A stretch of DNA of 62,734 bases, taken from positions 1 to 62,734 of the forward strand of contig JAODAQ010000053.1 of assembly GCA_025463515.1 (NCBI GenBank), given 5' to 3'. Under the pieces are notes generated by a model that saw only the letters and a list, made by a program, of their open reading frames with translations, had not been told where the DNA came from and searched no databases. The DNA is from Rhodoglobus sp. GTDB lineage: Bacteria > Actinomycetota > Actinomycetes > Actinomycetales > Microbacteriaceae. Both the position numbers and the translations under genes were made by a program. Of the stretch, positions 1-62,734 are shown in pieces (within the stretch, counting starts at the first letter, position 1; the number at the start of each line of letters is the position of its first letter).

Positions 1-284
1 GGTTCTTCGCGTCGGAGGACGACGTGCCGATGCACTGCATCACACAGGGGCTGTCGACCATCATGAGGGCGCGTCACCTCATGCTGCTCGCGTTCGGCGA
101 GGGCAAGGCGGAGGCGCTCGCCGGCGCAGTCGAGGGCGCGCTCACGGCTTCGCTGCCCGGGTCCGCGGTCCAGCTGCACCCCCGGGTGACTGTCATCGTC
201 GACGAGGCCGCTGCCTCCCGGCTCGTCCACGCCGACTACTACCGGTACGCCTGGGCTCACCGGCTGGACTGGGAGCGCCTGTAG
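1..284 (+). CDS. nagB: Glucosamine-6-phosphate deaminase, C-terminal part
   Basis: This is the 3' end of a gene that enters from the left edge in reading frame 3; about 93 codons are visible before TAG at 282-284. NagB deaminates and isomerises glucosamine-6-phosphate to fructose-6-phosphate in the cytoplasm. The visible part matches the NagB C-terminus: an ITQGLSTIMRAR stretch, a LLAFGEGKA loop and the QLHPRVTVIVDE strand near the end. The companion gene nagA lies 1.4 kb downstream on the other strand, so the two amino-sugar enzymes are clustered but not co-transcribed here. The family assignment is confident; the N-terminal half cannot be seen. Confidence 0.9.
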   Translation, partial: FFASEDDVPMHCITQGLSTIMRARHLMLLAFGEGKAEALAGAVEGALTASLPGSAVQLHPRVTVIVDEAAASRLVHADYYRYAWAHRLDWERL

Positions 285-1643
285 CGCCTGGCCCGCCGAG
301 GTGGACGCGGGGATCGTGCCGGTGCCGAGGTAGCGGGCGGTGACGGTTCCCGACGCGCCGATCGCGAGGATCGTGACGGTGCCGCCGGAGAGCGGCCGGG
401 TCGTGAGGAGCACCCCGCCCAGGTAGAGCTCGACGGAGCCGGGCGGGTCGGGCATCCCGGTCACCGTCACTGTCACCCTCGTTGAGAAGGTGCCGTGCGG
501 CAGGGTGGTGACGGCGATACTCGTCGCCGAGCGCGGCTTGAGTGCGGCCAAGTGGGCGAAGTAGGCAGTCCCATTCGGAGCCTTCGGCGAGAAGTCGGGG
601 TTGATGAGCGCGTAGATGCTGTTGCCGCGGTCCTCCGAGAGCTGCACGTCCCACCAGGCCCACGGCAGGTAGCCCACGCCGTGCGCGTCGGCCCAGGTCA
701 TGAAGCCGTCCATGTAGCCCGCGCTCGTCGTGCTGGAGTTCTGGCCGAACTCGGTGGCGACGACCGGAACGACGGCCGCCACGGGCGCGATCTGGCTGTT
801 CCAGCACGCGAGGGTGTCGCAGCCCTGCCCGATGTAGTTGTGCCAGCTCGCGACGAGCTGGTCGTCGGCGGGCCGATGGGCGAGCCAGCCGGTGAGGTCG
901 TTGCTGTAGTTCAGGCCGCCGAGCCAGAGCGGCTGGGATGCACCCGCAGCACGCACCGCCGCGACGAGTGCCGACATGCCGGTAACGGTATATGTCGCGC
1001 CCGTGAGCGGCTGGGTGTCGTCGACCGAGGGGGCCGCGCATCCACCGGACTGCCAGCAGTCCCACGTCAGCTGGAAGGCCCACGAGTGCGTAGCGTCGTT
1101 CCAGCGCGAGTACGGCTCGTTGAACAGGTCGAACATGACCGAGGGGCTGCTCTTGAAGGAGCCGGCGACACTCGACCAGAACGTCACCGACTGCGCGTCG
1201 GCCATGGCGCGCTGGCCGGTCGCGGCGACGCCGGCGGGAGCCGACCAGTGCAGGTCGAGCAGCACGGCCACCCCGGCGGCGTTGAGCTGGCCTACCCAGG
1301 CCTGCACTGCCGCGCGATACCCGGCGGCGCTCCCGTAGCTCATGCCGGGCAGCCCGAGCCAGCAGCTCTGGTTGAGCGGCACGCGGATGACATTGATGCC
1401 CCAGCTCGCGATCGCCGCGGCCTCGGCGGGGGAGTACGAGCCGGAGTAGCCCCAGCCCTGCACGCACGCGTACTCGAAGCCCGGCCAGTTGGCGCCGTGC
1501 GGGGCGAAGCCCTCCCCGGTGCGCGAGTCGATGAGCTGGTTGCCGACGACGACCGGGGTGGGTGCGGGACTCGCGGCGAACGCGGGAGCGGGCAGCAGCA
1601 CGGCAGCGAGCACGACACCCACGACCGCGGCCAGCACCCGCAT
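1..1643 (-). CDS. Secreted GH5-type glycosidase with Ig-like tail; no stop inside window
   Basis: The ATG at 1643 opens a signal peptide (residues 1-23, ending AFA). A GH5 (cellulase-like) domain follows, with ANWPGFEY near residue 51, the acid/base Glu in FDLFNEP (about 176) and the nucleophile Glu in VVATEFG (about 298). A bacterial Ig-like domain follows from about residue 370 to 450. It probably acts outside the cell on beta-linked glycans; the substrate is unknown. The frame stays open past position 284 and through the whole antisense strand of nagB to the window edge. A normal tail-to-tail end would lie near 257-290, and the other two minus frames stop at 257 and 193. Either the overlap with nagB is real or a frameshift lies near the 3' end. 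The true end is uncertain. Confidence 0.75.
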   Translation of the reverse strand, partial: MRVLAAVVGVVLAAVLLPAPAFAASPAPTPVVVGNQLIDSRTGEGFAPHGANWPGFEYACVQGWGYSGSYSPAEAAAIASWGINVIRVPLNQSCWLGLPGMSYGSAAGYRAAVQAWVGQLNAAGVAVLLDLHWSAPAGVAATGQRAMADAQSVTFWSSVAGSFKSSPSVMFDLFNEPYSRWNDATHSWAFQLTWDCWQSGGCAAPSVDDTQPLTGATYTVTGMSALVAAVRAAGASQPLWLGGLNYSNDLTGWLAHRPADDQLVASWHNYIGQGCDTLACWNSQIAPVAAVVPVVATEFGQNSSTTSAGYMDGFMTWADAHGVGYLPWAWWDVQLSEDRGNSIYALINPDFSPKAPNGTAYFAHLAALKPRSATSIAVTTLPHGTFSTRVTVTVTGMPDPPGSVELYLGGVLLTTRPLSGGTVTILAIGASGTVTARYLGTGTIPASTSAGQALQALPVQPVSPGVPVVVGVDEPGGSGLVDDDSHPGVQLDRGPGQRSRERALDCAGERLRLALAEREQHEVTRPHDGRQPLCDAVHRHVVLRREE

Positions 1644-1688
1644 GGAACACCCCCAGGCCTGCAGGATACCGACCTGTCTACCCCGGCG

Positions 1689-2828
1689 CTAGGCCCCGAT
1701 CGGGGCGCCGTCCGCCCACACCCGCGTCACGTGCCAAGCATGGTCGAGCAGCACGGCGTCGGCCGCGAAGCCGGGGGCGAGCAGCCCGTGCCGGTGGTCG
1801 AGGCCGAGGGCGCGGGCGGGTGTCAGCGTGAGGGCCTCCACGGCGGCGGCCGGGGCGATGCCCGCGTCGCGCATCGCGATCCGCAGAGCGCGGTCCTGGG
1901 TGAGCGTCGAGCCGGCGATCGTGGTGGTGCCGCGCAGCATCGCGAGGCCGTCGCGCACGGCGACATTGAGGGTGCCGAGGGTGTAGTCGCCGTCCTCCGA
2001 GCCCGCGGCCGCCATCGCGTCGGTCACGAGGGCGATGCGCCCGGGCGCAGCACCGAAGGCAAGCGCAGCGACGCTGGGATGCACGTGCTTGCCGTCCAGG
2101 ATCAGCTCAAGAGTCACCCGCTCGTCGTCGAACGCGGCGATCACGGGACCGGGAGCGCGGTGGTGGATGCCCGGCATCGCGTTGAACGCGTGGGTGAGGA
2201 TCCGCGCGCCCAGGTCGAAGGCCCGCTTCGCGAGCACGTCGTCGGCCATGGTGTGCCCGATCCCGACGGCGACCCCGGCCTCGACGAGCACGTTCATCGC
2301 CTCGAATGCGTTCGGCAGCTCGGGCGCGATCGTGATCTGCCGCAGCGTGCCGCGGGAGGCCTCGAGCAGGGTGTCGACTGCGGCGGGCGACGGGTCGAGC
2401 AGGTAGGCCGGGCTGTGGGCGCCGCGGTTCTCGGGGGCGAGAAAGGGCCCCTCGAGGTGCGCTCCGAGGATGAGCGGGTCGGCGGCGGCGAGCTCGGCGA
2501 TGACGCCGAGGCTCCGCACGAGATCGTCGAGCGGGTTCGCGACCAGGCTGATCACCGAGCGCGTCGTGCCGTGGGCCCGGTGGGTGGCGACGGCGGCGAG
2601 CAGCTCGTCCGCGCCGTCGTCATAGGCGTGGCCACCACCCCCGTGGCCGTGCAGGTCGACGAAGCCCGGGGTGAGCCAGTGTCCCGCGACGTCGACCTCG
2701 GTGGCGGCATCCGGCCGCTCGTGCCCGCTGCCCGTGGCCTTGATGGTGCCGCTCTCGACGAGCATCCAGAAGTCGTCGACCTGGCCGTGCGCGTCGAGTT
2801 TTCGTGCCGAGTGGAAGAGGGTGCTCAC
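1689..2828 (-). CDS. nagA: N-acetylglucosamine-6-phosphate deacetylase
   Basis: 379 residues with a GTG start. NagA removes the acetyl group from GlcNAc-6-phosphate and so feeds NagB. The amidohydrolase fold is clear: the metal-binding HGH sits in DLHGHGGGG (residues 60-62), the ligand Glu in GAHLEGPF (about 125), His in GIGHTMADD, and the catalytic Asp in LVTDAMAAAG. The length is normal for the family. A TAGGGT box ends 7 nt before the GTG and there is no Shine-Dalgarno sequence, so the transcript is probably leaderless. It is divergent from cutC with only 41 bp between the two starts. Confidence 0.95.
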   Translation of the reverse strand: MSTLFHSARKLDAHGQVDDFWMLVESGTIKATGSGHERPDAATEVDVAGHWLTPGFVDLHGHGGGGHAYDDGADELLAAVATHRAHGTTRSVISLVANPLDDLVRSLGVIAELAAADPLILGAHLEGPFLAPENRGAHSPAYLLDPSPAAVDTLLEASRGTLRQITIAPELPNAFEAMNVLVEAGVAVGIGHTMADDVLAKRAFDLGARILTHAFNAMPGIHHRAPGPVIAAFDDERVTLELILDGKHVHPSVAALAFGAAPGRIALVTDAMAAAGSEDGDYTLGTLNVAVRDGLAMLRGTTTIAGSTLTQDRALRIAMRDAGIAPAAAVEALTLTPARALGLDHRHGLLAPGFAADAVLLDHAWHVTRVWADGAPIGA

Positions 2829-2835
2829 GGGGTCA

Positions 2836-2862
2836 ACCCTAGGCGGCAGCCCGCGCTAGCGT
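2836..2862. promoter_or_regulatory. Divergent -10 boxes for nagA and cutC
   Basis: TAGGGT on the minus strand (2841-2836) lies 7 nt before the nagA GTG, and TAGCGT on the plus strand (2857-2862) lies 7 nt before the cutC ATG. With 41 bp between the starts, both transcripts would begin at or very near the start codon. The call rests on box position and the lack of a Shine-Dalgarno sequence; no clear -35 is visible. Confidence 0.55.
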
Positions 2863-2869
2863 GGGCAGG

Positions 2870-3592
2870 ATGAAGCTCGAAATAGCTGTGCAGGATGTCT
2901 CAGGCATCACGGTCGCAGCCCGCGCCGGAGTCGACCGGGTCGAGCTGTGCTCCGCGCTCGCCCTGGGCGGCCTCACGCCCTCGGCGGGGCTCGTCGCGCT
3001 CGCGCTGAAGGCCGCCGGGCCGCTGCCCGTGCACGTGCTCGTGCGCGCCCGCCCGGGCGACTTCAGCTACACCGAGGACGAACTGCGCGTGATGGTCGCC
3101 GACGTGCGCAGCGCGGTCGCGGCCGGTGCGGCGGGAGTGGTCGTAGGCGCGCTTCGGGGCGGTGCCGTGGACGCTGCGGCCCTCGAGCGGCTCGTCGACG
3201 CCGCGGGCGGCACGGATGTCACGTTCCACCGCGCGTTCGACCTGCTGGCCGACCCCGTGGCGGGGCTGGCGTCACTGTCGGCCGCCGGAGTTCGCCGCAT
3301 TCTGACCTCGGGCGGGGCATCCACCGCGGTCGACGGTATGCCCGCTCTGCGCGACCTGGTGCAGGCCGGCGCGGGACGCATCGAGATCATGGCCGGGGGC
3401 GGCGTGACCATCGAGTCGATCGCGGGCATCGCCGCGACCGGAGTCGACGCCGTGCACCTGTCGGCGAAGCGCATCCGCAGCACGCCCGGCGGCTTCTCGA
3501 TCGGCTCGGGCACGGCCGAGGGGACGATGGAGTGGGACGAGACCGACCCGTCGTTGGTCGCGCGCGCGAGGGCGGCAGTGTCAGGCGGCTGA
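2870..3592 (+). CDS. cutC: CutC family protein
   Basis: 240 residues from ATG 2870; a GTG three codons earlier is in frame but would overlap the probable -10 box. CutC is a small TIM-barrel protein named for copper homeostasis, though its enzymatic role is unsettled. Visible family marks are the N-terminal MKLEIAVQD, the VDRVELCSAL strand, DVTFHRAFD in the middle and HLSAKR near the C-terminus. CutC genes are often found beside amino-sugar genes, as here next to nagA. Its last 12 nt overlap the 3' end of the convergent surface-protein gene. Confidence 0.9.
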   Translation: MKLEIAVQDVSGITVAARAGVDRVELCSALALGGLTPSAGLVALALKAAGPLPVHVLVRARPGDFSYTEDELRVMVADVRSAVAAGAAGVVVGALRGGAVDAAALERLVDAAGGTDVTFHRAFDLLADPVAGLASLSAAGVRRILTSGGASTAVDGMPALRDLVQAGAGRIEIMAGGGVTIESIAGIAATGVDAVHLSAKRIRSTPGGFSIGSGTAEGTMEWDETDPSLVARARAAVSGG

Positions 3593-5935
3593 GCGCAGCC
3601 GCGAGTAGGCGACCATTGCGAGGCCGGTGAACAGCAGCAGGAACGCGACGAGCGACGGGCCCGGGGTGAGCTCGGTCCCGGTCACGGCGAGCGCGGGGTG
3701 CCACTCGACGGCGCCCATGTCGAGGCGCTGGTAGACACGGGCCTGGCCGCGCTGGTCGAGCAGCCCCGCGCCCGCGAAGGCGGGGTTGCCCGCGTTGTAC
3801 GCAGGGGAGCCGGGAGCGAGCAATCGGGTCTTGGTAGTCCCGCCATTGTTCGCGAGGGCGGCAAGCAGCGGGTCGACGCCGACGACGTTGCCCACTCCGG
3901 TCGGGATCACCGTGCCCGCGCGAGGGCTCTGTACGAGGCTGTACCTGATTGCGAAGGTGGGGCTCGGGTCGAAGTCGTCGGCAGTGTTGCCATTGTTGCT
4001 CGTGCCGCCGGAGACGATCGAGTTGTCGATCTCGATGGTATGGTCGCCGGTGTTGCCGGCGACCCCGGCGGAGGTGTGCGCTGAGTTGCCAGCAATGGTG
4101 GACTGGCTGATCACCGTTCTTAGGATGTCCGGCCCGGGAATGTAGGGAACGCCGGGTCCGCCGAACACGCCGTAGTTGTCAGCATTCAGGTCGATGCCGC
4201 CGCCGAGCTGTGCGTCGTTGCCGGAGACAGTGCTGTTGACGACCATTACGACCGCTTCCGGCCCGTTCGACGTTCGTCGGACATGGATGCCGCCGCCGCC
4301 GTAGGGCGTGACGTTGTTCGACACCGTGGTGCTGTCGATGAGCACAGTCGGCTGCCCGCTCGTCCCTGCGGCCGGGTCGTTGATGGCGATACCTCCCCCG
4401 TAGCCACCAGCGGTGTTGCTGTCGACAGTCGTGCGCTGGATTGTCGCCCTTGCGGTGCTGGTCGTGCCGGCGCCGATGTCGAGCAGGTACACGCCCGCTC
4501 CGAAGTCGACGGACGTGTTCAGGCTGACCGTGGAGTCGCTCAGGGTGAAGCTCGACCCGTCATCGGCGAGCGACTCGACGATGATGCCGCCGCCATCCTC
4601 GGTCACGTGGTTGTCGGTAATCGTCGTCGAGCCGGTTACGGAGACCTTCGCCCCCGAGCCGATGCCCGGGGCTGCGATCCCGCCGCCGAACTTGGCTGAG
4701 TTGCCGGAGATCGTCGCGCCGGTGATCGTGACCGTTGTCCCGGCATCCTCGATGACGTCAAGGTCGATGCCGCCCCCGTAGCCGCCGGTCGCTGTGTTGT
4801 CGGTGACTGTCGCACCCGAGATGGTGACGGTGGAGGCGTTCGACGCCTCGCCGACGTAGATGCCGCCACCGCGGGCGGCCGTGTTGTCGTGGGTGCTCGC
4901 ACCCGTCAGGGTCACCGTCGAGTTGTCTCCGTAGAGTTCGATACCCGACCCGAAACCGCCCGCGCACCCGCACCCGAGAGGACCGGGCCCGTTGTGGTGC
5001 GACTCCACACCGGTGGCTTCTATCGAGCTGTCCTCGGCCTCGAGCACGATGCCGGAGTCTGCGCTCGTGGTGATCGTGGCCGTGGTGAGCGTCGCGGTCG
5101 ACCCGTTGGTGGCGGTGATGACCGCGCCGACATCATCGGTGTCGCTGACCTGCAGGTCGCTGAGGTCGAGGGTGGCGCCATCGAGGAAGACGGTGAGTCC
5201 ATCGAGGGTCCGGGCCGTTGTCACGTGAGCGGCCGTGACGGTGGTGTCGGTGGACTGAATGAGGATGCCCGAGCCGTCCACCGCGGAGACGGTGTCGAGG
5301 TCGACGCTGCCGCCGCTCGTGCCGACGAGCACTCCGGCTCCGTCCGTGTAGGAGACTGACACCCTGGTCAGCGATACGCCTCCGTCGACGTCCTGGATCG
5401 CGACGCCCATCGTCGCGGGAGTGGCGAGGGCGCCGCCAGTATCCACGTCGGTGAGGGTGATCGTGCTCCCGCCCGCGCTGTCGACGTAGAAGATGTTGAT
5501 GTCGAAATCGCGCACCGACGCGTTCGAGAGGATGAGGCTGCCGTCGAGCACGGCGATGCCCTGGCCTGAGCCGGGAGTGTCAGACGTGACATCCACGTCC
5601 GTCATCGTGAGCGTCGCGGCCGAGACGTTGAATCCGCCGCCAGTTGCATCGATGACGATCGTCGTCCCGCCCGCGGGCCCGGTGATCGTCACGTCGTCGA
5701 AGATCGTCGGGAGCCCGGCAGCGGACGCGATGACCGGTCCCGCCGTCGTGATGTCGATGGTGTCGCCGGCCGTGTAGTTCGAGAGTGCGTACGAGAGGCT
5801 GCCGGCCAGCCCGTCGTCGACGTTGTTGGAGACGGTGACCGTCGCCGCGCTCGCCGGCGCCGCCACCACGAGCGCCCCGCCCAGCCCGAGCGCGAGCGCG
5901 CCAAAAGCCGCGAGGACGCGAGGCAGAACGGTCAC
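3581..5935 (-). CDS. LAXTG-anchored parallel beta-helix surface protein
   Basis: 784 residues from GTG 5935. A Sec signal peptide (hydrophobic core then ASA, about residues 1-29) is followed by roughly 700 residues of short Thr/Val/Asn-rich strands. These include repeated SGN(N/S)A, GGGI and TVTIT(G/D)A units, as in right-handed beta-helix proteins of the polymorphic-repeat type. The C-terminus has a full cell-wall sorting signal: LAVTG, a hydrophobic span and a short basic tail (RLRSAA). LAXTG is the motif used by class E sortases of actinobacteria. It is probably a wall-anchored adhesin or polysaccharide-binding protein. The frame remains open upstream into purU, but GTG 5935 is the only start that gives a proper signal peptide. 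A -10 box lies 33 nt upstream. Confidence 0.85.
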   Translation of the reverse strand: MTVLPRVLAAFGALALGLGGALVVAAPASAATVTVSNNVDDGLAGSLSYALSNYTAGDTIDITTAGPVIASAAGLPTIFDDVTITGPAGGTTIVIDATGGGFNVSAATLTMTDVDVTSDTPGSGQGIAVLDGSLILSNASVRDFDINIFYVDSAGGSTITLTDVDTGGALATPATMGVAIQDVDGGVSLTRVSVSYTDGAGVLVGTSGGSVDLDTVSAVDGSGILIQSTDTTVTAAHVTTARTLDGLTVFLDGATLDLSDLQVSDTDDVGAVITATNGSTATLTTATITTSADSGIVLEAEDSSIEATGVESHHNGPGPLGCGCAGGFGSGIELYGDNSTVTLTGASTHDNTAARGGGIYVGEASNASTVTISGATVTDNTATGGYGGGIDLDVIEDAGTTVTITGATISGNSAKFGGGIAAPGIGSGAKVSVTGSTTITDNHVTEDGGGIIVESLADDGSSFTLSDSTVSLNTSVDFGAGVYLLDIGAGTTSTARATIQRTTVDSNTAGGYGGGIAINDPAAGTSGQPTVLIDSTTVSNNVTPYGGGGIHVRRTSNGPEAVVMVVNSTVSGNDAQLGGGIDLNADNYGVFGGPGVPYIPGPDILRTVISQSTIAGNSAHTSAGVAGNTGDHTIEIDNSIVSGGTSNNGNTADDFDPSPTFAIRYSLVQSPRAGTVIPTGVGNVVGVDPLLAALANNGGTTKTRLLAPGSPAYNAGNPAFAGAGLLDQRGQARVYQRLDMGAVEWHPALAVTGTELTPGPSLVAFLLLFTGLAMVAYSRLRSAA

Positions 5936-5968
5936 GGGCCAGTCCGAACTGGGAGGTAGGGGTAGCTC

Positions 5969-5974
5969 AGTATA
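5969..5974 (-). promoter_or_regulatory. -10 box for the LAXTG surface protein
   Basis: TATACT on the minus strand, 33 nt before GTG 5935, is an almost perfect -10 hexamer in an otherwise GC-rich stretch. No convincing -35 hexamer is present at 17 nt spacing. It lies between the surface-protein gene and the 3' end of purU. Confidence 0.5.
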
Positions 5975-6003
5975 TTGGCGCGGCGGGAGCCGCGGCATCC
6001 GGA

Positions 6004-6861
6004 TTATTTGAAGATGATGGTGCGGGCGCCGTCCAGGAGGACGCGGCGCTCGGCGAACCACTTGACCGCCTGGGTGAGGGTGCGGGACTCCTCGTCCTGG
6101 CCGATCGCGACGAGCTCCTGCCAGCTGCGCGAGTGGTCGACGCGCACCACGTTCTGCTCGATGATCGGGCCCTCGTCGAGGTCGCTCGTGACGAAGTGCG
6201 CGGTGGCGCCGATGAGCTTCACACCGCGCGCGTGCGCCTGCTTGTAGGGGTTCGCGCCCTTGAAGCCGGGGAGGAAGGAGTGGTGGATGTTGATGACCCG
6301 GCCGCTGAGCGCCGCGCACAGCTCCGGAGAGAGGATCTGCATGTACCGCGCGAGCACCACGAGCTCGATGTCGTGCTCCTCGACCACCTCGAGCACGCGC
6401 TCCTCGAAGGCGAGCTTCTGGCCGGGGGAGCTGACGGCGTGCGCCTCGAACGGCACGTCGTAGAACTGGGCGAGGCTCGAGAGGTCCGGGTGGTTGCTGA
6501 GAACGAGCGGCATGTCTACCGAGAGCTGGCCCGCTCGCTCGCGGTAGAGCAGGTCGTTGAGGCAGTGCCCCGCCTTCGAGACGAGCACGAGGGTGCGCAG
6601 CGGGCGCCCGACGACGTCGAGCTCCCACGTCATCCCGTACTTGGCCGTCACGGGGGCGAGCGCGGTTTCAAAGGCGTCGCGGGATGCCGCGGACTCGACC
6701 TGAAGGCGCATGAAGAAGCGGCCCGTGTCTGCACTGGAGAACTGCTGCGACTCGGTGATGTTGCCCGCGGCCTCCACGATCGCGCCGGAGATGGCGTGCA
6801 CGATTCCGGGCCTGTCCTCGCAGACGAGGGTCAGGATCCAGTGCGTGGAGGCTTCGGTCAC
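6004..6861 (-). CDS. purU: Formyltetrahydrofolate deformylase
   Basis: 285 residues from GTG 6861. PurU hydrolyses 10-formyl-THF to THF and formate, balancing one-carbon pools with FolD and GlyA, which are also encoded in this window. It has an N-terminal ACT domain (about residues 5-85; LVCEDRPGIVHAISG) and a formyltransferase-type catalytic domain with NIHHSFLPGFKG and DLDEGPIIEQ. A TACGCT box lies 6 nt before the GTG (6873-6868), which supports this start over longer in-frame ones and suggests a leaderless mRNA. It is divergent from the MFS gene. Confidence 0.95.
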   Translation of the reverse strand: MTEASTHWILTLVCEDRPGIVHAISGAIVEAAGNITESQQFSSADTGRFFMRLQVESAASRDAFETALAPVTAKYGMTWELDVVGRPLRTLVLVSKAGHCLNDLLYRERAGQLSVDMPLVLSNHPDLSSLAQFYDVPFEAHAVSSPGQKLAFEERVLEVVEEHDIELVVLARYMQILSPELCAALSGRVINIHHSFLPGFKGANPYKQAHARGVKLIGATAHFVTSDLDEGPIIEQNVVRVDHSRSWQELVAIGQDEESRTLTQAVKWFAERRVLLDGARTIIFK

Positions 6862-6959
6862 GAAACCAGCGTAGGGCCTAGGCTTGGAGCGACCGCGCAT
6901 GGCCCGCGCCGTCCCGCTGGCGACGCACGCCGCACAGATCGAACGGAACCACCGTCCTC

Positions 6960-8165
6960 ATGGACGCGCCAGCAACTACCGCCAAGCCTTTCCCCTGGGT
7001 GGGTCTCTTCACCCTCTCGGCCCTCATCTTCATGATGGTCACGAGCGAGTTCCTGCCGACCGGCCTGCTGCCCGAGATCGCGGAGCAGCTCAAGGTATCC
7101 GAGTCGCAGGTCGGCATCCTCGTCACCGTCTTCGCGGGCACCGTCGTGCTGACCGCGACGCCGCTCGCCGTGCTCACTCGCCGGTACTCGCGCAAGTCGC
7201 TCGTGCTCGTCGTGCTCGTGGTCTTCATCCTCGGCAACGTGCTCGCGGCTGTCGCTCCTACCTATGAGGTGCTCGTCGTGGCGCGGGTGATCGGCGGTCT
7301 TGCGCACGGGCTGTTCTGGTCGGTGGTCGGCGCGTACTCCGCGCACCTCGTGCCGAAGCACCAGCTGGCCCGCGCGATCTCCATCACGGGCGGCGGCGGT
7401 ACCGCTGCGTTCGTGCTCGGGGTGCCGCTCGGCACTGCGCTGGGCCACTCGCTCGGGTGGCGGCTCGCGTTCGGCATCCTTGCCGGAGCTGTTCTGGTCC
7501 TCACCCTCGTGACGGCGAAGCTGCTGCCCGCCGTGCGGCACGGTGAGGACCTCGCGACCGGCGAGATCCCCATCCCGATGCGCCGCGACCCCACCGTGCC
7601 CGGCGTGATCATCGTCGGCGTGATCGTGGTGCTCGTCGCTCTCGGCCACAACCTCTTCTACACGTACATCGCGCCGTTCCTCATCGGCCCGGTGGGGATC
7701 GAGCCGAGTGCCGTCGCGGGCGTGCTCTTCCTGTACGGCGGCGCGGGGGCGGTCGGGCTCATCCTCGCTGGCACACTGGGCGACAAGTTCCCCCGCGGCG
7801 CCATGGTCGGGGCCATCAGCATCGTTCTGGTCGCCATCACCACGATCGCCCTGTTCATGCACGTCCAGTGGATCGCGCTGGTCGCGGTCGGCGTGTGGGG
7901 CGCCGCGTTCGGCGCGCTGCCGAGCCTGCTGCAGACCCGGATGCTCCACACGGCGTCAGTGCGGGTGCGCGACGTCGCCGCCTCCTACTTCACCACGTCG
8001 TTCAACTTCGCGATCGGAATGGGCGCGCTCCTCGGCGGCCTCGTGCTCGACGGCCTCGGCGTCGGCGCACTGCCCTGGTTCGACATCGGTATCACCGTGG
8101 TCGGCCTCGCGCTCGTGATCTTCGCGAACGCGTGGCTCGCGCGCCGGGCGTACCGGCTGCACTAG
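6960..8165 (+). CDS. MFS transporter (DHA1-like sugar or drug exporter)
   Basis: 401 residues with twelve predicted membrane spans. The layout matches the 12-TM drug:H+ antiporter/sugar-efflux branch of the major facilitator superfamily: SEFLPTGLLPEIA in TM1, the loop motif PLAVLTRRYSRKS between TM2 and TM3, and RVIGGLAHGLFWSVVG in TM4. It is probably an exporter in the cell membrane; the substrate cannot be read from sequence. It stands alone between purU (divergent) and the GH20 gene (convergent). Confidence 0.85.
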   Translation: MDAPATTAKPFPWVGLFTLSALIFMMVTSEFLPTGLLPEIAEQLKVSESQVGILVTVFAGTVVLTATPLAVLTRRYSRKSLVLVVLVVFILGNVLAAVAPTYEVLVVARVIGGLAHGLFWSVVGAYSAHLVPKHQLARAISITGGGGTAAFVLGVPLGTALGHSLGWRLAFGILAGAVLVLTLVTAKLLPAVRHGEDLATGEIPIPMRRDPTVPGVIIVGVIVVLVALGHNLFYTYIAPFLIGPVGIEPSAVAGVLFLYGGAGAVGLILAGTLGDKFPRGAMVGAISIVLVAITTIALFMHVQWIALVAVGVWGAAFGALPSLLQTRMLHTASVRVRDVAASYFTTSFNFAIGMGALLGGLVLDGLGVGALPWFDIGITVVGLALVIFANAWLARRAYRLH

Positions 8166-8167
8166 GC

Positions 8168-8192
8168 GGGCGGCGCGGGCCTCCGGCCGCCC
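8168..8192. terminator. Possible bidirectional terminator
   Basis: GGGCGGC (8168-8174) and GCCGCCC (8186-8192) form a 7-bp stem with an 11-nt loop in the 50-bp gap between two convergent genes. There is no U-tract, as is common in actinobacterial terminators, so the call rests on position and stem strength. Confidence 0.4.
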
Positions 8193-8215
8193 GGTGCGAA
8201 ACGCAACCGGCCGGG

Positions 8216-9589
8216 CTAGCCCTTGCCGGGGAACGCCAGGTAGTGCTTCACGCCGAGCTCGTCGAGCAGCGCCACGAAGTTGTCGAGCCGCGGCGTGAAC
8301 GCCTCGAAGTCGCGCGGCCCGACCGGCGACCACGCGATCTCGGCGATCGAGGCGATGCGCGGGAACGCCATGTACTCGACGTCCTGGATGTCGGCGAGCG
8401 TCTCCGTCCACATTGGCGCCTCGACGCCAAGAATCTGCGACTCCCCGAGACCCGGGATGATCGCGGCCGGGTCCCACTCGTACGACTCGGGGACCGAGGT
8501 CGGGCCCGCCCACTGCAGCCCGAGCTCGGTGAGCGCGTCGTACTTCTGGTCGAGGTAGGCGGCGTTCGCCGGCGACATGATGACCTGCCCGCCCTGCTCC
8601 ACGAACGAGAGCGTGTGCTCGGCGGCGCCCTCCTGCGGCGTCGTGTAGCTCCAGTACTGCCCGATCGTGCCGGCGGGCAGCTCGCTGCTGCGGCCCATCT
8701 CGTGCCAGCCGATGAGGGTCTTGCCGTACTTCGCCGCGATCGCGGTGGCGCGGCCGATGAAGTAGAGGAAGTCCTCGTCCGTGGTCGACAGCGACTCGTC
8801 GCCGCCCAGGTGCAGGTACGGGCCCGGGGTCATCGCGGCGACCTCGCGCACGACGTCATCCACGAACTCGTACGTCTTCTCGCTGCGGATCGCGAGCGAG
8901 CTGAAGCCGACCTCGATGCCCTCGTACGGCACGACCGGGATGTCGCTCAGCTCGGGGTAGGCGACGCTCGCGGCGTTCGTGTGGCCCGGCATGTCGATCT
9001 CGGGCACGACGGTGATGAACTTCGAGGCCGCGTACGCGACGATCTCGGCGTAGTCGGCCTTCGTGTAGAAGCCGCCGCCCCGCCCGCCGATCTCGGTGGT
9101 CGCCCCGGCCACGGTCAGCTCGGGCCACGAGTCGATCTGGATGCGCCAGCCCTGGTCGTCCGTGAGGTGCAGGTGCAGGTAGTTGAACTTGAGAAGCGCG
9201 ATGTCGTCGATGTAGCGCTTGACGTCCTCGACGCCGAAGAAGTGGCGCGCGACGTCGAGCATGGCGCCCCGGTAGGCGAAGCGCGGGTGGTCCTCGATGC
9301 TCACGAACGGCACGCGCCCGTCGACGGTGAGCTGGCGCAGGGTCTGCTGGGCGAAGAAGGCACCGGCGGCGTCGCCGGCGGAGATCCGGATGCCCGCGCT
9401 GTCGATCTCGAGCGTGTAGCCCTCGGGCACCCCGGACCCGATGACGAGCTCGGGCCCGACGAGGTCGCGCCATCCGTCGTGCACCTGCATGGACACGGGA
9501 GCGGGGATCACTGAGGGCATGGGGCTTCCATTCTGGACGGGGGCGCACCCGGCGAGCAGTACGAGCAGCAGCGCCGCGAGCATCCGCAT
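8216..9589 (-). CDS. Beta-N-acetylhexosaminidase lipoprotein (GH20)
   Basis: 457 residues. The N-terminus is a lipoprotein signal (lipobox LLAGC, Cys15). The GH20b-type N-domain is followed by the catalytic barrel with RGAMLDVARHF, the chitobiose-binding HLHLTDDQGWR motif and the catalytic pair in HLGGDES (about residues 261-265). GH20 enzymes release terminal GlcNAc or GalNAc using the substrate acetamido group. Displayed on the cell surface, it would feed the NagA/NagB route whose genes lie nearby. About 140 nt separate it from the divergent YVTN gene. Confidence 0.93.
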   Translation of the reverse strand: MRMLAALLLVLLAGCAPVQNGSPMPSVIPAPVSMQVHDGWRDLVGPELVIGSGVPEGYTLEIDSAGIRISAGDAAGAFFAQQTLRQLTVDGRVPFVSIEDHPRFAYRGAMLDVARHFFGVEDVKRYIDDIALLKFNYLHLHLTDDQGWRIQIDSWPELTVAGATTEIGGRGGGFYTKADYAEIVAYAASKFITVVPEIDMPGHTNAASVAYPELSDIPVVPYEGIEVGFSSLAIRSEKTYEFVDDVVREVAAMTPGPYLHLGGDESLSTTDEDFLYFIGRATAIAAKYGKTLIGWHEMGRSSELPAGTIGQYWSYTTPQEGAAEHTLSFVEQGGQVIMSPANAAYLDQKYDALTELGLQWAGPTSVPESYEWDPAAIIPGLGESQILGVEAPMWTETLADIQDVEYMAFPRIASIAEIAWSPVGPRDFEAFTPRLDNFVALLDELGVKHYLAFPGKG

Positions 9590-9732
9590 CGTTTTCTCCG
9601 GGTTTGTCAGGAGTCCTAACTAACTATCGGCCAATCCTTTCACGTCGGACGGCCGGTTGTCACCATGCCGTGAACTAGGCTCGCAACCACCTGGGTTCCG
9701 CCGGGTCGTACGACCTACAGGACGGACGGCCC

Positions 9733-11064
9733 ATGGCTTCCCCGATTTCCCGCTCTTCCCGCGTGCTCGCCGTCGCCCTCGTTGCCGCAGCCCTCGTGGT
9801 GTCGCCGCTGCTGGCGGCGTCGGCCGACTCGCTGACGGGAACCATCCCGACGGGAGTGTCGCCCGCTGGCATCGCGATGTCACCGGATGGCGCCACGGTG
9901 TACGTCACCGAGGGGGTGGGCAACACGGTGAGGGTCATCGACGTGGCATCCGGGCTCGTGACCGGCTCGATCGTGGTCGGGTCCTGGCCGGTCGGTGTCG
10001 CATTCGCGCCGAACGGCCTCCGGGCCTACGTGGCCAACGGACTGGATATGACCGTCTCGGTCATCGATGTGGCGTCGGCCACTCAGATCGCGGTCTACCC
10101 CGTGGGCGCCGACCCTCGGAAAGTCGCCGTCAGCGCAGACAGCACGACGGTCGTCATCGGAAACTACCAAGGCAACTCTGTCACCGTCCTCGACGCCGGC
10201 CTCGGGGTCACGCACACCGTTCCCGTCGGCGCCTTCCCGTGGGGCGTGGCCATTGTCGCCGACGGCTCCAAGGCGTACGTGGCGAACAACGGCGACAACT
10301 CGGTCTCCGTGGTCGACCTGGCCACGTTTGCCGTGGTCGACACGATCGTCATGCCGAATCCGTTCGACCTCGTGGCCGCGCCCGACGGCGCGAGCGTCTA
10401 TGTCGGTGTGATGGGCACGCAGTCGATCGGGGTCATCGACGTCGCCACGGGAGGCCTCTCGTCGATTGCGCTGGGAACCTCTCCCTACTACGTGAACATC
10501 ACCCCTGACGGGGCCAAGCTGCTGGTCCTCTCCAACACCGGTACCGCAGACCTCTACTCCATCGATCTGGCGAGTTCGACGGTGGGGCCGGCGATCACCG
10601 TCGGAGCGAGCGGCACAGATCTCACTGTCGCCCCAGACAGCCTCACCGCCTACGTCGCGTCGGGCGCCGCGGTCTACGTCGTGAGCCTCGACATCGTCCC
10701 CACCCTCGCGCCCGCCCTCTCCGCACCGTCGGGCGCACTCGGCACCCCGTACTCGTTCGCGACCGCCCGCCGAGGCAGCCCCGCTCCCACCTTCGCACTC
10801 GCGGCGGGCACCCTGCCGGCCGGGATCACGCTGAACCCGGCGACCGGGCTGCTGTCGGGCACACCCACGGCCCTCGGCACCTCGGCCTTCACGATCACCG
10901 CGACCAGCGCCGCCGGCAGTGCCACCGCGGCCTACAGCGTCGTGGTGGGGGCCGCCCTCGCGGCGACCGGCGTGAACGCCTGGCCGGCCGCCGTTCTCGG
11001 CCTCGACCTGCTGGTCGCGGGCGGGCTCCTCCTCCTACTGCGCCGTCGCCTCGCGCTACACTGA
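9733..11064 (+). CDS. LAXTG-anchored YVTN beta-propeller protein
   Basis: 443 residues. Signal peptide about 1-32 (ending ASA). Seven repeats of the YVTN type follow ([32 protein letters not shown] and similar), making a likely seven-blade beta-propeller to about residue 315. Then comes a putative-Ig (He_PIG) domain with [19 protein letters not shown]. The C-terminus has LAATG, a hydrophobic helix and RRRLALH, a class E sortase signal like that of the surface protein at 3.6-5.9 kb. It is probably a wall-anchored protein of unknown ligand. Its stop lies only a few bases before the glyA riboswitch. Confidence 0.85.
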
Positions 11065-11067
11065 ACC

Positions 11068-11146
11068 TGTCGCGACTGGCGTTGAGATGGGCAACCATCG
11101 GGGAGCGGCAATCTCCACCTCGAGTGGGCCGTACGCCTGGGCCCAC
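11068..11146 (+). ncRNA. ZTP (pfl) riboswitch
   Basis: The leader of glyA matches the ZTP aptamer: CGCGACTGGCG at 11071, GGGCAACC, the near-invariant GGGGAGCGG at 11100-11108, a variable stem, then GCCGTACGCCTGGGC closing with the pseudoknot strand. ZTP riboswitches sense the purine intermediate ZMP/ZTP, which accumulates when 10-formyl-THF is short, and turn on folate one-carbon genes. The downstream genes here are glyA and folD, the expected targets. A small inverted repeat (CGGATA...TATCCG) follows before the Shine-Dalgarno GAGGAG and could be the expression platform. Confidence 0.9.
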
Positions 11147-11191
11147 CGGATACCGTTAGTCCTATCCGTTGAGTGTGTTGAGGAGAGTTCC

Positions 11192-12481
11192 ATGTCGTCT
11201 ACGTTCAATTCGCCGCTGGCTGAAGTCGATCCCGAGATCGCCAAGGTTCTCGAGCAGGAGCTGGGTCGCCAGCGCGGCACGCTCGAGATGATCGCCTCCG
11301 AGAACTTCGTGCCCCGGGCCGTGCTCGAGGCCCAGGGCTCGGTGCTGACCAACAAGTACGCCGAGGGCTACCCCGGCCGTCGCTACTACGGCGGCTGCGA
11401 GTTCGTCGACATCGCCGAGTCGCTCGCGATCTCCCGTGCGAAGGAGCTCTTCGGCGCCGCGTACGCCAACGTGCAGCCGCACTCCGGCGCCTCCGCGAAC
11501 GCCGCAGTGCTCGCGGCCATCGCCGAGCCCGGCGACCGGATTCTCGGACTCGAGCTCGCGCACGGCGGCCACCTCACCCACGGCATGCGGCTCAACTTCT
11601 CCGGCAAGCTCTACGAGGCCCACGCCTACGGCGTCGACCCCGACACCTTCCTCATCGACATGGATGTCGTCCGCCAGAAGGCCCTCGAGGTGAAGCCGCA
11701 CGTGCTCATCGCCGGCTGGTCGGCCTACCCGCGCCAGCTCGACTTCGAGGCGTTCCGCGCCATCGCCGACGAGGTGGGCGCCAAGCTCTGGGTCGACATG
11801 GCGCACTTCGCCGGGCTCGTCGCGGCCGGGCTGCACCCCTCGCCCGTGCCGTTCGCGCACGTCACCTCCTCCACGGTGCACAAGACCATCGGCGGCCCCC
11901 GGTCCGGCTTCATCCTGACCAACGACCTCGAGCTGCAGAAGAAGATCAACTCGAACGTCTTCCCCGGCCAGCAGGGCGGCCCGCTCATGCACGTCATCGC
12001 CGCCAAGGCGACCGCGTTCAAGCTCGCGGGCGAGCCGGAGTTCACAGACCGCCAGGAGCGCACGATCCGCGGCGCGAAGATCCTCGCCGAGCGCCTCACC
12101 GCGCCCGACGCGGTCGAGCACGGCATCGACGTGCTGACCGGCGGCACCGACGTGCACCTCGTGCTCGTCGACCTGCGCAACGCCGCGATCCACGGCCAGG
12201 ACGCCGAGGACGTGCTGCACTCCGTCGGCATCACCGTCAACCGCAACGCCGTGCCGTTCGACCCGCGCCCGCCGATGACCCCCTCGGGCGTCCGCATCGG
12301 CACGCCGGCCCTCGCCACCCGCGGCTTCGGCGACGCCGAGTTCACGGAGGTCGCCGACATCATCGCGACGGCCCTCAAGCCCGGCCCGGATGTCGCGGCC
12401 CTCCGCGCCCGGGTCCTGAAGCTCACCGACGGCTACCCGCTCTACCCGGGCCTCGAGTCGCCCGGAACGTGGGTTGAGTAA
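11192..12481 (+). CDS. glyA: Serine hydroxymethyltransferase
   Basis: 429 residues from ATG 11192, which has GAGGAG 8 nt upstream; a longer frame would run into the riboswitch. GlyA converts serine and THF to glycine and 5,10-methylene-THF with PLP. Visible family marks are [38 protein letters not shown] and the PLP-lysine region [16 protein letters not shown]. It is followed by folD, which uses its product, and both should be controlled by the upstream ZTP riboswitch. The stop codon TAA is provided by the palindromic repeat that begins at 12472. Confidence 0.98.
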
Positions 12482-12557
12482 GGCGCTCCGGCGCCTGTAT
12501 CGAAACCGGCTGCTCGACTGACTGGTTTCGATACGCCCCTAGCGGGCCTACTCAACC
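12472..12557. repeat. Paired palindromic repeat (GGTTGAGTA...TATCGAAAC family), copy 1
   Basis: Two inverted half-units. The first runs 12472-12507 (GGTTGAGTAA, a GGCGC/GCGCC hairpin, TATCGAAACC). The second runs 12524-12557 as its reverse complement type (GGTTTCGATAC, a GCCC/GGGC hairpin, CTACTCAACC). The whole could fold into a long cruciform. It overlaps the last codons of glyA and supplies its TAA. Two more copies lie at 19375 and 25566. No transposase is nearby. Confidence 0.85.
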
Positions 12558-12577
12558 AGCTGACGAACGGAGAACAG

Positions 12578-13453
12578 ATGACCGCAGTGAAGCTCGACGG
12601 CGTGGCCACCGCGACCGCCGTCAAAGACGAGCTGCGCGGCCGGATCGCCGCGCTCAAGGCCCGCGGGATCGTCCCGGGGCTCGGCACCCTGCTCGTCGGC
12701 ACCGACCCCGGCTCCCTCTCGTACGTCGCGGGCAAGCACCGCGATTGCGCCGAGGTGGGGATCGAGTCGATCCGGGTGGACCTGCCGGCCGAGGCATCCG
12801 CCGACGACGTTCGGGCGGCGATCGCCGACCTCAATGCCAACCCCGCCGTCACGGGCTACATCGTGCAGCTTCCGCTGCCCGCGGGCCTCGACGAGAACGC
12901 GATGCTCGAGCTGATGGACCCGGACAAGGATGCCGACGGCCTCCACCCCACGAACCTGGGCCGCCTCGTGCTCGGCGTCGGCGGGGAGATCAGCTCGCCG
13001 CTGCCCTGCACGCCGGCCGGGATCGTGGAGATGCTGCAGCGCTACGGCGTGCCGATCTCGGGCAAGCACGTCGTCGTCGTGGGGCGCGGGCTCACCGTGG
13101 GCCGGCCGCTCGGGCTGCTGCTCACCCGCAAGGGGCTCGATGCGACGGTGACGCTCACGCACTCCCGCACCGAGGACCTCGAGAGCTATGTGCGCCGCGC
13201 CGACATCCTCGTCGCGGCAGTCGGGGTGGCGGGGCTCATCCAGCCGGAGTGGGTGAAGCCGGGCGCGGCCGTGCTCGACGTGGGGATCACGCGCGTCGTG
13301 AACCCGGAGACCGGCAAGGCGCGCCTCGTGGGCGACGTCGACCCGGGCGTCGCCGAGGTCGCCGGCTACCTCTCGCCGGTGCCCGGCGGGGTCGGGCCGA
13401 TGACGCGCGCGATGCTGCTGAAGAACGTCGTCGACGCGGCCGAGCGGCTCTAG
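12578..13453 (+). CDS. folD: Methylenetetrahydrofolate dehydrogenase / cyclohydrolase
   Basis: 291 residues. FolD interconverts 5,10-methylene-THF, 5,10-methenyl-THF and 10-formyl-THF. Seen are the catalytic Lys53 in [10 protein letters not shown], Gln97 in [14 protein letters not shown], the signature [11 protein letters not shown] and the nucleotide-binding [15 protein letters not shown]. The C-terminal [12 protein letters not shown] motif is intact. It follows glyA after the 86-nt repeat and a Shine-Dalgarno-like GGAGA, and probably belongs to the same riboswitch-controlled transcript. Confidence 0.97.
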
Positions 13454-14178
13454 CGGTTCACGTCGCAGGTTGAGCCGGGGTAGACCTGCGGCTTCGTCGG
13501 CCAGGTCGCGGCGATCGGGCTGGCGAGCGCGTCGGCGCCCAGGGTGATCACGCAGTCGCTCAGCACGGTGGGGCTGTCGTCGTCCGGGATGCCGAAACCG
13601 TAGAACAGCGTGGCCCAGCCGTCCGCGGCATCCGGAGACCCGCCTGCCGGTACGGGCGTGACGGATTCGACGGTGCCGGGAATGTGGGCGAGCACGGTCG
13701 CGCAGTACGCCTGGAAGGTGCTGTAGTCGCCCGTGTAGACGGGCCAGCCGTTCATCGAGAGGCCGATCCGCCCGCCCGTCCACGAGCCGGAGCCGACCGT
13801 CGTGGCCACGTAGGTCGAGCGGACGTAGGCGGGCGAGGGGAACTGCGCGCGCCAGCCGTCGCACTCGGCGTCGAGGAGGCCCTCGGTGCCCGCGGGCGGG
13901 GTCGCCGCCGGCCGGTAGACGGTCTGCACCACGTGCGCGACGCCGCCATCGCCCGCGGTCACGGTCGCTGAGATGGTGAACAGGATGCTCGGGTCGACGG
14001 GCACGGCGGTCGCCGTGGGTGGCGCGGTAGTGCTGGGAGTGGCGGTGGCGCTCGCCGGGGGAGCGGCTGTCACGGTTGGTGAGGCCGTGGAGGCCGCCCC
14101 CGCGCTTCCGCCGCACGCTGAGAGCGCGAGTGTGCCGAGCAGGACCACAGCGAGTGCGGGGTGCGGGTAACGGGCCAT
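13450..14178 (-). CDS. Putative lipoprotein of unknown function
   Basis: 242 residues. A signal peptide with lipobox LSACG (Cys21) is followed by a 40-residue Ala/Thr/Pro-rich linker and a globular part with four or more cysteines (AECDGW, AYCATV, SDCVITL, STCDVNR) that may pair as disulfides outside the cell. I do not recognise the family. Its 3' end overlaps folD by 4 nt on the opposite strand. A TAGGGT box lies 5 nt before the ATG, so it is likely leaderless. Confidence 0.75.
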
Positions 14179-14246
14179 GCCTGACCCTACTGCCGAATCA
14201 TCTTCACTTGTACGGCGGATATCGCGGGAACGATAGCCTGTTCGCT

Positions 14247-14357
14247 GTGAGTGCGAGGAAGCGTTTCCCCTGGGCGAGACTCTGGGTCGGGGTGGCGAGT
14301 CTCGTGGCCGTCGGATTCGCCGTCTGGTTCGTCCTGAAGGTGTTCCTCGAGTACTAG
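14247..14357 (+). CDS. 36-residue single-span membrane microprotein
   Basis: A GTG at 14247 opens 36 codons to TAG 14357: a basic N-terminus (SARKRFPWAR) and one hydrophobic helix (WVGVASLVAVGFAVWFVLKV) ending in FLEY. A TAGCCT box sits at 14234-14239, 7 nt before the GTG, the same spacing seen at other leaderless starts in the window. Topology would be N-in, one helix. The last 4 nt overlap the 3' end of the convergent galK. I do not recognise a family. Confidence 0.6.
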   Translation: MSARKRFPWARLWVGVASLVAVGFAVWFVLKVFLEY

Positions 14358-15511
14358 TTCCGGCCGGCGCCGTCGCTCGCGGTGACCGTGAACATGGTCG
14401 GCTGCGAGAAGCCGTGCTCCGCGAAGGCGCCGTCGATCGCGACCTGGATGCGCGAGATGCCCTCGGAGGGCACGAGGGCGATCGCGGCCCCGCCGAACCC
14501 GCCGCCGGTCATCCGTGCGCCGATCGCGCCGTTGGCCTGAGCGGTCTCGACCGCGAGGTCGAGCTCGGAAACCGAGATCTCGAAGTCGTCGCGCATGGAG
14601 ATGTGCGAGTCGTAGAGCAGGTCGCCGATCGCGAGCGGCCCCTCGGTGCGCAGCGCCGTGACCGTGTCGATCACCCGCTGGTTCTCGGTGATGATGTGCC
14701 GCACGCGCCGGAAGGTCTCGTCATCGAGCACGTCGCGCGCTCGCGGCAGGTCCTCCACCCCGAGGTCGCGCAGGGCCGGCACGCCCATCAGCCGGGCGCC
14801 GAGCTCGCAGGATGCCCGTCGCGCGGCGTACCCGCCGGTGGAGTGGTCGTGCGAGACCCCGGTGTCGATCACGAGCAGTTCGAGCCCCGCATCGGCGAAC
14901 CCGAGCTCGACGAGCTCGGACTCGAGCGAGCGGCAGTCGAGGAAGACCGCCTGGTCGTGGCGGCCGAGCAGCGACGCGGACTGGTCCATGATCCCGGTCG
15001 GGGCACCGACGGCCTTGTTCTCGGCGAGCTGCCCGACGCGGGCGAGGGTCTGCAGGCTGAGGCCGAGCTGCCAGACCTCGTTGAGCGCCACGGCGACCGC
15101 GCTCTCGATCGCGGCGGAGGAGGACAGGCCGGCGCCCACGGGCACCGTCGATTCGATGTACAGGTCGACGCCCGGCACAGCGCCGAGGTCGGCGCCGTAC
15201 TGGCCGAGGGCCCACGCGACGCCGAGGGGGTACGCGGACCAGTCGCGCAGGCGCTCAGGTGCGAGCTCGGAGAGGGCGATCTCGGCGACCTCGTCGGCGA
15301 AGGCGGAGGCCACGCGGATGACGCCGTCCTCGCGAGCACCCAGCGCGACGACGGTGCGCCGGTTGATCGCGAACGGCAGCACGAAGCCCTCGTTGTAGTC
15401 GGTGTGCTCGCCGATCAGGTTGGCGCGGCCGGGGGCCGACCAGATGCCGAGCGGGGCGCTCCCGTAGATCTCCTGGAAGCCGGCGGCTACCTCGTCGCGG
15501 ATGTCAGACAC
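14354..15511 (-). CDS. galK: Galactokinase
   Basis: 385 residues. GalK phosphorylates alpha-D-galactose at C1. The GHMP-kinase marks are clear: GRANLIGEHTDYNEGFVLP (galactokinase signature, about residues 28-46), the ATP-binding PVGAGLSSSAAIESAVA, IMDQSASLLG and the C-terminal GARMTGGGFGGAAIAL. It overlaps the upstream galT by 8 nt, so the two are translated from one mRNA. Confidence 0.97.
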   Translation of the reverse strand: MSDIRDEVAAGFQEIYGSAPLGIWSAPGRANLIGEHTDYNEGFVLPFAINRRTVVALGAREDGVIRVASAFADEVAEIALSELAPERLRDWSAYPLGVAWALGQYGADLGAVPGVDLYIESTVPVGAGLSSSAAIESAVAVALNEVWQLGLSLQTLARVGQLAENKAVGAPTGIMDQSASLLGRHDQAVFLDCRSLESELVELGFADAGLELLVIDTGVSHDHSTGGYAARRASCELGARLMGVPALRDLGVEDLPRARDVLDDETFRRVRHIITENQRVIDTVTALRTEGPLAIGDLLYDSHISMRDDFEISVSELDLAVETAQANGAIGARMTGGGFGGAAIALVPSEGISRIQVAIDGAFAEHGFSQPTMFTVTASDGAGRN

Positions 15512-16592
15512 GTGCGATTCCCTCCCGAATGAACTGGGCGGCCTGCTCCGGGGGGATGTCGCCGATCCATGCCCCCATCGCGCTCTCCGAGCCCGCGAGG
15601 TACTTCAGTTTAGATTCCGCCCGGCGGGGCGAGGTCACCTGCAGCATGAGCCGGATGTCCCCGCGCGAGGCCACGACGGGCGCCTGGTGCCACGCCGCAA
15701 TGTACGGAGTGGGAGAGCCGTACAGCGCGTCTATGCCGCGCAGCAGCCGCAGGTACAGCGCGGAGAGCTCGTCGCGCTCCTCGGCATTCGTCTCCGCGAA
15801 GTCGGGCACGTGCCGGTGCGGCAGCATGTGCACCTCGAGCGGCCACCGGGCCGCGAACGGCACGTAGGCGGTCCAGTGCTCGCCTGTGAGCACAACGCGC
15901 TCCGACGCCCGCTCGAACTGCAGGATGTCGTCGAACAGTGTCGGGCCGTACTGCTTGAGAGACTCGATCAGCCGCTGGGTGCGAGGCGTCACATAGGGGT
16001 AGCTGTAGATCTGGCCGTGCGGGTGGTGCAGTGTGACGCCGATCGCCTCGCCGCGGTTCTCGAACGGGAACACCTGCTGCACGCCGGGGAGCGCCGAGAG
16101 GAACTCGGTGCGGTCTGCCCACGCCTCGATCACGGTGCGCGCTCGGGACTCGCTGAGCGAACCGAACGAGCCCTCGTGCTCGGGGCTGAAGCACACCACC
16201 TCGCAGCGGCCGTGGGAGGGGGCGCTGCGGCCCAGGGCGAGCCCCGAGAGGTCGAGCTCCCCCAGCGCGGGCCCGAATGACGGCGAGCGGTTCTCGAACA
16301 CCGCGACGTCGTAGTTGCTCGGCACCTCCGATGGGTTCGAGGGTGTGGCGGGCGCGAGCGGGTCCTGGTCGGCGGGCGGCAGGAACACGCGGTTCTGCCG
16401 GGCGGCCGCGATCGAGATCCACTCTCCGGTGAGCGGGTCCTGCCGCATCGTCGCGGTCGCGGGCCGGGGGTCGAGGGCCCTGCCGTCGATGGCGCGCACG
16501 GGGCCGAGCACCGTATCCGCGTCGTCGTAGTAGACGAGGTCGCGGCCGTCGGCGAGCGTCGTCTCGTGCTTGGTGATCCCAGCGGTAAGCAT
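15504..16592 (-). CDS. galT: Galactose-1-phosphate uridylyltransferase
   Basis: 362 residues from ATG 16592. GalT exchanges UMP between UDP-glucose and galactose-1-phosphate. The N-terminal RQDPLTGEWISIAAARQNR, the FENRSPSFGP segment and the active-site HPHGQIYSYPY (His-Pro-His) are intact. It leads a galT-galK operon and starts only 21 bp from the divergent DeoR gene, so the two promoters must overlap the coding starts. Confidence 0.97.
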   Translation of the reverse strand: MLTAGITKHETTLADGRDLVYYDDADTVLGPVRAIDGRALDPRPATATMRQDPLTGEWISIAAARQNRVFLPPADQDPLAPATPSNPSEVPSNYDVAVFENRSPSFGPALGELDLSGLALGRSAPSHGRCEVVCFSPEHEGSFGSLSESRARTVIEAWADRTEFLSALPGVQQVFPFENRGEAIGVTLHHPHGQIYSYPYVTPRTQRLIESLKQYGPTLFDDILQFERASERVVLTGEHWTAYVPFAARWPLEVHMLPHRHVPDFAETNAEERDELSALYLRLLRGIDALYGSPTPYIAAWHQAPVVASRGDIRLMLQVTSPRRAESKLKYLAGSESAMGAWIGDIPPEQAAQFIREGIARV

Positions 16593-16602
16593 GGCATTAC
16601 GA

Positions 16603-16630
16603 TATCGAAAGTGATGGTTTCGAATACGAA
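16603..16630. promoter_or_regulatory. Candidate DeoR operator between galT and its regulator
   Basis: A perfect inverted repeat TCGAAA-N7-TTTCGA (16605-16623) covers the regulator start, and a second half-palindrome TTCG-AATA-CGAA (16619-16630) follows directly. The elements lie on the overlap of the divergent galTK and deoR control regions, fitting autoregulation and galactose control by the DeoR protein. Confidence 0.55.
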
Positions 16631-17414
16631 GGAATTCGTAAGCGCCGAGCCCCGCCGCCAACGGCTCGCGCGCCTCGTCGCCGAGCGCGGTTTCATCCGG
16701 GTTGCCGACGCGAGTCTCGAGCTCGGCGTGAGCGAGGTGACCGTGCGCGGCGACCTCACCGCGCTGGAGAGCGCCGGCGCGGTAGTGCGGGTGCACGGCG
16801 GCGCCATGCCCGTGCTGACGGGGGCCGAGTCATCCCTCGAGTCATCGCTCGACCGTGATGCCGCGGCCAAGCGCGCCATCGGCCGAGCAGCCGCGCGGCT
16901 CGTCGCGCCGGGCCAGGGCATCTACGTCGACGCGGGGAGCACCGCTATGGCGCTGGCCCACGCGCTCGTCGAGCGGCAGGACCTGCACGACGTCACGGTC
17001 GTGACCTGCGGGCTCACGATCGCGCTCGCGCTCGAGCCCGCCCTGCCGCGGTTCACCGTGATCGTCACGGGCGGCACGCTGCGGCCGCTGCAGCACTCCC
17101 TCGTGAGCCCGTTCGCCATTCCCATGCTCGAGTCGCTGCACCTGGATGCGGCGTTCATCGGCTGCAACGGCATCCATGCGACCGGCGGCGTGACGAACGT
17201 GAACCTGCCAGAGGCCGAGATCAAGAGCCGCGTGCTCGCGCGCGCCAAGCGCCGGGTGCTCATCGCGGACGGGACGAAGATCGGCCGCATCGACCTCGCG
17301 GTGATCGGCGGCATCGACAGGTTCGACTCCCTCGTGACGGCGGGGGATGCCTCGGCCGAGGAGCTCGCCGACCTTGAAGCGGCGGGGCTGGCTGTCGATA
17401 GGGTTGACGCGTGA
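16614..17414 (+). CDS. DeoR/GlpR family regulator of the galactose genes
   Basis: 266 residues from ATG 16614; an upstream in-frame start would overlap galT. An N-terminal winged helix (about residues 10-65; RQRLARLVAERGFIRVADASLEL, then SEVTVRGDL) is followed by the DeoR sensor domain with DAGSTAMALAHAL and VIVTGGTL, which binds phosphorylated sugars. Its position between galTK and galM suggests that it senses a galactose intermediate. GTG of galM overlaps its stop by 4 nt. Confidence 0.9.
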   Translation: MVSNTKEFVSAEPRRQRLARLVAERGFIRVADASLELGVSEVTVRGDLTALESAGAVVRVHGGAMPVLTGAESSLESSLDRDAAAKRAIGRAAARLVAPGQGIYVDAGSTAMALAHALVERQDLHDVTVVTCGLTIALALEPALPRFTVIVTGGTLRPLQHSLVSPFAIPMLESLHLDAAFIGCNGIHATGGVTNVNLPEAEIKSRVLARAKRRVLIADGTKIGRIDLAVIGGIDRFDSLVTAGDASAEELADLEAAGLAVDRVDA

Positions 17415-18331
17415 CCAGCACCATCGAGCCCACCGGCACCCAGTACACCATCACCCGCGGCAGCGCGACGGCGACGATCGCGGAGGTCGCCGCGGCCCTG
17501 CGCGGGTTCACCGTGGGCGGTGTCGAGCTCGTCCAGTCCTACCCCAACGGGATGCTCACGCCCTTCGCCTCGGGCATCATCCTCATGCCCTGGCCCAACC
17601 GCGTCGCGGACGGCGTCTGGACCCTCGACGGCCAGCCGCAGCAGCTCGACGTGACGGAGCCGGCCCGCAGCACCGCGATCCACGGGCTGCTGCGATTCAC
17701 CGGCTACCGGCTGCTCGAGCGCACGGCGTCGAGCGTGACCCTCGGCGCGACGGTGTTCCCGCAGCACGGCTACCCGTTCCACCTCGAGACGAGCGTGCGG
17801 TACGAGCTGGTCGACAACGGGCTGAGCGTGACGCACGACGTGCGCAACCTCTCCGCCGCGAAGGCGCCCGTCGCGAGCGGCGCGCACCCGTTCCTCACGA
17901 TCGGCGATGTGCCCGCGGAGGAGCTCGTGCTCACCGTGCACGCGTCGACCTACTTCGACGTGGATGACCGGCTCCTGCCCCACGGCGAGCTGCCGGTCGA
18001 CGGCACGAAGTACGACCTGCGGCAGGGGGTCCGCCTCGGCGGCCTCGAGCTCGACACCGCGTTCGGCTCTGTCGTGACGGTCGACGGCGCCGCGGCCTCG
18101 CTGCGCGCGCCCGACGGCCGCGAGGTGCAGCTCGTCCAGGACGAGGACCACCCGTACGTCCAGGTCTTCACGACGCCGGCCTACCCGAAGCTCTCCGGCC
18201 CGGGGCTCGCGGTCGCCATCGAGCCCATGACCGCGGCGCCCGACGCGCTGAACTCGGGCCTGGGGCTCTCGTGGGTCGAGGGCGGCTCGACGTGGAACGT
18301 GGGCTGGGGCATCCGGTACGCCGGCTTCTGA
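17411..18331 (+). CDS. galM: Aldose 1-epimerase (galactose mutarotase-like)
   Basis: 306 residues. The beta-sandwich mutarotase family interconverts alpha and beta anomers of galactose or related sugars. Family marks are PWPNRVADGVW, AIHGLLRFTGY with the active-site His, SGAHPFLTIG with the second His, and the catalytic Glu in VAIEPMTAAPDALNSG. The GTG start overlaps the DeoR stop by 4 nt. With galT and galK it completes the Leloir set except galE, which is not in the window. Confidence 0.93.
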   Translation: MTSTIEPTGTQYTITRGSATATIAEVAAALRGFTVGGVELVQSYPNGMLTPFASGIILMPWPNRVADGVWTLDGQPQQLDVTEPARSTAIHGLLRFTGYRLLERTASSVTLGATVFPQHGYPFHLETSVRYELVDNGLSVTHDVRNLSAAKAPVASGAHPFLTIGDVPAEELVLTVHASTYFDVDDRLLPHGELPVDGTKYDLRQGVRLGGLELDTAFGSVVTVDGAAASLRAPDGREVQLVQDEDHPYVQVFTTPAYPKLSGPGLAVAIEPMTAAPDALNSGLGLSWVEGGSTWNVGWGIRYAGF

Positions 18332-19380
18332 TGGCCCCCACACCTGCCGATCTGCGCCGCTGGCGCAAGTACCTCGCCGCCGAGCGCGCTGAGGCCTCCG
18401 TCTACCGGGATCTCGCCGCACGGCGCACGGGGGAGGAGCGCGAGATCCTGCTCGCGCTCGCCGACGCCGAGGGGCGCCACGAGCAGCACTGGCTCGATCT
18501 CCTGGGCGACCGCGTGGGAAAGCCCCGGCGGGATGCCCGCACTGCCGTGCTCGGATTCCTCGCGCGCCGTTTCGGCTCGGTGTTCGTGCTCGCCCTCGCC
18601 CAGCGCGCGGAGTCCCGCTCGCCGTACGACTCCGACGTCGACGCGACCGAGACCATGGCGGCGGACGAGCGCATTCACGAGGAGGTCGTGCGCGCGCTCG
18701 CGGCTCGCGGGCGACAGCGGCTCTCGGGCACGTTCCGTGCCGCGGTGTTCGGGGCCAACGACGGCCTCGTCTCGAACCTGGCGCTCGTGCTCGGAGTGAG
18801 CGCCTCGGGCATCGACACGCGAATCGTGCTGCTCACGGGCATCGCGGGGCTCCTCGCGGGAGCACTCTCGATGGGCGCCGGCGAGTTCGTGTCCGTGCGC
18901 TCCCAGCGCGAGCTGCTGGATGCCACGACGCCAAACACCAACGGCAGCGAATCCGTCGCGGCGCTCGACGTGAACGCCAACGAGCTCGCGCTGGTGTACC
19001 GCGCCCGGGGCATGTCGGTCGAGGATGCCGAGGCGCACGCGGCAGACATCATCTCCGGGCGGCAGCAGATGGCGCAGGCCAGTCCGGACGACCACGAGAG
19101 CGTCGGCAGCGCACTCGGCGCCGCGGTCTCGAGCTTCTGCTTCTTCGCGTCGGGCGCGATCATCCCGGTGCTGCCGTACCTGTTCGGCGCGCAGGGCCTG
19201 ACCGCGGTCATCATCGCGGCCGTGCTCGTCGGGCTCGCGCTGCTCGCGACCGGCTCCGTGGTGGGGCTGCTCTCGGGCACGTCGCCGCTCAAGCGCGCGC
19301 TGCGCCAGCTCGCGATCGGCTTCGGCGCGGCGGGTGCGACGTACCTGCTCGGCCTCCTCTTCGGCGTCAGCGCGGGTTGA
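18331..19380 (+). CDS. VIT1/CCC1 transporter with ferritin-like N-domain
   Basis: 349 residues from ATG 18331, which shares one base with the galM stop (TGATG). The N-terminal 140 residues form a ferritin-like four-helix domain with Glu and ExxH ligands (AERAEASVYR, DAEGRHEQHW, DERIHEEVVRAL). The C-terminal part is a VIT1/CCC1 iron-manganese transporter: FGANDGLVSNLALVLGVSAS, SMGAGEFVSVRSQRE, then three more membrane helices. This fusion is known in bacteria and is thought to move Fe2+ or Mn2+ out of the cytoplasm. Its TGA lies in the GGTTGAGTA repeat. Confidence 0.9.
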   Translation: MAPTPADLRRWRKYLAAERAEASVYRDLAARRTGEEREILLALADAEGRHEQHWLDLLGDRVGKPRRDARTAVLGFLARRFGSVFVLALAQRAESRSPYDSDVDATETMAADERIHEEVVRALAARGRQRLSGTFRAAVFGANDGLVSNLALVLGVSASGIDTRIVLLTGIAGLLAGALSMGAGEFVSVRSQRELLDATTPNTNGSESVAALDVNANELALVYRARGMSVEDAEAHAADIISGRQQMAQASPDDHESVGSALGAAVSSFCFFASGAIIPVLPYLFGAQGLTAVIIAAVLVGLALLATGSVVGLLSGTSPLKRALRQLAIGFGAAGATYLLGLLFGVSAG

Positions 19381-19410
19381 GTAAGGCGCTCTGGCGCCTG
19401 TATCGAAACC
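19375..19410. repeat. Single palindromic repeat unit, copy 2
   Basis: GGTTGAGTAAGGCGC, a TCTG loop, GCGCCTG and TATCGAAACC, nearly identical to the first half of the copy at 12472. Only one half-unit is present. It supplies the TGA of the preceding transporter gene at 19378-19380. The hairpin may also act as a terminator. Confidence 0.8.
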
Positions 19411-19417
19411 TCTCGAG

Positions 19418-19504
19418 TCGTCACAAGCTGCTTCAGCACGGCCGTTCTAGAGCACTTTTTGCAGACTCGCACCAAACGTTCTGTGTGAATCGTCACAAGT
19501 TGCT
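19418..19504. repeat. Spaced direct repeat upstream of the 19544 gene
   Basis: TCGTCACAAGCTGCT (19418-19432) and TCGTCACAAGTTGCT (19490-19504) differ at one base and are 72 nt apart, or about seven helical turns. The second copy ends 39 nt before the next gene. The spacing suggests paired binding sites of an unknown regulator. The rest of this gap holds nothing else I can identify. Confidence 0.45.
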
Positions 19505-19543
19505 CATCGGCTGGTGGGGAGGTCCGCGGCGCATACTGAGGAG

Positions 19544-19948
19544 ATGATCTCCACCGAGCTCGCGAGGGCACTCCGCGACTCGGGCCTGGTGTGGCGGCCG
19601 CGCACCGGCGACGCCTTCCGCATCGACGTGATCGAGGCCGACGAGGAGCTCTTCGTCCTGAGTGACATGACCGTCGAGGCGCACGAGTTCAGCACGGGAA
19701 CCGTGATCGGCTTCAACGGAACCACCGAGTGGGCGCTCGACTCGGTCAGCATCGACGAGGCGCTGTGGCATCCTCACGAGCACCAGCTGCGCGAAGCGCT
19801 CGGGCCGGCCTTCGTGTCACTAACTGTCATCGACGGTTACATCGTGATGGCAACCATTGATGGCGTGACCAGCACTTTCAGCGCGGATGCCGCGGCCGAC
19901 GCCTACGCGAAGGCCCTCCTCGCGCTGCTCGACTCGCTCGGCGTCTGA
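19544..19948 (+). CDS. Conserved hypothetical protein
   Basis: 134 residues from ATG 19544, preceded by CATACT (19532-19537) and a GAGGAG that touches the start. The protein is soluble and acidic (MISTELARALRDSGLVW...). I recall similar proteins in Microbacteriaceae, sometimes loosely labelled as pilus assembly, but nothing here supports a pilus role. A cap of Trp residues and a C-terminal Ala-rich helix are the only visible traits. The direct repeats upstream suggest specific control. Confidence 0.65.
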   Translation: MISTELARALRDSGLVWRPRTGDAFRIDVIEADEELFVLSDMTVEAHEFSTGTVIGFNGTTEWALDSVSIDEALWHPHEHQLREALGPAFVSLTVIDGYIVMATIDGVTSTFSADAAADAYAKALLALLDSLGV

Positions 19949-20042
19949 CCGCACGGCCGCCTCGGGCACGACCGCAGTACGCGCCACCGATCGTCCCCTG
20001 ACGTTAACTCCGGGTTCGTCTCGGGCGGGCACACTCGGGTGC

Positions 20043-20345
20043 ATGCTCGCCATGACCGGGACCCTGCGCTTCGACAGCGTGCGCGCCCTCGGCGAGCTCG
20101 CGCGGCGGCTGTGCAGCTACCACTCCGTGCGCGTCTCCGACACCGAGCGCGTCGTGCTGGTACCGCCGATCGGCTCGTTCCTGGTCGACTGGGACTCCTC
20201 GAGCGTCCGGCTGCACGTGGTCGCCTCCGCCCAGCGCGATCTCGACGAGATCATCAAGCAGCTCGACACCGAGGTGCGCAAGGTCGGCTCGGGCGCCTCG
20301 ATCGACTGGACCAACTCGGCGGCGGTTCCGGCCCCGCTGCGGTAA
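20043..20345 (+). CDS. Small conserved protein, possibly DUF2218-like
   Basis: 100 residues from ATG 20043 (an ATG three codons later is also possible). The order of elements (a helix with ELARRLCSYHSVRV, a VVLVPPIGSFLVDWD strand pair, then a long helix LDEIIKQLDTEVRKV) resembles DUF2218 proteins, but the match is by pattern only. A CACACT box lies about 8 nt upstream. Glycerate kinase follows 29 nt later with its own -10 box. Confidence 0.6.
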   Translation: MLAMTGTLRFDSVRALGELARRLCSYHSVRVSDTERVVLVPPIGSFLVDWDSSSVRLHVVASAQRDLDEIIKQLDTEVRKVGSGASIDWTNSAAVPAPLR

Positions 20346-20374
20346 GCCCTTCCCCGATTGGTACGCTGTGGACC

Positions 20375-21460
20375 GTGTCCACGGTCGTCATCGCTCCCGA
20401 TTCGTTCAAGGGGTCGCTGTCGGCCCGGGAGGTCGCCGAGGCGATCGCGGAGGGCTGGCGGTCGGTGCGGCCCGGCGATGAGATCGTCCTCGTGCCGCAG
20501 GCCGACGGCGGCGAGGGCACCCTCGACGCGGTCGAGGCCTCCGTGCCCGGGGCGGTCCGCCGCAGCGCCGGCTCCGTGACGGGACCGGACGGGCGCCCCA
20601 CCCCCGGTGAATGGCTCCAGCTGCCCGACGGCACCGCCGTGGTCGAGCTGGCCCAGCCGAGCGGCCTTCCCCTCATGCGCGAGCTGGATGCACTGGGCGC
20701 CACGACGCGCGGGCTCGGCGAGGTCATCCGGGCCGCCCTTGATGCAGGGGCCGCGCAACTCGTCATCGGCCTCGGCGGCTCGGCGTCGACCGACGGCGCC
20801 GCCGGAGCGCTCTCGGCGCTCGGCCTCGTGCTGCTCGACGAGCAGGGCGAGCTCGTCCTGGACGGCGGCCGCGGACTCGCCGACATCGTCGACGTGCACC
20901 GCGACGGACTCGTGCCCCTGCCCGCGGGCGGCGCGATACTGCTCACGGATGTCACGGCTCCGCTACTCGGACCGACAGGTGCCGCCGCCGTGTTCGGCCC
21001 GCAGAAGGGCGCGAATCCGGAGCAGGTCGAGCGGCTCGACGCGGCGCTCGCGCACTTCGCGGAGCTCCTCGGCGGCGACCCCGCGGCGCCCGGCTCAGGG
21101 GCTGCCGGCGGTGCGGGCTATGGCCTCTCGGCGGTGTGGGGAGCGACGATCGTCCCCGGTGCCGATCATCTCGCCGAGCTCAGCGGGCTGCACGACGCGG
21201 TGGCGCGTGCCGACGTGCTGCTCTCAGGGGAGGGCCGGTTCGACGAGCAGTCGCTCACCGGCAAGGTCGTGGGGAGGGTGCTCGCCCTGGGCGACGGCAT
21301 CATCACCGGCGTGATCGCGGGGCAGGTCACCGCCGACGCGGGCGGATGGTCGGCATCCCTCACCGAACTCGCCGGCTCGGTCGACGCGGCGATGGCCGAC
21401 ACCGCGGTCTGGCTGCGGGCGGCCGGGGCGAAGGCCGCGGGCGAGCTTATTCCGCGCTGA
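20375..21460 (+). CDS. Glycerate kinase (GarK type)
   Basis: 361 residues from GTG 20375. It phosphorylates D-glycerate, giving 2- or 3-phosphoglycerate. The N-terminal VIAPDSFKGSLSAREVAEAI, PQADGGEGTLDA, GLGGSASTDGAAGAL and GEGRFDEQSLTGKV are diagnostic. TACGCT (20362-20367) lies 7 nt before the GTG, which fixes the start and suggests a leaderless mRNA. The last 14 nt overlap the convergent FMN reductase gene. Confidence 0.95.
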   Translation: MSTVVIAPDSFKGSLSAREVAEAIAEGWRSVRPGDEIVLVPQADGGEGTLDAVEASVPGAVRRSAGSVTGPDGRPTPGEWLQLPDGTAVVELAQPSGLPLMRELDALGATTRGLGEVIRAALDAGAAQLVIGLGGSASTDGAAGALSALGLVLLDEQGELVLDGGRGLADIVDVHRDGLVPLPAGGAILLTDVTAPLLGPTGAAAVFGPQKGANPEQVERLDAALAHFAELLGGDPAAPGSGAAGGAGYGLSAVWGATIVPGADHLAELSGLHDAVARADVLLSGEGRFDEQSLTGKVVGRVLALGDGIITGVIAGQVTADAGGWSASLTELAGSVDAAMADTAVWLRAAGAKAAGELIPR

Positions 21461-22052
21461 CGTCCTCGCCGGCGAGCGTGCGCTCGACGGTCTCCTTCTC
21501 GACGAGGCTCGAGCGCACGAGCGGCAGGGCGCGCTCGATGGCCTTCTCGATGCGCTCGGTGAGCTGCTCGTTCGAGATCTTGTAGTCCGTGAAATCCGAA
21601 TCATGCGCGTAGACGCCGACGGGCAGCGCGAGCGACTGGAAGAACCCGAACAGCGGGCGCAGTTGGTGCTCGATGATGAGCGCGTGCCGCTCGCTGCCGC
21701 CGGTTGCCGCGAGCAGCACGGGGGTGTCGACGAGCGCGTACTGGTCGACGAAGTCGAAGAGGTACTTGAACAGGCCGGTGAAGGATGCCCGGTACACGGG
21801 CGTCGCGACGACGAGCAGGTCGGCGGCCTCGATGCGCTGCAGCTCCTCCTCCGCCTCGGGCGGCAGCTGCTTGCGCGTGAGCGCCCCGGCGAGGTGCGGA
21901 CCGAGCTCGTTGAGCGCGATCAGGTGCGGCTCGATGGGCAGCGCGCGCCCGAACGCCTCGGTGATCGCCTCGACAAGGGCGGTCGTGCGCGAGGGCGCGG
22001 TGAGGCTGCCGGAAACGGCGACGACGCGGAGAGGGCGGGATGCGGTGCTCAT
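21447..22052 (-). CDS. NADPH-dependent FMN reductase (SsuE/MsuE family)
   Basis: 201 residues of flavodoxin-like fold with VVAVSGSLTAPSRTTALVEAI (phosphate loop) and ATPVYRASFTGLFKYLFDFV, typical of the SsuE/MsuE group that supplies reduced FMN to two-component monooxygenases. The partner is probably the LLM-type monooxygenase at 23428, encoded divergently. TAGTCT at 22064-22059 lies 6 nt before the ATG, again a leaderless pattern. Confidence 0.9.
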   Translation of the reverse strand: MSTASRPLRVVAVSGSLTAPSRTTALVEAITEAFGRALPIEPHLIALNELGPHLAGALTRKQLPPEAEEELQRIEAADLLVVATPVYRASFTGLFKYLFDFVDQYALVDTPVLLAATGGSERHALIIEHQLRPLFGFFQSLALPVGVYAHDSDFTDYKISNEQLTERIEKAIERALPLVRSSLVEKETVERTLAGEDVSAE

Positions 22053-22150
22053 GGGGGAAGACTAGGCAACGGCACGGAGAAAGTGCCGGTCCGTGACGAA
22101 GTATGAAGTTCGGTCAAGCGCTTGGGAGACGGGCGTGGGAGATTTACTCC

Positions 22151-23431
22151 ATGACCGGATTCGCCACTCGCCAGCTGCACGCGGGTGCGCGCCCCGACCC
22201 GGGCATCACCCCGCGAGCCACCCCCATCTACCTGACCGCCGGCTTCGTGATGGACGACTTCGACCACGCCGTCGACCACTTCTCGACGGGCGACGGCTAC
22301 TCGTACACCCGCGTGGCGAACCCGACCAACGAGGCCGTCGAGGAGAAGATCGCAGACCTCGAGCGCGGCGCGGAGGCCCTCCTGGTCGGCAGCGGCCAGG
22401 CCGCCGTGGCGATCACGATTCTCGGCCTGCTCGAGGCGGGCACGCACCTCGTCTCCGCGTCGCAGATCTACGAGGGCACCCGCGGGCTCTTCCTCGACAA
22501 CCTCCCCCGCTACGGCATCGAGACGGACTTCGTGGATGACGCGAACAACCCGCTCGCGTGGGAGGCGGCGATCCGTCCCGAGACGCGCGCGCTGTTCGCG
22601 GAGTCGATCCCGAACCCGCGCAACGAGATCCTCGACATCGAAGCCATCGCCGCGGTCGCGCACGCGCACGGCATCCCGCTCATCATCGACTCGACCCTCG
22701 CGACGCCGTACCTGGTGCGGCCGCTCGAGCACGGCGCCGACATCGTCATCCACTCCGCGAGCAAGTTCTTCGCGGGCCACGGCGCGGTCCTCGGCGGTGT
22801 CGTCGTCGACAACGGGGGGTTCGACACCTCGAGCACCCTGTTCCCGCACCTCACGCGCCAGACCCGCACGGGCGGTCCGAGCTTCGCGGAGCGCGCGGGC
22901 GGCCTCGCCCGCATCACCTACCTGCGCGAGGTCATGGCGCTGCGCTTCGGCCCCACGCTCTCGCCCTTCAACGCGTTCCTCATCGGGCAGGGCATCGAGA
23001 CGCTCTCCCTGCGCGTCGAGCGCCAGTCGGCGAACGCCCTCGGTGTCGCGCGCTGGCTCGAGCAGCAGCCCGAGGTGCAGTCCGTCGACTACTCCGGCCT
23101 GCCCGCCAACCCCTATCACGCACTCGCGCAGCGCTACCTCCCGAACGGGCAGGGCTCCGTCTTCTCCTTCACCCTGGCCGGGGGCACGGATGCCGCGCGC
23201 GCCCTCATCAACGCGCTCGAGGTGATCACCCACATGACCCACCTGGGCGATGTGCGCTCGCTCGCGCTGCACCTCGCCACGACGAGCCACAACCAGCGCA
23301 CCGCCGAGGAGCTCGACCGAGCGGGCATCCAGCCTGGCAGTATTCGGCTGTCGATCGGCATCGAAGACCTTGCCGACCTGGTGGCCGACCTCGACCGTGG
23401 CCTCGCCGCCGTGCGAGCCTTGAGCGTATGA
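22151..23431 (+). CDS. O-acetylhomoserine aminocarboxypropyltransferase-like enzyme
   Basis: 426 residues from ATG 22151 with GGGAG 9 nt upstream. It belongs to the Cys/Met-metabolism PLP family, MetY branch: TRQLHAG at the N-terminus, TPIYLTAGFVMDD, YTRVANPTN, the PLP-lysine in HSASKFFAGHG and SLALHLATTSHNQ. MetY makes homocysteine from O-acetylhomoserine and sulfide. Its overlap with a flavin monooxygenase gene (ATGA) suggests that sulfur released by the monooxygenase is captured here. Confidence 0.88.
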   Translation: MTGFATRQLHAGARPDPGITPRATPIYLTAGFVMDDFDHAVDHFSTGDGYSYTRVANPTNEAVEEKIADLERGAEALLVGSGQAAVAITILGLLEAGTHLVSASQIYEGTRGLFLDNLPRYGIETDFVDDANNPLAWEAAIRPETRALFAESIPNPRNEILDIEAIAAVAHAHGIPLIIDSTLATPYLVRPLEHGADIVIHSASKFFAGHGAVLGGVVVDNGGFDTSSTLFPHLTRQTRTGGPSFAERAGGLARITYLREVMALRFGPTLSPFNAFLIGQGIETLSLRVERQSANALGVARWLEQQPEVQSVDYSGLPANPYHALAQRYLPNGQGSVFSFTLAGGTDAARALINALEVITHMTHLGDVRSLALHLATTSHNQRTAEELDRAGIQPGSIRLSIGIEDLADLVADLDRGLAAVRALSV

Positions 23432-24735
23432 CCAAACAGCAGCACCTGGGCTGGTTCCTCGCGCGCGGCTTCGGGCCGCACGGGTGGGGGCATCCGTACC
23501 TCGACTGGAACTACCGCTGGACCGAGCCCGCCCTCTACCAGCAGGCTGCTCGCGAGCTCGAGCAGGCGGGCTTCGACCTGCTGATCATCGAGGATGCCCC
23601 CTCCATGGGCACCGCGTCGACCATCGACCTGCGCATCCGGCAGGCCTTCGGCGGGCCGAAGCACGACCCGCTGCTGCTCGCGCCCTACCTGTTCGCGGCC
23701 ACCCAGCACCTCGGCATCGTCCCCACGGTGAACCCCGCCGCGTACCTGCCGTACACCGCGGCCCGCCAGTTCGCGACGCTGCAGCACCTGAGCGGCCACC
23801 GCCTCGGCCTCAACGTCGTCACCGACACGGGCAGCGCGCGGCACTTCGGCAGCGCCCCGTCCCTCGGGCACGACGCGGCGTACGACCGCGCGGAGGAGTG
23901 GCTCGACGGCATCCGCGACCTGTGGCGCAGTTGGAAGCCGGGCGCGCTCATCGCCTCCGGGGACCGCTACGCGGACGGCTCTCTCTTGGACGCGGTGCAG
24001 CACCGGGGCGAGTACTTCGAGTTCGACGGGCCGCTCAACGCGATCCCCTTCACCGACGGCGAGCCCGTCATCGTCTCCCCGGGCGGCTCGGGCCGAGGCC
24101 TCGGCTTCGCCGGCGCCAACTCGGAGGTGCAGCTCGCACTCGCGCCGCTCGACCCCGAGAGCATCCGCGCGTACCGGGCGAAGATCCACGCCGCGGCGGT
24201 CGAGCGTGGCCGGGCGCCCAGCGACATCAAGATCCTGTTCGCGATCCAGCCCGTGATCGTGAACAGCGCCGAGGAGGCCGACCGCCTGGTTGCCGCATCC
24301 GCGAATCCGGATGACGCGGCAGTCCTGTACATCGCCGAGCGCCAGTCGAGCGACCTCGAGACCGACCTCACGGCCCTCGACTTCGACAAGCCGCTCGATC
24401 TCTCGGTCTTCGGGGACCACGTCTCACAGGGCAGCATCGCCCGCCTGGTCGGCAAGCACGACCCGGCCACTCCGCTCCGCCAGCTGCTCGCCGCGCAGGC
24501 CAAGCTCGGCCGCCTCGGCCAGGGCGGCTTCGTCGGCACCGCCGAGGAGCTCGCCGACCTCATCGAGAACCTCGGCGATAGCGCCGACAACGACGGTGTG
24601 CTGCTCTGGGGCGACCTGCACCCGGTCACCGTGCACCGGATGCTCGACGAGCTGGTCCCGATCCTGCGGCGCCGCGGCATCCTGCGGACCGAGTACGGCG
24701 ACGGCGGGCTCCGCGGCAACCTGAATTCGTTCTGA
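23428..24735 (+). CDS. LLM-class flavin monooxygenase (NtaA/SnaA/SoxA type)
   Basis: 435 residues from ATG 23428, overlapping the MetY stop by 4 nt. It shows the long-chain luciferase-like TIM barrel of the NtaA/SnaA/DszA group: GFDLLIIEDAP, FGGPKHDPLLLAPYLFAATQHLGIVPTVN, LSGHRLGLNVVTD, and VIVSPGGSGRGLGFA. These enzymes use FMNH2 and O2 to oxidise C-S or C-N substrates. The nearby FMN reductase is the likely electron source. The substrate is unknown; an organosulfur compound is a reasonable guess given MetY. Confidence 0.88.
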   Translation: MTKQQHLGWFLARGFGPHGWGHPYLDWNYRWTEPALYQQAARELEQAGFDLLIIEDAPSMGTASTIDLRIRQAFGGPKHDPLLLAPYLFAATQHLGIVPTVNPAAYLPYTAARQFATLQHLSGHRLGLNVVTDTGSARHFGSAPSLGHDAAYDRAEEWLDGIRDLWRSWKPGALIASGDRYADGSLLDAVQHRGEYFEFDGPLNAIPFTDGEPVIVSPGGSGRGLGFAGANSEVQLALAPLDPESIRAYRAKIHAAAVERGRAPSDIKILFAIQPVIVNSAEEADRLVAASANPDDAAVLYIAERQSSDLETDLTALDFDKPLDLSVFGDHVSQGSIARLVGKHDPATPLRQLLAAQAKLGRLGQGGFVGTAEELADLIENLGDSADNDGVLLWGDLHPVTVHRMLDELVPILRRRGILRTEYGDGGLRGNLNSF

Positions 24736-25571
24736 TGCGAATCGGCGTGCTCGGCCTCGGCCGGATGGGCGCTCCGATCGCGCGCACGCTCGCCGTGCAC
24801 CACGAGGTGATCGGTTTCGACCCACTCGTTGAGCCGGGCGATCCGGTCGCGGTCGCGGCATCCGTCGACGTGCTCGTGTCGGTGCTCCCCGGGTCCGCGG
24901 AGCTCGACTCCCTGGCGCCGGTTCTCGCCGCCCTGCGCCAGGGCAGCCTGTGGATCGACCTCACGAGCAGCGACCCCCGGGTGGTGCAGCGGCTCGCGCT
25001 CCTGACGAAAACGCAGGAGATCGACGTCGTCGGCGCCCCGATGGCGGGCGGACCGGCCGCGGCGGAGGCGAATCTCCTGCGTTTTGAGGTCGGCGGAGCG
25101 CCTGAGGCGGTGGAGCGCGCCCGGCCTCTGCTCGAGCTCCTCGGCACGGTGGACGTCGTCGGGGACGACGTGGGCGACGGATACACGGCGAAGCTGCTCG
25201 CGAACCTGCTCTGGTTCGGCCAGGTGGTGGCGGTGTCGGAGGCGATGCTGCTCGGCACCTCACTCGGCGTCCCGGCCGCGACCCTGCGCCGCACGCTCGG
25301 GGCGAGTGCGGGCGGCAGCGCGTTCATCGACGAGTACCTCGACCGGCTGTTGGAGGGCGACTACGCCGAGACGTTCGGCCTCGACCGCGTGGTCGAGGAG
25401 CTCGACACCCTCGCCTCGCTGGCGCAGCAGGAAGGCGTGCCGTTCGAGCTCTCCGCCCTCGTGGCGAGGCTGCACCGTGAGGCACTCGTGCGCTTCGGCG
25501 CGGTGCCGGGCGAGCTGCTCGCCGCCAAGCTGCTCGAGGAGCGCGCGGGGCGGACGCTCGGCGCGGGTTGA
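24735..25571 (+). CDS. Beta-hydroxyacid dehydrogenase family (HIBADH-like)
   Basis: 278 residues from ATG 24735, sharing one base with the previous stop. The N-terminal Rossmann motif is IGVLGLGRMGAPIA; GAPMAGGPAAAE is the substrate-binding motif and YTAKLLANLL holds the catalytic Lys. It reduces or oxidises a small 3-hydroxyacid with NAD(P). As the third gene of the MetY-monooxygenase operon it may process the carbon part of the substrate. Its TGA is inside the GGTTGAGTA repeat. Confidence 0.85.
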   Translation: MRIGVLGLGRMGAPIARTLAVHHEVIGFDPLVEPGDPVAVAASVDVLVSVLPGSAELDSLAPVLAALRQGSLWIDLTSSDPRVVQRLALLTKTQEIDVVGAPMAGGPAAAEANLLRFEVGGAPEAVERARPLLELLGTVDVVGDDVGDGYTAKLLANLLWFGQVVAVSEAMLLGTSLGVPAATLRRTLGASAGGSAFIDEYLDRLLEGDYAETFGLDRVVEELDTLASLAQQEGVPFELSALVARLHREALVRFGAVPGELLAAKLLEERAGRTLGAG

Positions 25572-25640
25572 GTAGCGCGCTCTGGCGCGCGTATCGAAAC
25601 ACGTCGGGTTTCGATACGGCCGCGGGCGGCCTACTCAACC
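25566..25640. repeat. Paired palindromic repeat, copy 3
   Basis: First half 25566-25600 (GGTTGAGTAGCGCGC, TCTG loop, GCGCGC, GTATCGAAAC). Second half 25607-25640 inverted (GGTTTCGATAC, a GGCCGC/GCGGCC stem, CTACTCAACC). Same design as copy 1. It gives the stop of the upstream dehydrogenase and ends 24 nt before lgt. Confidence 0.85.
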
Positions 25641-25664
25641 AGCAGACCGTGATTGGATAGACCC

Positions 25665-26543
25665 ATGCTCCCCTTCAGCATCCCCAGCCCCGACCCGGTG
25701 CTCGCGCAGTTCCAAGTGGGGCCGCTCACCATCCACACCTACGCGCTGTGCATTCTCGCGGGCATCCTCGCCGCGGTCGCGATCACCCAGCGCAGGCTCT
25801 CCGCGCGGGGCGGCAAGAAGGGCGTCGTGCTCGACGTCATCATCTGGGCGGTTCCGCTCGGGATCGTCGGCGCGCGGCTGTACCACGTCTTCACGCACGG
25901 CGGCGACTACTTCTACCCCGGTGCGAACCTCGGCAACGTGTTCGCGATCTGGGATGGCGGCAACGCCCTCTACGGCTCGCTCATCGGCGGCGCGGTCGGC
26001 GCCTACATCGGGTGCCGCAGGCAGGGCATCAAGCTGTGGTCGTTCGCGGATGCCCTGGCTCCTGCCATGCTCGTGGCCCAGGCCATCGGCCGGCTCGGCA
26101 ACTGGTTCAACCACGAGCTCTTCGGCCTGCCGACGACGCTGCCGTGGGGCCTCGAGATCCTGCCGACCGACCCGATGTTCCCGACGGACCTGCCTCCCGG
26201 CACGCTGTTCCACCCGCTCTTCCTGTACGAGATGATCTGGAACCTGGTCGGCGTCGCGATCATCCTGCTCGTGGAGAGGCGCTTCGCGCTCCGCTGGGGC
26301 AAGGCGTTCGCCGTCTACCTGGTCTGGTACGGGCTCGGCCGCAGCTGGCTCGAGGCGATCAGGATCGACCCGACGAGCGACGTGTGGCTGGGCATCCCGG
26401 CGAATATCTGGGCGTCGTTCGTCGCGATCGCGCTGGGCGTCGCGCTCTTCGTCGTGCAGTCGCGCCGCCACCCGGAGCCCGAGCTCAGCATCTACCTGCC
26501 GGGGCGCGAGCCTGCCGAGCTCGAGGAGCCCGTGAAGGCCTAG
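25665..26543 (+). CDS. lgt: Prolipoprotein diacylglyceryl transferase
   Basis: 292 residues. Lgt transfers diacylglycerol to the lipobox cysteine of prolipoproteins in the membrane. Seven spans and the signature GRLGNWFNHELFGLPT (about residues 143-158) are present, with the upstream HGG and the YGSLIGG motif. ATG 25665 follows directly after the repeat; an in-frame TTG four codons earlier is less likely. Lipoproteins elsewhere in the window (GH20 and the ABC binding proteins) are its substrates. Confidence 0.95.
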   Translation: MLPFSIPSPDPVLAQFQVGPLTIHTYALCILAGILAAVAITQRRLSARGGKKGVVLDVIIWAVPLGIVGARLYHVFTHGGDYFYPGANLGNVFAIWDGGNALYGSLIGGAVGAYIGCRRQGIKLWSFADALAPAMLVAQAIGRLGNWFNHELFGLPTTLPWGLEILPTDPMFPTDLPPGTLFHPLFLYEMIWNLVGVAIILLVERRFALRWGKAFAVYLVWYGLGRSWLEAIRIDPTSDVWLGIPANIWASFVAIALGVALFVVQSRRHPEPELSIYLPGREPAELEEPVKA

Positions 26544-27166
26544 CTCGGCTCCCGCACGGGGCGCTTGGCGTTCGCGGCCTCGTTCACGGCGATCGTGCCG
26601 GCACGGTCGAAGGCGGCCTGGAGTCCGAACATGGCGTAGCCGACGCGAACGACCAGGGGCGTGGGGAACGGCCGCACGTCGACGGTGATGCCGAACCGCT
26701 CGCTGCCGTCGAGGGAGCGGAAGCCGGTCGCGATGACGTCGCCGATCTCGCTCCACTCCATGAGTACGAGCTCGCGGGGGCGGAAGCCGCCCGACCAGGC
26801 CGCCATTCCGCGGTCGTCGATCACGGCGGCGAGCCAGCGGTCGCTCACGTCGGCGGCGATGTCCTTCCGATGCAGGTACATGGGGAGGTCGGGGGCGAGG
26901 GTCGGCTCGCGGCGCGCGAGGAAGACGAGGGCATCGGGCTTGAGGCGGGAGATGCGGATGAGGCCGATCGCGTTCCAGGTCGACGGCGCCCCGAGCCCCA
27001 GCAGCAGGGCGACGACCGCGATCACCGCGACGAGGGGCGCAGTGTCGCTGGCGGGGGTGCCGAGGAGCAGCACCACGACGATGACGGCGATACCCGCGGC
27101 AGCCGCGACGGTTCCCACGAGCACGAGCGTGGCCCGTCGCGTGAACCGGGAGCGGGCAGCCTTCAT
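26540..27166 (-). CDS. Membrane protein of unknown function
   Basis: 208 residues from ATG 27166; TACGCT lies 6 nt upstream on the minus strand. A basic N-terminus, two adjacent hydrophobic helices (about residues 15-65) and a soluble C-terminal domain with LPMYLHRKDIA and LVLMEWSEIGDV suggest a membrane-anchored cytoplasmic domain, loosely like bacterial PH-type proteins. The 3' end overlaps lgt by 4 nt. The function is not known. Confidence 0.7.
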   Translation of the reverse strand: MKAARSRFTRRATLVLVGTVAAAAGIAVIVVVLLLGTPASDTAPLVAVIAVVALLLGLGAPSTWNAIGLIRISRLKPDALVFLARREPTLAPDLPMYLHRKDIAADVSDRWLAAVIDDRGMAAWSGGFRPRELVLMEWSEIGDVIATGFRSLDGSERFGITVDVRPFPTPLVVRVGYAMFGLQAAFDRAGTIAVNEAANAKRPVREPS

Positions 27167-27239
27167 GGTCTGAGCGTACCGAGGCCGCGGGAACGGCACG
27201 CCGTGGCCCTCGCTCCAGTAAGGGGGGCCTAGGAGGCGG

Positions 27240-27668
27240 CTAGTGGAGCACCGCGGGCGTAGACAGGATCGCGATGAGGGAGACGACAGTGCCCACCAGA
27301 TAGAGAGCGATGCCGCCGCGGATCGTGACCGACTTCTGCCGCTCGGCGACGGGGACGGGCCAGGCGAGGACGGGGCATCCGGACCACCCGAAGCCCGCGA
27401 TGCCGATCAGGGTGAATGCCGCGCCGATCCACCACGCGACCTCGGCCGGCATGGAGAGGTCGGCTGGCCGCCAGCCCTGGCCGAGAAGGCCCGCGAGCGG
27501 CACGCCCACGGCGATGATCGCGGCGGCGAACCAGACCGTGCCGGTGAAGTTGATGCGCCGAAGTTCGACCACCGTGCTCTCCTCGGCGGCGAAATCTGCG
27601 GGGTCGTCCCGGGTGCCCTTGGTGTTGGCGGTGTAGTCGGCGTCCTTCGTCGAGGTGGTGGAGGTCAT
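27240..27668 (-). CDS. Small membrane protein, unknown
   Basis: 142 residues. The first 40 are polar and Thr/Asp-rich; three hydrophobic helices follow (VWFAAAIIAVGVPLAGLL, VAWWIGAAFTLIGIAGF, GIALYLVGTVVSLIAIL). I do not recognise the family. It stands alone between two other membrane-protein genes on the same strand. Confidence 0.65.
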   Translation of the reverse strand: MTSTTSTKDADYTANTKGTRDDPADFAAEESTVVELRRINFTGTVWFAAAIIAVGVPLAGLLGQGWRPADLSMPAEVAWWIGAAFTLIGIAGFGWSGCPVLAWPVPVAERQKSVTIRGGIALYLVGTVVSLIAILSTPAVLH

Positions 27669-27728
27669 TAGTCTCCCTTTCGTAGTCCTCCCTCCGGTTT
27701 ACGCCGCGGTCGTGGTCATGTCAACTTG

Positions 27729-28349
27729 CTACGGCTTAAGCACCTTCACCCGCGTGAGCGCGTAGGCCCCGTAGGCGAACAGGATCGTGAATGCGGCGAT
27801 CGCGAGGGCGTAGACGAGCACTGCGAAGTAGCCGCCCGGCTGGGCCGGGTCGAGGAACGGATAGGGCACCCAGCCGTCCAGTGCGCCGCGGACGAGCACG
27901 ACCACCAGCCAGATCGCAGGGTAGATCAGCATGTACCAGAGGTTCGCGAACGGCAGCTTGTCGCGGTCGCCGAACAGCACCCAGTCGAGAACGGCGTAGA
28001 TCGGGATGATGACGTGCAGGATGTCGTTCGACCACTGCAGGTTGAACGAGCCGGCCAGGTCGAGGTTCGACAGCAGGGTGTTGTAGACGATGCCGACGAT
28101 GGCCATGAGCACCGTTGCCAGCGCGCGCAGGTAGATCACCCAGGAGGGCTGCACCGTGCCTCGGAAGATGAAGTACGCCGAGGCCAGGAAGGCGACCGCC
28201 GCGATGATGTTCGACTGGTTCGTGAAGTAGCCGAAGAAGTTGAACGGGTTGACCGTCGTCATCGACGACGTCTTGATGAACTGCGCGACGATGGCGACGA
28301 CTATGGCGGCACCCGCGATCACGCGGACGACGGCGAACAACTTCTTCAC
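27729..28349 (-). CDS. Pr6Pr family membrane protein
   Basis: 206 residues with six hydrophobic helices. The pattern FNFFGYFTNQSNIIAA in the second span, NDILHVIIPIYAVLDWVLFGD and WYMLIYPAIWLVVVLVRG is typical of the bacterial Pr6Pr family, relatives of FAR-17a/AIG1 proteins. Bacterial members have no agreed function; eukaryotic relatives hydrolyse lipid esters, and the intramembrane Asn, Thr and His residues are present here. Confidence 0.8.
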   Translation of the reverse strand: MKKLFAVVRVIAGAAIVVAIVAQFIKTSSMTTVNPFNFFGYFTNQSNIIAAVAFLASAYFIFRGTVQPSWVIYLRALATVLMAIVGIVYNTLLSNLDLAGSFNLQWSNDILHVIIPIYAVLDWVLFGDRDKLPFANLWYMLIYPAIWLVVVLVRGALDGWVPYPFLDPAQPGGYFAVLVYALAIAAFTILFAYGAYALTRVKVLKP

Positions 28350-28462
28350 GATGGGCTCCCTCGGCCTTGGTATGGGGCGAGCCTATCGAGCAGGCCCGAG
28401 GTATCCGCCGTCTCTCATCGAGATTTCCCCAAATGGCTTTTCCCGGGCCCGCGGGGTGGCGC

Positions 28463-28798
28463 TCAGCCGTAGAAGTCGGCGATGAGCGCCCCGATGCACA
28501 GCGCGGGCGCCCCGACGAAGAGGATCAGCCCGATGCGGGTGAGCGCCCGGACGCGATTGATCGTCCTCACGTCGTCCTCGCCGCCGGGGAACACCGCGGC
28601 GGCGAGGACCCCGATGTTCACGAAGGACAGCACAGCACCGGCCCAGAAGAACCGCTCGGCGTGGTCCTCCATCACCCCGGCGAACCAGCCGCAGACGATG
28701 ACGGCTGAGCAGACGAGCGCCATGACAGTGGCGAAGGTCGCGAGCACCACGGATGCTGTGCGCTCGAGGTCGCGACGGCGGTCGGCCAGCTCGCCCAT
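28463..28798 (-). CDS. Small membrane protein, tandem paralogue 2
   Basis: 111 residues from ATG 28798, separated by one base from the stop of the preceding gene. Three hydrophobic helices follow a charged N-terminus. It is clearly a paralogue of the gene upstream: FFWAGAVLSFVNIGVLA matches VFWAGAILGGVGIGLLG, and LTRIGLILFVGAPALCIGAL matches LTRAGLGLFMVAPVLCVVAV. Function unknown. Confidence 0.7.
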   Translation of the reverse strand: MGELADRRRDLERTASVVLATFATVMALVCSAVIVCGWFAGVMEDHAERFFWAGAVLSFVNIGVLAAAVFPGGEDDVRTINRVRALTRIGLILFVGAPALCIGALIADFYG

Positions 28799-28799
28799 G

Positions 28800-29084
28800 T
28801 CAGATCCAGTAGTCGGTGAAGACGGCGACAACGCACAGCACCGGAGCGACCATGAACAGCCCCAGCCCCGCGCGGGTGAGCCCGACCGTGCGGGCGCCCA
28901 GGCTCGCGAGCCCGAGGAGGCCGATTCCCACTCCGCCGAGGATCGCCCCGGCCCAGAAGACCCACTCCACGCGGTTGTCGAGGATTCCCGCGCCCCAGTT
29001 CGCCACGAGCATCCCGCTGACGGTGATCGCCGCCGCCACACTCGTGAAGCCGAAGAGCGCCGTGGCCCTCGTCACCGGCTCCAT
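28800..29084 (-). CDS. Small membrane protein, tandem paralogue 1
   Basis: 94 residues from ATG 29084 (a GTG one codon earlier is in frame). Three hydrophobic helices. It is the first of two tandem paralogues and shares the FWAGAxL and LTRxGLxLFxxAPxLC signatures with the next gene. Its ATG shares a base with the stop of a 25-codon frame upstream, which suggests translational coupling. Function unknown. Confidence 0.7.
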   Translation of the reverse strand: MEPVTRATALFGFTSVAAAITVSGMLVANWGAGILDNRVEWVFWAGAILGGVGIGLLGLASLGARTVGLTRAGLGLFMVAPVLCVVAVFTDYWI

Positions 29085-29161
29085 CACTTGTGGTCGGGCG
29101 GCTCGGGGGCCCCGCCCGAGGCGGTGTCCGGCGGGTTGTCGGGGTCTGGTTTCTCGCTCAT
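29084..29161 (-). CDS. 25-residue Pro/Asp-rich leader-like peptide
   Basis: ATG 29161 opens 25 codons (MSEKPDPDNPPDTASGG, then APEPPDHK) and ends in TGA at 29084, overlapping the next ATG as TGATG. A TACGGT box lies 6 nt upstream. It is hydrophilic and probably disordered. It could be a true micro-protein or only a device for coupled translation of the two paralogous membrane proteins behind it. Confidence 0.45.
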   Translation of the reverse strand: MSEKPDPDNPPDTASGGAPEPPDHK

Positions 29162-29230
29162 GCCGCCACCGTATTCGGAGGCCTCGGGCGATACCTAGGG
29201 CTTGCGCCGGGGCCCGATGCAGCGGAAGAT

Positions 29231-29372
29231 AACCCGCTGCGCAAGGGCGAGCCGCCGCTCAACGACTCGATAGGGCACGACGTCCGGCCAGACCGCCGCG
29301 GAGCTGCTCAAGCTCGCTGACGTCTCCATGTACCGCGCAAAAGCTAGCGGCGGCGGGCGCGCTTCGCTGTAG
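29231..29372 (+). pseudogene. Relic of a GGDEF (diguanylate cyclase) gene
   Basis: The 334-nt gap before the ROK gene holds no intact gene, but 29280-29372 encodes TSGQTAAELLKLADVSMYRAKASGGGRASL and a stop, the typical end of a GGDEF domain (ELLxxADxxMYRAKxxGGGR). A different frame just upstream (29261-29275) reads NDSIGHD, like the SIG strand that normally precedes it. The two parts are in different frames with a stop between, and no GGDEF motif remains. I infer a decayed 3' fragment. Confidence 0.55.
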
Positions 29373-29460
29373 CCGCGGCCTCGGCGGGCTCGGCCCGCTC
29401 GCGCACAATTCGGGCGAGCATCCCCGCTCGCGGGAACTGCCTCTTGCGCTCCGCACATAT

Positions 29461-29485
29461 TTCGGACTATAAATTAATATCCGAA
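29461..29485. promoter_or_regulatory. Candidate ROK-repressor operator
   Basis: TTCGGA (29461-29466) and TCCGAA (29480-29485) form an inverted repeat around the AT-rich core TATAAATTAATA, the most AT-rich stretch nearby, which also offers a -10. The element ends 10 nt before the ROK start. ROK repressors such as XylR and NagC bind inverted repeats of this layout. Confidence 0.6.
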
Positions 29486-29495
29486 GCAAAGGGGC

Positions 29496-30701
29496 ATGAT
29501 GGCGAAGAAGGCATCCGTACGTGACGTACGCCGCACGAACCGTGCGCTGCTCGTCCGTCATTTGCTCATGGCCGGCGAGACCTCGCGCAGCGCGGTCGGC
29601 GTCGACACCGGCCTGTCGCCCGCCACCGTCACGAGCGTCATGGCCGAGCTCCTCGAGGAGCGCACGGTCCGCGAGGAGGGCTTCCTCGACTCCCTCGGCG
29701 GCCGCCGCCGGGTCATTGTCGGGCTCAACCCGGATGCGGCGGTCCTCTTCGGCGCCGACGTTGGTGAGACGCGCGTGACCACCGCGGCCTTCGACCTCAC
29801 CCTGGGCCGGCTCGCCGAGCGTGCCACGTCGTTCAGCGGCCGCCGCATCGACCCCGAGCACGTCATGGACGTGGTGCTCGAGCACGTCGAATCCCTCCTC
29901 GCCGAGCTCGAGTTCGACCGCTCGAAGGTGCTGGGCCTCGGCCTCGGTGTTCCCGGGATCGTCGAGAACCCAGCATCCGAGCACGACGCCGACGCCATCG
30001 TCCACGCCGAGGTGCTCGGCTGGAAAGCCGTCACGTTCGCGGGCTTCGCCGACCGGCTCGGCTTCCCGGTCTACCTCGACAATGGCGCCAAGACCACAAC
30101 GCAGGCCGAGGCCTGGTACGGATCCGCGAAGGACATCGACCACGCGATCGTCGTGCTCATCGGTGACGGCGCCGGCGCCGGGATCATCACCAACGGCAGG
30201 CTCTACCGCGGCTCGAGCAGCAGCGCGGGGGAGTGGGGCCACACCAAGATCAGCCTCGACGGCATCCGCTGCCGGTGCGGCTCGCACGGCTGCGTCGAGA
30301 CCTTCGTCGGGGCCTCCGCCGTCCTGGAGCGCTGGCGCGGGCGCGAGGATTCCTGGACCGGCCGTGAGACCGAGGGCGTCGACGCCCTGCTCGCCGCGGC
30401 AGCCGAGGGTGACGAGCGCGCACTGGACGCCCTGCGCGGCCTCGTCGAGCACCTGGGCCTGGCCCTCTCCAATCTCGTCAATCTCTACAACCCGCAGAAG
30501 ATCATCATCGGCGGATGGTTCGGCGATCTGATCGCCGAACGATTTTTGGAGGATATCGGCAGCGCGATGCGCCGGTTCTCCCTTGAGCAACCCGGAAGCG
30601 AGGCCGTGTTGGAGCGGTCCAGGCTCGGGCAGGAGGCGGTCGCCCTGGGTGCCGCCACCCTTCCCCTGGATCGGTTCATCGAGATGGGTTGGCCCCAATG
30701 A
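29496..30701 (+). CDS. ROK family transcriptional regulator
   Basis: 401 residues from ATG 29496 with AAGGGG close upstream. An N-terminal winged helix (about residues 12-70; RTNRALLVRHLLMAGETSRSAV) is followed by a sugar-kinase-like ROK domain with GLGLGVPGIVE, LDNGAKTTTQAEAWYG, and the zinc motif CRCGSHGC (about 265-272). It most likely represses the ABC importer and beta-glucosidase genes directly downstream and responds to their sugar. Confidence 0.92.
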   Translation: MMAKKASVRDVRRTNRALLVRHLLMAGETSRSAVGVDTGLSPATVTSVMAELLEERTVREEGFLDSLGGRRRVIVGLNPDAAVLFGADVGETRVTTAAFDLTLGRLAERATSFSGRRIDPEHVMDVVLEHVESLLAELEFDRSKVLGLGLGVPGIVENPASEHDADAIVHAEVLGWKAVTFAGFADRLGFPVYLDNGAKTTTQAEAWYGSAKDIDHAIVVLIGDGAGAGIITNGRLYRGSSSSAGEWGHTKISLDGIRCRCGSHGCVETFVGASAVLERWRGREDSWTGRETEGVDALLAAAAEGDERALDALRGLVEHLGLALSNLVNLYNPQKIIIGGWFGDLIAERFLEDIGSAMRRFSLEQPGSEAVLERSRLGQEAVALGAATLPLDRFIEMGWPQ

Positions 30702-30738
30702 ACGCTTGGTCCCCAAGCACCACGAAAGGAACATCGCA

Positions 30739-31821
30739 ATGAAGCGACTATCGCTGGCACTCGCCGGCGTGGGCCTCCTCGCCCTCGCACTGTCGGGTTG
30801 TACGACCGGATCCCCGGCTGCGGAAGGCAGCAGCGGCGACGATCTCGTCATCGCCTTCCTCATGCCCTGCTCGACCTGTGCAGACCGGTTCGAGAGCAAG
30901 GACAAGCCGTACTTCGAAGAAGCGGTCAAGGCGCTCGACCCGAGTATCAAGGTCATCGCCAACAACGCGCAGGGTGACGCCGCCACGCAGCTGCAGCAGG
31001 CTGAGGCAGCACTCACCAACGGCGCGAACGTGATCGTCGTCAGCCCGTTCACGGCCGAGGCCGGGGCATCCATCGCCGCGAAGGCGGAGGCTGCCGGTGC
31101 CGCGGTCGTGGCGTACGACGGCGCGATCGAGGGCGCGGTGCCTGACGCCTACGTCTCGTTCCAGAACAAGACGGTCGGCGAGATGCAGGGCCAGTACCTG
31201 CTCGACAACCTGCCCGAGGGCTCGACGGTCGCCATGATCAACGGCGACATCACGTCGGGGCCGGGCCGCGAGTTCAAGGAGGGCGCCCTGAGCGTGCTCC
31301 AGCCCGCCTTCGACAGCGGCAAGCTCGTGCTGGGCTACTCGTCCGATACGGCGGGCTTCGACCCGGCGACCGGGCAGCGCTCAATGGAGCAGGGGCTCAC
31401 CCAGCTCGGCGACAACGTGCAGGGCGTCATCGCTCCGAACGACGGACTCGCCAACGCGGTGATCACCGCTCTGACGGCACGCGGCCTCAACGGCAAGGTG
31501 CTCGTCACCGGGCAGGATGCCACGGACGCGGGCCTCACGAGCATCATCCTCGGCGACCAGTCGATGACGGTGTACAAGTCGATCAGGGACGAGGCGCGGG
31601 CCGCGGCCGAGATCGCCGTGGCGCTCGCGAAGGGCGACACCGCGAAGGCGAAGAGCCTGACCACGACAACGGTGAACAACGGTACTGGGGATGTCCCCTC
31701 GGTGCTGCTCGACGGCAAGGTCGTGACGATCGACAACATCGCGGACACCGTCATCAAGGACGGCTTCACGTCCAAGGAGAAGATCTGCGTCGGTGCGGCG
31801 GAAGCACTGTGCCCGCTGTAA
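30739..31821 (+). CDS. Sugar ABC transporter substrate-binding lipoprotein (XylF-like)
   Basis: 360 residues from ATG 30739 with AAAGGA upstream. Lipobox LALSGC (Cys21). The periplasmic-binding-protein type 1 fold is seen in NGANVIVVSPFTAEAGASIA, FQNKTVGEMQGQYLLDNLP and VIAPNDGLANAVITALTARGL. The sequence is close to D-xylose binding protein XylF in pattern, but the downstream beta-glucosidase makes a glucoside or its sugar an alternative ligand. It is the first transported gene of the operon. Confidence 0.9.
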   Translation: MKRLSLALAGVGLLALALSGCTTGSPAAEGSSGDDLVIAFLMPCSTCADRFESKDKPYFEEAVKALDPSIKVIANNAQGDAATQLQQAEAALTNGANVIVVSPFTAEAGASIAAKAEAAGAAVVAYDGAIEGAVPDAYVSFQNKTVGEMQGQYLLDNLPEGSTVAMINGDITSGPGREFKEGALSVLQPAFDSGKLVLGYSSDTAGFDPATGQRSMEQGLTQLGDNVQGVIAPNDGLANAVITALTARGLNGKVLVTGQDATDAGLTSIILGDQSMTVYKSIRDEARAAAEIAVALAKGDTAKAKSLTTTTVNNGTGDVPSVLLDGKVVTIDNIADTVIKDGFTSKEKICVGAAEALCPL

Positions 31822-32606
31822 CCCCAGAGACCGGCGGCCGGGCTTTCGAGCCCGGCCTCCGGCCCACCCTCGAACTCAGCAGGGTCACCAAGCGCTACGG
31901 CCAGGTGGCGGCCCTCACCGACGTCGACTTCTCGGTCTCCGCCGGGGAGGTGGTCGCCCTCGTCGGCGACAACGGCGCGGGCAAGTCGACACTCGTCAAG
32001 GCCATCGCGGGCACGCATCGCATCGACGGCGGCGAGATCCGCGTGGACGGGCATCCGGTCAGTATCGGCTCGCCGAAGGATGCCACGGCTCTCGGTATCG
32101 AGACCGTCTACCAAGACCTCGCCCTGTGCGACAACCTCGACGTCACCGCGAACCTGTTCCTCGGGCGGGAGCGCCGACGTGCCAAGTCGGCGCTGCTCGA
32201 CTCCGAGGGCATGGAGAGCCAGGCGAAGGCGATCATCGCCGACCTCGCGGCGCACCTGCCCACGCTCGACAAGCCGGTCTCCGCGCTCTCGGGGGGCCAG
32301 CGGCAGGCGATCGCGGTGAGCCGTGCAGCCCTGTGGGGCTCGCGCGTCGTGCTCCTGGACGAGCCGACGGCCGCCCTCGGGGTCGCCCAGACCGCCATGG
32401 TCTACGACCTTGTGCGCAAGCTGCGCGACCGCGGTCTCGCGGTCGTCGTGATCTCCCACAACATGGCAGACGTGTTCGCGGTCGCGGACCGGATCGTCGT
32501 GCTGCGCCTCGGGCGCAACGCTGGCGAGTTCGATCCGCTGACCGCCAGGCCCGACCAGGTCGTGGCGGCCATCACCGGCAGCGACGCGATCGGGGGTGCG
32601 GCGTGA
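31809..32606 (+). CDS. Sugar ABC transporter ATP-binding protein
   Basis: 265 residues from GTG 31809, overlapping the binding-protein gene by 13 nt. A single nucleotide-binding domain with Walker A GDNGAGKST (about 55-63), Q-loop VYQDLALCDNL, signature SALSGGQRQ, Walker B VVLLDEPTAAL and H-loop VISHNM. E. coli XylG has two such domains; single-domain versions like this are usual in actinobacteria. Confidence 0.92.
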   Translation: MPAVTPETGGRAFEPGLRPTLELSRVTKRYGQVAALTDVDFSVSAGEVVALVGDNGAGKSTLVKAIAGTHRIDGGEIRVDGHPVSIGSPKDATALGIETVYQDLALCDNLDVTANLFLGRERRRAKSALLDSEGMESQAKAIIADLAAHLPTLDKPVSALSGGQRQAIAVSRAALWGSRVVLLDEPTAALGVAQTAMVYDLVRKLRDRGLAVVVISHNMADVFAVADRIVVLRLGRNAGEFDPLTARPDQVVAAITGSDAIGGAA

Positions 32607-33760
32607 GGGCCCTGCTCCCGACGGCGCGCAACGCGAGCGTCTACACCGTGGTCATCGGCCTCGCGATCGTGTGGATCGTGTTCCAGCTGCTCAACGACAA
32701 CTACCTGTCGGCGCGCAACCTCTCGAACCTGCTCCTGCAGATCGCCGTGCTCGGCACGCTCGCGATCGGCATGGTGATGGTGCTCGTGCTCGGCGAGATC
32801 GACCTCTCGGTCGGCGCGATCGCGGGCGTGAGCGCGGCGACCCTCGCGATCCTGATCACGCAGCAGGGCGCGCCGGCCTGGGTCGCGATCCTCGCGGCGC
32901 TCGCCGTCGGGGCCGCCATCGGGCTGCTGCACGGCACGATCATCACGGCCTTCGGGATCCCGTCGTTCATCCTCACGCTGGCAGGGCTCCTGGTCTGGCA
33001 GGGCGTGCAGCTGGCGGCCGTGGGCGACGGCGGGCAGATCCCGATCCGGGACGAGTTCGTGCGGGCGATCGCGTCGACCTACGTGACTCCGGCCTTCGGG
33101 TGGGTGCTCGCCGCCCTCGTCGTGCTGGGAGCCGCTGCGGTCCGCGTGGTGACCCGCCGCCGTCGCATCCGGAACGGGCTCGACGTGCCGCCGGTCTCGA
33201 ACGAGGTCGTGGCGGTCGCCGCGACAGCGGTGTTCGTCGGCGTCGTCACGTGGGTGCTGAACTCGTACTTCGGCATCCCGTGGGTGTTCGTGTTGGTCCT
33301 CGCGCTCATGCTCGGCTGCACCGTACTCCTCGGGGGCACGTCGTTCGGGAGGCACATGTACGCGATCGGCGGCAACCGCGAGGCTGCGCGCCGGGCGGGC
33401 ATCCGGGTCAAGCGGACGACGATCATCGTCTTCGTCCTGATCTCGGCCATCGCGGCGCTCGCGGGCATCATCGAGGCCTCGCGCCAGTTCTCGGCGTCGA
33501 ACGCGCTCGGCGGCGGCACCCTGCAGCTCAACGCGATCGCCGCGGCGGTGATCGGCGGCACGAGCCTCTTCGGGGGCCGCGGCCGGATCTACCACGCGCT
33601 CCTCGGCGCCCTCGTCGTGGGCAGCGTGCAGAACGGGCTCGACCTCCTCGGCCAGCCGGCGGCCATCAAGAACATCGCCACGGGCGTGATCCTCGTGATC
33701 GCGGTCGTCGTGGATGCGCTAGGCCGCCGTCGACGGATCGCGAGGGGCGCGACCGACTGA
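32603..33760 (+). CDS. Sugar ABC transporter permease (XylH-like)
   Basis: 385 residues from GTG 32603, overlapping the ATPase stop by 4 nt. About ten hydrophobic helices of the BPD_transp_2 type, with LVLGEIDLSVGAIAGVSAA, GIPSFILTLAGLLVWQG, and the EAA-like AIGGNREAARRAGI that contacts the ATPase. A long basic loop (RRRRIRNG) splits two halves, as in XylH. Confidence 0.92.
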   Translation: MRALLPTARNASVYTVVIGLAIVWIVFQLLNDNYLSARNLSNLLLQIAVLGTLAIGMVMVLVLGEIDLSVGAIAGVSAATLAILITQQGAPAWVAILAALAVGAAIGLLHGTIITAFGIPSFILTLAGLLVWQGVQLAAVGDGGQIPIRDEFVRAIASTYVTPAFGWVLAALVVLGAAAVRVVTRRRRIRNGLDVPPVSNEVVAVAATAVFVGVVTWVLNSYFGIPWVFVLVLALMLGCTVLLGGTSFGRHMYAIGGNREAARRAGIRVKRTTIIVFVLISAIAALAGIIEASRQFSASNALGGGTLQLNAIAAAVIGGTSLFGGRGRIYHALLGALVVGSVQNGLDLLGQPAAIKNIATGVILVIAVVVDALGRRRRIARGATD

Positions 33761-33809
33761 CGCCCCCGCCCCCGTCCCACCACTTCACACACTTTTCTTG
33801 AGGAGCACC

Positions 33810-35150
33810 ATGTCATCCATCCGATTCCCCGAGGGCTTCCTCTGGGGTGCGGCCACCGCTGCGTACCAGATCGAGGGGGCCGTCGATGAAGACGGTCGCG
33901 GCCCGTCGATCTGGGACACGTTCTCGCACCAGCCGGGCGCGGTGCTGCGCGGCGACACCGGCGATATCGCCTGCGACCACTACCACCGCTGGGAGAGCGA
34001 CCTCGATCTGCTCGTCGACCTGGGGGTGAGCTCGTACCGCTTCTCCGTGTCGTGGTCGCGCATCTTCCCGACCGGCTCGGGCGAGGTCAACGAGGCCGGC
34101 CTCGACTTCTACGACAAGCTCGTCGACGGGCTCATCGAGCGCGGCATCAAGCCGATGGTCACGCTGTACCACTGGGATCTCCCGCAGGCGCTGCAGGACA
34201 TCGGCGGCTGGGCGAACCGCGACACGACCGACCGCTTCGTCGAGTATGCGCGCGCGGTGCACGCCAGGCTTGGCGACCGCGTCACCCACTGGCTCACGCT
34301 CAACGAGCCGTACTGCACGGCGTTCGTCGGCAACCTCGAAGGCCGGCACGCTCCGGGCATCAGGGATGAGGCGACCGCAGTGACCGTGCTCCACCACCTG
34401 CTGCTCGCCCACGGCAAGGCGGTGCGGGCTCTTCGCGCCGACGGCGTCACGGGACAGGTGGGGATCACGTGCAACCTCACGTCGCCGCATCCGGCCACCG
34501 ACAGCCCCGAGGACGTCGCCGCCTGGCGCCGACTCGACCTGTACGAGAACCGGATGTTCCTCGACCCGCTGTTCACGGCCGCATACCCCGATGACGCGCG
34601 CGCGTACTACGAGGGAATCACCGACTTCTCGTTCGTGCAGGAGGGCGACCTCGAGATCATCGCGGAGCCGCTCGACTACTTCGGCATCAACTACTACGAG
34701 CGCCACCTCGTCGAGGCTGATCCGGCGGACCCGGTGCGGGGATGGCGGCGGGTTCCGGCCCTCCATCCCACGACGGTCGGCATCGGCGTGCACCCCGAGG
34801 GGCTGCGCGAGATCCTCGAGCGCGTGAGTGCGGACTACACGCCGCTGCCGCTCATCATCACCGAGACGGGCATCTCCCTGCACGACTACGCGAACCCGGA
34901 GGGCGAGATCAAGGATGCCGAGCGCGTCGCCTTCTACGACTCGCACATGCGGGCGGCCCACGACGCCATCGGCAAGGGCGTCAACCTCGTTGGGTTCTAC
35001 CCGTGGTCGCTCATGGACAACTTCGAGTGGGCCTGGGGATACGCGTACCGCTTCGGCATGTACTACATCGACTACGCGACGCAGGAGCGCATCCCCAAGT
35101 CGAGCGCGCAGTGGTTCTCCCGGGTGACGAGGGCCAACGGGATCGACTGA
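33810..35150 (+). CDS. Beta-glucosidase (GH1)
   Basis: 446 residues from ATG 33810 with TTGAGGAG upstream. The GH1 N-terminal signature FPEGFLWGAATAAYQIEGA and the acid/base Glu in WLTLNEPYC (about residue 165) are normal. The nucleophile motif reads ITETG (about 351) in place of the usual TENG, so the Asn after the catalytic Glu is Thr. WSLMDNFEWAWGY near the C-terminus binds the sugar. With no signal peptide it acts in the cytoplasm on glucosides brought in by the importer. Confidence 0.95.
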   Translation: MSSIRFPEGFLWGAATAAYQIEGAVDEDGRGPSIWDTFSHQPGAVLRGDTGDIACDHYHRWESDLDLLVDLGVSSYRFSVSWSRIFPTGSGEVNEAGLDFYDKLVDGLIERGIKPMVTLYHWDLPQALQDIGGWANRDTTDRFVEYARAVHARLGDRVTHWLTLNEPYCTAFVGNLEGRHAPGIRDEATAVTVLHHLLLAHGKAVRALRADGVTGQVGITCNLTSPHPATDSPEDVAAWRRLDLYENRMFLDPLFTAAYPDDARAYYEGITDFSFVQEGDLEIIAEPLDYFGINYYERHLVEADPADPVRGWRRVPALHPTTVGIGVHPEGLREILERVSADYTPLPLIITETGISLHDYANPEGEIKDAERVAFYDSHMRAAHDAIGKGVNLVGFYPWSLMDNFEWAWGYAYRFGMYYIDYATQERIPKSSAQWFSRVTRANGID

Positions 35151-35164
35151 TCCCGCCACAGACG

Positions 35165-35200
35165 ACAAGGGCGCACGAGACGGCCTCGGTGCGCCCTTGT
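35165..35200 (+). terminator. Strong hairpin terminator of the beta-glucoside operon
   Basis: ACAAGGGCGCAC (35165-35176) pairs perfectly with GTGCGCCCTTGT (35189-35200), a 12-bp stem with a 12-nt loop, starting 15 nt after the beta-glucosidase stop and followed by TCTGTGTT. It is the clearest intrinsic terminator in the window. Confidence 0.8.
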
Positions 35201-35240
35201 TCTGTGTTCGGCGACGGACCCCGCTGGTAGCGTCGAACCC

Positions 35241-36317
35241 GTGACGCACCAGCTCACCCGTGACCAGGCCCGTCGCATCGTCGTGCGCGCGCAGCTGCTG
35301 GATGCCGACCGCCCCGGCGACGTCGTGGGTGTCGCCGAGCAGCTCGGCGCGATCAAGATCGACCCCACCGCGACGATCGCGCCGGCCGAGCAGACCATCC
35401 TCTGGTCGCGCATCGGCTCCTCCTACGAGTCAGTGCAGCTCTCCAAGGCCGTGGAGATCGACCGGCTCTTGTTCGAGTTCGACGCCGCCTTCCGCCCCAT
35501 CAGCCTGCTGCCGCTCATGCTGCCAGCGATGCGGCAGTGGCCACGGCGGCCGAAGACCCGCGAGTGGCTCGAGGCCAACGGCACGTTCCGCTCCGAGGTG
35601 CTTGCGCGGCTGCGCGACGAGGGGCCGCTGCTCGCCACTCAGATCCCCGACACCGCCCAGGTCGCCCGCGCGCCCGACGGCTGGACCGGCTCGAACCAGG
35701 TGCCGATCATGCTCGAGTTCCTGCAGCGGCAGGGCGCCGTGGCCGTGGTCGGCCGCGAGGGGCGTGCCCGCCGCTGGGATCTGGCCGAGCGCGTGTATCC
35801 GCAGAACCTCCCCGAGTACTCCCTCGAGGAGGCGGAGCGCCTGCTCGACGAGCGCCGCCTGCAGGCCGCGGGCATCGCGAAGCAGAAGTCCCCGTGGACT
35901 CCCGTGGGCGAAGCCGGCGAGCCCGCCGCGATCGAGGGCAGCTCCCGCAAGTACCGCGTCGACCCGGAGGCGCTCGCCGCGCTCGAGGACGACGACGGTG
36001 GCCGCGTCGCTTTCCTCAGCCCGTACGACGGCATGCTGTTCGACCGCCCAAGGCTTGAGGAGGTCTTCGAGTTCACGTACGTGCTCGAGCAGTTCAAGCC
36101 CAAGCCGCAGCGGGTCTACGGCTTCTTCGCGCATCCCATCCTGATGGGCGACCGGTTCGTCGGGATGCTCGACGCCGCGGTCAATCGCGACGAGGAGTCG
36201 CTCACGGTCAACGCGGTGCACGAGTTCCTCCCGTTCGAGGCGGAGGAGGACGAGATGGTGCGCGCCGAGATCGCGGACCTGGCGGAGTGGCTGGGCGTCA
36301 CTGTCCGGGCGTGGTGA
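35241..36317 (+). CDS. AlkZ/YcaQ-like winged-helix DNA glycosylase
   Basis: 358 residues from GTG 35241. TAGCGT (35228-35233) lies 7 nt before it, a leaderless pattern. The protein belongs to the HTH_42 family, whose studied members (AlkZ, AlkX/YcaQ) remove bases in DNA interstrand crosslinks. Visible marks are the N-terminal QARRIVVRAQLL and LGAIKIDP, the WSRIGSSYE segment and the C-terminal LSPYDGMLFDRPRLEEVFEF with a KPKPQRVYGFF strand. Three tandem winged helices are expected. Confidence 0.85.
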   Translation: MTHQLTRDQARRIVVRAQLLDADRPGDVVGVAEQLGAIKIDPTATIAPAEQTILWSRIGSSYESVQLSKAVEIDRLLFEFDAAFRPISLLPLMLPAMRQWPRRPKTREWLEANGTFRSEVLARLRDEGPLLATQIPDTAQVARAPDGWTGSNQVPIMLEFLQRQGAVAVVGREGRARRWDLAERVYPQNLPEYSLEEAERLLDERRLQAAGIAKQKSPWTPVGEAGEPAAIEGSSRKYRVDPEALAALEDDDGGRVAFLSPYDGMLFDRPRLEEVFEFTYVLEQFKPKPQRVYGFFAHPILMGDRFVGMLDAAVNRDEESLTVNAVHEFLPFEAEEDEMVRAEIADLAEWLGVTVRAW

Positions 36318-36347
36318 CGCGGCGGGGCTTTCCCCTATCGTGATCGC

Positions 36348-36449
36348 GTGACCGCGAGCGAGCACGTCTTCCCCCACGGGCCGGCGTTCCGCTCGGGTGG
36401 TGCCTGCTGGTCGTCGAGGCCGACATTGAGCGCGATAGCTAGGCGGTAG
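36348..36449 (+). pseudogene. Possible small or decayed gene with intact leaderless promoter
   Basis: TATCGT (36336-36341) lies 6 nt before GTG 36348, as good a leaderless start as any in the window, but the frame is only 33 codons (MTASEHVFPHGPAFRSGG...). A shift near 36400 would give WCLLVVEADIERDS and a stop at 36438-36440, which reads more like protein. It may be the remnant of a longer gene. It overlaps the end of the convergent gene by 11 nt. Confidence 0.3.
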
Positions 36450-36753
36450 CGGGCTCGGGCTTCGGGGTGATCGTGAGGCCGGAGAGCGTCGAGGCCAGCT
36501 GCGAGAGCTCCTCGAGCCACTCGCGGTTCATCTGCTGCGGTGCCGCGTCTTCGAAGACGAACTGCAGCGGGATCTCCTTCGAGACCCACACGCTGGAGCG
36601 GCCGCCGCCCTCCGCCTCCGGGATGTCCCACGAGAAGGTGAACGACTCGTCGCGCCTCAGCTTGTTCACCATGACGAATTTGAGGTGGGCCAGCTCGCGA
36701 TCACTGATGGTCACGGCGACTCGGGTGCCGTCTGCGTAGTAGAGGGTTCCCAC
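36439..36753 (-). CDS. DUF7882-type small protein
   Basis: 104 residues from GTG 36753. The pattern MGTLYYADGTRV...LAHLKFVMVNKLRRDESFTFSW, SVWVSKEIPLQFVF and NREWLEEL is a small actinobacterial family often mislabelled as ATP-dependent DNA ligase; it lacks any ligase motif. Members are common and multi-copy in Microbacteriaceae. The function is unknown. Confidence 0.8.
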   Translation of the reverse strand: MGTLYYADGTRVAVTISDRELAHLKFVMVNKLRRDESFTFSWDIPEAEGGGRSSVWVSKEIPLQFVFEDAAPQQMNREWLEELSQLASTLSGLTITPKPEPATA

Positions 36754-36838
36754 GACTGACTCGATTCCACACTCCGGGGTCTGAGGAGGCTGCTATCGCA
36801 ATCGTAACCTTCCGCGGCGACCTGCGAGGATATCCACC

Positions 36839-37735
36839 GTGACCAGAACCGATGTGACCGCCACGAACGGCCCGATCGAGTTGGCCGGGAGCATCTGGAC
36901 TCCGGATGCCCGTGAGCCCGCCGCGCTGATCCTCATGTACCCGGGCTCCGGTCCGTCAGACCGTGACAACGACGTGTTCTTCCCGCCCATCCGCGAGGCG
37001 CTGCTCGGTGCCGGCGCGGCGGTGGCCTCCTTCGACAAGCGGGGCGTCGGCGGCTCCGGCGGCGACTGGCTCGAGGCGGGCATCCGTGATCAGGCCGACG
37101 ATCTCGTCGCGTTCCTCGCGGTCGCGCGCGCTGCCGTTCCGGGCGTGCCGGTCGGCCTGTTCGGCCACAGCCAGGGCGGCTGGGTGGTGCTCGAGGCGGC
37201 CGCCGAGACCGAGGCCGACTTCGTGATCACGAGCTCTGGCCCCTCCGTGACGCCGCGCGTGCAGGAGGAGTACTCCACACGGGAGAACCTCGCCCGTCTG
37301 AACCTCGACGAGGCCGAGACCGCCGCGATCATGGCGTCGTACGGCGAGCTGTTCGACAGGGCGGGTGAAACCTACGAATCCGTCGCGAACTGGATGGCCG
37401 AGCCGGAGCGCGCGCCGCACTTCGAAGCGCTGGAGAGCGTCGGGGCTTTCGTGCCCGACGGCCCGGTGCTCTGGACGTTCGCCGGGCTGATCATGGACTA
37501 CGACCCCGCTGCAGCGCTCTCGGCGCTCGAGGTCCCGCTGCTCGCAGTGCTCGGCGCTGCGGACAACGTCGTGCCGGTCGAGGCGTCGGCGGAGGGCTTC
37601 CGCCGCACGGTGAAGCCCGAGCTGCTCGCGCTACGGGTGCTCGACGGTGGCGACCACCGCTTGCAGAACTCCGACACCGAGGAGTTCGTGCCCGACTACC
37701 TGCCCGCCCTCGTGGAGTTCGTCACGGGCAGGTAG
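36839..37735 (+). CDS. Alpha/beta hydrolase
   Basis: 298 residues from GTG 36839. The catalytic Ser is in GLFGHSQGGWV (about 105), with the oxyanion segment MYPGSGPSDRDND, the acid Asp probably in VLGAADNVVPVEAS, and the His in LDGGDHRLQ. This is the prolyl-oligopeptidase-like esterase group. No signal peptide, so cytoplasmic. The substrate is unknown. Confidence 0.85.
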   Translation: MTRTDVTATNGPIELAGSIWTPDAREPAALILMYPGSGPSDRDNDVFFPPIREALLGAGAAVASFDKRGVGGSGGDWLEAGIRDQADDLVAFLAVARAAVPGVPVGLFGHSQGGWVVLEAAAETEADFVITSSGPSVTPRVQEEYSTRENLARLNLDEAETAAIMASYGELFDRAGETYESVANWMAEPERAPHFEALESVGAFVPDGPVLWTFAGLIMDYDPAAALSALEVPLLAVLGAADNVVPVEASAEGFRRTVKPELLALRVLDGGDHRLQNSDTEEFVPDYLPALVEFVTGR

Positions 37736-37740
37736 CGCGG

Positions 37741-38553
37741 TCAGAGGCGCTGCGCCAAGCGCTCCGCGTCGAACGGGGCGTGCCCGCGGGCGTCGTTGTC
37801 GAAGTAGGCGAAGACGTCCTGGCCGTCGTTGAGCCAGGCACGGATGTCGGCGGCCCAGGCATCCAGCTCGCTGTCGGTGTAGCCGCTCGAGTACAGCTCG
37901 CGGCTGCCGTGCAGTCGCACGTAGCGGATCCCGGCGGTCCGCTCGCGGATCACCGGCCACCGTCCTGCGGTGTCGGCGGTGACGAGTGCGACGTCGTGGT
38001 CCCGTGCGATCCGGTACGCGTCCGCGGTGGCGAAGCTCTCGTGGCGAACCTCGAGTGCGTGCCGGATCGGCCGGTCCGCGTCGATGTCGAGGTGGGCGCG
38101 GCCGTCGAGCCGCTCGTCGTGCTGGCGCGCGAGGGCGGCGGCGGCGGAGGTGGTCTGGGGGAGGGAGCCGAGGAACGCGTCGAGGACCGCCGCGTCGAAC
38201 GTGAGGCGCTCGGGCAGTTGCCACAACATCGGACCGAGCTTGGGGCCGAGGGCGAGCATCCCGCTGGCCAGGAAGTTCGCCAGCGCCTGATCGGTGTTCC
38301 TCAGCGCCAGCATGTGCGTGATGAACCGGCTGCCCTTGACCGCGAACACGAAGCCGGCCGGCGTCTCGTCGTGCCAGCGCTCGTAGCTGGACGGGCGCTG
38401 CAGGGAGTAGAAGGAGCCGTTGAGCTCCACCGAGTTCAGGCGCTCGGCGGCGTAGGCCAGCTCGCTGCGCTGGGGGAGCCCGCGAGGGTAGAAGTCGCCC
38501 CGCCAGCTCGCATACCGCCAGCCCGAGATGCCGACGAAGGCCCGGGAGATCAT
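37741..38553 (-). CDS. DUF72 (YecE) family protein
   Basis: 270 residues from ATG 38553, overlapping the EAL gene stop by 4 nt (ATGA). TIM-barrel DUF72 marks: VGISGWRYASWRGDFYP, LNSVELNGSFYSLQ, FVFAVKGSRFITHML, ALEVRHESFAT and YVRLHGSRELYSSGY. The biochemical role of the family is not established. Co-translation with a cyclic-di-GMP phosphodiesterase is noteworthy. Confidence 0.9.
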   Translation of the reverse strand: MISRAFVGISGWRYASWRGDFYPRGLPQRSELAYAAERLNSVELNGSFYSLQRPSSYERWHDETPAGFVFAVKGSRFITHMLALRNTDQALANFLASGMLALGPKLGPMLWQLPERLTFDAAVLDAFLGSLPQTTSAAAALARQHDERLDGRAHLDIDADRPIRHALEVRHESFATADAYRIARDHDVALVTADTAGRWPVIRERTAGIRYVRLHGSRELYSSGYTDSELDAWAADIRAWLNDGQDVFAYFDNDARGHAPFDAERLAQRL

Positions 38554-39485
38554 CCCTCCGCGAAGGCGAGTCCGGCGGCGGCGAGTGCCGCGCCGAGCAG
38601 CGCGATCGTCTTGCTGCCGACACCGGGCAGGGAGGCGATCTCCGTGCGCCGGCGGGCGGCCAGATCCTCGAGGTTGCGCAGGTTCAGCGCCGCGAGCGCT
38701 CGGCTGACCGGGCGCGCCAGCCGCGGGAGGGCGGTGCGCTGGTTGGCGGCGAAGTAGGCCTCGAACTCGGTCTGCGGCATGGGCATCCCGAGGAAGTAGC
38801 CCTGAGCGCGATCGCAGCCCGACTCGCGGATGCGGTCGTACTGCTCCTGCGTCTCGACGCCCTCCGCGACGATGCGCATGCCCTTCTGGCGCACCACCGC
38901 AACGATCGTCGCAACCCGGTTCCAGGTCTCCTCGGTGTCTTCGCGGATGAGGGACTGGTCGATCTTGAGCTCCGTGAACGGCAGTGCCTCGAGCTGCTTC
39001 GCCGAGGAGTAGCCGATCCCGAAGTCGTCGATGGAGATCCCGCTGCCGAGGTCGCGTAGGCGCGCGAGGTGGGCCACTGCCTCGGGGATGTCCGACACCG
39101 GCCGTGATTCCGTGAGCTCGATCGTCACCTGCGCCGGGTCGAGGCCGAACCGCTCGTACGCTGCGATGACCCGAGCGCTGAAATCCGGCTGCGCCAATTG
39201 CAGCGCCGAGACATTGATGGCGACTTGGATGCCCGGCAGCCCCGCAGCGCTGGCGAACGCGCAGCCCTGCTCGAGCATGAAGGCGCCGATCTCGTCGATG
39301 ACGCCGTTCTCCTCGGCGGCAGCGATGAACTCCGCCGGCGAGATCGGACCGAGGACCGGGTGGTTCCACCGGCACAGTGCCTCGGCGGCGACGATGCGGC
39401 CCGTGCTGACCTCGATCTGCGGCTGGAAGTACGCGACGAGCTCGCCGCGCGCCGCGGCGCCCGGCAGTTCCGCCACCCAATCCAT
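38550..39485 (-). CDS. EAL phosphodiesterase with C-terminal helix-hairpin-helix domain
   Basis: 311 residues. The EAL domain (about 10-245) keeps all catalytic marks: EAL (35-37), NVSALQL, ELTESRP, DDFGIGYSS, KIDQSLI, EGVETQEQ and QGYFLGMPMP, so it should hydrolyse cyclic-di-GMP. From about 255 to 308 a second domain reads SRALAALNLRNLEDLAARR and LPGVGSKTIALLGAALAAAG, the helix-hairpin-helix layout of RNA-polymerase alpha-CTD-like DNA-binding modules. No membrane helix. It is divergent from a GGDEF protein, 81 bp away, and coupled to a DUF72 gene. Confidence 0.9.
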   Translation of the reverse strand: MDWVAELPGAAARGELVAYFQPQIEVSTGRIVAAEALCRWNHPVLGPISPAEFIAAAEENGVIDEIGAFMLEQGCAFASAAGLPGIQVAINVSALQLAQPDFSARVIAAYERFGLDPAQVTIELTESRPVSDIPEAVAHLARLRDLGSGISIDDFGIGYSSAKQLEALPFTELKIDQSLIREDTEETWNRVATIVAVVRQKGMRIVAEGVETQEQYDRIRESGCDRAQGYFLGMPMPQTEFEAYFAANQRTALPRLARPVSRALAALNLRNLEDLAARRRTEIASLPGVGSKTIALLGAALAAAGLAFAEG

Positions 39486-39566
39486 CTCGTTAGTTTTTCC
39501 TCACCGTGGGGCCGCGTCAAGGGGGCCTTCTGCGCTTCGCGGAAGGTGTACGGGCCCTATTACGAT

Positions 39567-40985
39567 ATGGGCAGGCGACGCTCCTCGACGGACGAGGAGA
39601 AGCGGCGGCCGGAAAGAATCCCGACCTTGGAAGACCCAGCAGCTCGCTTTGCGCCGTGCGGACTCGTGGAGCTCGCTATCGACGGGACGATCCTCGACGC
39701 CAACCCGACATTCCTCGAGTGGGTGGGCGCCGACCACGGGGACGTGCTCGGGCGCGAGCTCACCTCATTCGTCGAGGAGGGCCATGTTGCCGAGGCCACC
39801 GCGCGCATCGCCGACGACCGGACGACCGGCCCTGAGGGCTCGCGTTCGCTCACGGTCAAGCTGCTCCACACCGAGGGGGAGTCGCGCGCGGTACTGATCT
39901 CGTGGCGCCGCGAGGGCGACCGGATCTTCGTCGCGATCTTCGATGCGACGAAGCGCGAGGAGTTCGAGACGCGGATCGCCCGCGAGCACACGCTCGCGTC
40001 CCGCCAGGAGCGGCGGCTCAACCTGCTGCTGCGCTCCGCAGTGGGGTTCGCCGACGCGATGGACGAGGCGACTCTCGCGGAGGAGCTCGCCGCGGCGGCG
40101 AAGGATGCCTACTCGGCGACGAGCGCGAGCGTGCTGGTGCTCGACGACTCCGGCCAGGTCACGGTGTCCGCCTCCGCGGGGTCTGCCGAGTTCATGTCCA
40201 ACGCCGAAGGGGTTTCCCTCAGCGACCAGGCGCTCCAGCTGCGGACGGTGATGACCATCCCCGACATCGCGGAGGAGCCTCTGGTCCCGCCGGCCGTCGC
40301 GCAGGTGCTCACGTCCGCGGGCGTGCGCGGCCTGCTCGTCGCACCCATCTCGCACGAGTCGCAGCAGCGCGGTCTGCTCGCGGTCTTCTTCGACCACGTC
40401 CGGCCCTTCGACGGCGAGGCCGCGCCACTCGCGGCAGCGCTCACGCGCCAGGCCGGGCAGGTCATCGCGCGCATCGAGCTGACCAACCAGCTCCACCGCG
40501 CGGCAATGCTCGATGAGATCACCGGATTGCCCAACCGAAGGCTCTTCGAGGAGCAGGTGCAGCGCTCATCGCAGTCGGACGAGCTGGTCGGGGTGGCCTT
40601 CATCGACCTCGACGGATTCAAGGCCGTGAACGACACCCTCGGGCACGACGTCGGCGACCGCGTGCTGAGGGAGGTCGCCGTGCGGATCCAGAGCGTCGTG
40701 CGCGAGCGGGACTCGGTGGCGCGCTTCGGCGGGGACGAGTTCGTCGCCGTCTGGACGGTGCCCGATGAGGATGCCGCGAGACTGATCGCCGAGCGCATCC
40801 GGGAGGCAGTAGCCCGGCCCTACGACCTCCCGGTCGACCTGCCGATCTCGGCGAGCATCGGCCTCGCGATCAGCCGGGCGCACGCGGCGCCGGAAGCCGC
40901 CGATCGGTTGGTCCGGGTCGCCGACCACGCGATGTACAGCGCGAAGAGCGACGGCGGCAACCGCGTCGTGGTCAGCGCCGGCTGA
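39567..40985 (+). CDS. Soluble PAS-GAF-GGDEF diguanylate cyclase
   Basis: 472 residues from ATG 39567. A PAS-like domain (about 28-130; LVELAIDGTILDANPTFLEWVG), a short coiled linker, a GAF-like domain (about 165-300) and a GGDEF domain (about 312-472). The active site RFGGDEF (388-392) is intact and is preceded at the correct distance by RERD, the inhibitory I-site. It should make cyclic-di-GMP under control of a small ligand or redox signal. Its partner EAL gene is divergent and shares the 81-bp control region. Confidence 0.92.
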   Translation: MGRRRSSTDEEKRRPERIPTLEDPAARFAPCGLVELAIDGTILDANPTFLEWVGADHGDVLGRELTSFVEEGHVAEATARIADDRTTGPEGSRSLTVKLLHTEGESRAVLISWRREGDRIFVAIFDATKREEFETRIAREHTLASRQERRLNLLLRSAVGFADAMDEATLAEELAAAAKDAYSATSASVLVLDDSGQVTVSASAGSAEFMSNAEGVSLSDQALQLRTVMTIPDIAEEPLVPPAVAQVLTSAGVRGLLVAPISHESQQRGLLAVFFDHVRPFDGEAAPLAAALTRQAGQVIARIELTNQLHRAAMLDEITGLPNRRLFEEQVQRSSQSDELVGVAFIDLDGFKAVNDTLGHDVGDRVLREVAVRIQSVVRERDSVARFGGDEFVAVWTVPDEDAARLIAERIREAVARPYDLPVDLPISASIGLAISRAHAAPEAADRLVRVADHAMYSAKSDGGNRVVVSAG

Positions 40986-41011
40986 AGCTCAGTCCCTCGC
41001 CGCGGGCCTGC

Positions 41012-41794
41012 CTACTTGCCCAGTCCCCGGTACGCCCGCGCCGAGAGCGGCAGGAACACCAGCGTGATCGCGAGCGGCACGACCACCGCCAGTAGTACAG
41101 CGTGCGTCGAGAGGAGGCCGGCGGTGACCCCGGTGGGGTTGCCGAACAGCTCCCGCGCAGCGGTCGCCGTGATCGAGACCGGGTTCCACTGGGTGACGGC
41201 GCCGAGCCACGCGGGCATCGTCTCCGTGGAGACGAAGACGCTCGACAGGAACCCGATCGGCCACACCAGGACCTGGATCGCCATGGTCGCGCCCGCGCCG
41301 CGGAACGTGAGCCCCAGGAAGATCCCGAGCCACAGCAGCGCGAACCTGAGCCAGAGCAGCAGGGCGGCGGCCAGCACGGCCTGGCCGAGGCCGGTCTCCA
41401 CCCGCCAGCCGAGCAGGAGCCCGCCACCCATGAGCACCGCGAGACTCAGCGCTGAGTACAGCAGGTCGGCTCCCGCCCGCCCGAGCACGATCGAGCTGGA
41501 GGGGATCGGCATCGAGCGGAACCGGTCGGTCACCCCGCGCTTCGAGTCCTCCGACATCGCCGCCATGGTGTTCTCGAGTCCGAACAGCATCGTGAGGGTG
41601 AACACCCCCGGCAGCAGGAAGCCGATGTAGTCGGCACCGCCGCCCGGGATCTCGATCGCGCCGCCGAACAGGAATGCGAACATGAGCAGCAGCATGATCG
41701 TGAACGCGATACCGAAGATCGGCATCGCGGGCTGCCGCACCCAGTGCTGCAGGTCTCTGAGGGTGATGATCCACCCGGCTCTGATGGCGCTCAT
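41012..41794 (-). CDS. ABC-2 type transporter permease (DrrB-like)
   Basis: 260 residues from ATG 41794, overlapping the ATPase gene by 4 nt. Six hydrophobic helices with the N-terminal LRDLQHWVRQPAMPIFGIAFTIML, LENTMAAMSEDSKRGVTDRFRSMPI and the conserved NPVSITATAARELFGNP, typical of daunorubicin-type exporters. It pairs with the ATPase to export a hydrophobic compound or antibiotic. Confidence 0.92.
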   Translation of the reverse strand: MSAIRAGWIITLRDLQHWVRQPAMPIFGIAFTIMLLLMFAFLFGGAIEIPGGGADYIGFLLPGVFTLTMLFGLENTMAAMSEDSKRGVTDRFRSMPIPSSSIVLGRAGADLLYSALSLAVLMGGGLLLGWRVETGLGQAVLAAALLLWLRFALLWLGIFLGLTFRGAGATMAIQVLVWPIGFLSSVFVSTETMPAWLGAVTQWNPVSITATAARELFGNPTGVTAGLLSTHAVLLAVVVPLAITLVFLPLSARAYRGLGK

Positions 41795-42747
41795 CGGGTC
41801 TCCTTGGTGTTGGTGTCGGTGTCGGTCAGGGTGAGGAACACCTCGTCGAGCGTGGGTCGCCTGAGGCTCACATCGTCGAGCTCGATGCCGGCAGCGTCGA
41901 GGGCGCGAATCGCCTCGACCATGGCCGCCGAGCCGGTCGTCGCGCGCGTGCTTGCGGCACGGGCATCCTTGTCGACGGATGCCTCGGCCCCCGCAACCCG
42001 GCCCAGCAGCCCGGCGGCCTCCGCAAGCCTCCCGGGGTCGCTCACCACGACGGATACGACGTCGGCGCCCAGGTCGCTCTTGAGCGAGTCCGGCGTTCCG
42101 TCTGCGATGACCCGGCCCGCGCTCATCACCGAGATCTGGTCGGCGAGCTGGTCGGCCTCCTCGAGGTACTGGGTGGTGAGCAGCACCGTCGTTCCCGCCG
42201 CGGAGGCCTGCCGCACCGCACGCCATACCTCGTTGCGCCCCCGCGGGTCGAGCCCGGTCGTCGGCTCGTCGAGGAACAGCACGGAGGGGCTCAGGATGAG
42301 GCTCGCGGCGATATCCAGCCGCCGCCGCATCCCGCCGGAGTAGCTGCTGACCGGCTTGCTCCCCACCTCGGCGAGGTCGAACTGCTCGAGGAGCTGGCTC
42401 GCCCGCGCGCGAGCGGCACGCTTGGCGAGCCCGAACAGCCTGCCGAACATGACGAGGTTCTGCTCGCCGCCCAGTATCTCGTCGACGGCTGCGGCCTGGC
42501 CGACGAGCCCGATCCGCGAGCGGACGCCGGCCGGATCCCTGCGCACGTCAATGCCGGCGATCGTCGCTGTTCCCTCCTCTAGCCGGGTGAGCGTGGTGAG
42601 CACGCGCACCGCGGTGCTCTTGCCCGCACCGTTGGGCCCGAGCAGGCCGTGCACGGTGCCGGGCGCGACCCGCAGGTCGAAGCCGTCGAGGGCCCGGGTC
42701 TGGCCGAACCGCTTGCGCAGCCCGGTCGCGATCAATGAGTGGTCCAC
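41791..42747 (-). CDS. ABC exporter ATP-binding protein (DrrA-like)
   Basis: 318 residues from GTG 42747 with AAAGGAG upstream. Walker A GPNGAGKST (about 38-46), VGQAAAVDEILGGEQNL, signature SSYSGGMRRRLD and Walker B LFLDEPTTGLD. The C-terminal extension LDDVSLRRPTLDEVFLTLT is the DrrA mark. It forms an exporter with the next gene and is divergent from a TetR gene, its likely repressor. Confidence 0.94.
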   Translation of the reverse strand: MDHSLIATGLRKRFGQTRALDGFDLRVAPGTVHGLLGPNGAGKSTAVRVLTTLTRLEEGTATIAGIDVRRDPAGVRSRIGLVGQAAAVDEILGGEQNLVMFGRLFGLAKRAARARASQLLEQFDLAEVGSKPVSSYSGGMRRRLDIAASLILSPSVLFLDEPTTGLDPRGRNEVWRAVRQASAAGTTVLLTTQYLEEADQLADQISVMSAGRVIADGTPDSLKSDLGADVVSVVVSDPGRLAEAAGLLGRVAGAEASVDKDARAASTRATTGSAAMVEAIRALDAAGIELDDVSLRRPTLDEVFLTLTDTDTNTKETR

Positions 42748-42769
42748 GTGTCTCCTTTAATTGGTACAG

Positions 42770-42822
42770 CGTACGGAGTTAGCTCGTCGACTATAGCGTA
42801 CGCCGTACGGAATTGCTAGGCT
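42770..42822. promoter_or_regulatory. TetR operator region with three CGTACG palindromes
   Basis: CGTACG occurs at 42770-42775, 42797-42802 and 42804-42809. GTACGGAGTT (42771) and GTACGGAATT (42805) form a direct repeat. TAGGCT (42817-42822), 8 nt before the TetR ATG, is its probable -10. The repeats cover the control regions of both divergent units, fitting repression of exporter and regulator by TetR. Confidence 0.55.
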
Positions 42823-42830
42823 TGCCGGAC

Positions 42831-43592
42831 ATGACTGAGTTCACCGGTGCCGCGGACCGCGATCGCACCCTCACGCTGCTGTGGCGCGACGTGCTCGGCG
42901 ACCCGAGGGGGAGCAGGGGCCCGCGCCAGAAGGCGAGCGTCGACGAGGTGGTCGACGCGGCGATCTCGCTCGCCGACGAGGAGGGCATCGATGCGGTCTC
43001 GATCCGCAAAGTCGCCGAGAGGCTCGGCATCGGCACGATGTCGCTGTACACCTATGTCGAGTCGAAGTCGGAGCTCGTCGATCTGATGATCGACCGCGTG
43101 GTGGGCCTCGTGCCGCGGGGCCTCGATCCGGCGGATCCGTGGCGGCAGCGGCTCGAGCGCGCCGCGCGGGAGGAGTGGGACCACTACCTCCGGCACCCCT
43201 GGGTGCTGCAGGTCGACACCTCGCGCCCGCCGCTCGGTCCTGGAATCAGCGACCGCTACGAGTACCAGCTCTCCGCGATCGAGGGCATCGGCCTGAGCGA
43301 CCTCGACATGGACTCCGTCGTCACCCTCGTGTCGGGCTTCGTCGCCGGCGCCGCTCGCACCCATCTCGAGTCGCTGCGCAGCAGGCTGTCATCCACCCAG
43401 ACCGACGACGAGTGGTGGGAGGCGAACGTCCCGATCTTGACCCGGGTCATGGATGCCGATCGCTACCCGATCTCGGGCCGGGTCGGCTCGGCCGCCGGCG
43501 AGGAGTACCAGGCGCCCAGCGACCCGCTGCGCGCCTTCGAGTTCGGGCTTGCGCGGGTGCTCGACGGGGTCGAGGCGTACTTGGGGCGCTAG
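42831..43592 (+). CDS. TetR family regulator of the DrrAB-type exporter
   Basis: 253 residues from ATG 42831 (a TTG six codons earlier would overlap the -10 box). The HTH spans about residues 38-85 (VVDAAISLADEEGIDAVSIRKVAERLGIGTMSLYTYV) and the rest is the C-terminal ligand domain of the TetR_C_1 type. Divergence from the drrAB-like genes and the CGTACG repeats between them point to local control. Confidence 0.9.
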   Translation: MTEFTGAADRDRTLTLLWRDVLGDPRGSRGPRQKASVDEVVDAAISLADEEGIDAVSIRKVAERLGIGTMSLYTYVESKSELVDLMIDRVVGLVPRGLDPADPWRQRLERAAREEWDHYLRHPWVLQVDTSRPPLGPGISDRYEYQLSAIEGIGLSDLDMDSVVTLVSGFVAGAARTHLESLRSRLSSTQTDDEWWEANVPILTRVMDADRYPISGRVGSAAGEEYQAPSDPLRAFEFGLARVLDGVEAYLGR

Positions 43593-43595
43593 GTC

Positions 43596-43979
43596 TCAGC
43601 CCTTCGTCCAGGTGAGCATCGCGATGCCGAACCCGAGCGGGAACAGCGAGAGCACGAAGAGGAACGTGCCGACCCCGAAAGGCCGCCCTGCTCGAGTCTC
43701 GGCGCGCACGTTCCAGATGATGCCGAACGAGAGGAGGGCGAGCACGGCGACGACGATCCAGTAGAGGACGAAGTCGTGGGGCACCGTGGTGACCGGCGGC
43801 TGGAGCCCGAACAGCCTGAAGCTGCTCACTACGGTGAGGAACAGCAGGTACACGCCCGCGAGCACGTCGCCGACGAACAGGCTCGCGACGAGGCCGCGAT
43901 GGTACGACCTGTCGCTCACGCGCTCGAGCGAGGGCCGGCGACGGCCGTCGACGGCGCCGAAGTTGCCGGGGGCATCCAT
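43596..43979 (-). CDS. Small membrane protein, unknown
   Basis: 127 residues from ATG 43979; an upstream GTG or ATG adds seven codons. A polar N-terminus is followed by three hydrophobic helices (GLVASLFVGDVLAGVYLLFLTVV, FVLYWIVVAVLALLSFGII, GTFLFVLSLFPLGFGIAML). It ends 3 nt from the convergent TetR gene. Family not recognised. Confidence 0.65.
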   Translation of the reverse strand: MDAPGNFGAVDGRRRPSLERVSDRSYHRGLVASLFVGDVLAGVYLLFLTVVSSFRLFGLQPPVTTVPHDFVLYWIVVAVLALLSFGIIWNVRAETRAGRPFGVGTFLFVLSLFPLGFGIAMLTWTKG

Positions 43980-44012
43980 GTGAGCGATTCTCGCACTCAC
44001 CGCGCGGCGTCG

Positions 44013-44372
44013 CTACGCATCGAGGTGGCGCGCCCGCAGCTCGTCCAGGAAGCCGTCGTTGATGACCAGCGGCTCGCCGGCACGCCATCCGGCGCCCCAG
44101 TTGCCCAGTGCGAGCAAGACCGGCACGGTCTGTATCCCCGCCTCCGTCAGGCTGTACCGGGCGCGCTGCCCGCGGGCCGCCGTGCCGCGGGCGAGGAGCC
44201 CGGCGTCGACCAGCCGCACGAGACGGTCGGCGAGGATGTTCGACGCGATGCCCTCGGCCGACCCGAGCAGCAGCGCCCGGAAGTGACGGCGGTCTTCGAA
44301 GATCACGTCGCGCAGGATGAGCAGCGACCAGCGGTCTCCGAGCACCTCGACGGCGGCGCCGATCGCATCCAC
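44013..44372 (-). CDS. HxlR family regulator
   Basis: 119 residues. The MarR-like winged helix of the HxlR family is seen in LGDRWSLLILRDVIFEDRRHF, EGIASNILADRLVRLVDAGLL and RYSLTEAGI. There is no cysteine in the usual redox position. It is divergent from a reductase gene with a clear inverted repeat between, so it most likely controls that operon and itself. Confidence 0.9.
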   Translation of the reverse strand: MDAIGAAVEVLGDRWSLLILRDVIFEDRRHFRALLLGSAEGIASNILADRLVRLVDAGLLARGTAARGQRARYSLTEAGIQTVPVLLALGNWGAGWRAGEPLVINDGFLDELRARHLDA

Positions 44373-44405
44373 GGTTCCTCCTTGACAGTTCTTCCGCTCT
44401 CAATA

Positions 44406-44430
44406 TAGTGGTTGCAGAACGCAATCACTA
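44406..44430. promoter_or_regulatory. HxlR operator
   Basis: TAGTGGTTGC (44406-44415) and GCAATCACTA (44421-44430) form a 10-bp inverted repeat with one mismatch around a 5-nt centre. It lies in the 70-bp gap between the HxlR gene and the reductase gene, 13 nt before the reductase start. Confidence 0.7.
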
Positions 44431-44442
44431 TTGGAGGTTCCG

Positions 44443-45024
44443 ATGGGCAGCTTCGTCTACGGGATGAACGTGTCGCTCGACTTGCGCATCGAGCAGGTGC
44501 CCGGCGACGACGGCGCCGGCGAGTGGCTGCGCATCGATGAGGAGCTGCATCGCGCGTGGAACGAGCTGGACGCGGGGCTCGCGCTGTCGGTGCAGGGCCG
44601 GGTCATGTACGAGATCATGGAGGCCGCCTGGCCGAAGGCGCGCACGGACGAGTCGCTGCCCGATTACATGCACGAGTACGCCGAGATCTGGACCGCGCAG
44701 CGCAAAGTGCTCGTCTCTCGCACTCGCCACACCGCCGACTACAACACCACGGTCATCGGGAGCGACGACGCCATCGAGCAGCTGGCCGCGCTGAAGGCCG
44801 AGACCAACGGCCAGATCGGCGTCGGCGGCGCGACTCTCGCCACCCAGCTGCTGCGGGCGGGCCTGCTCGACGAGCTGGTGCTGGCGACGCACCCCACGAT
44901 CCTCGGCTTCGGCAGGCCGCTCTTCGACGACTACGACCGGCCGATCGACCTCGATCTGCTCGACCAGCAGACCTTCGCATCCGGTGTGACGATGCACCAC
45001 TACGCGATCCGCGGGGCTCGCTGA
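44443..45024 (+). CDS. RibD C-terminal/dihydrofolate reductase-like protein
   Basis: 193 residues from ATG 44443 with GGAGG 6 nt upstream. RibD_C family marks: FVYGMNVSLDLRIE at the N-terminus, GRVMYEIMEAAWP, VSRTRHTADYNTTVI, GQIGVGGATLATQLLRAGLLDELVLATHP and the C-terminal HHYAIR. Members are NADPH reductases of mostly unknown substrate. It is the first gene of a two-gene unit with the beta-lactamase-fold protein. Confidence 0.88.
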   Translation: MGSFVYGMNVSLDLRIEQVPGDDGAGEWLRIDEELHRAWNELDAGLALSVQGRVMYEIMEAAWPKARTDESLPDYMHEYAEIWTAQRKVLVSRTRHTADYNTTVIGSDDAIEQLAALKAETNGQIGVGGATLATQLLRAGLLDELVLATHPTILGFGRPLFDDYDRPIDLDLLDQQTFASGVTMHHYAIRGAR

Positions 45025-45815
45025 TGCTGCGCGAGGTCGCGGAGGGCGTGCTCGTGCACGAGAGCGACTTCCTGCAGAGCAACGCCGTGGTGGTGCGGGG
45101 AGCGGAGGGCGTGCTGCTCGTCGACGCCGGAATCCGCAGCGACGAGCTGGCTGCCCTCGCCGCCGACCTGCGCGGGCGCGGCCTCGCCGTCGTGGCCGGG
45201 TTCTCGACGCATCCCCACTGGGACCACCTGCTCTGGCACCCCGACCTCGGCACCGCGCCGCGCTACGGCACGGCGCTCGCCGCGACGATCATCGGCGGGC
45301 GCCTCGCCGACGAGAACTGGCGGGATGCCGTCGGCGGCATGCTCCCGGAGGACCTTGCCGGGCTCGTGCCGCTCGACGAACTGTTCGGCCGCATCACCGG
45401 GCTGGACGCGGCGGAGCTGCCGTGGAGCGGCCCGGCCGTCCGGATCCTCCAGCACTCCGCCCACGCCCCGGGGCACGCGGCACTCCTGGTCGAGGAGCGC
45501 GGGGTGCTCGTCGCGGGCGACATGCTCTCGGACATCCTGGTCCCCATCCTCAACGCCATGTCCCCAGACCCGATCGGCGACTACCTGGCTGGCCTGCAGG
45601 CGATCGAGGATGCCGCGGCCGGCGTCCAGGTTGTCATCCCGGGCCACGGCTCCGTCGGGCACGACCTCCGTGCCCGCATCGAGCAGGATCGGGCGTACGT
45701 GCGCGCCGTGCGCGACCGCCGCGAGCCGGACGACCCGCGGCTCGCCCGCCCCGGCTGGGAGTGGGTGCGCGACCTGCACGGCGGGCAGGTGGAGCGGCTG
45801 GCGACTAGCGGGTGA
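45024..45815 (+). CDS. Metallo-beta-lactamase fold hydrolase
   Basis: 263 residues from ATG 45024, sharing one base with the upstream stop. The metal site THPHWDH (about residues 60-66) is a full HxHxDH, and later ligands are in HAPGHAALLVEERGVLVAGD and VVIPGHGSVG. These enzymes hydrolyse esters, thioesters or lactams; the substrate is unknown. The 3' end overlaps the convergent TetR gene by 11 nt. Confidence 0.88.
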   Translation: MLREVAEGVLVHESDFLQSNAVVVRGAEGVLLVDAGIRSDELAALAADLRGRGLAVVAGFSTHPHWDHLLWHPDLGTAPRYGTALAATIIGGRLADENWRDAVGGMLPEDLAGLVPLDELFGRITGLDAAELPWSGPAVRILQHSAHAPGHAALLVEERGVLVAGDMLSDILVPILNAMSPDPIGDYLAGLQAIEDAAAGVQVVIPGHGSVGHDLRARIEQDRAYVRAVRDRREPDDPRLARPGWEWVRDLHGGQVERLATSG

Positions 45816-46371
45816 TGGACACGAACGCCGCGCCGAGGGAATCGGCAAGCACGGTCGGGTCCCCGAGGTATCCGTTCACCATCGCGCCGTCGCGGAGGAT
45901 CATCAGCTGGCGCCCGACCGACTCGGGCTCGTTCACGGATGCCTCGGCGGCGATCTCCGCGAACTGGCGGTACGTCCACTCGCGGTGGGCGTCGACCGCG
46001 ACCCGGACCGAGTCTGCCGAGTCTGAGTACTCGGCCGCCGCGTTGATGAAGGGGCAGCCGCGGAAGCCGGGGCTGCAGCTGGCCGCGCCGATGCCGGTGG
46101 CGAGCGCGCGAAGGGATGCGACCGGGTCGCCGGACTGCTGGGCGCTGTTCATCCACTCGCGCTCGGCCGCGGCCTGCCCCTCGAGGTAGGCGACGACGAG
46201 GTCGCCCTTGGTGCGGAAGTGGCGATAGAAGGTGACCTTCGTCGTGCCGACGGCCTCGATGATGCGGTCGGCGCTGGTCGCGCGGATGCCCTGGGCGTAG
46301 AAGAGCTCGGTCGCCGCCGCGAGGATGCGGTCGCGCACGGTGGCCGGGCGCTCAGTCGTGTCGACGTTCAT
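45805..46371 (-). CDS. TetR family regulator (YcdC/LmrA-like C-domain)
   Basis: 188 residues from ATG 46371. The HTH is clear (VRDRILAAATELFYAQGIRATSADRIIEAVGTTKVTFYRHF). The C-domain has SPGFRGCPFINAAAEY, a hallmark of one TetR group with a conserved Cys. It is divergent from a DUF308-like gene with a palindromic operator between the two. Confidence 0.9.
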   Translation of the reverse strand: MNVDTTERPATVRDRILAAATELFYAQGIRATSADRIIEAVGTTKVTFYRHFRTKGDLVVAYLEGQAAAEREWMNSAQQSGDPVASLRALATGIGAASCSPGFRGCPFINAAAEYSDSADSVRVAVDAHREWTYRQFAEIAAEASVNEPESVGRQLMILRDGAMVNGYLGDPTVLADSLGAAFVSITR

Positions 46372-46431
46372 CGGGCTCCGTTCAGGGACGAGGGTTTGCG
46401 CTGCGGCCTCGACAAGTCTAGAGTCGGGCAA

Positions 46432-46453
46432 GTAGACGTACTAGTAACTCTAC
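46432..46453. promoter_or_regulatory. 22-bp palindromic TetR operator
   Basis: GTAGAC-GTACTAGTAA-CTCTAC: the arms GTAGA/TCTAC and the core TACTAGTA are perfect palindromes, with one mismatched pair step between. It is centred 71 bp from the TetR start and 34 bp from the downstream membrane-protein start, so it could block both. Confidence 0.65.
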
Positions 46454-46476
46454 CTGATCTCACCAAGGAAGGCCCC

Positions 46477-46998
46477 ATGGCTCCCGCACTTCGCAGGCTG
46501 TACTTCATCCGCTTCGGGTTCGCACTCGTCTGGGCGGTTCTCCTCTTCTTCGTCGCGGGCCTCGGCGGCCCCGCCCTCACCGTCCTCCTCGTGATCTACC
46601 CGCTGGTCGACGCGGCCGCCGTGATCTGGCAGCTGCGCGCCGAAGGCCCTGCGCAGGCGTCGCGCGTGCCGGAAGTGATCAATGTGGTCGTGAGCATCCT
46701 CGCCGCCGTTGCGCTCGCGGTGGTGCCGTCCGCCAGTGCCCTCGCGGTCTGGGGCGTCTGGGCACTCGTCTCGGGTGCGGTGCAGCTCGTCACCGCGGTA
46801 CTCCGCCGGAACCAGGGCGGGCAGATCCCGCTGATCATCAGCGGCGCGATCTCGGTTCTCGCCGGGTTCGGCTTCGCCGCGCAAGGTGCCCAGGGCGCGG
46901 CCATCTCCGCCGCGGTCGGCGGGTACGCCCTACTCGGCGGCGTGTTCTTCCTCGTCGCCGCCATCCGTCTCAGCGTGCTCCTGCGCCGAGCATCCTAG
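46477..46998 (+). CDS. DUF308/HdeD-like membrane protein
   Basis: 173 residues from ATG 46477 with AAGGAAGG upstream. Six hydrophobic helices, with repeats of the type LVIYPLVDAAAVIWQL and GVWALVSGAVQLVTAVLRR, as in HdeD/DUF308 proteins. The E. coli relative is linked to acid resistance. It is probably the target of the divergent TetR and shares an operon with the EthD-type protein 14 nt downstream. Confidence 0.8.
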   Translation: MAPALRRLYFIRFGFALVWAVLLFFVAGLGGPALTVLLVIYPLVDAAAVIWQLRAEGPAQASRVPEVINVVVSILAAVALAVVPSASALAVWGVWALVSGAVQLVTAVLRRNQGGQIPLIISGAISVLAGFGFAAQGAQGAAISAAVGGYALLGGVFFLVAAIRLSVLLRRAS

Positions 46999-47012
46999 AA
47001 AAGAGAGTCACC

Positions 47013-47315
47013 ATGCCCACGAAGATCACCTTCATCATCGACAACCCCGCCAACCCCGACGAGTTCGAGCAGGCCTACACCGCCGTGCGCGCCGCCATGG
47101 ACGAGCTCCCCGGCCTGCAGCGCGTCGAGTCGGCCAAGGTCTGGCCGAAGGAGGACGGCACCGCCACCCCGGCGTACCGCACCATCGACCTCTACTTCGC
47201 CAGCTACGAGGACGCGAGCGCGGCCGTCGCGCACCCCGCCGCGGGCACTGCGATCGGCGGACTGGTGCAGACCGGCGCGACGTTCACGGGGCTGTTCTCC
47301 GACATCGAGGGTTAG
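47013..47315 (+). CDS. EthD-like/dimeric alpha-beta barrel protein
   Basis: 100 residues with AAAAGAGAG upstream. The ferredoxin-like fold is suggested by TFIIDNPANPDEFEQAYTAV, LPGLQRVESAKVWPKEDGT and YFASYEDASAAVAHPAAG, the EthD pattern. Such proteins often help oxidative or small-molecule conversions. Second gene of the unit driven from the TetR operator region. It overlaps the convergent exonuclease gene by 4 nt. Confidence 0.8.
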   Translation: MPTKITFIIDNPANPDEFEQAYTAVRAAMDELPGLQRVESAKVWPKEDGTATPAYRTIDLYFASYEDASAAVAHPAAGTAIGGLVQTGATFTGLFSDIEG

Positions 47316-48235
47316 CGGCTCGCCAGGGCGGCGCGGGCGCGCTCGAGCGAAGCACCGAGACCCCATGTCGCCGACAGCGCCTCGAGCTCGGCCGCGTCCT
47401 CGGGCGAGATGGGCCGGATGCGCGCGTCGAAGTCGGGCAGGGCCAGATCCCGAACCACCTCGACGACCTTCGGCGCAACGGCCAGGTAGTCGGCCGCAGC
47501 GAGGATCTTGGCGCGCGCCGGCGGCGCCATGCTCGAGCCCGCGTCCGCTGCGGCCGCGATGATGCCGTCGAGGCTGCCGTAGGTGGTCAGCAGCGCGACC
47601 GCCGTCTTCTCGCCCACGCCCGCGACCCCGGGCAGCCCGTCGGACGCGTCGCCGCGCATCGCCGCGAAGTCGGCGTACTGTGTCGGCGCGATGCCGTACT
47701 TGGCGGTGAGGGTGCCGTCGGTGAGCACCTCCAGGTTCGACATGCCGCGGCCGGTGTAGATGACGCGCACGGCTCGGGAGTCGTCGACGAGCTGGAACAG
47801 GTCGCGGTCTCCGGTGACGACGTCCACGGGCATCCGTGACGTGCTTGCCAGCGTGCCGATGACGTCGTCGGCCTCGTGGTCGGATGCTCCCACCACCGGT
47901 ATGCCCAGCAGCCCGAGCACCTCCCGGATGACGGGCACTTGCGGTGAGAGCAGGTCCGGGACCTCCTCGACGGACCCGGCCGGAGTCTCCTGTGCGACGC
48001 GGTGCGCCTTGTACGACGGGATGAGCGCGACGCGCCACTGCGGCCGCCAGTCGTCGTCCCAGCAGGCGACCAGTTCGGTCGGCTCGAACTCGGTGACGAG
48101 CTTCGCGATGATGTCGAGCAGCCCGCGCACAGCGTTGACGGGCTGGCCGTCGGGGGAGCGGACGGTGTCGGGCACCCCGTGGAAGGCGCGGAAGTAGAGG
48201 GCGGCGGTGTCGAGCAGCATGCGGCGATCGGTCAC
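47312..48235 (-). CDS. 5'-3' exonuclease (FEN-type)
   Basis: 307 residues from GTG 48235. It resembles the isolated PolA N-terminal nuclease domain: MLLDTAALYFRAFHGVP, DDDWRPQWRVALIPSYKAHR, DHEADDVIGTLA and TGDRDLFQLVDD carry the metal-binding acids, and GDASDGLPGVAGVGEKTA is the H3TH DNA-binding motif. It would trim flaps or RNA primers. Stand-alone versions beside a full PolA are usual in actinobacteria. Confidence 0.93.
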   Translation of the reverse strand: MTDRRMLLDTAALYFRAFHGVPDTVRSPDGQPVNAVRGLLDIIAKLVTEFEPTELVACWDDDWRPQWRVALIPSYKAHRVAQETPAGSVEEVPDLLSPQVPVIREVLGLLGIPVVGASDHEADDVIGTLASTSRMPVDVVTGDRDLFQLVDDSRAVRVIYTGRGMSNLEVLTDGTLTAKYGIAPTQYADFAAMRGDASDGLPGVAGVGEKTAVALLTTYGSLDGIIAAAADAGSSMAPPARAKILAAADYLAVAPKVVEVVRDLALPDFDARIRPISPEDAAELEALSATWGLGASLERARAALASR

Positions 48236-48281
48236 GTGCGGCAGTCTCGCATATGGGGCCGTCAGTTGGCAGACTTGCTCC

Positions 48282-48863
48282 GTGACCTCGTACGTGATCA
48301 AGCCCCTCACCCCGGAGACGTACCCGGCGTGGCTGGCGCTCGCGCAGAAGCACAACGGCGTGTGGGGCGGATGCTACTGCTCGTACTTCCACGGAGACAC
48401 CGAGCAGACCGTCAAGCACGACTACGACGGGCCGACCTTCAAGCAGCGGCTAGTGGATGAGGGCGTCGCCCACGCCGCGCTCGTCTTCGACGGTGATGAC
48501 GCGATTGCCTGGTGCGAGTACGGCAGCCCCGCCGAGCTGCCGAACATCTACCACCGCAAACAGTACGACGCGGGCGAGACGAATCTGGGGCCGTGGCGCA
48601 TCACGTGCTTCTTCGTCGACCGCGACTACCGCCGTTCCGGCGTCGCCTACGAGGCGCTCGCCGGTGCGCTCGAGCTCATCGGGCGGGCCGGCGGGGGAGA
48701 GGTCATCTCGTTCCCGAACGAGCTCGTCGAGGGCAAGCGGACGTCGGCCTCGTTCCTCCACAACGGCACGCGGGCCATGTTCGAGAAGGCCGGCTTCACG
48801 TTCGAACGCCACATCGGCAAGAGCAAGACGGTGATGCGGAAGACGATCCCGTCTTCCCTTTGA
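48282..48863 (+). CDS. GNAT family N-acetyltransferase
   Basis: 193 residues from GTG 48282; CAGACT lies 6 nt upstream. The acetyl-CoA region is WRITCFFVDRDYRRSGVAYEALAGALELIGRAGG (a variant R/Q-x-x-G-x-A/G loop), preceded by an N-terminal part with GVWGGCYCSYFH. The acceptor is unknown. The promoter of the next gene begins inside its last codons. Confidence 0.82.
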   Translation: MTSYVIKPLTPETYPAWLALAQKHNGVWGGCYCSYFHGDTEQTVKHDYDGPTFKQRLVDEGVAHAALVFDGDDAIAWCEYGSPAELPNIYHRKQYDAGETNLGPWRITCFFVDRDYRRSGVAYEALAGALELIGRAGGGEVISFPNELVEGKRTSASFLHNGTRAMFEKAGFTFERHIGKSKTVMRKTIPSSL

Positions 48864-48913
48864 CCTCAGCGGCCGGCGCGGCATAATCATATGTACAGAC
48901 GTCTAGTCTGATT
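48860..48913 (+). promoter_or_regulatory. Promoter and operator A of the hotdog gene
   Basis: TTGACC (48860-48865), 16 nt, CATAAT (48882-48887) is a good sigma-70-type promoter. Nine nt downstream CAGACGTCTAG (48896-48906) fits TAGA-N3-CTAG with one mismatch and forms CAGAC-N5-GTCTG. The following ATTCTG is shared with site C at 55.2 kb. I infer a repressor site of the regional GntR protein. Confidence 0.6.
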
Positions 48914-48979
48914 CTGCACGGTCGAGCGACCGGCGCAGGGTGCGCGATCAACGATGCCGCGCGCCGGAGAGCAGGGCTG

Positions 48980-49972
48980 ATGACCGACGATTTCATGACC
49001 GAGACCGTGACGCACGCCGAGGCGGGCAGGGGCAGGCGCAAGGATGCGAGCTTCGAGCTGGTGGAGATCCCCGAGCCGTTCGGGCCGGTGACGGTGGTGC
49101 TGGACCAGGACAAGCTGCGGACCTTCGCCTTCGCCGTCGACGACTACTCGTCGTGGTACTTCGGCGACTCTCCGTTCGGCGGGCCGATCGGGCATCCCAT
49201 TCTTCTGGCGAACGACCTCCTGTTCCTGTTCTACGAGAACTACGACGGCAACACCGCCGAAGGACTGCAGAGCCACGAGCGGATGACGTTCCACTCACCG
49301 GCCCGCGTGGGGGAGACCATCACGGTCTCAGGGGCGTACACCGAGAAGTACGAGAATCGCGGGCACGGCTATGTGGTTCTGGATGCCGAGGCACGCGGTG
49401 AGGACGGCCGGCTGATCGTCCACCACCACGGTACGGAGATCATGCGAACGCGCGCCGGTGAGGTCGGCGGCACCAGCAGGCCGTCCGGGGCCGCCCGGCG
49501 GGTTTCCGCGGTCATCGACGAGAGTCTGCCGATCGCCCTTGCGGCACAGGCGGGCCTGCCGGCGGGCACCGGGGTTCCGGGCGTCACCCGCAGATTCCAC
49601 CAGGACCAGCTCAACTCGTTCTCCTGGCTGGCCCGCGGCTACCGCAACGTGCACACGGACATCGACAGCGCGCGCAAGAGCCGCGTCGGCAGAACCTTCG
49701 TGCAGGCGCTCCAGCAGACCGAGTTGATCGCGCAGGCCATGGTCCAGTTCTTCGGTGCCTCGTGGTTCACCACGGGCGAGCTCGACCTGAGGTACACGCA
49801 TCCGGCCTTCACGGGGGACCAGCTCACCGTGCGGGCTGCTGTCGTCTCCGACGACGGAGTGACCCAGGAGCTGGAGGTCTGGATCGATACGGAGACCGGC
49901 ATCCGCACCGCGCTCGGCTGGGCGCGTGCGCGGATCGACCCGGATCCGGCCCGACCGCACCAGCTGCTCTAG
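48980..49972 (+). CDS. Double-hotdog MaoC-like protein, paralogue 1
   Basis: 330 residues from ATG 48980 (a second ATG follows five codons later). Two hotdog domains: the N-half has YSSWYFGDSPFGGPIGHPILLANDLL, like a MaoC motif but without its catalytic His. The C-half has NVHTDIDSARKSRVG (His about 224), close to the hydratase motif. So the likely active site is in the C-half, as in eukaryotic hydratase 2. It probably hydrates an enoyl-CoA or binds an acyl thioester. A paralogue is at 55280 under a nearly identical operator. Confidence 0.82.
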   Translation: MTDDFMTETVTHAEAGRGRRKDASFELVEIPEPFGPVTVVLDQDKLRTFAFAVDDYSSWYFGDSPFGGPIGHPILLANDLLFLFYENYDGNTAEGLQSHERMTFHSPARVGETITVSGAYTEKYENRGHGYVVLDAEARGEDGRLIVHHHGTEIMRTRAGEVGGTSRPSGAARRVSAVIDESLPIALAAQAGLPAGTGVPGVTRRFHQDQLNSFSWLARGYRNVHTDIDSARKSRVGRTFVQALQQTELIAQAMVQFFGASWFTTGELDLRYTHPAFTGDQLTVRAAVVSDDGVTQELEVWIDTETGIRTALGWARARIDPDPARPHQLL

Positions 49973-49976
49973 CGGG

Positions 49977-50621
49977 TCAGCGCACGATCCCGATCACGAG
50001 GTCGGCGAGCATCTCGGCGACGGCCTCGTCGCTGAGAGCGCCGTCCTGGTGGAACCACAGAACCAGATTCTCCGGCAGAGCAATGACGGCGAACGCGGCG
50101 ACAGTCACGTTCGCAACGAAGAACTCGCCAGTGCGCACGCCGTCGCGAATGGTCTCCTTGATGCGCTCGAGGTGCTTGCCCTGAAGGTTGAGGACGACGG
50201 ATCGCTCGGGCTCGGCCAGGTGCACGGCGAGCTGCCCGAAGGTCATCACCTGGTTGGTGCCCGTGACGGCGACCGTGCGCCTGACCTGGTGGAGGCAGTG
50301 CGCAATCGTAATAGCGCGCAGTCGCTCGGTCGGCGTGCCCTCGCGCGGGATGCTCTCCATCTGGGCATCGAAGTCGAGCTGGAGCTTCTCGACCGATCGG
50401 GCGAACAGGTCGTACTTTGACGGGAAGTGCCGGTAGATGGCGGTGGCCGTGAGGTTGATGGACTCGGCGATCAGGGCCAGGCTCGTGTTCTCGTAGCCGT
50501 GCGTGCGGAACAGCTTGGCGGCGCGGTCGAGGATCAGGTCGCGTGTGCTTCCGGATGCCCCAGCGGTGCGCTGGGGCAGGGTGACGGCTGTGCGCGCACG
50601 GTCGGGAAACAGGCGGCTCAT
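49977..50621 (-). CDS. TetR family regulator
   Basis: 214 residues from ATG 50621, overlapping the RpiR stop as ATGA. HTH about residues 22-70 (RDLILDRAAKLFRTHGYENTSLALIAESINLTATAIYRHF), then a QsdR-like or fatty-acid-type C-domain with NLQGKHLERIKETIRDGVRTGEF. Co-expressed with RpiR. TetR proteins of this style often sense acyl-CoA, which would fit the CoA chemistry of the neighbourhood. Confidence 0.88.
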   Translation of the reverse strand: MSRLFPDRARTAVTLPQRTAGASGSTRDLILDRAAKLFRTHGYENTSLALIAESINLTATAIYRHFPSKYDLFARSVEKLQLDFDAQMESIPREGTPTERLRAITIAHCLHQVRRTVAVTGTNQVMTFGQLAVHLAEPERSVVLNLQGKHLERIKETIRDGVRTGEFFVANVTVAAFAVIALPENLVLWFHQDGALSDEAVAEMLADLVIGIVR

Positions 50622-51493
50622 TCGAGCTGCTCTCCTGCGACGAGCGCGCTGGTCGCCCGCCACGAGTCCGCGGCAGCCGCGTCAGCCGCGAGCACGCCGG
50701 CGAGCAGGGCGTCGACCACCGTCGTGATGGCCACATGCGCGGCCGACGCGGCCGACCGCCATCCGCCCTCCTGCGCGCTCACGGGCAGATGGATGTCGGC
50801 GAGCTCGCTGAGCGGGGATGCCCCCGCCCGGCACACACCGATAACCGTCGCCCCGGCCAGCCGGGCGATCTCCGCGTTGTAGGCCACCGGAGGGGACGAG
50901 CCCTCGTAGGCGATGCACAGGAGCACGTCCCGCTGGCCGAGCCCTCGGCTCAGGGCGAGCTGCTCGACGTAGTCGGCACTGCCGACCGCGTTCTTGCCCG
51001 CCATGGTCAACTTCCCCGCTGCGTCTTTCGCGAGGTAGCCCATCTGGCCGACGCCCATCACGAGGATCCGGTCGGCGGCGCCGATCTGGGAGACTGCCCT
51101 CGCGAACTGCTCGGCGGGCATGATCTCGAGGGTGTCGCGGATCGCCTGCCGGTTCTCGCGCGCAATGACGGCGAGCATGTGCTCGCCCGCCTCGCCCGCC
51201 TCGCCCGGCGCTCCCGGCTCCGCGGCGTCGACGGCTCCGCCCCCGGCGACGTCGAGGGCCAGCGCGATCTTGAAGTCGGACAGGCCGCGGTAGCCCATCT
51301 TCGCGGTGAACCGCGACACGGCCGCTGGGCTGGTTCCGGCACGTCGCGCGATGTCCGAGACGGGCAGCCGCAGCATCGTCTCCGGGTCCGCGAGCACGGT
51401 GGACGAGATCCTCTGCTCGGTGGGGGTCATCGCCGCATGCCGCGAGCGCAGGAGCGCGAGCGCGCTGCCCGCCTGGTTGGGCGCTGCGCTCAT
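50618..51493 (-). CDS. RpiR (MurR) family regulator
   Basis: 291 residues from ATG 51493, with GGGGAG touching the start; a TTG seven codons earlier is possible. N-terminal HTH_6 (ALLRSRHAAMTPTEQRISSTVLAD, then SPAAVSRFTAKMGYRGLSDFKI) and a C-terminal SIS domain (about 130-265; ADRILVMGVGQMGYLAKD, CIAYEGSSPPV). SIS domains bind phosphosugars, so it may sense a phosphorylated intermediate of the nearby kinase. First gene of a unit with TetR. Confidence 0.92.
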   Translation of the reverse strand: MSAAPNQAGSALALLRSRHAAMTPTEQRISSTVLADPETMLRLPVSDIARRAGTSPAAVSRFTAKMGYRGLSDFKIALALDVAGGGAVDAAEPGAPGEAGEAGEHMLAVIARENRQAIRDTLEIMPAEQFARAVSQIGAADRILVMGVGQMGYLAKDAAGKLTMAGKNAVGSADYVEQLALSRGLGQRDVLLCIAYEGSSPPVAYNAEIARLAGATVIGVCRAGASPLSELADIHLPVSAQEGGWRSAASAAHVAITTVVDALLAGVLAADAAAADSWRATSALVAGEQLE

Positions 51494-51525
51494 CTCCCCA
51501 TCCTGTGGATGCAATTGGGCTGTCC

Positions 51526-51554
51526 TTGACGTACTATTGGTCTAGTCCTCTAGA
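51526..51554 (+). promoter_or_regulatory. Promoter and operator B of the ABC importer
   Basis: TTGACG (51526-51531), 17 nt, TCTAGA (51549-51554) is a possible promoter for the importer. CTAGTCCTCTA (51542-51552) is the reverse of TAGA-N3-CTAG and overlaps the -10. It lies between the divergent RpiR and binding-protein genes. Confidence 0.5.
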
Positions 51555-51736
51555 TAAAAAGCCGTAGGCGGTTCTCGAATGGGAATCCCGCGAACTCCAG
51601 CATGGCATCTGAGGCACTGAAATAAAATATTGGTGACGTGGAATTGTGAATCACGCTTGACACAATCATGGTCGTCACCTAATTTCGAGTTACCGACGCC
51701 AGCCCCGGCAGCGTCCTCAGAGACGAGGAAGTACCC

Positions 51737-51871
51737 GTGTACCTGACACCGTCCTCGCTCCTGCCCCGTCACCGCACCAAGAGCAACAGCGGAGAGGAGG
51801 CATCCGGAGTTACCCCCGGTCGGACGTTCGCGTCCGACGCGACTCTTCCTGAATTCATTCCGACGCCGTGA
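51737..51871 (+). CDS. 44-codon upstream frame coupled to the binding-protein gene
   Basis: In the 425-nt gap before the binding-protein gene, GTG 51737 has GAGGAAG 6 nt upstream and opens 44 codons (MYLTPSSLLPRHRTKSNSG...) ending in TGA at 51869-51871. That stop overlaps a GTG at 51868 that is in frame with the binding protein. It contains the hairpin at 51819-51838. It may be a leader peptide. The rest of the gap (51555-51736) holds nothing I recognise. Confidence 0.35.
   Translation: MYLTPSSLLPRHRTKSNSGEEASGVTPGRTFASDATLPEFIPTP
51819..51838 (+). promoter_or_regulatory. UUCG-capped RNA hairpin in the importer leader
   Basis: GTCGGACG-TTCG-CGTCCGAC is a perfect 8-bp stem with the extra-stable UUCG tetraloop, about 100 nt after the putative promoter's downstream region and 80 nt before the TTG start. 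It may stabilise the mRNA or control translation; no U-tract follows, so it is probably not a terminator. Confidence 0.5.
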
Positions 51872-51918
51872 CGATTCACGTCGCTCTTAAGGCAACGGCG
51901 CCTAAGAAAGGTGAAGCA

Positions 51919-53289
51919 TTGAAAAACCGCATCAAGCGCGGATTGCTCCTCGCAATCGCCACAACCGGAGTGTTCGCGGTCACCGCGTGCTCCGCAACAA
52001 CTCCCACCCCGGAGGCCACGAACGCTGAAGATCTCCGCGGCCAGACGATCAAGGTGCTGGTGAGCTCCGGCCACCAGCAGTTCAACGACGTGTGGCTCAC
52101 CGAGCTCCCGAAGTTCGAGGCCGAGACGGGCATCAAGGTCGAGCTCGACAAGGTGAACACGACCGACATCTCGAGCACCTTCCTCCGCGACGTCACCGTC
52201 GGCGGCTGCACGATCGACAATGTCGAGATGCTCGACGGTGGAACCGCCGCCGCCTCATCTCGCATGGCGGATCTCGGCACCTTCCTCGAAGCCGACGGCT
52301 CCAGCGCCGATGAGCTGCTCAAGGGCCAGGTCAAGTTCGCGCAGACCGCGTACACCTTCGACGACAAGCTCGCCTTCTACCCGTTCTACTCCGGGGCGAA
52401 GGGCGTCGCCTACCGCCAGTCGTGGTTCGAGGACCCGGCAAACCAGGCTGCCTTCAAGGCCGCCTACGGCTACGACCTGCCGAACCCGCCGACCACGCAG
52501 GACCAGATCGTGGACCTCGCCGAGTTCTTCACCACACCGACCACCTCGGGAATCGTGTTCTCAGGAGCCGGCGACCCCGGTGAGAGCACCATCGACGACC
52601 TGATCTTCCGCCAGGGCGTCGACGGGTTCCAGGACAAGGACAACAACGCCCAGTGGGGCCCGGCGCACCCGGACAACGTCAAGAAGGTCACGGAGGCGGC
52701 CACCTACCTGACCGACTTCATCTCCAACGGGTACACGCCCGCGTCGATCGGGGCCATGCAGACCGCGGACACCACCGCGAACTTCCTGGCAGGCAACACC
52801 GCGATGGACTACGACCACGTGTACCTCGCGTGGAACCAGATGGTCGCCGCGCAGGACTCCCTGGGCACGATCGGATCGTTCGAGTTCCCCAGCGCTGAGA
52901 AGGGCAACGGCGGCATCTCGTTCTACTGGGGCCGTGGCATCCCGGAGTGCAGCCAGCACAAGGCAGCCTCGTGGGAGTTCATGAAGTGGGTGATGTCCGA
53001 CGACATCCAGAAGAACGCCCTCACCAAGGGTGTCGGCGTCTACGTGCCGACCAGCGTCGAGCTGCTCGACTGGGCCGTCGAGCAGGGCATCGTGCCCCAG
53101 GGTGTGGCTGACTCCGTCGCCCACGCCAAGGCGTACAAGGTGACCCCGGTCACCGCGCAGCTGCGCCAGTCGATCGGCATCCCCGCGTACGAGAAGCTGA
53201 TCGGCAACCAGTTGACTCCGGGAGACTACGCGGAGACGCTGGGCAATCAGATGCAGGATGCGGCGAACGCCGCAGGCATCACGAACTAA
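51919..53289 (+). CDS. ABC transporter substrate-binding lipoprotein (CUT1 type)
   Basis: 456 residues from TTG 51919, which has AAAGGTGA 4 nt upstream and gives a normal lipoprotein signal (lipobox VTAC, Cys24). A GTG at 51868 adds 17 residues and overlaps the stop of an upstream frame; it is the alternative start. The SBP_bac_1 fold is seen in KVLVSSGHQQFNDVWLTELPKFEAETGIKVE and YPFYSGAKGVAYRQSWF. It binds a carbohydrate-like or polyol-like ligand for the two permeases downstream. Confidence 0.88.
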   Translation: MKNRIKRGLLLAIATTGVFAVTACSATTPTPEATNAEDLRGQTIKVLVSSGHQQFNDVWLTELPKFEAETGIKVELDKVNTTDISSTFLRDVTVGGCTIDNVEMLDGGTAAASSRMADLGTFLEADGSSADELLKGQVKFAQTAYTFDDKLAFYPFYSGAKGVAYRQSWFEDPANQAAFKAAYGYDLPNPPTTQDQIVDLAEFFTTPTTSGIVFSGAGDPGESTIDDLIFRQGVDGFQDKDNNAQWGPAHPDNVKKVTEAATYLTDFISNGYTPASIGAMQTADTTANFLAGNTAMDYDHVYLAWNQMVAAQDSLGTIGSFEFPSAEKGNGGISFYWGRGIPECSQHKAASWEFMKWVMSDDIQKNALTKGVGVYVPTSVELLDWAVEQGIVPQGVADSVAHAKAYKVTPVTAQLRQSIGIPAYEKLIGNQLTPGDYAETLGNQMQDAANAAGITN

Positions 53290-53331
53290 GCCCGTCCACC
53301 GGCCGGAACTCCGGTCGATGAGTCAGGCACG

Positions 53332-53363
53332 GCGGTGCCGCCCGGATCACCGGGCGGCACCGC
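53332..53363 (+). terminator. Strong hairpin between binding-protein and permease genes
   Basis: GCGGTGCCGCCCGG (53332-53345) pairs perfectly with CCGGGCGGCACCGC (53350-53363) around ATCA, a 14-bp stem. Placed 42 nt after the binding-protein stop and 25 nt before the permease start, it probably protects the binding-protein mRNA or partly stops transcription, so that binding protein exceeds permease. Confidence 0.7.
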
Positions 53364-53388
53364 TCATCCCAACGAAAGGTCTCACACC

Positions 53389-54339
53389 ATGACTGAAGCG
53401 ACAGCGCAGATCCCGCCTGGCGCCGTGAAGTCCCTCGGCAAGCCCGCCCCGCGGCGCCGCGGTATCGCCAGTGTCAACTACTGGTGGTTCCTGATCCCCG
53501 CGATGATCGGGGTGTTCGCCCTCATCGCGGTGCCGATCGGGTTCTCGGTCTACTTCAGCCTGCGGAACTACAACCTGCAGCTCGGCTCGGACAGCTTCGC
53601 CGGCATCGACAACTACGTGCGGCTCCTGACCGGTCGCAACGCGGACTTCATCGCGGCACTCGGGCGCACCCTCCTCTACGTCGTCGTCGTCATCGCCCTC
53701 GACTTCGTCCTGGCCATGTCTCAGGCCCTCCTGCTGTTCAGCATGCGTGCGGGCTGGGCGAAGTTCTGGCGGGCGATCTTCATCCTGCCGATCCTCATCA
53801 TCCCCACGGCGAGTGCCGTCTTCTGGCGCAACGTGATGTACGCGCCGCACAACGGCGAGTTCCTCAAGGTCCTGGGCCTGTCCGACGTCGTCTCGCCTCC
53901 GCTCGGCGATCCCCAACTGGCGTTCTGGGCCATCATCGTTACCGTGGTGTGGGCCTGGTCGCCGTGGGTCTTCATCCTGCTTTCGGCCGGCCTCGACCAG
54001 ATCGACAAGTCGATCCTCGAGGCGTCCATGGTCGACGGCGCCACATACTTCCAGCGGCTGCGCACGATCATCCTGCCCCTCATGAAGCCCGTGATCTTCG
54101 TCACTCTGAGCTTCAAGGCGCTTGACTCGTTCCTCGCCTTCCCCTTCGTCTGGATCATGACGATGGGCGGCCCGGGCAACTCGACCCACGTGCTCAGCAC
54201 GTACATCTACCAGCAGGCATTCACCCTGCTCGACTACGGCAACGGATCGGCGATGGCCATCGTCATGCTGGTCATCAGCGGCGGCCTCTCGATCGCCGCG
54301 ATCTTCATCTGGCAGCGATTCTACGGAAAGGAAGCCTGA
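53389..54339 (+). CDS. ABC transporter permease (MalF type)
   Basis: 316 residues from ATG 53389 with GAAAGG upstream. Six hydrophobic helices. The EAA motif EASMVDGATYFQRLRTIILPLMKP is intact and would contact an ATPase. The N-terminal 45 residues are polar. It pairs with the next gene, which starts one base before its end. Confidence 0.93.
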   Translation: MTEATAQIPPGAVKSLGKPAPRRRGIASVNYWWFLIPAMIGVFALIAVPIGFSVYFSLRNYNLQLGSDSFAGIDNYVRLLTGRNADFIAALGRTLLYVVVVIALDFVLAMSQALLLFSMRAGWAKFWRAIFILPILIIPTASAVFWRNVMYAPHNGEFLKVLGLSDVVSPPLGDPQLAFWAIIVTVVWAWSPWVFILLSAGLDQIDKSILEASMVDGATYFQRLRTIILPLMKPVIFVTLSFKALDSFLAFPFVWIMTMGGPGNSTHVLSTYIYQQAFTLLDYGNGSAMAIVMLVISGGLSIAAIFIWQRFYGKEA

Positions 54340-55166
54340 TGCGACTCGTGCGCCGCGGTCTCCGCAACATCCCCCGCGCGGTCCTCCTGATCGTGATCCT
54401 CCTCTGGGTGCTCGTGCCCATGTACTTCCTGGTCGTCACGTCCTTCAGCGCCGAGGGCGACCTGCTGCCGGGCCTTGTGCTGCCGACGGCGGTCACGCTC
54501 GAGAACTACATCGGCGTGTTCACGGGCGCCAACGCGATCTGGCCCGCGCTCATCAACAGCACGGTCGTCACGCTGGCCTCGACGGGCCTGGCGCTGCTGA
54601 TCGCGACGCCGGCCGCGTACGCGCTGTCCCACATGCGCCACAAGAAGCTCGGCCGGGGCCTCTACCTCTCGTTCTTCGTGCTGCGCGGGATCCCGCCGAT
54701 CGCCCTCGTGATGCCGTTCTTCCTGATCTTCTCCAGGTCGAGCATGCTCAACACCCTGCCGGGCCTGATCATCGCACTCACGCCGCTGGCTCTGCCGTAC
54801 TGCGTCTGGACCCTGCGTGTGACCTTCGACCAGATCCCGAAGGAGGTGGAGGAGGCGGGCGCCGTCGACGGCGCGGGCAAGTGGCGGATGTTCACCTCGG
54901 TCGTGCTTCCCATCGCGGCGCCCGGGATCGCGGCCACGGGCATCCTCACCGCCCTGTTCATCTACGTGGACTACATCATCGTCTCGCCGCTGGCCGGACC
55001 CAGCACCTACACCTTCCCGATCTACGTGACGTCGTTCTCGCAGGACTTCGTGCAGCTCGTCGGCCCGCTGTCTGCAGCATCGATCGTCGGGGCGATCCCC
55101 ATGGCGATCATGTTCATCGTGTCGCAGAGGTTCAGCCGGAGGCTCGCGAGCGCCGGCATCCACTGA
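54339..55166 (+). CDS. ABC transporter permease (MalG type)
   Basis: 275 residues from ATG 54339, sharing one base with the previous stop. Six helices and the EAA motif EEAGAVDGAGKWRMFTSVVLP. No ATP-binding gene follows; the next gene is under its own operator. The importer must borrow an ATPase, as many actinobacterial sugar importers do with MsiK. Confidence 0.93.
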   Translation: MRLVRRGLRNIPRAVLLIVILLWVLVPMYFLVVTSFSAEGDLLPGLVLPTAVTLENYIGVFTGANAIWPALINSTVVTLASTGLALLIATPAAYALSHMRHKKLGRGLYLSFFVLRGIPPIALVMPFFLIFSRSSMLNTLPGLIIALTPLALPYCVWTLRVTFDQIPKEVEEAGAVDGAGKWRMFTSVVLPIAAPGIAATGILTALFIYVDYIIVSPLAGPSTYTFPIYVTSFSQDFVQLVGPLSAASIVGAIPMAIMFIVSQRFSRRLASAGIH

Positions 55167-55197
55167 CGCCGGTCGCCCCATTCCTCGGGCTTGGTTT

Positions 55198-55235
55198 TGC
55201 CAATAAAAGGTATAGACCACTAGTCTTATTCTGAA
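55198..55235 (+). promoter_or_regulatory. Promoter and operator C of the catabolic operon
   Basis: TTGCCA (55198-55203), 17 nt, TAGTCT (55221-55226) is a possible promoter. TAGACCACTAG (55213-55223) is an exact TAGA-N3-CTAG and forms AGAC-N5-GTCT across the -10. It is followed by TATTCTGAA, which matches GATTCTGCA at site A. It precedes the hotdog-ThDP-CoA transferase-kinase genes. Confidence 0.65.
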
Positions 55236-55279
55236 AGCACTGATCATCGAAATCCGCTCCTCGAAACGAAAGACACACC

Positions 55280-56293
55280 ATGACTGACGACACCGCGGCG
55301 ACGACGCCCTGGCGTGATCTCACCGACCCGCGCCTGGCGATCGACATGGTCGACCGCGAGGCCGGCCTCAAGGAGCCGGAGTTCGAGAACCTCGAGATCC
55401 CCGAGAAGCTCGGCACCGTGCGCGTGCTCATCGACGACCACAAGGTCAAGCGCTTCGCCTTCACGCAGGACGAGTACGGGCCCTGGTACTTCGACGACAG
55501 CCCCTTCGGCGGACGGATCGGGCAGGCGACCCTTCTCGGCAACGACCTCGTCCAGCTCTTCACGACGGTCTACGCCGCGAGCAAGGTCGTCGGCTTCCAC
55601 ACCGAGGAGCAGATGTGGTTCGACAGCCCCGCGAAGGTGGGAGAGGTCGTCACCCTCTCCGGCGCGTACGTCGAGTCCTATGTCAGGCGCGGCGAGGGCT
55701 ACGTGGTGATGGAGGCCCAGGCCGTCGGCGAGGACGGCCGCAGCATCATCCGCCACCGCGGCGTCGAGATCCTCAAGACCGTGCCCGGCGCGATCGGCGG
55801 TCGCGGCAGCGGCGTGCCCGAGAAGCGGGTCACGGGCGAGGTGCCCGAGGGTGCGCGCTCGATCGAGACGATCAGCACGGGCAGCCGGGTCGGCGACGTC
55901 ATCGCGCCTCTCGTGACGTCCATAACCTTCGAGCAGGCCGCCGTGTTCTCCCGCCTCGGCGAGTACGTGACCAACACCCACAACAGTCTGGCCGCGGCCC
56001 GCGAGGGCAAGCTCGCCGTGCCGATCGTGCAGGGCCAGCAGCAGTTCGGACTCATCGCCCAGCTGCTCGTGCGCAGCTTCGGCGCCGGGTTCCTGACGTC
56101 GGGCTGGATGCAGATCAAGTTCCTCGTTCCCGTCGACGTCTTCGAGCCCCTGACCATCACCGGCGTGATCACCGAGATCGCTCCGGATGCCACGGGCGTG
56201 ACCCGCGCTCACCTCGAGGTCTGGGTCCGCCGCGCCGACGGCCGCCTCGTCACGGTCGGCTGGGCATCGGCCGCCGTCCCCGCCGACTCCTGA
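55280..56293 (+). CDS. Double-hotdog MaoC-like protein, paralogue 2
   Basis: 337 residues. It aligns along its length with the protein at 48980: YGPWYFDDSPFGGRIGQATLLGNDL in the N-half, SGAYVESYVRRGEGYVVMEAQAVGEDGR, and a C-half with NTHNSLAAAREGKLAVPIVQGQQ (His about 233). The N-half again lacks the MaoC His, while the C-half keeps N-x-H. The two copies may form a hetero-oligomer or act on different acyl-CoAs. First gene of the operon that includes the ThDP enzyme. Confidence 0.82.
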   Translation: MTDDTAATTPWRDLTDPRLAIDMVDREAGLKEPEFENLEIPEKLGTVRVLIDDHKVKRFAFTQDEYGPWYFDDSPFGGRIGQATLLGNDLVQLFTTVYAASKVVGFHTEEQMWFDSPAKVGEVVTLSGAYVESYVRRGEGYVVMEAQAVGEDGRSIIRHRGVEILKTVPGAIGGRGSGVPEKRVTGEVPEGARSIETISTGSRVGDVIAPLVTSITFEQAAVFSRLGEYVTNTHNSLAAAREGKLAVPIVQGQQQFGLIAQLLVRSFGAGFLTSGWMQIKFLVPVDVFEPLTITGVITEIAPDATGVTRAHLEVWVRRADGRLVTVGWASAAVPADS

Positions 56294-56334
56294 ACACTCC
56301 AACTCCAGGCACTGCCACACAGAAAAAAGAGACC

Positions 56335-58035
56335 ATGACCAAATCAATCACCGGCGGCCAGCTCGTCGTAGACCTGCTCAAGTCGTTCGGCGTCAAGTAC
56401 GTCTTCGGAGTGGTCGGCGGGCAGACGCTCGCCATCACCGATGCGATCATCGACACCCCCGGCATCGAGATGATCCACACCCGCCACGAGAACGCCGCCG
56501 CCGTCATGGCGGACGCGTATGGCCGCCTCACGGGGACGCCCGCCGCGTGCATCTCCACGACCGGCCCCGGTGCGACGAACCTGATCACCGGAGTCGGCGG
56601 TGCGTTCCGTGACTCGAGCCCCGCGTTCATCCTCACCTGCAACAACAACGGTGAGAACATCCACAAGGACGACGCGCAGAACGCCGACCACGTCGAGCTC
56701 TTCAAGCCCCTCACGAAGTACAGCCGCCTCGTGGCCCACGCGTCGTCCCTGAAGCAGGCCATGGAGGAGGCGTACATCAACGCCATGACGGGAAACCCCG
56801 GGCCGGTGCACCTCGACTTCGCCCGCGACACCATCGAGAACATCGTGGCGAACCCGCCCGTCGTGCCCGCCGTCCACCCGGCGCGCAAGTGGGTCGTCGA
56901 GCGGTCGGCACCGAACGCGGTGGCTCTCGCTGAGGCGGTCGAGCGCATTCTCGCCGCGAAGCGCCCGGTCATCTGGCTGGGCAACGGCGGCAACCGCGGG
57001 AACGCCAGCGCGAGTGTGCTCGCCCTCGCCGAGGCGCTGAACATCCCGGTCGTGACCACGTTCAACGGGATCGGCTCCGTGCCCACCACGCACCCTCTGG
57101 TCTTCGGAGCGGTCAGCCGCATGGGCACGACGATCTCCACCCGCGTGCTGGGCGACGCCGACCTCGTGCTGGCGCTCGGCAACAGCCTCAACGCGGTGTC
57201 GACCACGCGCTGGAAGCGCCAGCTGCCCGCAGTGATCCAGGTGGACGTCGATCCGACGATGATCGGGCGCTACTACGCGGACGTCACCACCGGCATCGTG
57301 TCTGACGTCGTGGCATTCGCCGACGGCGTCGTCGCCGGGGTCGGCAACCAGGCGCCGGCGGCGAAGGAGAGCCGGGCATCGTGGGTCTCCGAGCTGCAGG
57401 CAGCGGAGTCCGAGTGGTGGGCGAGCACGGATGTCACGGACGCGTCGCCCGAGGGCGTGCTCTCGCCCGCAGACGTGGTCCGTGCCCTCCGCGAGGTCTC
57501 GCCGGACGACACCCTGCTCATCCCGGATGCCGGCAACCCCGGAGTCTGGTCGTTCCTGTGGCAGATCACGCAGCCCAACACGTACATCAAGCCCGTTGGC
57601 TTCGGCAACATGGGCTTCGCGCTGCCGTCGGCGATCGCCGCATCCGCTATCGACCCCGACCGCCCGGTTCTCGCCCTGATCGGCGACGGATCGCTCGGCA
57701 TGAGCCTCGGCGAGATCGAGACCCTCGCGCGGGTCGGCGGCAAGGTCTGCATCGTCGTGCTCAACGACTCCAGCTACGGCAACATCCGGCAGGAGCAGGT
57801 GCTGCACTTCAACGGCCGGACCATCGGCGTCGACTTCGGTAATGTCGACTTCGGCATGGTCGCCCGCGGCATGGGCGTCGACGGCGAAGTGGTCACCTCC
57901 CTCGAGGTGCTCAAGCGCCGGGTTGCAGAGGTATTCGCCGGGAACACGCCTGCCGTGCTCGACGTGCCGATCGACCGCGACGTGAACGCCTGGACCTTCA
58001 GCGGCTTCCTGCCGTACGAGCCCAGCGAGGAGTAG
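56335..58035 (+). CDS. Thiamine-diphosphate-dependent enzyme (acetolactate synthase-like)
   Basis: 566 residues from ATG 56335 with AAAAAAGAGA upstream. Three-domain ThDP fold: the PYR domain has the catalytic Glu in RHENAAAVMADAYGRLTG (Glu52), the central domain RPVIWLGNGGNRGNAS, and the PP domain the ThDP/Mg motif GDGSLGMSLGEIE (450-) to LNDSSYGN (about 477). No regulatory subunit is nearby, so a catabolic role is more likely than branched-chain synthesis. Beside a CoA-transferase, a 2-hydroxyacyl-CoA lyase or decarboxylase is possible. Exact reaction unknown. Confidence 0.88.
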   Translation: MTKSITGGQLVVDLLKSFGVKYVFGVVGGQTLAITDAIIDTPGIEMIHTRHENAAAVMADAYGRLTGTPAACISTTGPGATNLITGVGGAFRDSSPAFILTCNNNGENIHKDDAQNADHVELFKPLTKYSRLVAHASSLKQAMEEAYINAMTGNPGPVHLDFARDTIENIVANPPVVPAVHPARKWVVERSAPNAVALAEAVERILAAKRPVIWLGNGGNRGNASASVLALAEALNIPVVTTFNGIGSVPTTHPLVFGAVSRMGTTISTRVLGDADLVLALGNSLNAVSTTRWKRQLPAVIQVDVDPTMIGRYYADVTTGIVSDVVAFADGVVAGVGNQAPAAKESRASWVSELQAAESEWWASTDVTDASPEGVLSPADVVRALREVSPDDTLLIPDAGNPGVWSFLWQITQPNTYIKPVGFGNMGFALPSAIAASAIDPDRPVLALIGDGSLGMSLGEIETLARVGGKVCIVVLNDSSYGNIRQEQVLHFNGRTIGVDFGNVDFGMVARGMGVDGEVVTSLEVLKRRVAEVFAGNTPAVLDVPIDRDVNAWTFSGFLPYEPSEE

Positions 58036-58040
58036 CACAG

Positions 58041-59246
58041 ATGGCTGCAGGAGAGAACGAGCCGGTCGGACCCCTCGACGGGGTCAAGGTGCTCGACCTC
58101 TCCCGCTTCATCGCCGGGCCGCTGTGCGCGCAGATCCTCGGTGACTTCGGTGCCGAGGTCGTCAAGATCGAGCGGCCCGGCGGTGAGGACTCCCGCAAGC
58201 ACGGCCCGTACTTCGAGGGCGAGAGCATCTACATGATGCTGTACCACCGCAACAAGTACAACGCGACCCTGGACACCCGCCATGCGAGGGCTCTCGAGGT
58301 GCTCGAGGGGCTCGTGCGCTGGGCGGATGTCGTAGTGGAGAACTTCAGGCCCGGAACGATGGACAAGATGGGGCTGGGCTGGTCGCGCCTGACCGAGCTC
58401 AATCCCAGTGTCATCCTCGTCTCCATCTCGGGCTTCGGGCAGACCGGCCCGGACTCGGAGCGCACGCTCTTCGACGCGATCTCGCAGGCGTCGTCAGGGC
58501 TGATGGCCGCGACCGGCGACCCGGACGGCAAGCCGATCCTCACCGGCACCTACATCGCCGACTACACGACCGGCTATATCGCCGCGATCGGCGCACTCGG
58601 CGCCATCCTGCACCGCAACCGCACGGGGGAGGGCCAGCACGTGGACATCGCGTCGTTGGACTCGATGTTCGCGACCATGGGCATCCGGCTCATCTCGCAC
58701 CTGATGCTCGGGCAGGAGATCCCCCGCAGCGGTTCCCGAGACGCCCTCACCGCCCCCGTCAGCCTGTACGAGGCGGCCGACGGGCCGGTGTACATCCAGG
58801 GCGGCACGCCCTCGTTGTTCCCGAAGCTGTGCGCGGTCATCGGGTATCCGGAGCTCGCGAACGACCCGCGCTTCCAGAATGCCGAGGGGCGCATCGCGCA
58901 CCGCGACTACCTCGAGGGCCTCGTCGGCGTCTGGGCATCCGGGCTCCCGATCGCGGACATCGCGCGCATCCTCGAGGCCGAGGGCATCCCGTACGCCAAG
59001 GTCGCGTCGATCGCCGAGGTCGCCGAGTCTCCGCAGATCGCCGCGCGCGAGATGGTGACCGAGGTCGACCACCCCACGCTCGGCCGGCTGCGCATCCCCA
59101 GCTCGCCGATCAAGATGGGCCTCACGCCGCCGACGGTGCGCAAGGCTCCCTCGCTCGCCGGCGAGGACAGCGACGAGGTGTACACGCGCATTCTCGGCAT
59201 GTCTGCGGAGCAGATCGCGCAGTTGCGCGCCGAGGGGGCGATCTGA
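58041..59246 (+). CDS. Family III CoA-transferase (CaiB/BaiF)
   Basis: 401 residues, 5 nt after the ThDP gene. N-terminal GVKVLDLSRFIAGPLCAQILGDFGAEVVKIE and VVENFRPGTMDKMGLGW are diagnostic; the catalytic Asp is in GTYIADYTTGY (about Asp174). It moves CoA between carboxylic acids, here probably activating the substrate acid for the hotdog and ThDP enzymes. Its acceptor and donor are unknown. Confidence 0.93.
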   Translation: MAAGENEPVGPLDGVKVLDLSRFIAGPLCAQILGDFGAEVVKIERPGGEDSRKHGPYFEGESIYMMLYHRNKYNATLDTRHARALEVLEGLVRWADVVVENFRPGTMDKMGLGWSRLTELNPSVILVSISGFGQTGPDSERTLFDAISQASSGLMAATGDPDGKPILTGTYIADYTTGYIAAIGALGAILHRNRTGEGQHVDIASLDSMFATMGIRLISHLMLGQEIPRSGSRDALTAPVSLYEAADGPVYIQGGTPSLFPKLCAVIGYPELANDPRFQNAEGRIAHRDYLEGLVGVWASGLPIADIARILEAEGIPYAKVASIAEVAESPQIAAREMVTEVDHPTLGRLRIPSSPIKMGLTPPTVRKAPSLAGEDSDEVYTRILGMSAEQIAQLRAEGAI

Positions 59247-59247
59247 C

Positions 59248-60693
59248 GTGGCGGGCGAGTTGGTGGTCGCGATCGATGTCGGCTCGTCAGCCGTCCGCGC
59301 CGCCGTCGTCGACCCGGCCGGGCGGGTGCTCGCCTCGAAGCGGCAGTCGCGACCGGACTCGCTGTCGGGCGTCACCTTCGACGCCTCCCTCCTCTGGGAG
59401 CAGGTGCGGGATGCCGTGACCGCCCTCCCCGCGGACCTGCGCCGGTCGGCGGCAGGCCTGGCGATTGCCGCCCATATCGGCACGGTATTCACGGATGCCG
59501 ACTTCGAACCGGTCGCGCAGGGCTTCGGCTGGGCCGACTCGTCCGGCGTCGACCTCCTCGCGTCCCGCCTGGGCGAGTCCACAACCAGCGCGCTCGCGAC
59601 GATCGGGCGGGCGGCCCTCACCGGCGGACCGGCCGGTGCCGCCCTTGCGCTGCGCGACCGGGATGCCCGCGGTTTCGACTCCGTGCGCCGCATCCTCAGC
59701 CCCAAGGACTACCTGGTCGGAAGGCTCACCGGCGTCGCGGCCACCGACCACACCGGCGCGGCCTACTCGGGCTTGAGCGACGTGCGGCAGCGCGACTGGT
59801 CTGCCTGGCTGCTCGAGTCTCTTGGCATCGACCGGGCACTCCTGCCGGAGCAGCTCGGCTCGACAGCGGTCGTGGGCACCGTGACGGCCCGGAGCGCCCA
59901 ACTCCTGGGGCTGCCGGCCGGCCTGCCCGTCGTGGCAGGCGGACCGGACGGCAGCATGGGCGCCGCCTACGTCCTCGCCGGGCGAAGCGACGCGATCGCC
60001 GATGTCGCCGGTACGACAGACGTGCTCGTCCGCCCGATCGCCTCGCCCGATGCCGCTCCCGCGGAGGCGATGCTGAACCCCTACATCCTCGGCGGCTGGG
60101 CCGCCGGGGGCGCGACCGGGATGACCGGCGGAGCCCTGAACCGCTGGGCGGTCCTGCTCGGCGAACCGGACGCTGCGACAGCCCTTGACCGATTCGGCGG
60201 CGGCGTCGCCTCGATGCCCCCGGGTGCTGAGGGCCTGATCATCCGGCCCACGCTCTCGGGCAGCCGCTTCCCGCGGTGGAATCCCTCGGAGGTGGGCATG
60301 GTCGACGGCCAGCTCGACTCGCACGGCCCCGCCCACTTCCTCCGGGCCGTGATCGAGGGCGCGTCGTACGTCGTGCGCGAGGGCATTGACCTGCTGGCCC
60401 CGGATGCAGACGTCGAGGTCGTGCTGGCCGGGGGTGCCGCGCGCTCGCCCCTGCTGGCCCAGCTCAGGGCCGATGTGCTCGGCAGGGTTGTGCACGTCTG
60501 CGCCGAACCCGATGTCAGTCTCATGGGTGCGGCACTGCTCGCGCTGCTCGGCAGCGGGATCCACTCCTCGGCCGAGGAGGCCGCTGCCGCGATGGACGAG
60601 AAGTGGACCGTGCTGGAGCCCGACCCGTTGGCGGCGAACCGGTACGAGGAGCTCTACGCGAGCTGGCGGACGGCGACGACGCCCGCCAGCTGA
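59248..60693 (+). CDS. FGGY family carbohydrate kinase (xylulokinase-like)
   Basis: 481 residues from GTG 59248, one base after the CoA-transferase stop. N-terminal phosphate loop VVAIDVGSSAVRAAVVD, then GGPDGSMGAAYVLAG with the likely catalytic Asp, IADVAGTTDVLVRP and the C-terminal EVVLAGGAARSPLLAQLRADVLG. It phosphorylates a sugar or polyol. Its presence in a CoA-type operon is unusual. The C-terminus ends 6 nt from the convergent dehydrogenase gene. Confidence 0.9.
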   Translation: MAGELVVAIDVGSSAVRAAVVDPAGRVLASKRQSRPDSLSGVTFDASLLWEQVRDAVTALPADLRRSAAGLAIAAHIGTVFTDADFEPVAQGFGWADSSGVDLLASRLGESTTSALATIGRAALTGGPAGAALALRDRDARGFDSVRRILSPKDYLVGRLTGVAATDHTGAAYSGLSDVRQRDWSAWLLESLGIDRALLPEQLGSTAVVGTVTARSAQLLGLPAGLPVVAGGPDGSMGAAYVLAGRSDAIADVAGTTDVLVRPIASPDAAPAEAMLNPYILGGWAAGGATGMTGGALNRWAVLLGEPDAATALDRFGGGVASMPPGAEGLIIRPTLSGSRFPRWNPSEVGMVDGQLDSHGPAHFLRAVIEGASYVVREGIDLLAPDADVEVVLAGGAARSPLLAQLRADVLGRVVHVCAEPDVSLMGAALLALLGSGIHSSAEEAAAAMDEKWTVLEPDPLAANRYEELYASWRTATTPAS

Positions 60694-60699
60694 ACCGCC

Positions 60700-62190
60700 C
60701 TACTCGGCCATCGGGTCGGCGATCGCGATGTACTGCGTTGAGAGGTACTCGTTGATTCCCTCTGCTCCGCCCTCCCGGCCGAACCCGGACTGCTTGATCC
60801 CGCCGAAGGGAGCCGCCGCACTCGAGATGAGGCCGGTGTTGAGCCCGAGCATCCCGGACTGGATGTGCTGCGCGACGCGCAGCGACCGGTTGAGGTCCTT
60901 GGTGAAGAGGTAGGCGGCAAGGCCGTACTCGGTGGCGTTGGCGGCGGCGATCGCCTGGTCCTCGGTGGAGAACGTCGTGATCGTGGCGACGGGGCCGAAG
61001 ATCTCCTCGGCGAGGATGCTGCTGCCGAGCGGCACGTCCATCAGCACCGTGGGCTCGAAGAAGTGGCCCGCTCCGGCTCGCTGGCTGCCCCCGGCCAGGA
61101 CGACAGCACCGTCGTCGAGCGCGCCGCGGACGAGCTCCGTGACCTTGGCGACGCTCTTGGCGTCGATAAGGGGGCCGATGTCGGTACCGGCGTCGGTACC
61201 GTGCCCGAGCGTGAGCGCCGACATCCGCTCCGCGAGCCGGGACGCGAACTCGCCCCCGATGCTCTCGTGGACGATGAACCGGTTCGCCGCGGTGCAGGCC
61301 TCGCCCATGTTGCGCAGTTTCGCCTGCATCGCCCCGGTGACCGCGGCATCCAGATCGGCATCCTCGAAGACGATGAACGGCGCGTTGCCGCCGAGCTCCA
61401 TGGACGTGCGCAGCACAGTATCGGCGCTGTCCTTGATCAACTGCCTGCCCACCGAGGTGGAGCCCGTGAACGAGACCTTGCGCAGTCGCGGGTCCCGCAG
61501 GAGCGGCCCTGTCACCGCCCCGGCGCTCGAGGTGGGGATCACGTTGAGCACGCCGTCCGGCAGGCCAGCCTCGAGGAGGACGCTCGCCAGCAGCATCGAC
61601 GTGAGCGGGGTCAGGTTCGCCGGCTTGAGCACCATCGTGCAGCCGGCCGCGATCGCGGGCGCGATCTTGCGGGTGGCCATCGCGAGCGGGAAGTTCCACG
61701 GCGTGATGAGCAGGCTGGGGCCGACGGGCTTGTGCGTGACGAGGTGCCGGCTCCGGCCATCGGGCGCGATCGAGTACCGGCCGGAGATCCGCACGGCCTC
61801 CTCGGAGAACCACCGCAGGAAGTCCGCCCCGTAGGCGACCTCGCCCCGGGCCTCGGAGAGGGGCTTGCCCATCTCGAGCGTCATGAGCAGGGCGAAGTCC
61901 TCCGTCCGCGCGGTGACGATCTCGAACGCCCGGCGCAGGATCTCCCCGCGCTCCCGCGGCGCGGTGGCGGCCCACTCGGACTGGGCTGCGACCGCCGCGT
62001 CCAGCGCGGCGAGGCCGTCGGCGGGCGAGGCGTCGGCAACGTCCCGTAGTGGCTGGCCCGTGGCCGGGTCCTCCACGGTGAAGGTCCGCCCGTCCTGGGC
62101 GGTCCGCCAGCGGCCGCCGATCAGGAGCTCGTGCGGAATGGCGTGCAGCAATGCGGGGGCACCGGCGAGGGCAGTATTCACGATCTCCAT
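60700..62190 (-). CDS. Aldehyde dehydrogenase (succinate-semialdehyde type)
   Basis: 496 residues. GabD-like: PWNFPLAMATRKIAPAIAAGCTMVLKPA, FTGSTSVGRQLI, the general base Glu in MELGGNAPFIVFEDAD and the nucleophile Cys in MGEACTAANRF (about 297). It oxidises an aldehyde with NAD(P), possibly one released by the ThDP enzyme. It is divergent from the GntR gene, with several TAGA-N3-CTAG sites between them. Confidence 0.93.
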   Translation of the reverse strand: MEIVNTALAGAPALLHAIPHELLIGGRWRTAQDGRTFTVEDPATGQPLRDVADASPADGLAALDAAVAAQSEWAATAPRERGEILRRAFEIVTARTEDFALLMTLEMGKPLSEARGEVAYGADFLRWFSEEAVRISGRYSIAPDGRSRHLVTHKPVGPSLLITPWNFPLAMATRKIAPAIAAGCTMVLKPANLTPLTSMLLASVLLEAGLPDGVLNVIPTSSAGAVTGPLLRDPRLRKVSFTGSTSVGRQLIKDSADTVLRTSMELGGNAPFIVFEDADLDAAVTGAMQAKLRNMGEACTAANRFIVHESIGGEFASRLAERMSALTLGHGTDAGTDIGPLIDAKSVAKVTELVRGALDDGAVVLAGGSQRAGAGHFFEPTVLMDVPLGSSILAEEIFGPVATITTFSTEDQAIAAANATEYGLAAYLFTKDLNRSLRVAQHIQSGMLGLNTGLISSAAAPFGGIKQSGFGREGGAEGINEYLSTQYIAIADPMAE

Positions 62191-62202
62191 CCCATTGTCA
62201 GC

Positions 62203-62296
62203 TAGACATCTAGATGACTAGTATGAGATTACCGCAGATTGGCACGCCCAAGCGCTAAAATAGGCCTAGAAGTCTATGCGGACCGGTCTACTATTT
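62203..62296. promoter_or_regulatory. Operators D and E between dehydrogenase and GntR
   Basis: TAGACATCTAG (62203-62213) and TAGATGACTAG (62211-62221) overlap and both fit TAGA-N3-CTAG exactly. TAGAAGTCTAT (62267-62277) fits with one mismatch. AAATAG (62258-62263) and CTATTT (62291-62296) flank the last site as an inverted repeat. The set covers both divergent control regions and suggests autoregulation by GntR. Confidence 0.6.
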
Positions 62297-62352
62297 GGTC
62301 AGCCCGTCGGCGCCCCGCACCGCGGTCGAACAGCGAGTGAAGGAGTGCATCG

Positions 62353-62734
62353 GTGAGTGCCGGGCCTATCTACCAAGTGATCAATCGGGACATCGCCGAC
62401 CAGATCTCCTCCGGCTCACTGCAAGCCGGAGACCGCCTCGACAGCGAGCTCAAACTCGCCGAGCGGTACGGCGTCAGCCGGATGACCGTGCGCCAGGCCC
62501 TCGGCGAGCTCGAGAGCGACGGGCTGGTCGTGAGGCGCCACGGCTCCGGCACCTATGTCAGCGAGCCCCGCTCGCTCCAGCGCCGGGTCAACCACCTCGG
62601 GTCGTTCCACGAGGAGATGGGCCTCGATTCCAAGGCCGTCAAGACGCGGCTGATCACCCAGGAGGTCGCCGTGCCGCCCGAGGCGGTGGCGGCAGACCTC
62701 CGCCTCACGGCGGGGCAGACTGCCACGCACCTCG
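62353..62734 (+). CDS. GntR/UTRA family regulator, N-terminal part
   Basis: About 127 codons from GTG 62353 (GAAGGAG upstream) to the window edge. The winged helix is IADQISSGSLQAGDRLDSELKLAERYGVSRMTVRQALGELESDGLVVRRHGSGTYV (about residues 14-68), and the HutC-type UTRA effector domain begins after it (GSFHEEMGLDSKAV). It is the best candidate to bind the TAGA-N3-CTAG sites across the 48.9-62.3 kb region. The effector part is cut off. Confidence 0.92.
   Translation, partial: MSAGPIYQVINRDIADQISSGSLQAGDRLDSELKLAERYGVSRMTVRQALGELESDGLVVRRHGSGTYVSEPRSLQRRVNHLGSFHEEMGLDSKAVKTRLITQEVAVPPEAVAADLRLTAGQTATHL

Follow-up and report, generated by a model that had tools for sequence, protein, structure and literature searches.

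A gene cluster of Rhodoglobus sp. that spans 48,980 to 71,098 on its contig (135,098 bases) may encode a catabolic route in which a hydroxy-acid, or a sugar-like compound oxidised to one, is activated with CoA, cleaved by a lyase-type enzyme and phosphorylated; judging from sequence, we give this reading slightly less than an even chance. The original prediction had proposed, as a possible route, CoA activation of a hydroxyacid, cleavage by a ThDP-dependent enzyme to an aldehyde and a C1 or C2 acyl-CoA, and oxidation of the aldehyde. With residue-level support, we prefer the same scheme up to the cleavage, with a C1 acyl-CoA as one product, but the carbonyl product is probably phosphorylated, by an FGGY kinase or a dihydroxyacetone kinase, so the kinase and the CoA steps would make up one route. 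CoA chemistry and sugar phosphorylation had been called rarely joined; their genes lie together here, but not at this locus only, as an FGGY-like kinase and genes resembling aldolases, all labelled by eye, accompany another HD and CaiB cluster within the family (L038).

In the window, meaning the whole stretch of 62,734 nucleotides that was analysed, every gene that had been named was found. The two double-hotdog paralogues are 41% identical: HD1 (330 aa; 48980-49972, plus strand) scores 30.3 bits against MaoC_dehydratas (cut-off 27) and 37.7 against FAS1_DH_region (cut-off 22), and HD2 (337 aa; 55280-56293, plus) is assigned from its predicted fold, with MaoC at 16.3 bits, below the cut-off of 27. 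The ThDP-dependent enzyme (566 aa; 56335-58035, plus), proposed to be of the 2-hydroxyacyl-CoA-lyase type, is followed by a CaiB-type (family III) CoA-transferase (58041-59246, plus; PF02515, 398.2 bits, cut-off 23.3), an FGGY carbohydrate kinase (59248-60693, plus; FGGY_N 100.8 bits, FGGY_C 77.3 bits) and an aldehyde dehydrogenase nearest to succinate-semialdehyde dehydrogenases (60700-62190, minus). The carbohydrate-type ABC importer comprises a substrate-binding protein (51868-53289, plus; weak matches to carbohydrate-binding proteins and, by eye, a lipoprotein-like signal) and two permeases (53389-54339 and 54339-55166, both plus) whose matches to permease families, those for sugars among them, all fall short of the curated cut-offs; no ATPase gene was seen adjoining these three genes (51868-55166). 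The three regulators are of the TetR type (49977-50663, minus; TetR_N 57.2 bits, TetR_C_24 60.6 bits), of the RpiR/MurR type with a SIS domain, by domain match (50618-51514, minus), and of the GntR type (62353-62734, plus), the last cut by the window and complete at contig C62:62353-63066. The start of the TetR reading frame overlaps the end of the RpiR gene, and an internal ATG near 50621 is its likelier start. The region had been given an end at 62734, which is the window edge only: past it lie four SDRs, a one-domain MaoC protein, a Gfo/Idh oxidoreductase, an AroE-like dehydrogenase, a CtfA/CtfB pair and a lone CtfA-like subunit, with genes continuing on the contig to 71,098.

A gene-neighbourhood search for co-occurrence, on which the original prediction was to stand or fall, found the set conserved. 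Among 28 further loci, mostly from actinobacteria, whose ThDP enzyme is an orthologue at 60% or above, FGGY is present in 28/28, GntR in 26/28, CaiB and HD2 in 25/28 each, and HD1 orthologues (at least 50%) in 18/28, and the inter-locus distances of ThDP, CaiB, FGGY and HD2 correlate with an r of 0.71-0.88, uncorrected for shared ancestry. The set is not rigid, because HD2 is missing at L014 and L017 (a MAG), CaiB is missing at L014, and L037 and L040 carry CaiB2 in its place; the genomes of L014 and L017 gave no HD protein with an HD1 query at 1e-20 or an HD2 query at 1e-15. Searched at 1e-30, HD2 was found in 7/398 family genomes, including its own and two with paralogues only, and in none of the 9 same-genus genomes listed. 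Such a patchy spread, together with transporters and regulators that vary by lineage, would suit unrelated catabolic modules lying adjacent by chance; the conservation of FGGY, CaiB and HD2 in the 28 ThDP loci and the operator-like sites common to the cluster argue against this explanation, which we regard as very improbable and reject for the core. The distribution figures are lower bounds because the phylum-wide sample, with ThDP at E ≤ 1e-170 and scoring limited to three candidates from each genome, returned only the cluster's own genome (1/396), and the Rhizobiaceae sample at E ≤ 1e-150 only the query genome (1/297). No ThDP relative was found on the plasmids searched at E ≤ 1e-100.

In its sequence as a whole and in its fold, the ThDP enzyme most resembles acetolactate synthase and the alpha-hydroxy-beta-ketoacid synthase BbmA, not 2-hydroxyacyl-CoA lyase (HACL); the lyase-type cleavage that had been put forward finds its support at the level of residues. 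Glu52 and Gln115 are kept, and Gln115, at the position of AcHACL Q128, is invariant, a match that is not HACL-specific because a Gln at this position occurs also in AHAS, POX and others. In the alignment, yeast AHAS positions R380 and W586, which by numbering and role we take to be an Arg and a Trp that line the substrate pockets, become Val288 and Glu487. Glu487 is present in 28/28 ThDP orthologues, a count that leaves out two distant hits at 25-29%, and Ile484-x-x-Glu487 aligns by position with I554/E557 of human HACL2, where the role of E557 is speculation according to its own authors. Where AcHACL has its catalytic, helix-borne Glu (E493), the window enzyme has Ile484, with Glu487 one helix turn, or three residues, later; other HACLs also lack this helix or the Glu. 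The E493Q substitution lowers AcHACL activity about 50-fold, and an E493S mutant is reported to ligate dihydroxyacetone (PMC13327070). In the alphaproteobacterial counterpart, ThDPa, the same position holds Glu in 4/7 (two of them near-identical) and Gln in 3/7, a tally that omits an eighth row, L058_24781 (33%), unmatched by the search expression. Among the best 25 of 54 families matching the window enzyme there was no Oxc model, and nothing relevant on BbmA or CsmA emerged from the open-access literature searched. An ordinary acetolactate synthase was rejected on scores below the curated cut-offs (PRK08322, 359.9 versus 509; TIGR00118, 346.5 versus 538.35).

The same neighbours in sequence and fold, AHAS and the HKA synthase BbmA being the nearest solved relatives, would favour an AHAS-kind carboligase that decarboxylates a 2-oxo acid (hydroxypyruvate, for instance) and couples it with an aldehyde or with glyoxylate, the resulting ketose (after CO2 loss) being phosphorylated and CaiB and the hotdog proteins supplying the 2-oxo acid on a separate branch. 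A ketose product would also be compatible with the kinase swap described below, but the Val and Glu at the R380/W586 positions and the missed acetolactate-synthase cut-offs speak against it. HD- and CaiB-type proteins moreover go with both swapped ThDP/kinase pairs (L014 and L017 being without HD), so the CoA chemistry looks integral, and a carboligase is in our judgment unlikely.

The proposed lyase and the kinase appear to change together between lineages. The FGGY kinase matches both Pfam FGGY_N and FGGY_C; its identification as a xylulokinase was rejected (TIGR01312, 192.2 versus a curated 380.25). Seven alphaproteobacterial loci, L059 and L060 being near-identical, were located via HD2, and their ThDP enzyme, which belongs to another subfamily, is accompanied by DhaK+DhaL in 7/7 and never by FGGY. 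No mixing was seen between the ThDP/FGGY pair (28/28) and the ThDPa/DhaK+DhaL pair (7/7), while HD- and CaiB-type proteins are found in both groups, the alphaproteobacterial HD being a true HD2 orthologue (62-65%) in 5/7 loci. This swap points to a small hydroxymethyl-ketone as the kinase substrate; the L058 DhaK may act on another ketone because its score is below the dhaK1 cut-off (356.9 versus 406.25). In its most specific form, the proposal would be an undescribed route of two phyla for a hydroxymethyl-branched hydroxy-acid, with 2-(hydroxymethyl)glycerate and 2-C-branched sugar acids as examples. A 2-hydroxyacyl-CoA lyase would split its CoA thioester into formyl-CoA and dihydroxyacetone or another ketose, with CaiB reusing the formyl-CoA, one of two unrelated kinases drawing off the ketose, and lyase and kinase replaced as a pair; we consider this version unlikely.

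Asp145 of CaiB, which we take to be the catalytic Asp of family III CoA-transferases, is present in 26/26 CaiB rows (window row included), and CaiB2 has it in 17/19, with one Asn and one gap. Five families, among them the formyl-CoA, oxalate, succinate-glutarate and mesaconate transferases, are near-tied for CaiB at 251.8-258.1 bits, all below cut-off, and no formyl-CoA donor is singled out. The assignment of CaiB as a formyl-CoA transferase (Frc) was rejected (TIGR03253, 255.7 versus a curated 504.2). For CtfB, beyond the window, a Glu is found in 8/8 rows representing 7 loci (the reference repeats the L015 row); the cluster's own copy reads FESG, and the Glu of (F)ESG is presumably the catalytic one of class I CoA-transferases.

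The hotdog proteins fit the proposed lyase route least readily. The model of HD2 (pLDDT 86.3) has the double-hotdog fold, with Foldseek matches to 5i7n (E 2.0e-18) and MeaC (E 1.2e-15), and its nearest folds are MaoC-like dehydratases, mesaconyl-CoA hydratase and enoyl-CoA hydratase 2. The predicted fold is thus like that of double-hotdog hydratases (5i7n, MeaC 8hgn, MFE-2 1s9c, PaIch 8khg), but mesaconyl-CoA, itaconyl-CoA and enoyl-CoA hydratase 2 are only 12-16% identical to HD2, which lacks their catalytic Asp. The hydratase-2 motif, which we take to be of the Asp-x-Asn-Pro-x-His type, is absent from both paralogues: the C-terminal halves read RGYRNVH in HD1 and GEYVTNTH in HD2, with the His retained and the Asp position occupied by Gly and Tyr, respectively. 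Since hydration normally yields a 3-hydroxyacyl-CoA, it is not clear where a hydratase-like HD2 would act ahead of an alpha-cleavage. HD2 would be accounted for in a carboxylate-swap version, with a dicarboxylate as substrate and CaiB serving as its intramolecular CoA-transferase.

HD1 and CtfA2B2, which is related to glutaconate CoA-transferase, 5mzw and 6co6, do not occur together: HD1 (at least 50%) is present in 18 and CtfA2B2 in 5 of the 28 loci with an overlap of 0 (raw Fisher p 0.0026). Among the HD1-positive loci CtfA2B2 was judged locus by locus, and the CtfA2B2 cases number at most four independent ones because L037 and L040 are closely related. Five further loci have neither by this rule. 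L032 and L034 encode HD1-like proteins at 46-47%, and L013, L019 and L026 have an HD1-like gene on a separate contig of the same genome, one 93% identical to HD1 and two 43% and 41% to HD2, the level typical of HD1. Counting these, 23 loci have HD1, and the remaining five are exactly the CtfA2B2 loci. This exclusivity would agree with HD1 and HD2 being CoA-thioester hydrolases, with CtfA2B2 substituting for HD1, that free CoA from formyl-CoA or a side product, as would the missing transferase Glu of CtfB2 (11/11 rows) and the loss of the motif Asp with the His kept in HD1/HD2. We nonetheless think thioesterases improbable: the closest folds of HD2 are hydratases and dehydratases, and the Glu-less relatives AibAB and IpdAB, which we take 5mzw and 6co6 to be, are known as a decarboxylase and a ring hydrolase, not as thioesterases.

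The outer genes vary more than the core. The importer had been counted as a member of the set, and it is present in the window, but it is lineage-specific, with a metabolite:H+ (MHS) symporter in its place in 19/28 loci; the L018 symporter scores best against a metabolite/H+ symporter (411.4, cut-off 443.45) and then a shikimate transporter (362.8, cut-off 538), and a TRAP transporter is found in L027, L028 and L072-L074. Because loci carry an MHS symporter or TRAP transporter instead of the importer, an acid substrate is suggested, although the window's own importer is a sugar-type one. Where the importer is of the CUT1 kind, a neutral compound would probably be taken up and turned into the acid by Gfo, the SDRs, the AroE-like protein and CtfAB. 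The aldehyde dehydrogenase, whose reaction had been suggested as a step, is peripheral (3/28 loci at 50% or above). Of the candidate substrates apionate, 2-carboxyarabinitol/hamamelonate, isosaccharinate, tetronates, quinate/shikimate and cyclitols, none gives every conserved gene a role; the gene left over is mostly HD2.

The outer oxidoreductases also bear on a cyclitol or cyclohexane-acid pathway resembling inositol degradation, in which Gfo/Idh, SDR and AroE-like enzymes would oxidise a ring alcohol, the ThDP enzyme would hydrolyse a ring 1,2-diketone (cf. IolD), CoA-transferase-like enzymes would open beta-diketones (cf. IpdAB), and the kinase and aldehyde dehydrogenase would finish. The Gfo/Idh protein scores 79.6 bits against inositol dehydrogenase (cut-off 355), which places it near that enzyme but about equally near the xylose (79.3) and levoglucosan (76.2) dehydrogenases; an AroE-like gene is found in the window's cluster, L015, L022, L038, L059 and L060, and the shikimate-transporter-like symporter and the kinship of CtfA2B2 also point this way. 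We hold this pathway to be distinctly unlikely, as the thresholds applied to the 28 loci give 3/28 for Gfo, 4/28 for SDRb and 2/28 for AroE, never alongside the MHS symporter, and the ThDP enzyme is closer to AHAS than to cyclohexane-1,2-dione hydrolase (262.8 versus 178.6 bits).

Operator-like sites, with no strand assigned, lie upstream of HD1 (48896-48908), between RpiR and the binding-protein gene (51532-51552), upstream of HD2 (55213-55225) and between the aldehyde dehydrogenase and GntR genes (62203-62276). The word TAGACNNNTAGTC, derived from these sites, has 4 matches with at most one mismatch in the 62.7-kb window, all between genes of this cluster, with 0.70 expected and 0/100 shuffles reaching 4, a figure that is descriptive because the word was chosen once the sites were seen. 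At two mismatches there was no excess, with 17 versus 17.15 expected in the window and 5 versus 4.97 in L054. L015 and L022 have a similar stretch ahead of their binding-protein gene, and L013, L015 and L022 have one upstream of HD2.

In the preferred lyase route, CaiB or the CtfAB pair would load CoA onto the acid, going by their families, and HD2, together with HD1 or with CtfA2B2 in place of HD1, would alter the CoA thioester, perhaps through hydration or dehydration, the weakest step. Acting next on a 2-hydroxyacyl-CoA, the ThDP enzyme would release formyl-CoA together with a small hydroxymethyl-ketone (dihydroxyacetone or a compound close to it), products that we infer from the ThDP residues and from the swapped kinases. 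The ketone would then be phosphorylated by FGGY, or by DhaK+DhaL in the alphaproteobacteria, which would give DHAP in the case of dihydroxyacetone, and formyl-CoA could hand its CoA to the next acid via CaiB and exit as formate, as in oxalate degradation. If true, the route would unite CoA-thioester cleavage to a one-carbon unit with sugar phosphorylation, catabolisms normally separate, and would give 2-hydroxyacyl-CoA lyases a new physiological role, of interest for one-carbon assimilation, perhaps with a natural enzyme for dihydroxyacetone and formyl-CoA. It would also assign functions to genes of soil actinobacteria and alphaproteobacteria labelled "acetolactate synthase-like," "MaoC-like" and "CoA-transferase."

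As had been anticipated, no close match to a characterised pathway emerged, the gene combination being unmatched in the open-access literature searched, among the matches listed. Myo-inositol degradation (Iol) likewise brings together a Gfo/Idh dehydrogenase, a ThDP enzyme, a kinase and an aldehyde dehydrogenase, but its kinase is of another family and it has an aldolase step missing from this core; we know of no CoA-transferase or hotdog protein in it. Deoxyribonate oxidation reportedly degrades a sugar acid via CoA intermediates with an enzyme set unlike that of the cluster, to our knowledge with neither an HACL-type ThDP enzyme nor a ketose kinase. AHAS and BbmA offer the nearest solved structures, from which the window enzyme differs at the R380/W586 positions (Val and the invariant Glu). 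Oxalate degradation by Frc/Oxc similarly uses a CaiB-type transferase and a ThDP enzyme on an acyl-CoA and makes formyl-CoA; the cluster adds hotdog proteins and a kinase, and its CaiB falls below the Frc level (255.7 versus 504.2). The 2-hydroxyisobutyrate pathway of Actinomycetospora chiangmaiensis is alike in that a hydroxy acid is first activated with CoA and then split by a ThDP enzyme into formyl-CoA and a ketone, and its cluster also lists a GntR gene; it uses a CoA ligase, and the available part of that report names no CaiB, hotdog protein or sugar kinase (PMC7176365). The Actinomycetospora lyase has Glu at position 493, whereas the window enzyme has Ile there and Glu three residues on.

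All genes named in the original prediction were found in the window, and the gene set was extended past its edge, the contig being 135,098 bases long and the window its first 62,734. In cluster order, the gene for HD1, one of two double-hotdog paralogues, comes first (48980-49972), followed by TetR and RpiR genes (49977-51514, minus strand), the importer (51868-55166), the second hotdog paralogue HD2 (55280-56293), the ThDP enzyme (56335-58035), the CoA-transferase CaiB (58041-59246), the FGGY kinase (59248-60693), ALDH (60700-62190, minus strand), and GntR (from 62353). Beyond the window, with contig positions as listed and stop codons excluded, the minus strand carries an SDR (63076-63804), a one-domain MaoC protein (63804-64280), an SDR within an ORF (64267-65352), a lone CtfA-like subunit (65055-65762), CtfB and CtfA of a class I CoA-transferase pair within ORFs at 65762-67294 and 66541-68034 (match 66544-67461), a further SDR (67473-68240), and a Gfo/Idh oxidoreductase (68268-69293); AroE-like (69399-70253) and SDR (70253-71095) genes lie on the plus strand. 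Listed ORFs from contig position 71311 onward had no match to any reference protein used here. The TetR ORF runs into the end of the RpiR gene, and an internal ATG near 50621 as TetR start would give a translationally coupled pair. Directly upstream of the cluster, 48207-48863 encodes a 218-aa protein that looks by eye like an acetyltransferase, but it matches nothing in Pfam at E 0.01.

Genome contigs scanned with the ThDP protein yielded 24 loci at 70-95% identity, in a Rhodoglobus MAG, Leifsonia, Streptomyces, Prauserella, Nocardiopsis, Saccharopolyspora, Amycolatopsis, Asanoa, Nesterenkonia, an Agrococcus MAG, and one Mesorhizobium MAG. A search of genomes of the same bacterial family with HD2 matched 7/398 at E<=1e-30, including the genome itself and two with paralogues only (35-36%), and contributed four extra ThDP-enzyme loci (L037, L040, L041, and L042). 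Among the resulting 28 loci, some broken by contig ends (e.g., L026, L019, and L013), presence was scored by identity thresholds fixed in the script: FGGY was present in 28, GntR in 26, CaiB and HD2 each in 25, an MHS symporter in 19, HD1 in 18, CaiB2 in 6, the CtfA2B2 pair in 5, CtfAB, SDRb, and the window-type binding protein each in 4, ALDH and Gfo each in 3, and TRAP and AroE each in 2. Loci of Streptomyces, Prauserella, and Nocardiopsis typically run HD1, MHS symporter, HD2, ThDP, CaiB, GntR, FGGY. Because none of the nine same-genus genomes listed in the HD2 search had a match, the cluster is patchy; G+C is 0.654-0.673 per 2 kb at 48001-56000 versus 0.675-0.727 in every other 2-kb block of the window, which fits a cluster that is patchy and may have been transferred.

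Given its presence in 26 loci, GntR is likely the regulator of the cluster. Sites resembling TAGACNNNTAGTC at one mismatch occur four times in the window, every one intergenic within the cluster; comparable stretches occupy the corresponding positions in L013, L015, and L022, and past the window the operator-like word recurs without mismatch between the Gfo and AroE genes (position 11353 of L054, a stretch of the same contig).

Plasmids of Microvirga sp. VF16 and Shinella sp. PSBB067 carry HD2 orthologues as well, and so do three genomes from the Mesorhizobium MAG's family, where 4/394 genomes matched at E<=1e-25; in the fourth (31%), neither the set's ThDP enzyme nor its kinase was seen within the 19.9 kb. 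Seven alphaproteobacterial loci carry the set (L057-L060 and L072-L074), L059 and L060 being near-identical, with an HD protein at ~34% identity that is no HD2 orthologue. Their ThDP enzymes share 29-30% identity with that of the window; profile scans assign two of them to the PRK06112 subfamily, with 907 and 899.3 bits against a cut-off of 673, and each of the remaining five shares 67-98% identity with a member of that pair. The kinase in all seven is the dihydroxyacetone kinase DhaK+DhaL: searches at E<=1e-10 and 60% coverage detected FGGY in none of them and DhaK in none of the other 28 loci. The smallest versions (L073 and L074) read CaiB2, TRAP transporter, HD2, DhaL, DhaK, ThDP, and a LacI gene flanks them on one side. 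That one slot is filled by two unrelated kinases, in a conserved core free of any aldolase, suggests that the kinase substrate is a short hydroxymethyl-ketone whose phosphate would enter central metabolism directly, dihydroxyacetone being the simplest candidate. The original interpretation is partly supported: the proposal of CoA activation followed by ThDP-dependent C-C cleavage stands as a set of roles predicted from sequence, and the kinase would be the natural next step.

CoA and sugar-kinase gene sets recur, as a second HD and CaiB cluster in the same bacterial family shows (L038, G244:C1:3277000-3295000, about 791-17999). It includes FGGY-like kinase, class I aldolase-like, AroE-like, ADH, ALDH, four-carbon-acid-sugar-kinase-like, and ABC importer genes, several of which were labeled by eye.

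HD2 is predicted to adopt a double-hotdog fold, nearest to MaoC-like dehydratases, mesaconyl-CoA hydratase, and enoyl-CoA hydratase 2. The C-terminal half of HD1 and HD2 retains the motif His but has Gly or Tyr in place of the Asp, so these proteins need not work by the normal hydratase mechanism. Five HD1-less loci carry CtfA2B2, which is related to glutaconate CoA-transferase but has no catalytic Glu in its B subunit, and HD1 and CtfA2B2 never occur together in the 28 loci; we read this as a single step carried out by two unrelated proteins, either hydrolysis or an acyl-CoA conversion at a C-C or C-O bond. CaiB and HD genes are also close together in further clusters from this bacterial family (L039:3150-5452, L043:6233-11151, and L044:9620-11865), with D....WH in the N-terminal hotdog half versus D....WY in HD1 and HD2. 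Cyclase-like genes of a kynurenine-formamidase-like type lie close to HD genes in two phyla (L058:15046-15903 and L038:6569-7621).

The importer and ALDH of the original prediction are present, but the former is not diagnostic, its type varying among loci, and the latter is peripheral at 3/28. The window-type importer co-occurs with CtfAB and SDRb in L013 (broken), L014, L015, and L022, with Gfo in three of these and AroE in two; elsewhere, MHS symporter, TRAP, and CUT2-, BMP-, or PAAT-like systems occur, their types read from sequence. Acid importers would carry the core substrate into the cell, and sugar-type importers a precursor that would be oxidized by Gfo, SDRs, and perhaps AroE. In two genomes related to each other, the CtfA2B2 and HD2 genes are separated by one for a pyranose-oxidase-like GMC oxidoreductase (L037:10896-12416, 171.6 bits against a cut-off of 544.9, and L040:7823-9349), hinting at an oxidized-sugar precursor.

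Pfam places CaiB among the family III CoA-transferases, and its Asp is kept. Its scores for formyl-CoA transferase (258.1 and 255.7), CoA:oxalate (253.1), succinate-glutarate (252.9), and mesaconate (251.8) are nearly equal and all below cut-offs, and its top solved relative is YfdE, followed by formyl-CoA transferase; hence the CoA donor is not singled out. Formyl-CoA might be recycled via CaiB.

By sequence profile and fold (model pLDDT 83.5), acetolactate synthase and the alpha-hydroxy-beta-ketoacid synthase BbmA come closest to the ThDP enzyme. In an alignment with yeast AHAS, R380 of the yeast enzyme corresponds to Val288 and W586 to Glu487. The window enzyme has Ile484-x-x-Glu487, with Glu487 present in 28/28 orthologues. 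Where PMC13327070 and PMC8760513 treat these residues, the proton-carrying Glu is E493 of the actinobacterial 2-hydroxyacyl-CoA lyase AcHACL, a position at which AHAS and POX have Val or Ile (V583 in yeast AHAS), and human HACL2 has Ile554 with Glu557 one helix turn on, a residue whose role is speculation according to PMC8760513. At the E493 position, the alphaproteobacterial subfamily has Glu (4/7) or Gln (3/7). Altogether, though short of proof, this residue pattern lends moderate support to predicted HACL-type chemistry in both the window-type and the alphaproteobacterial ThDP enzymes.
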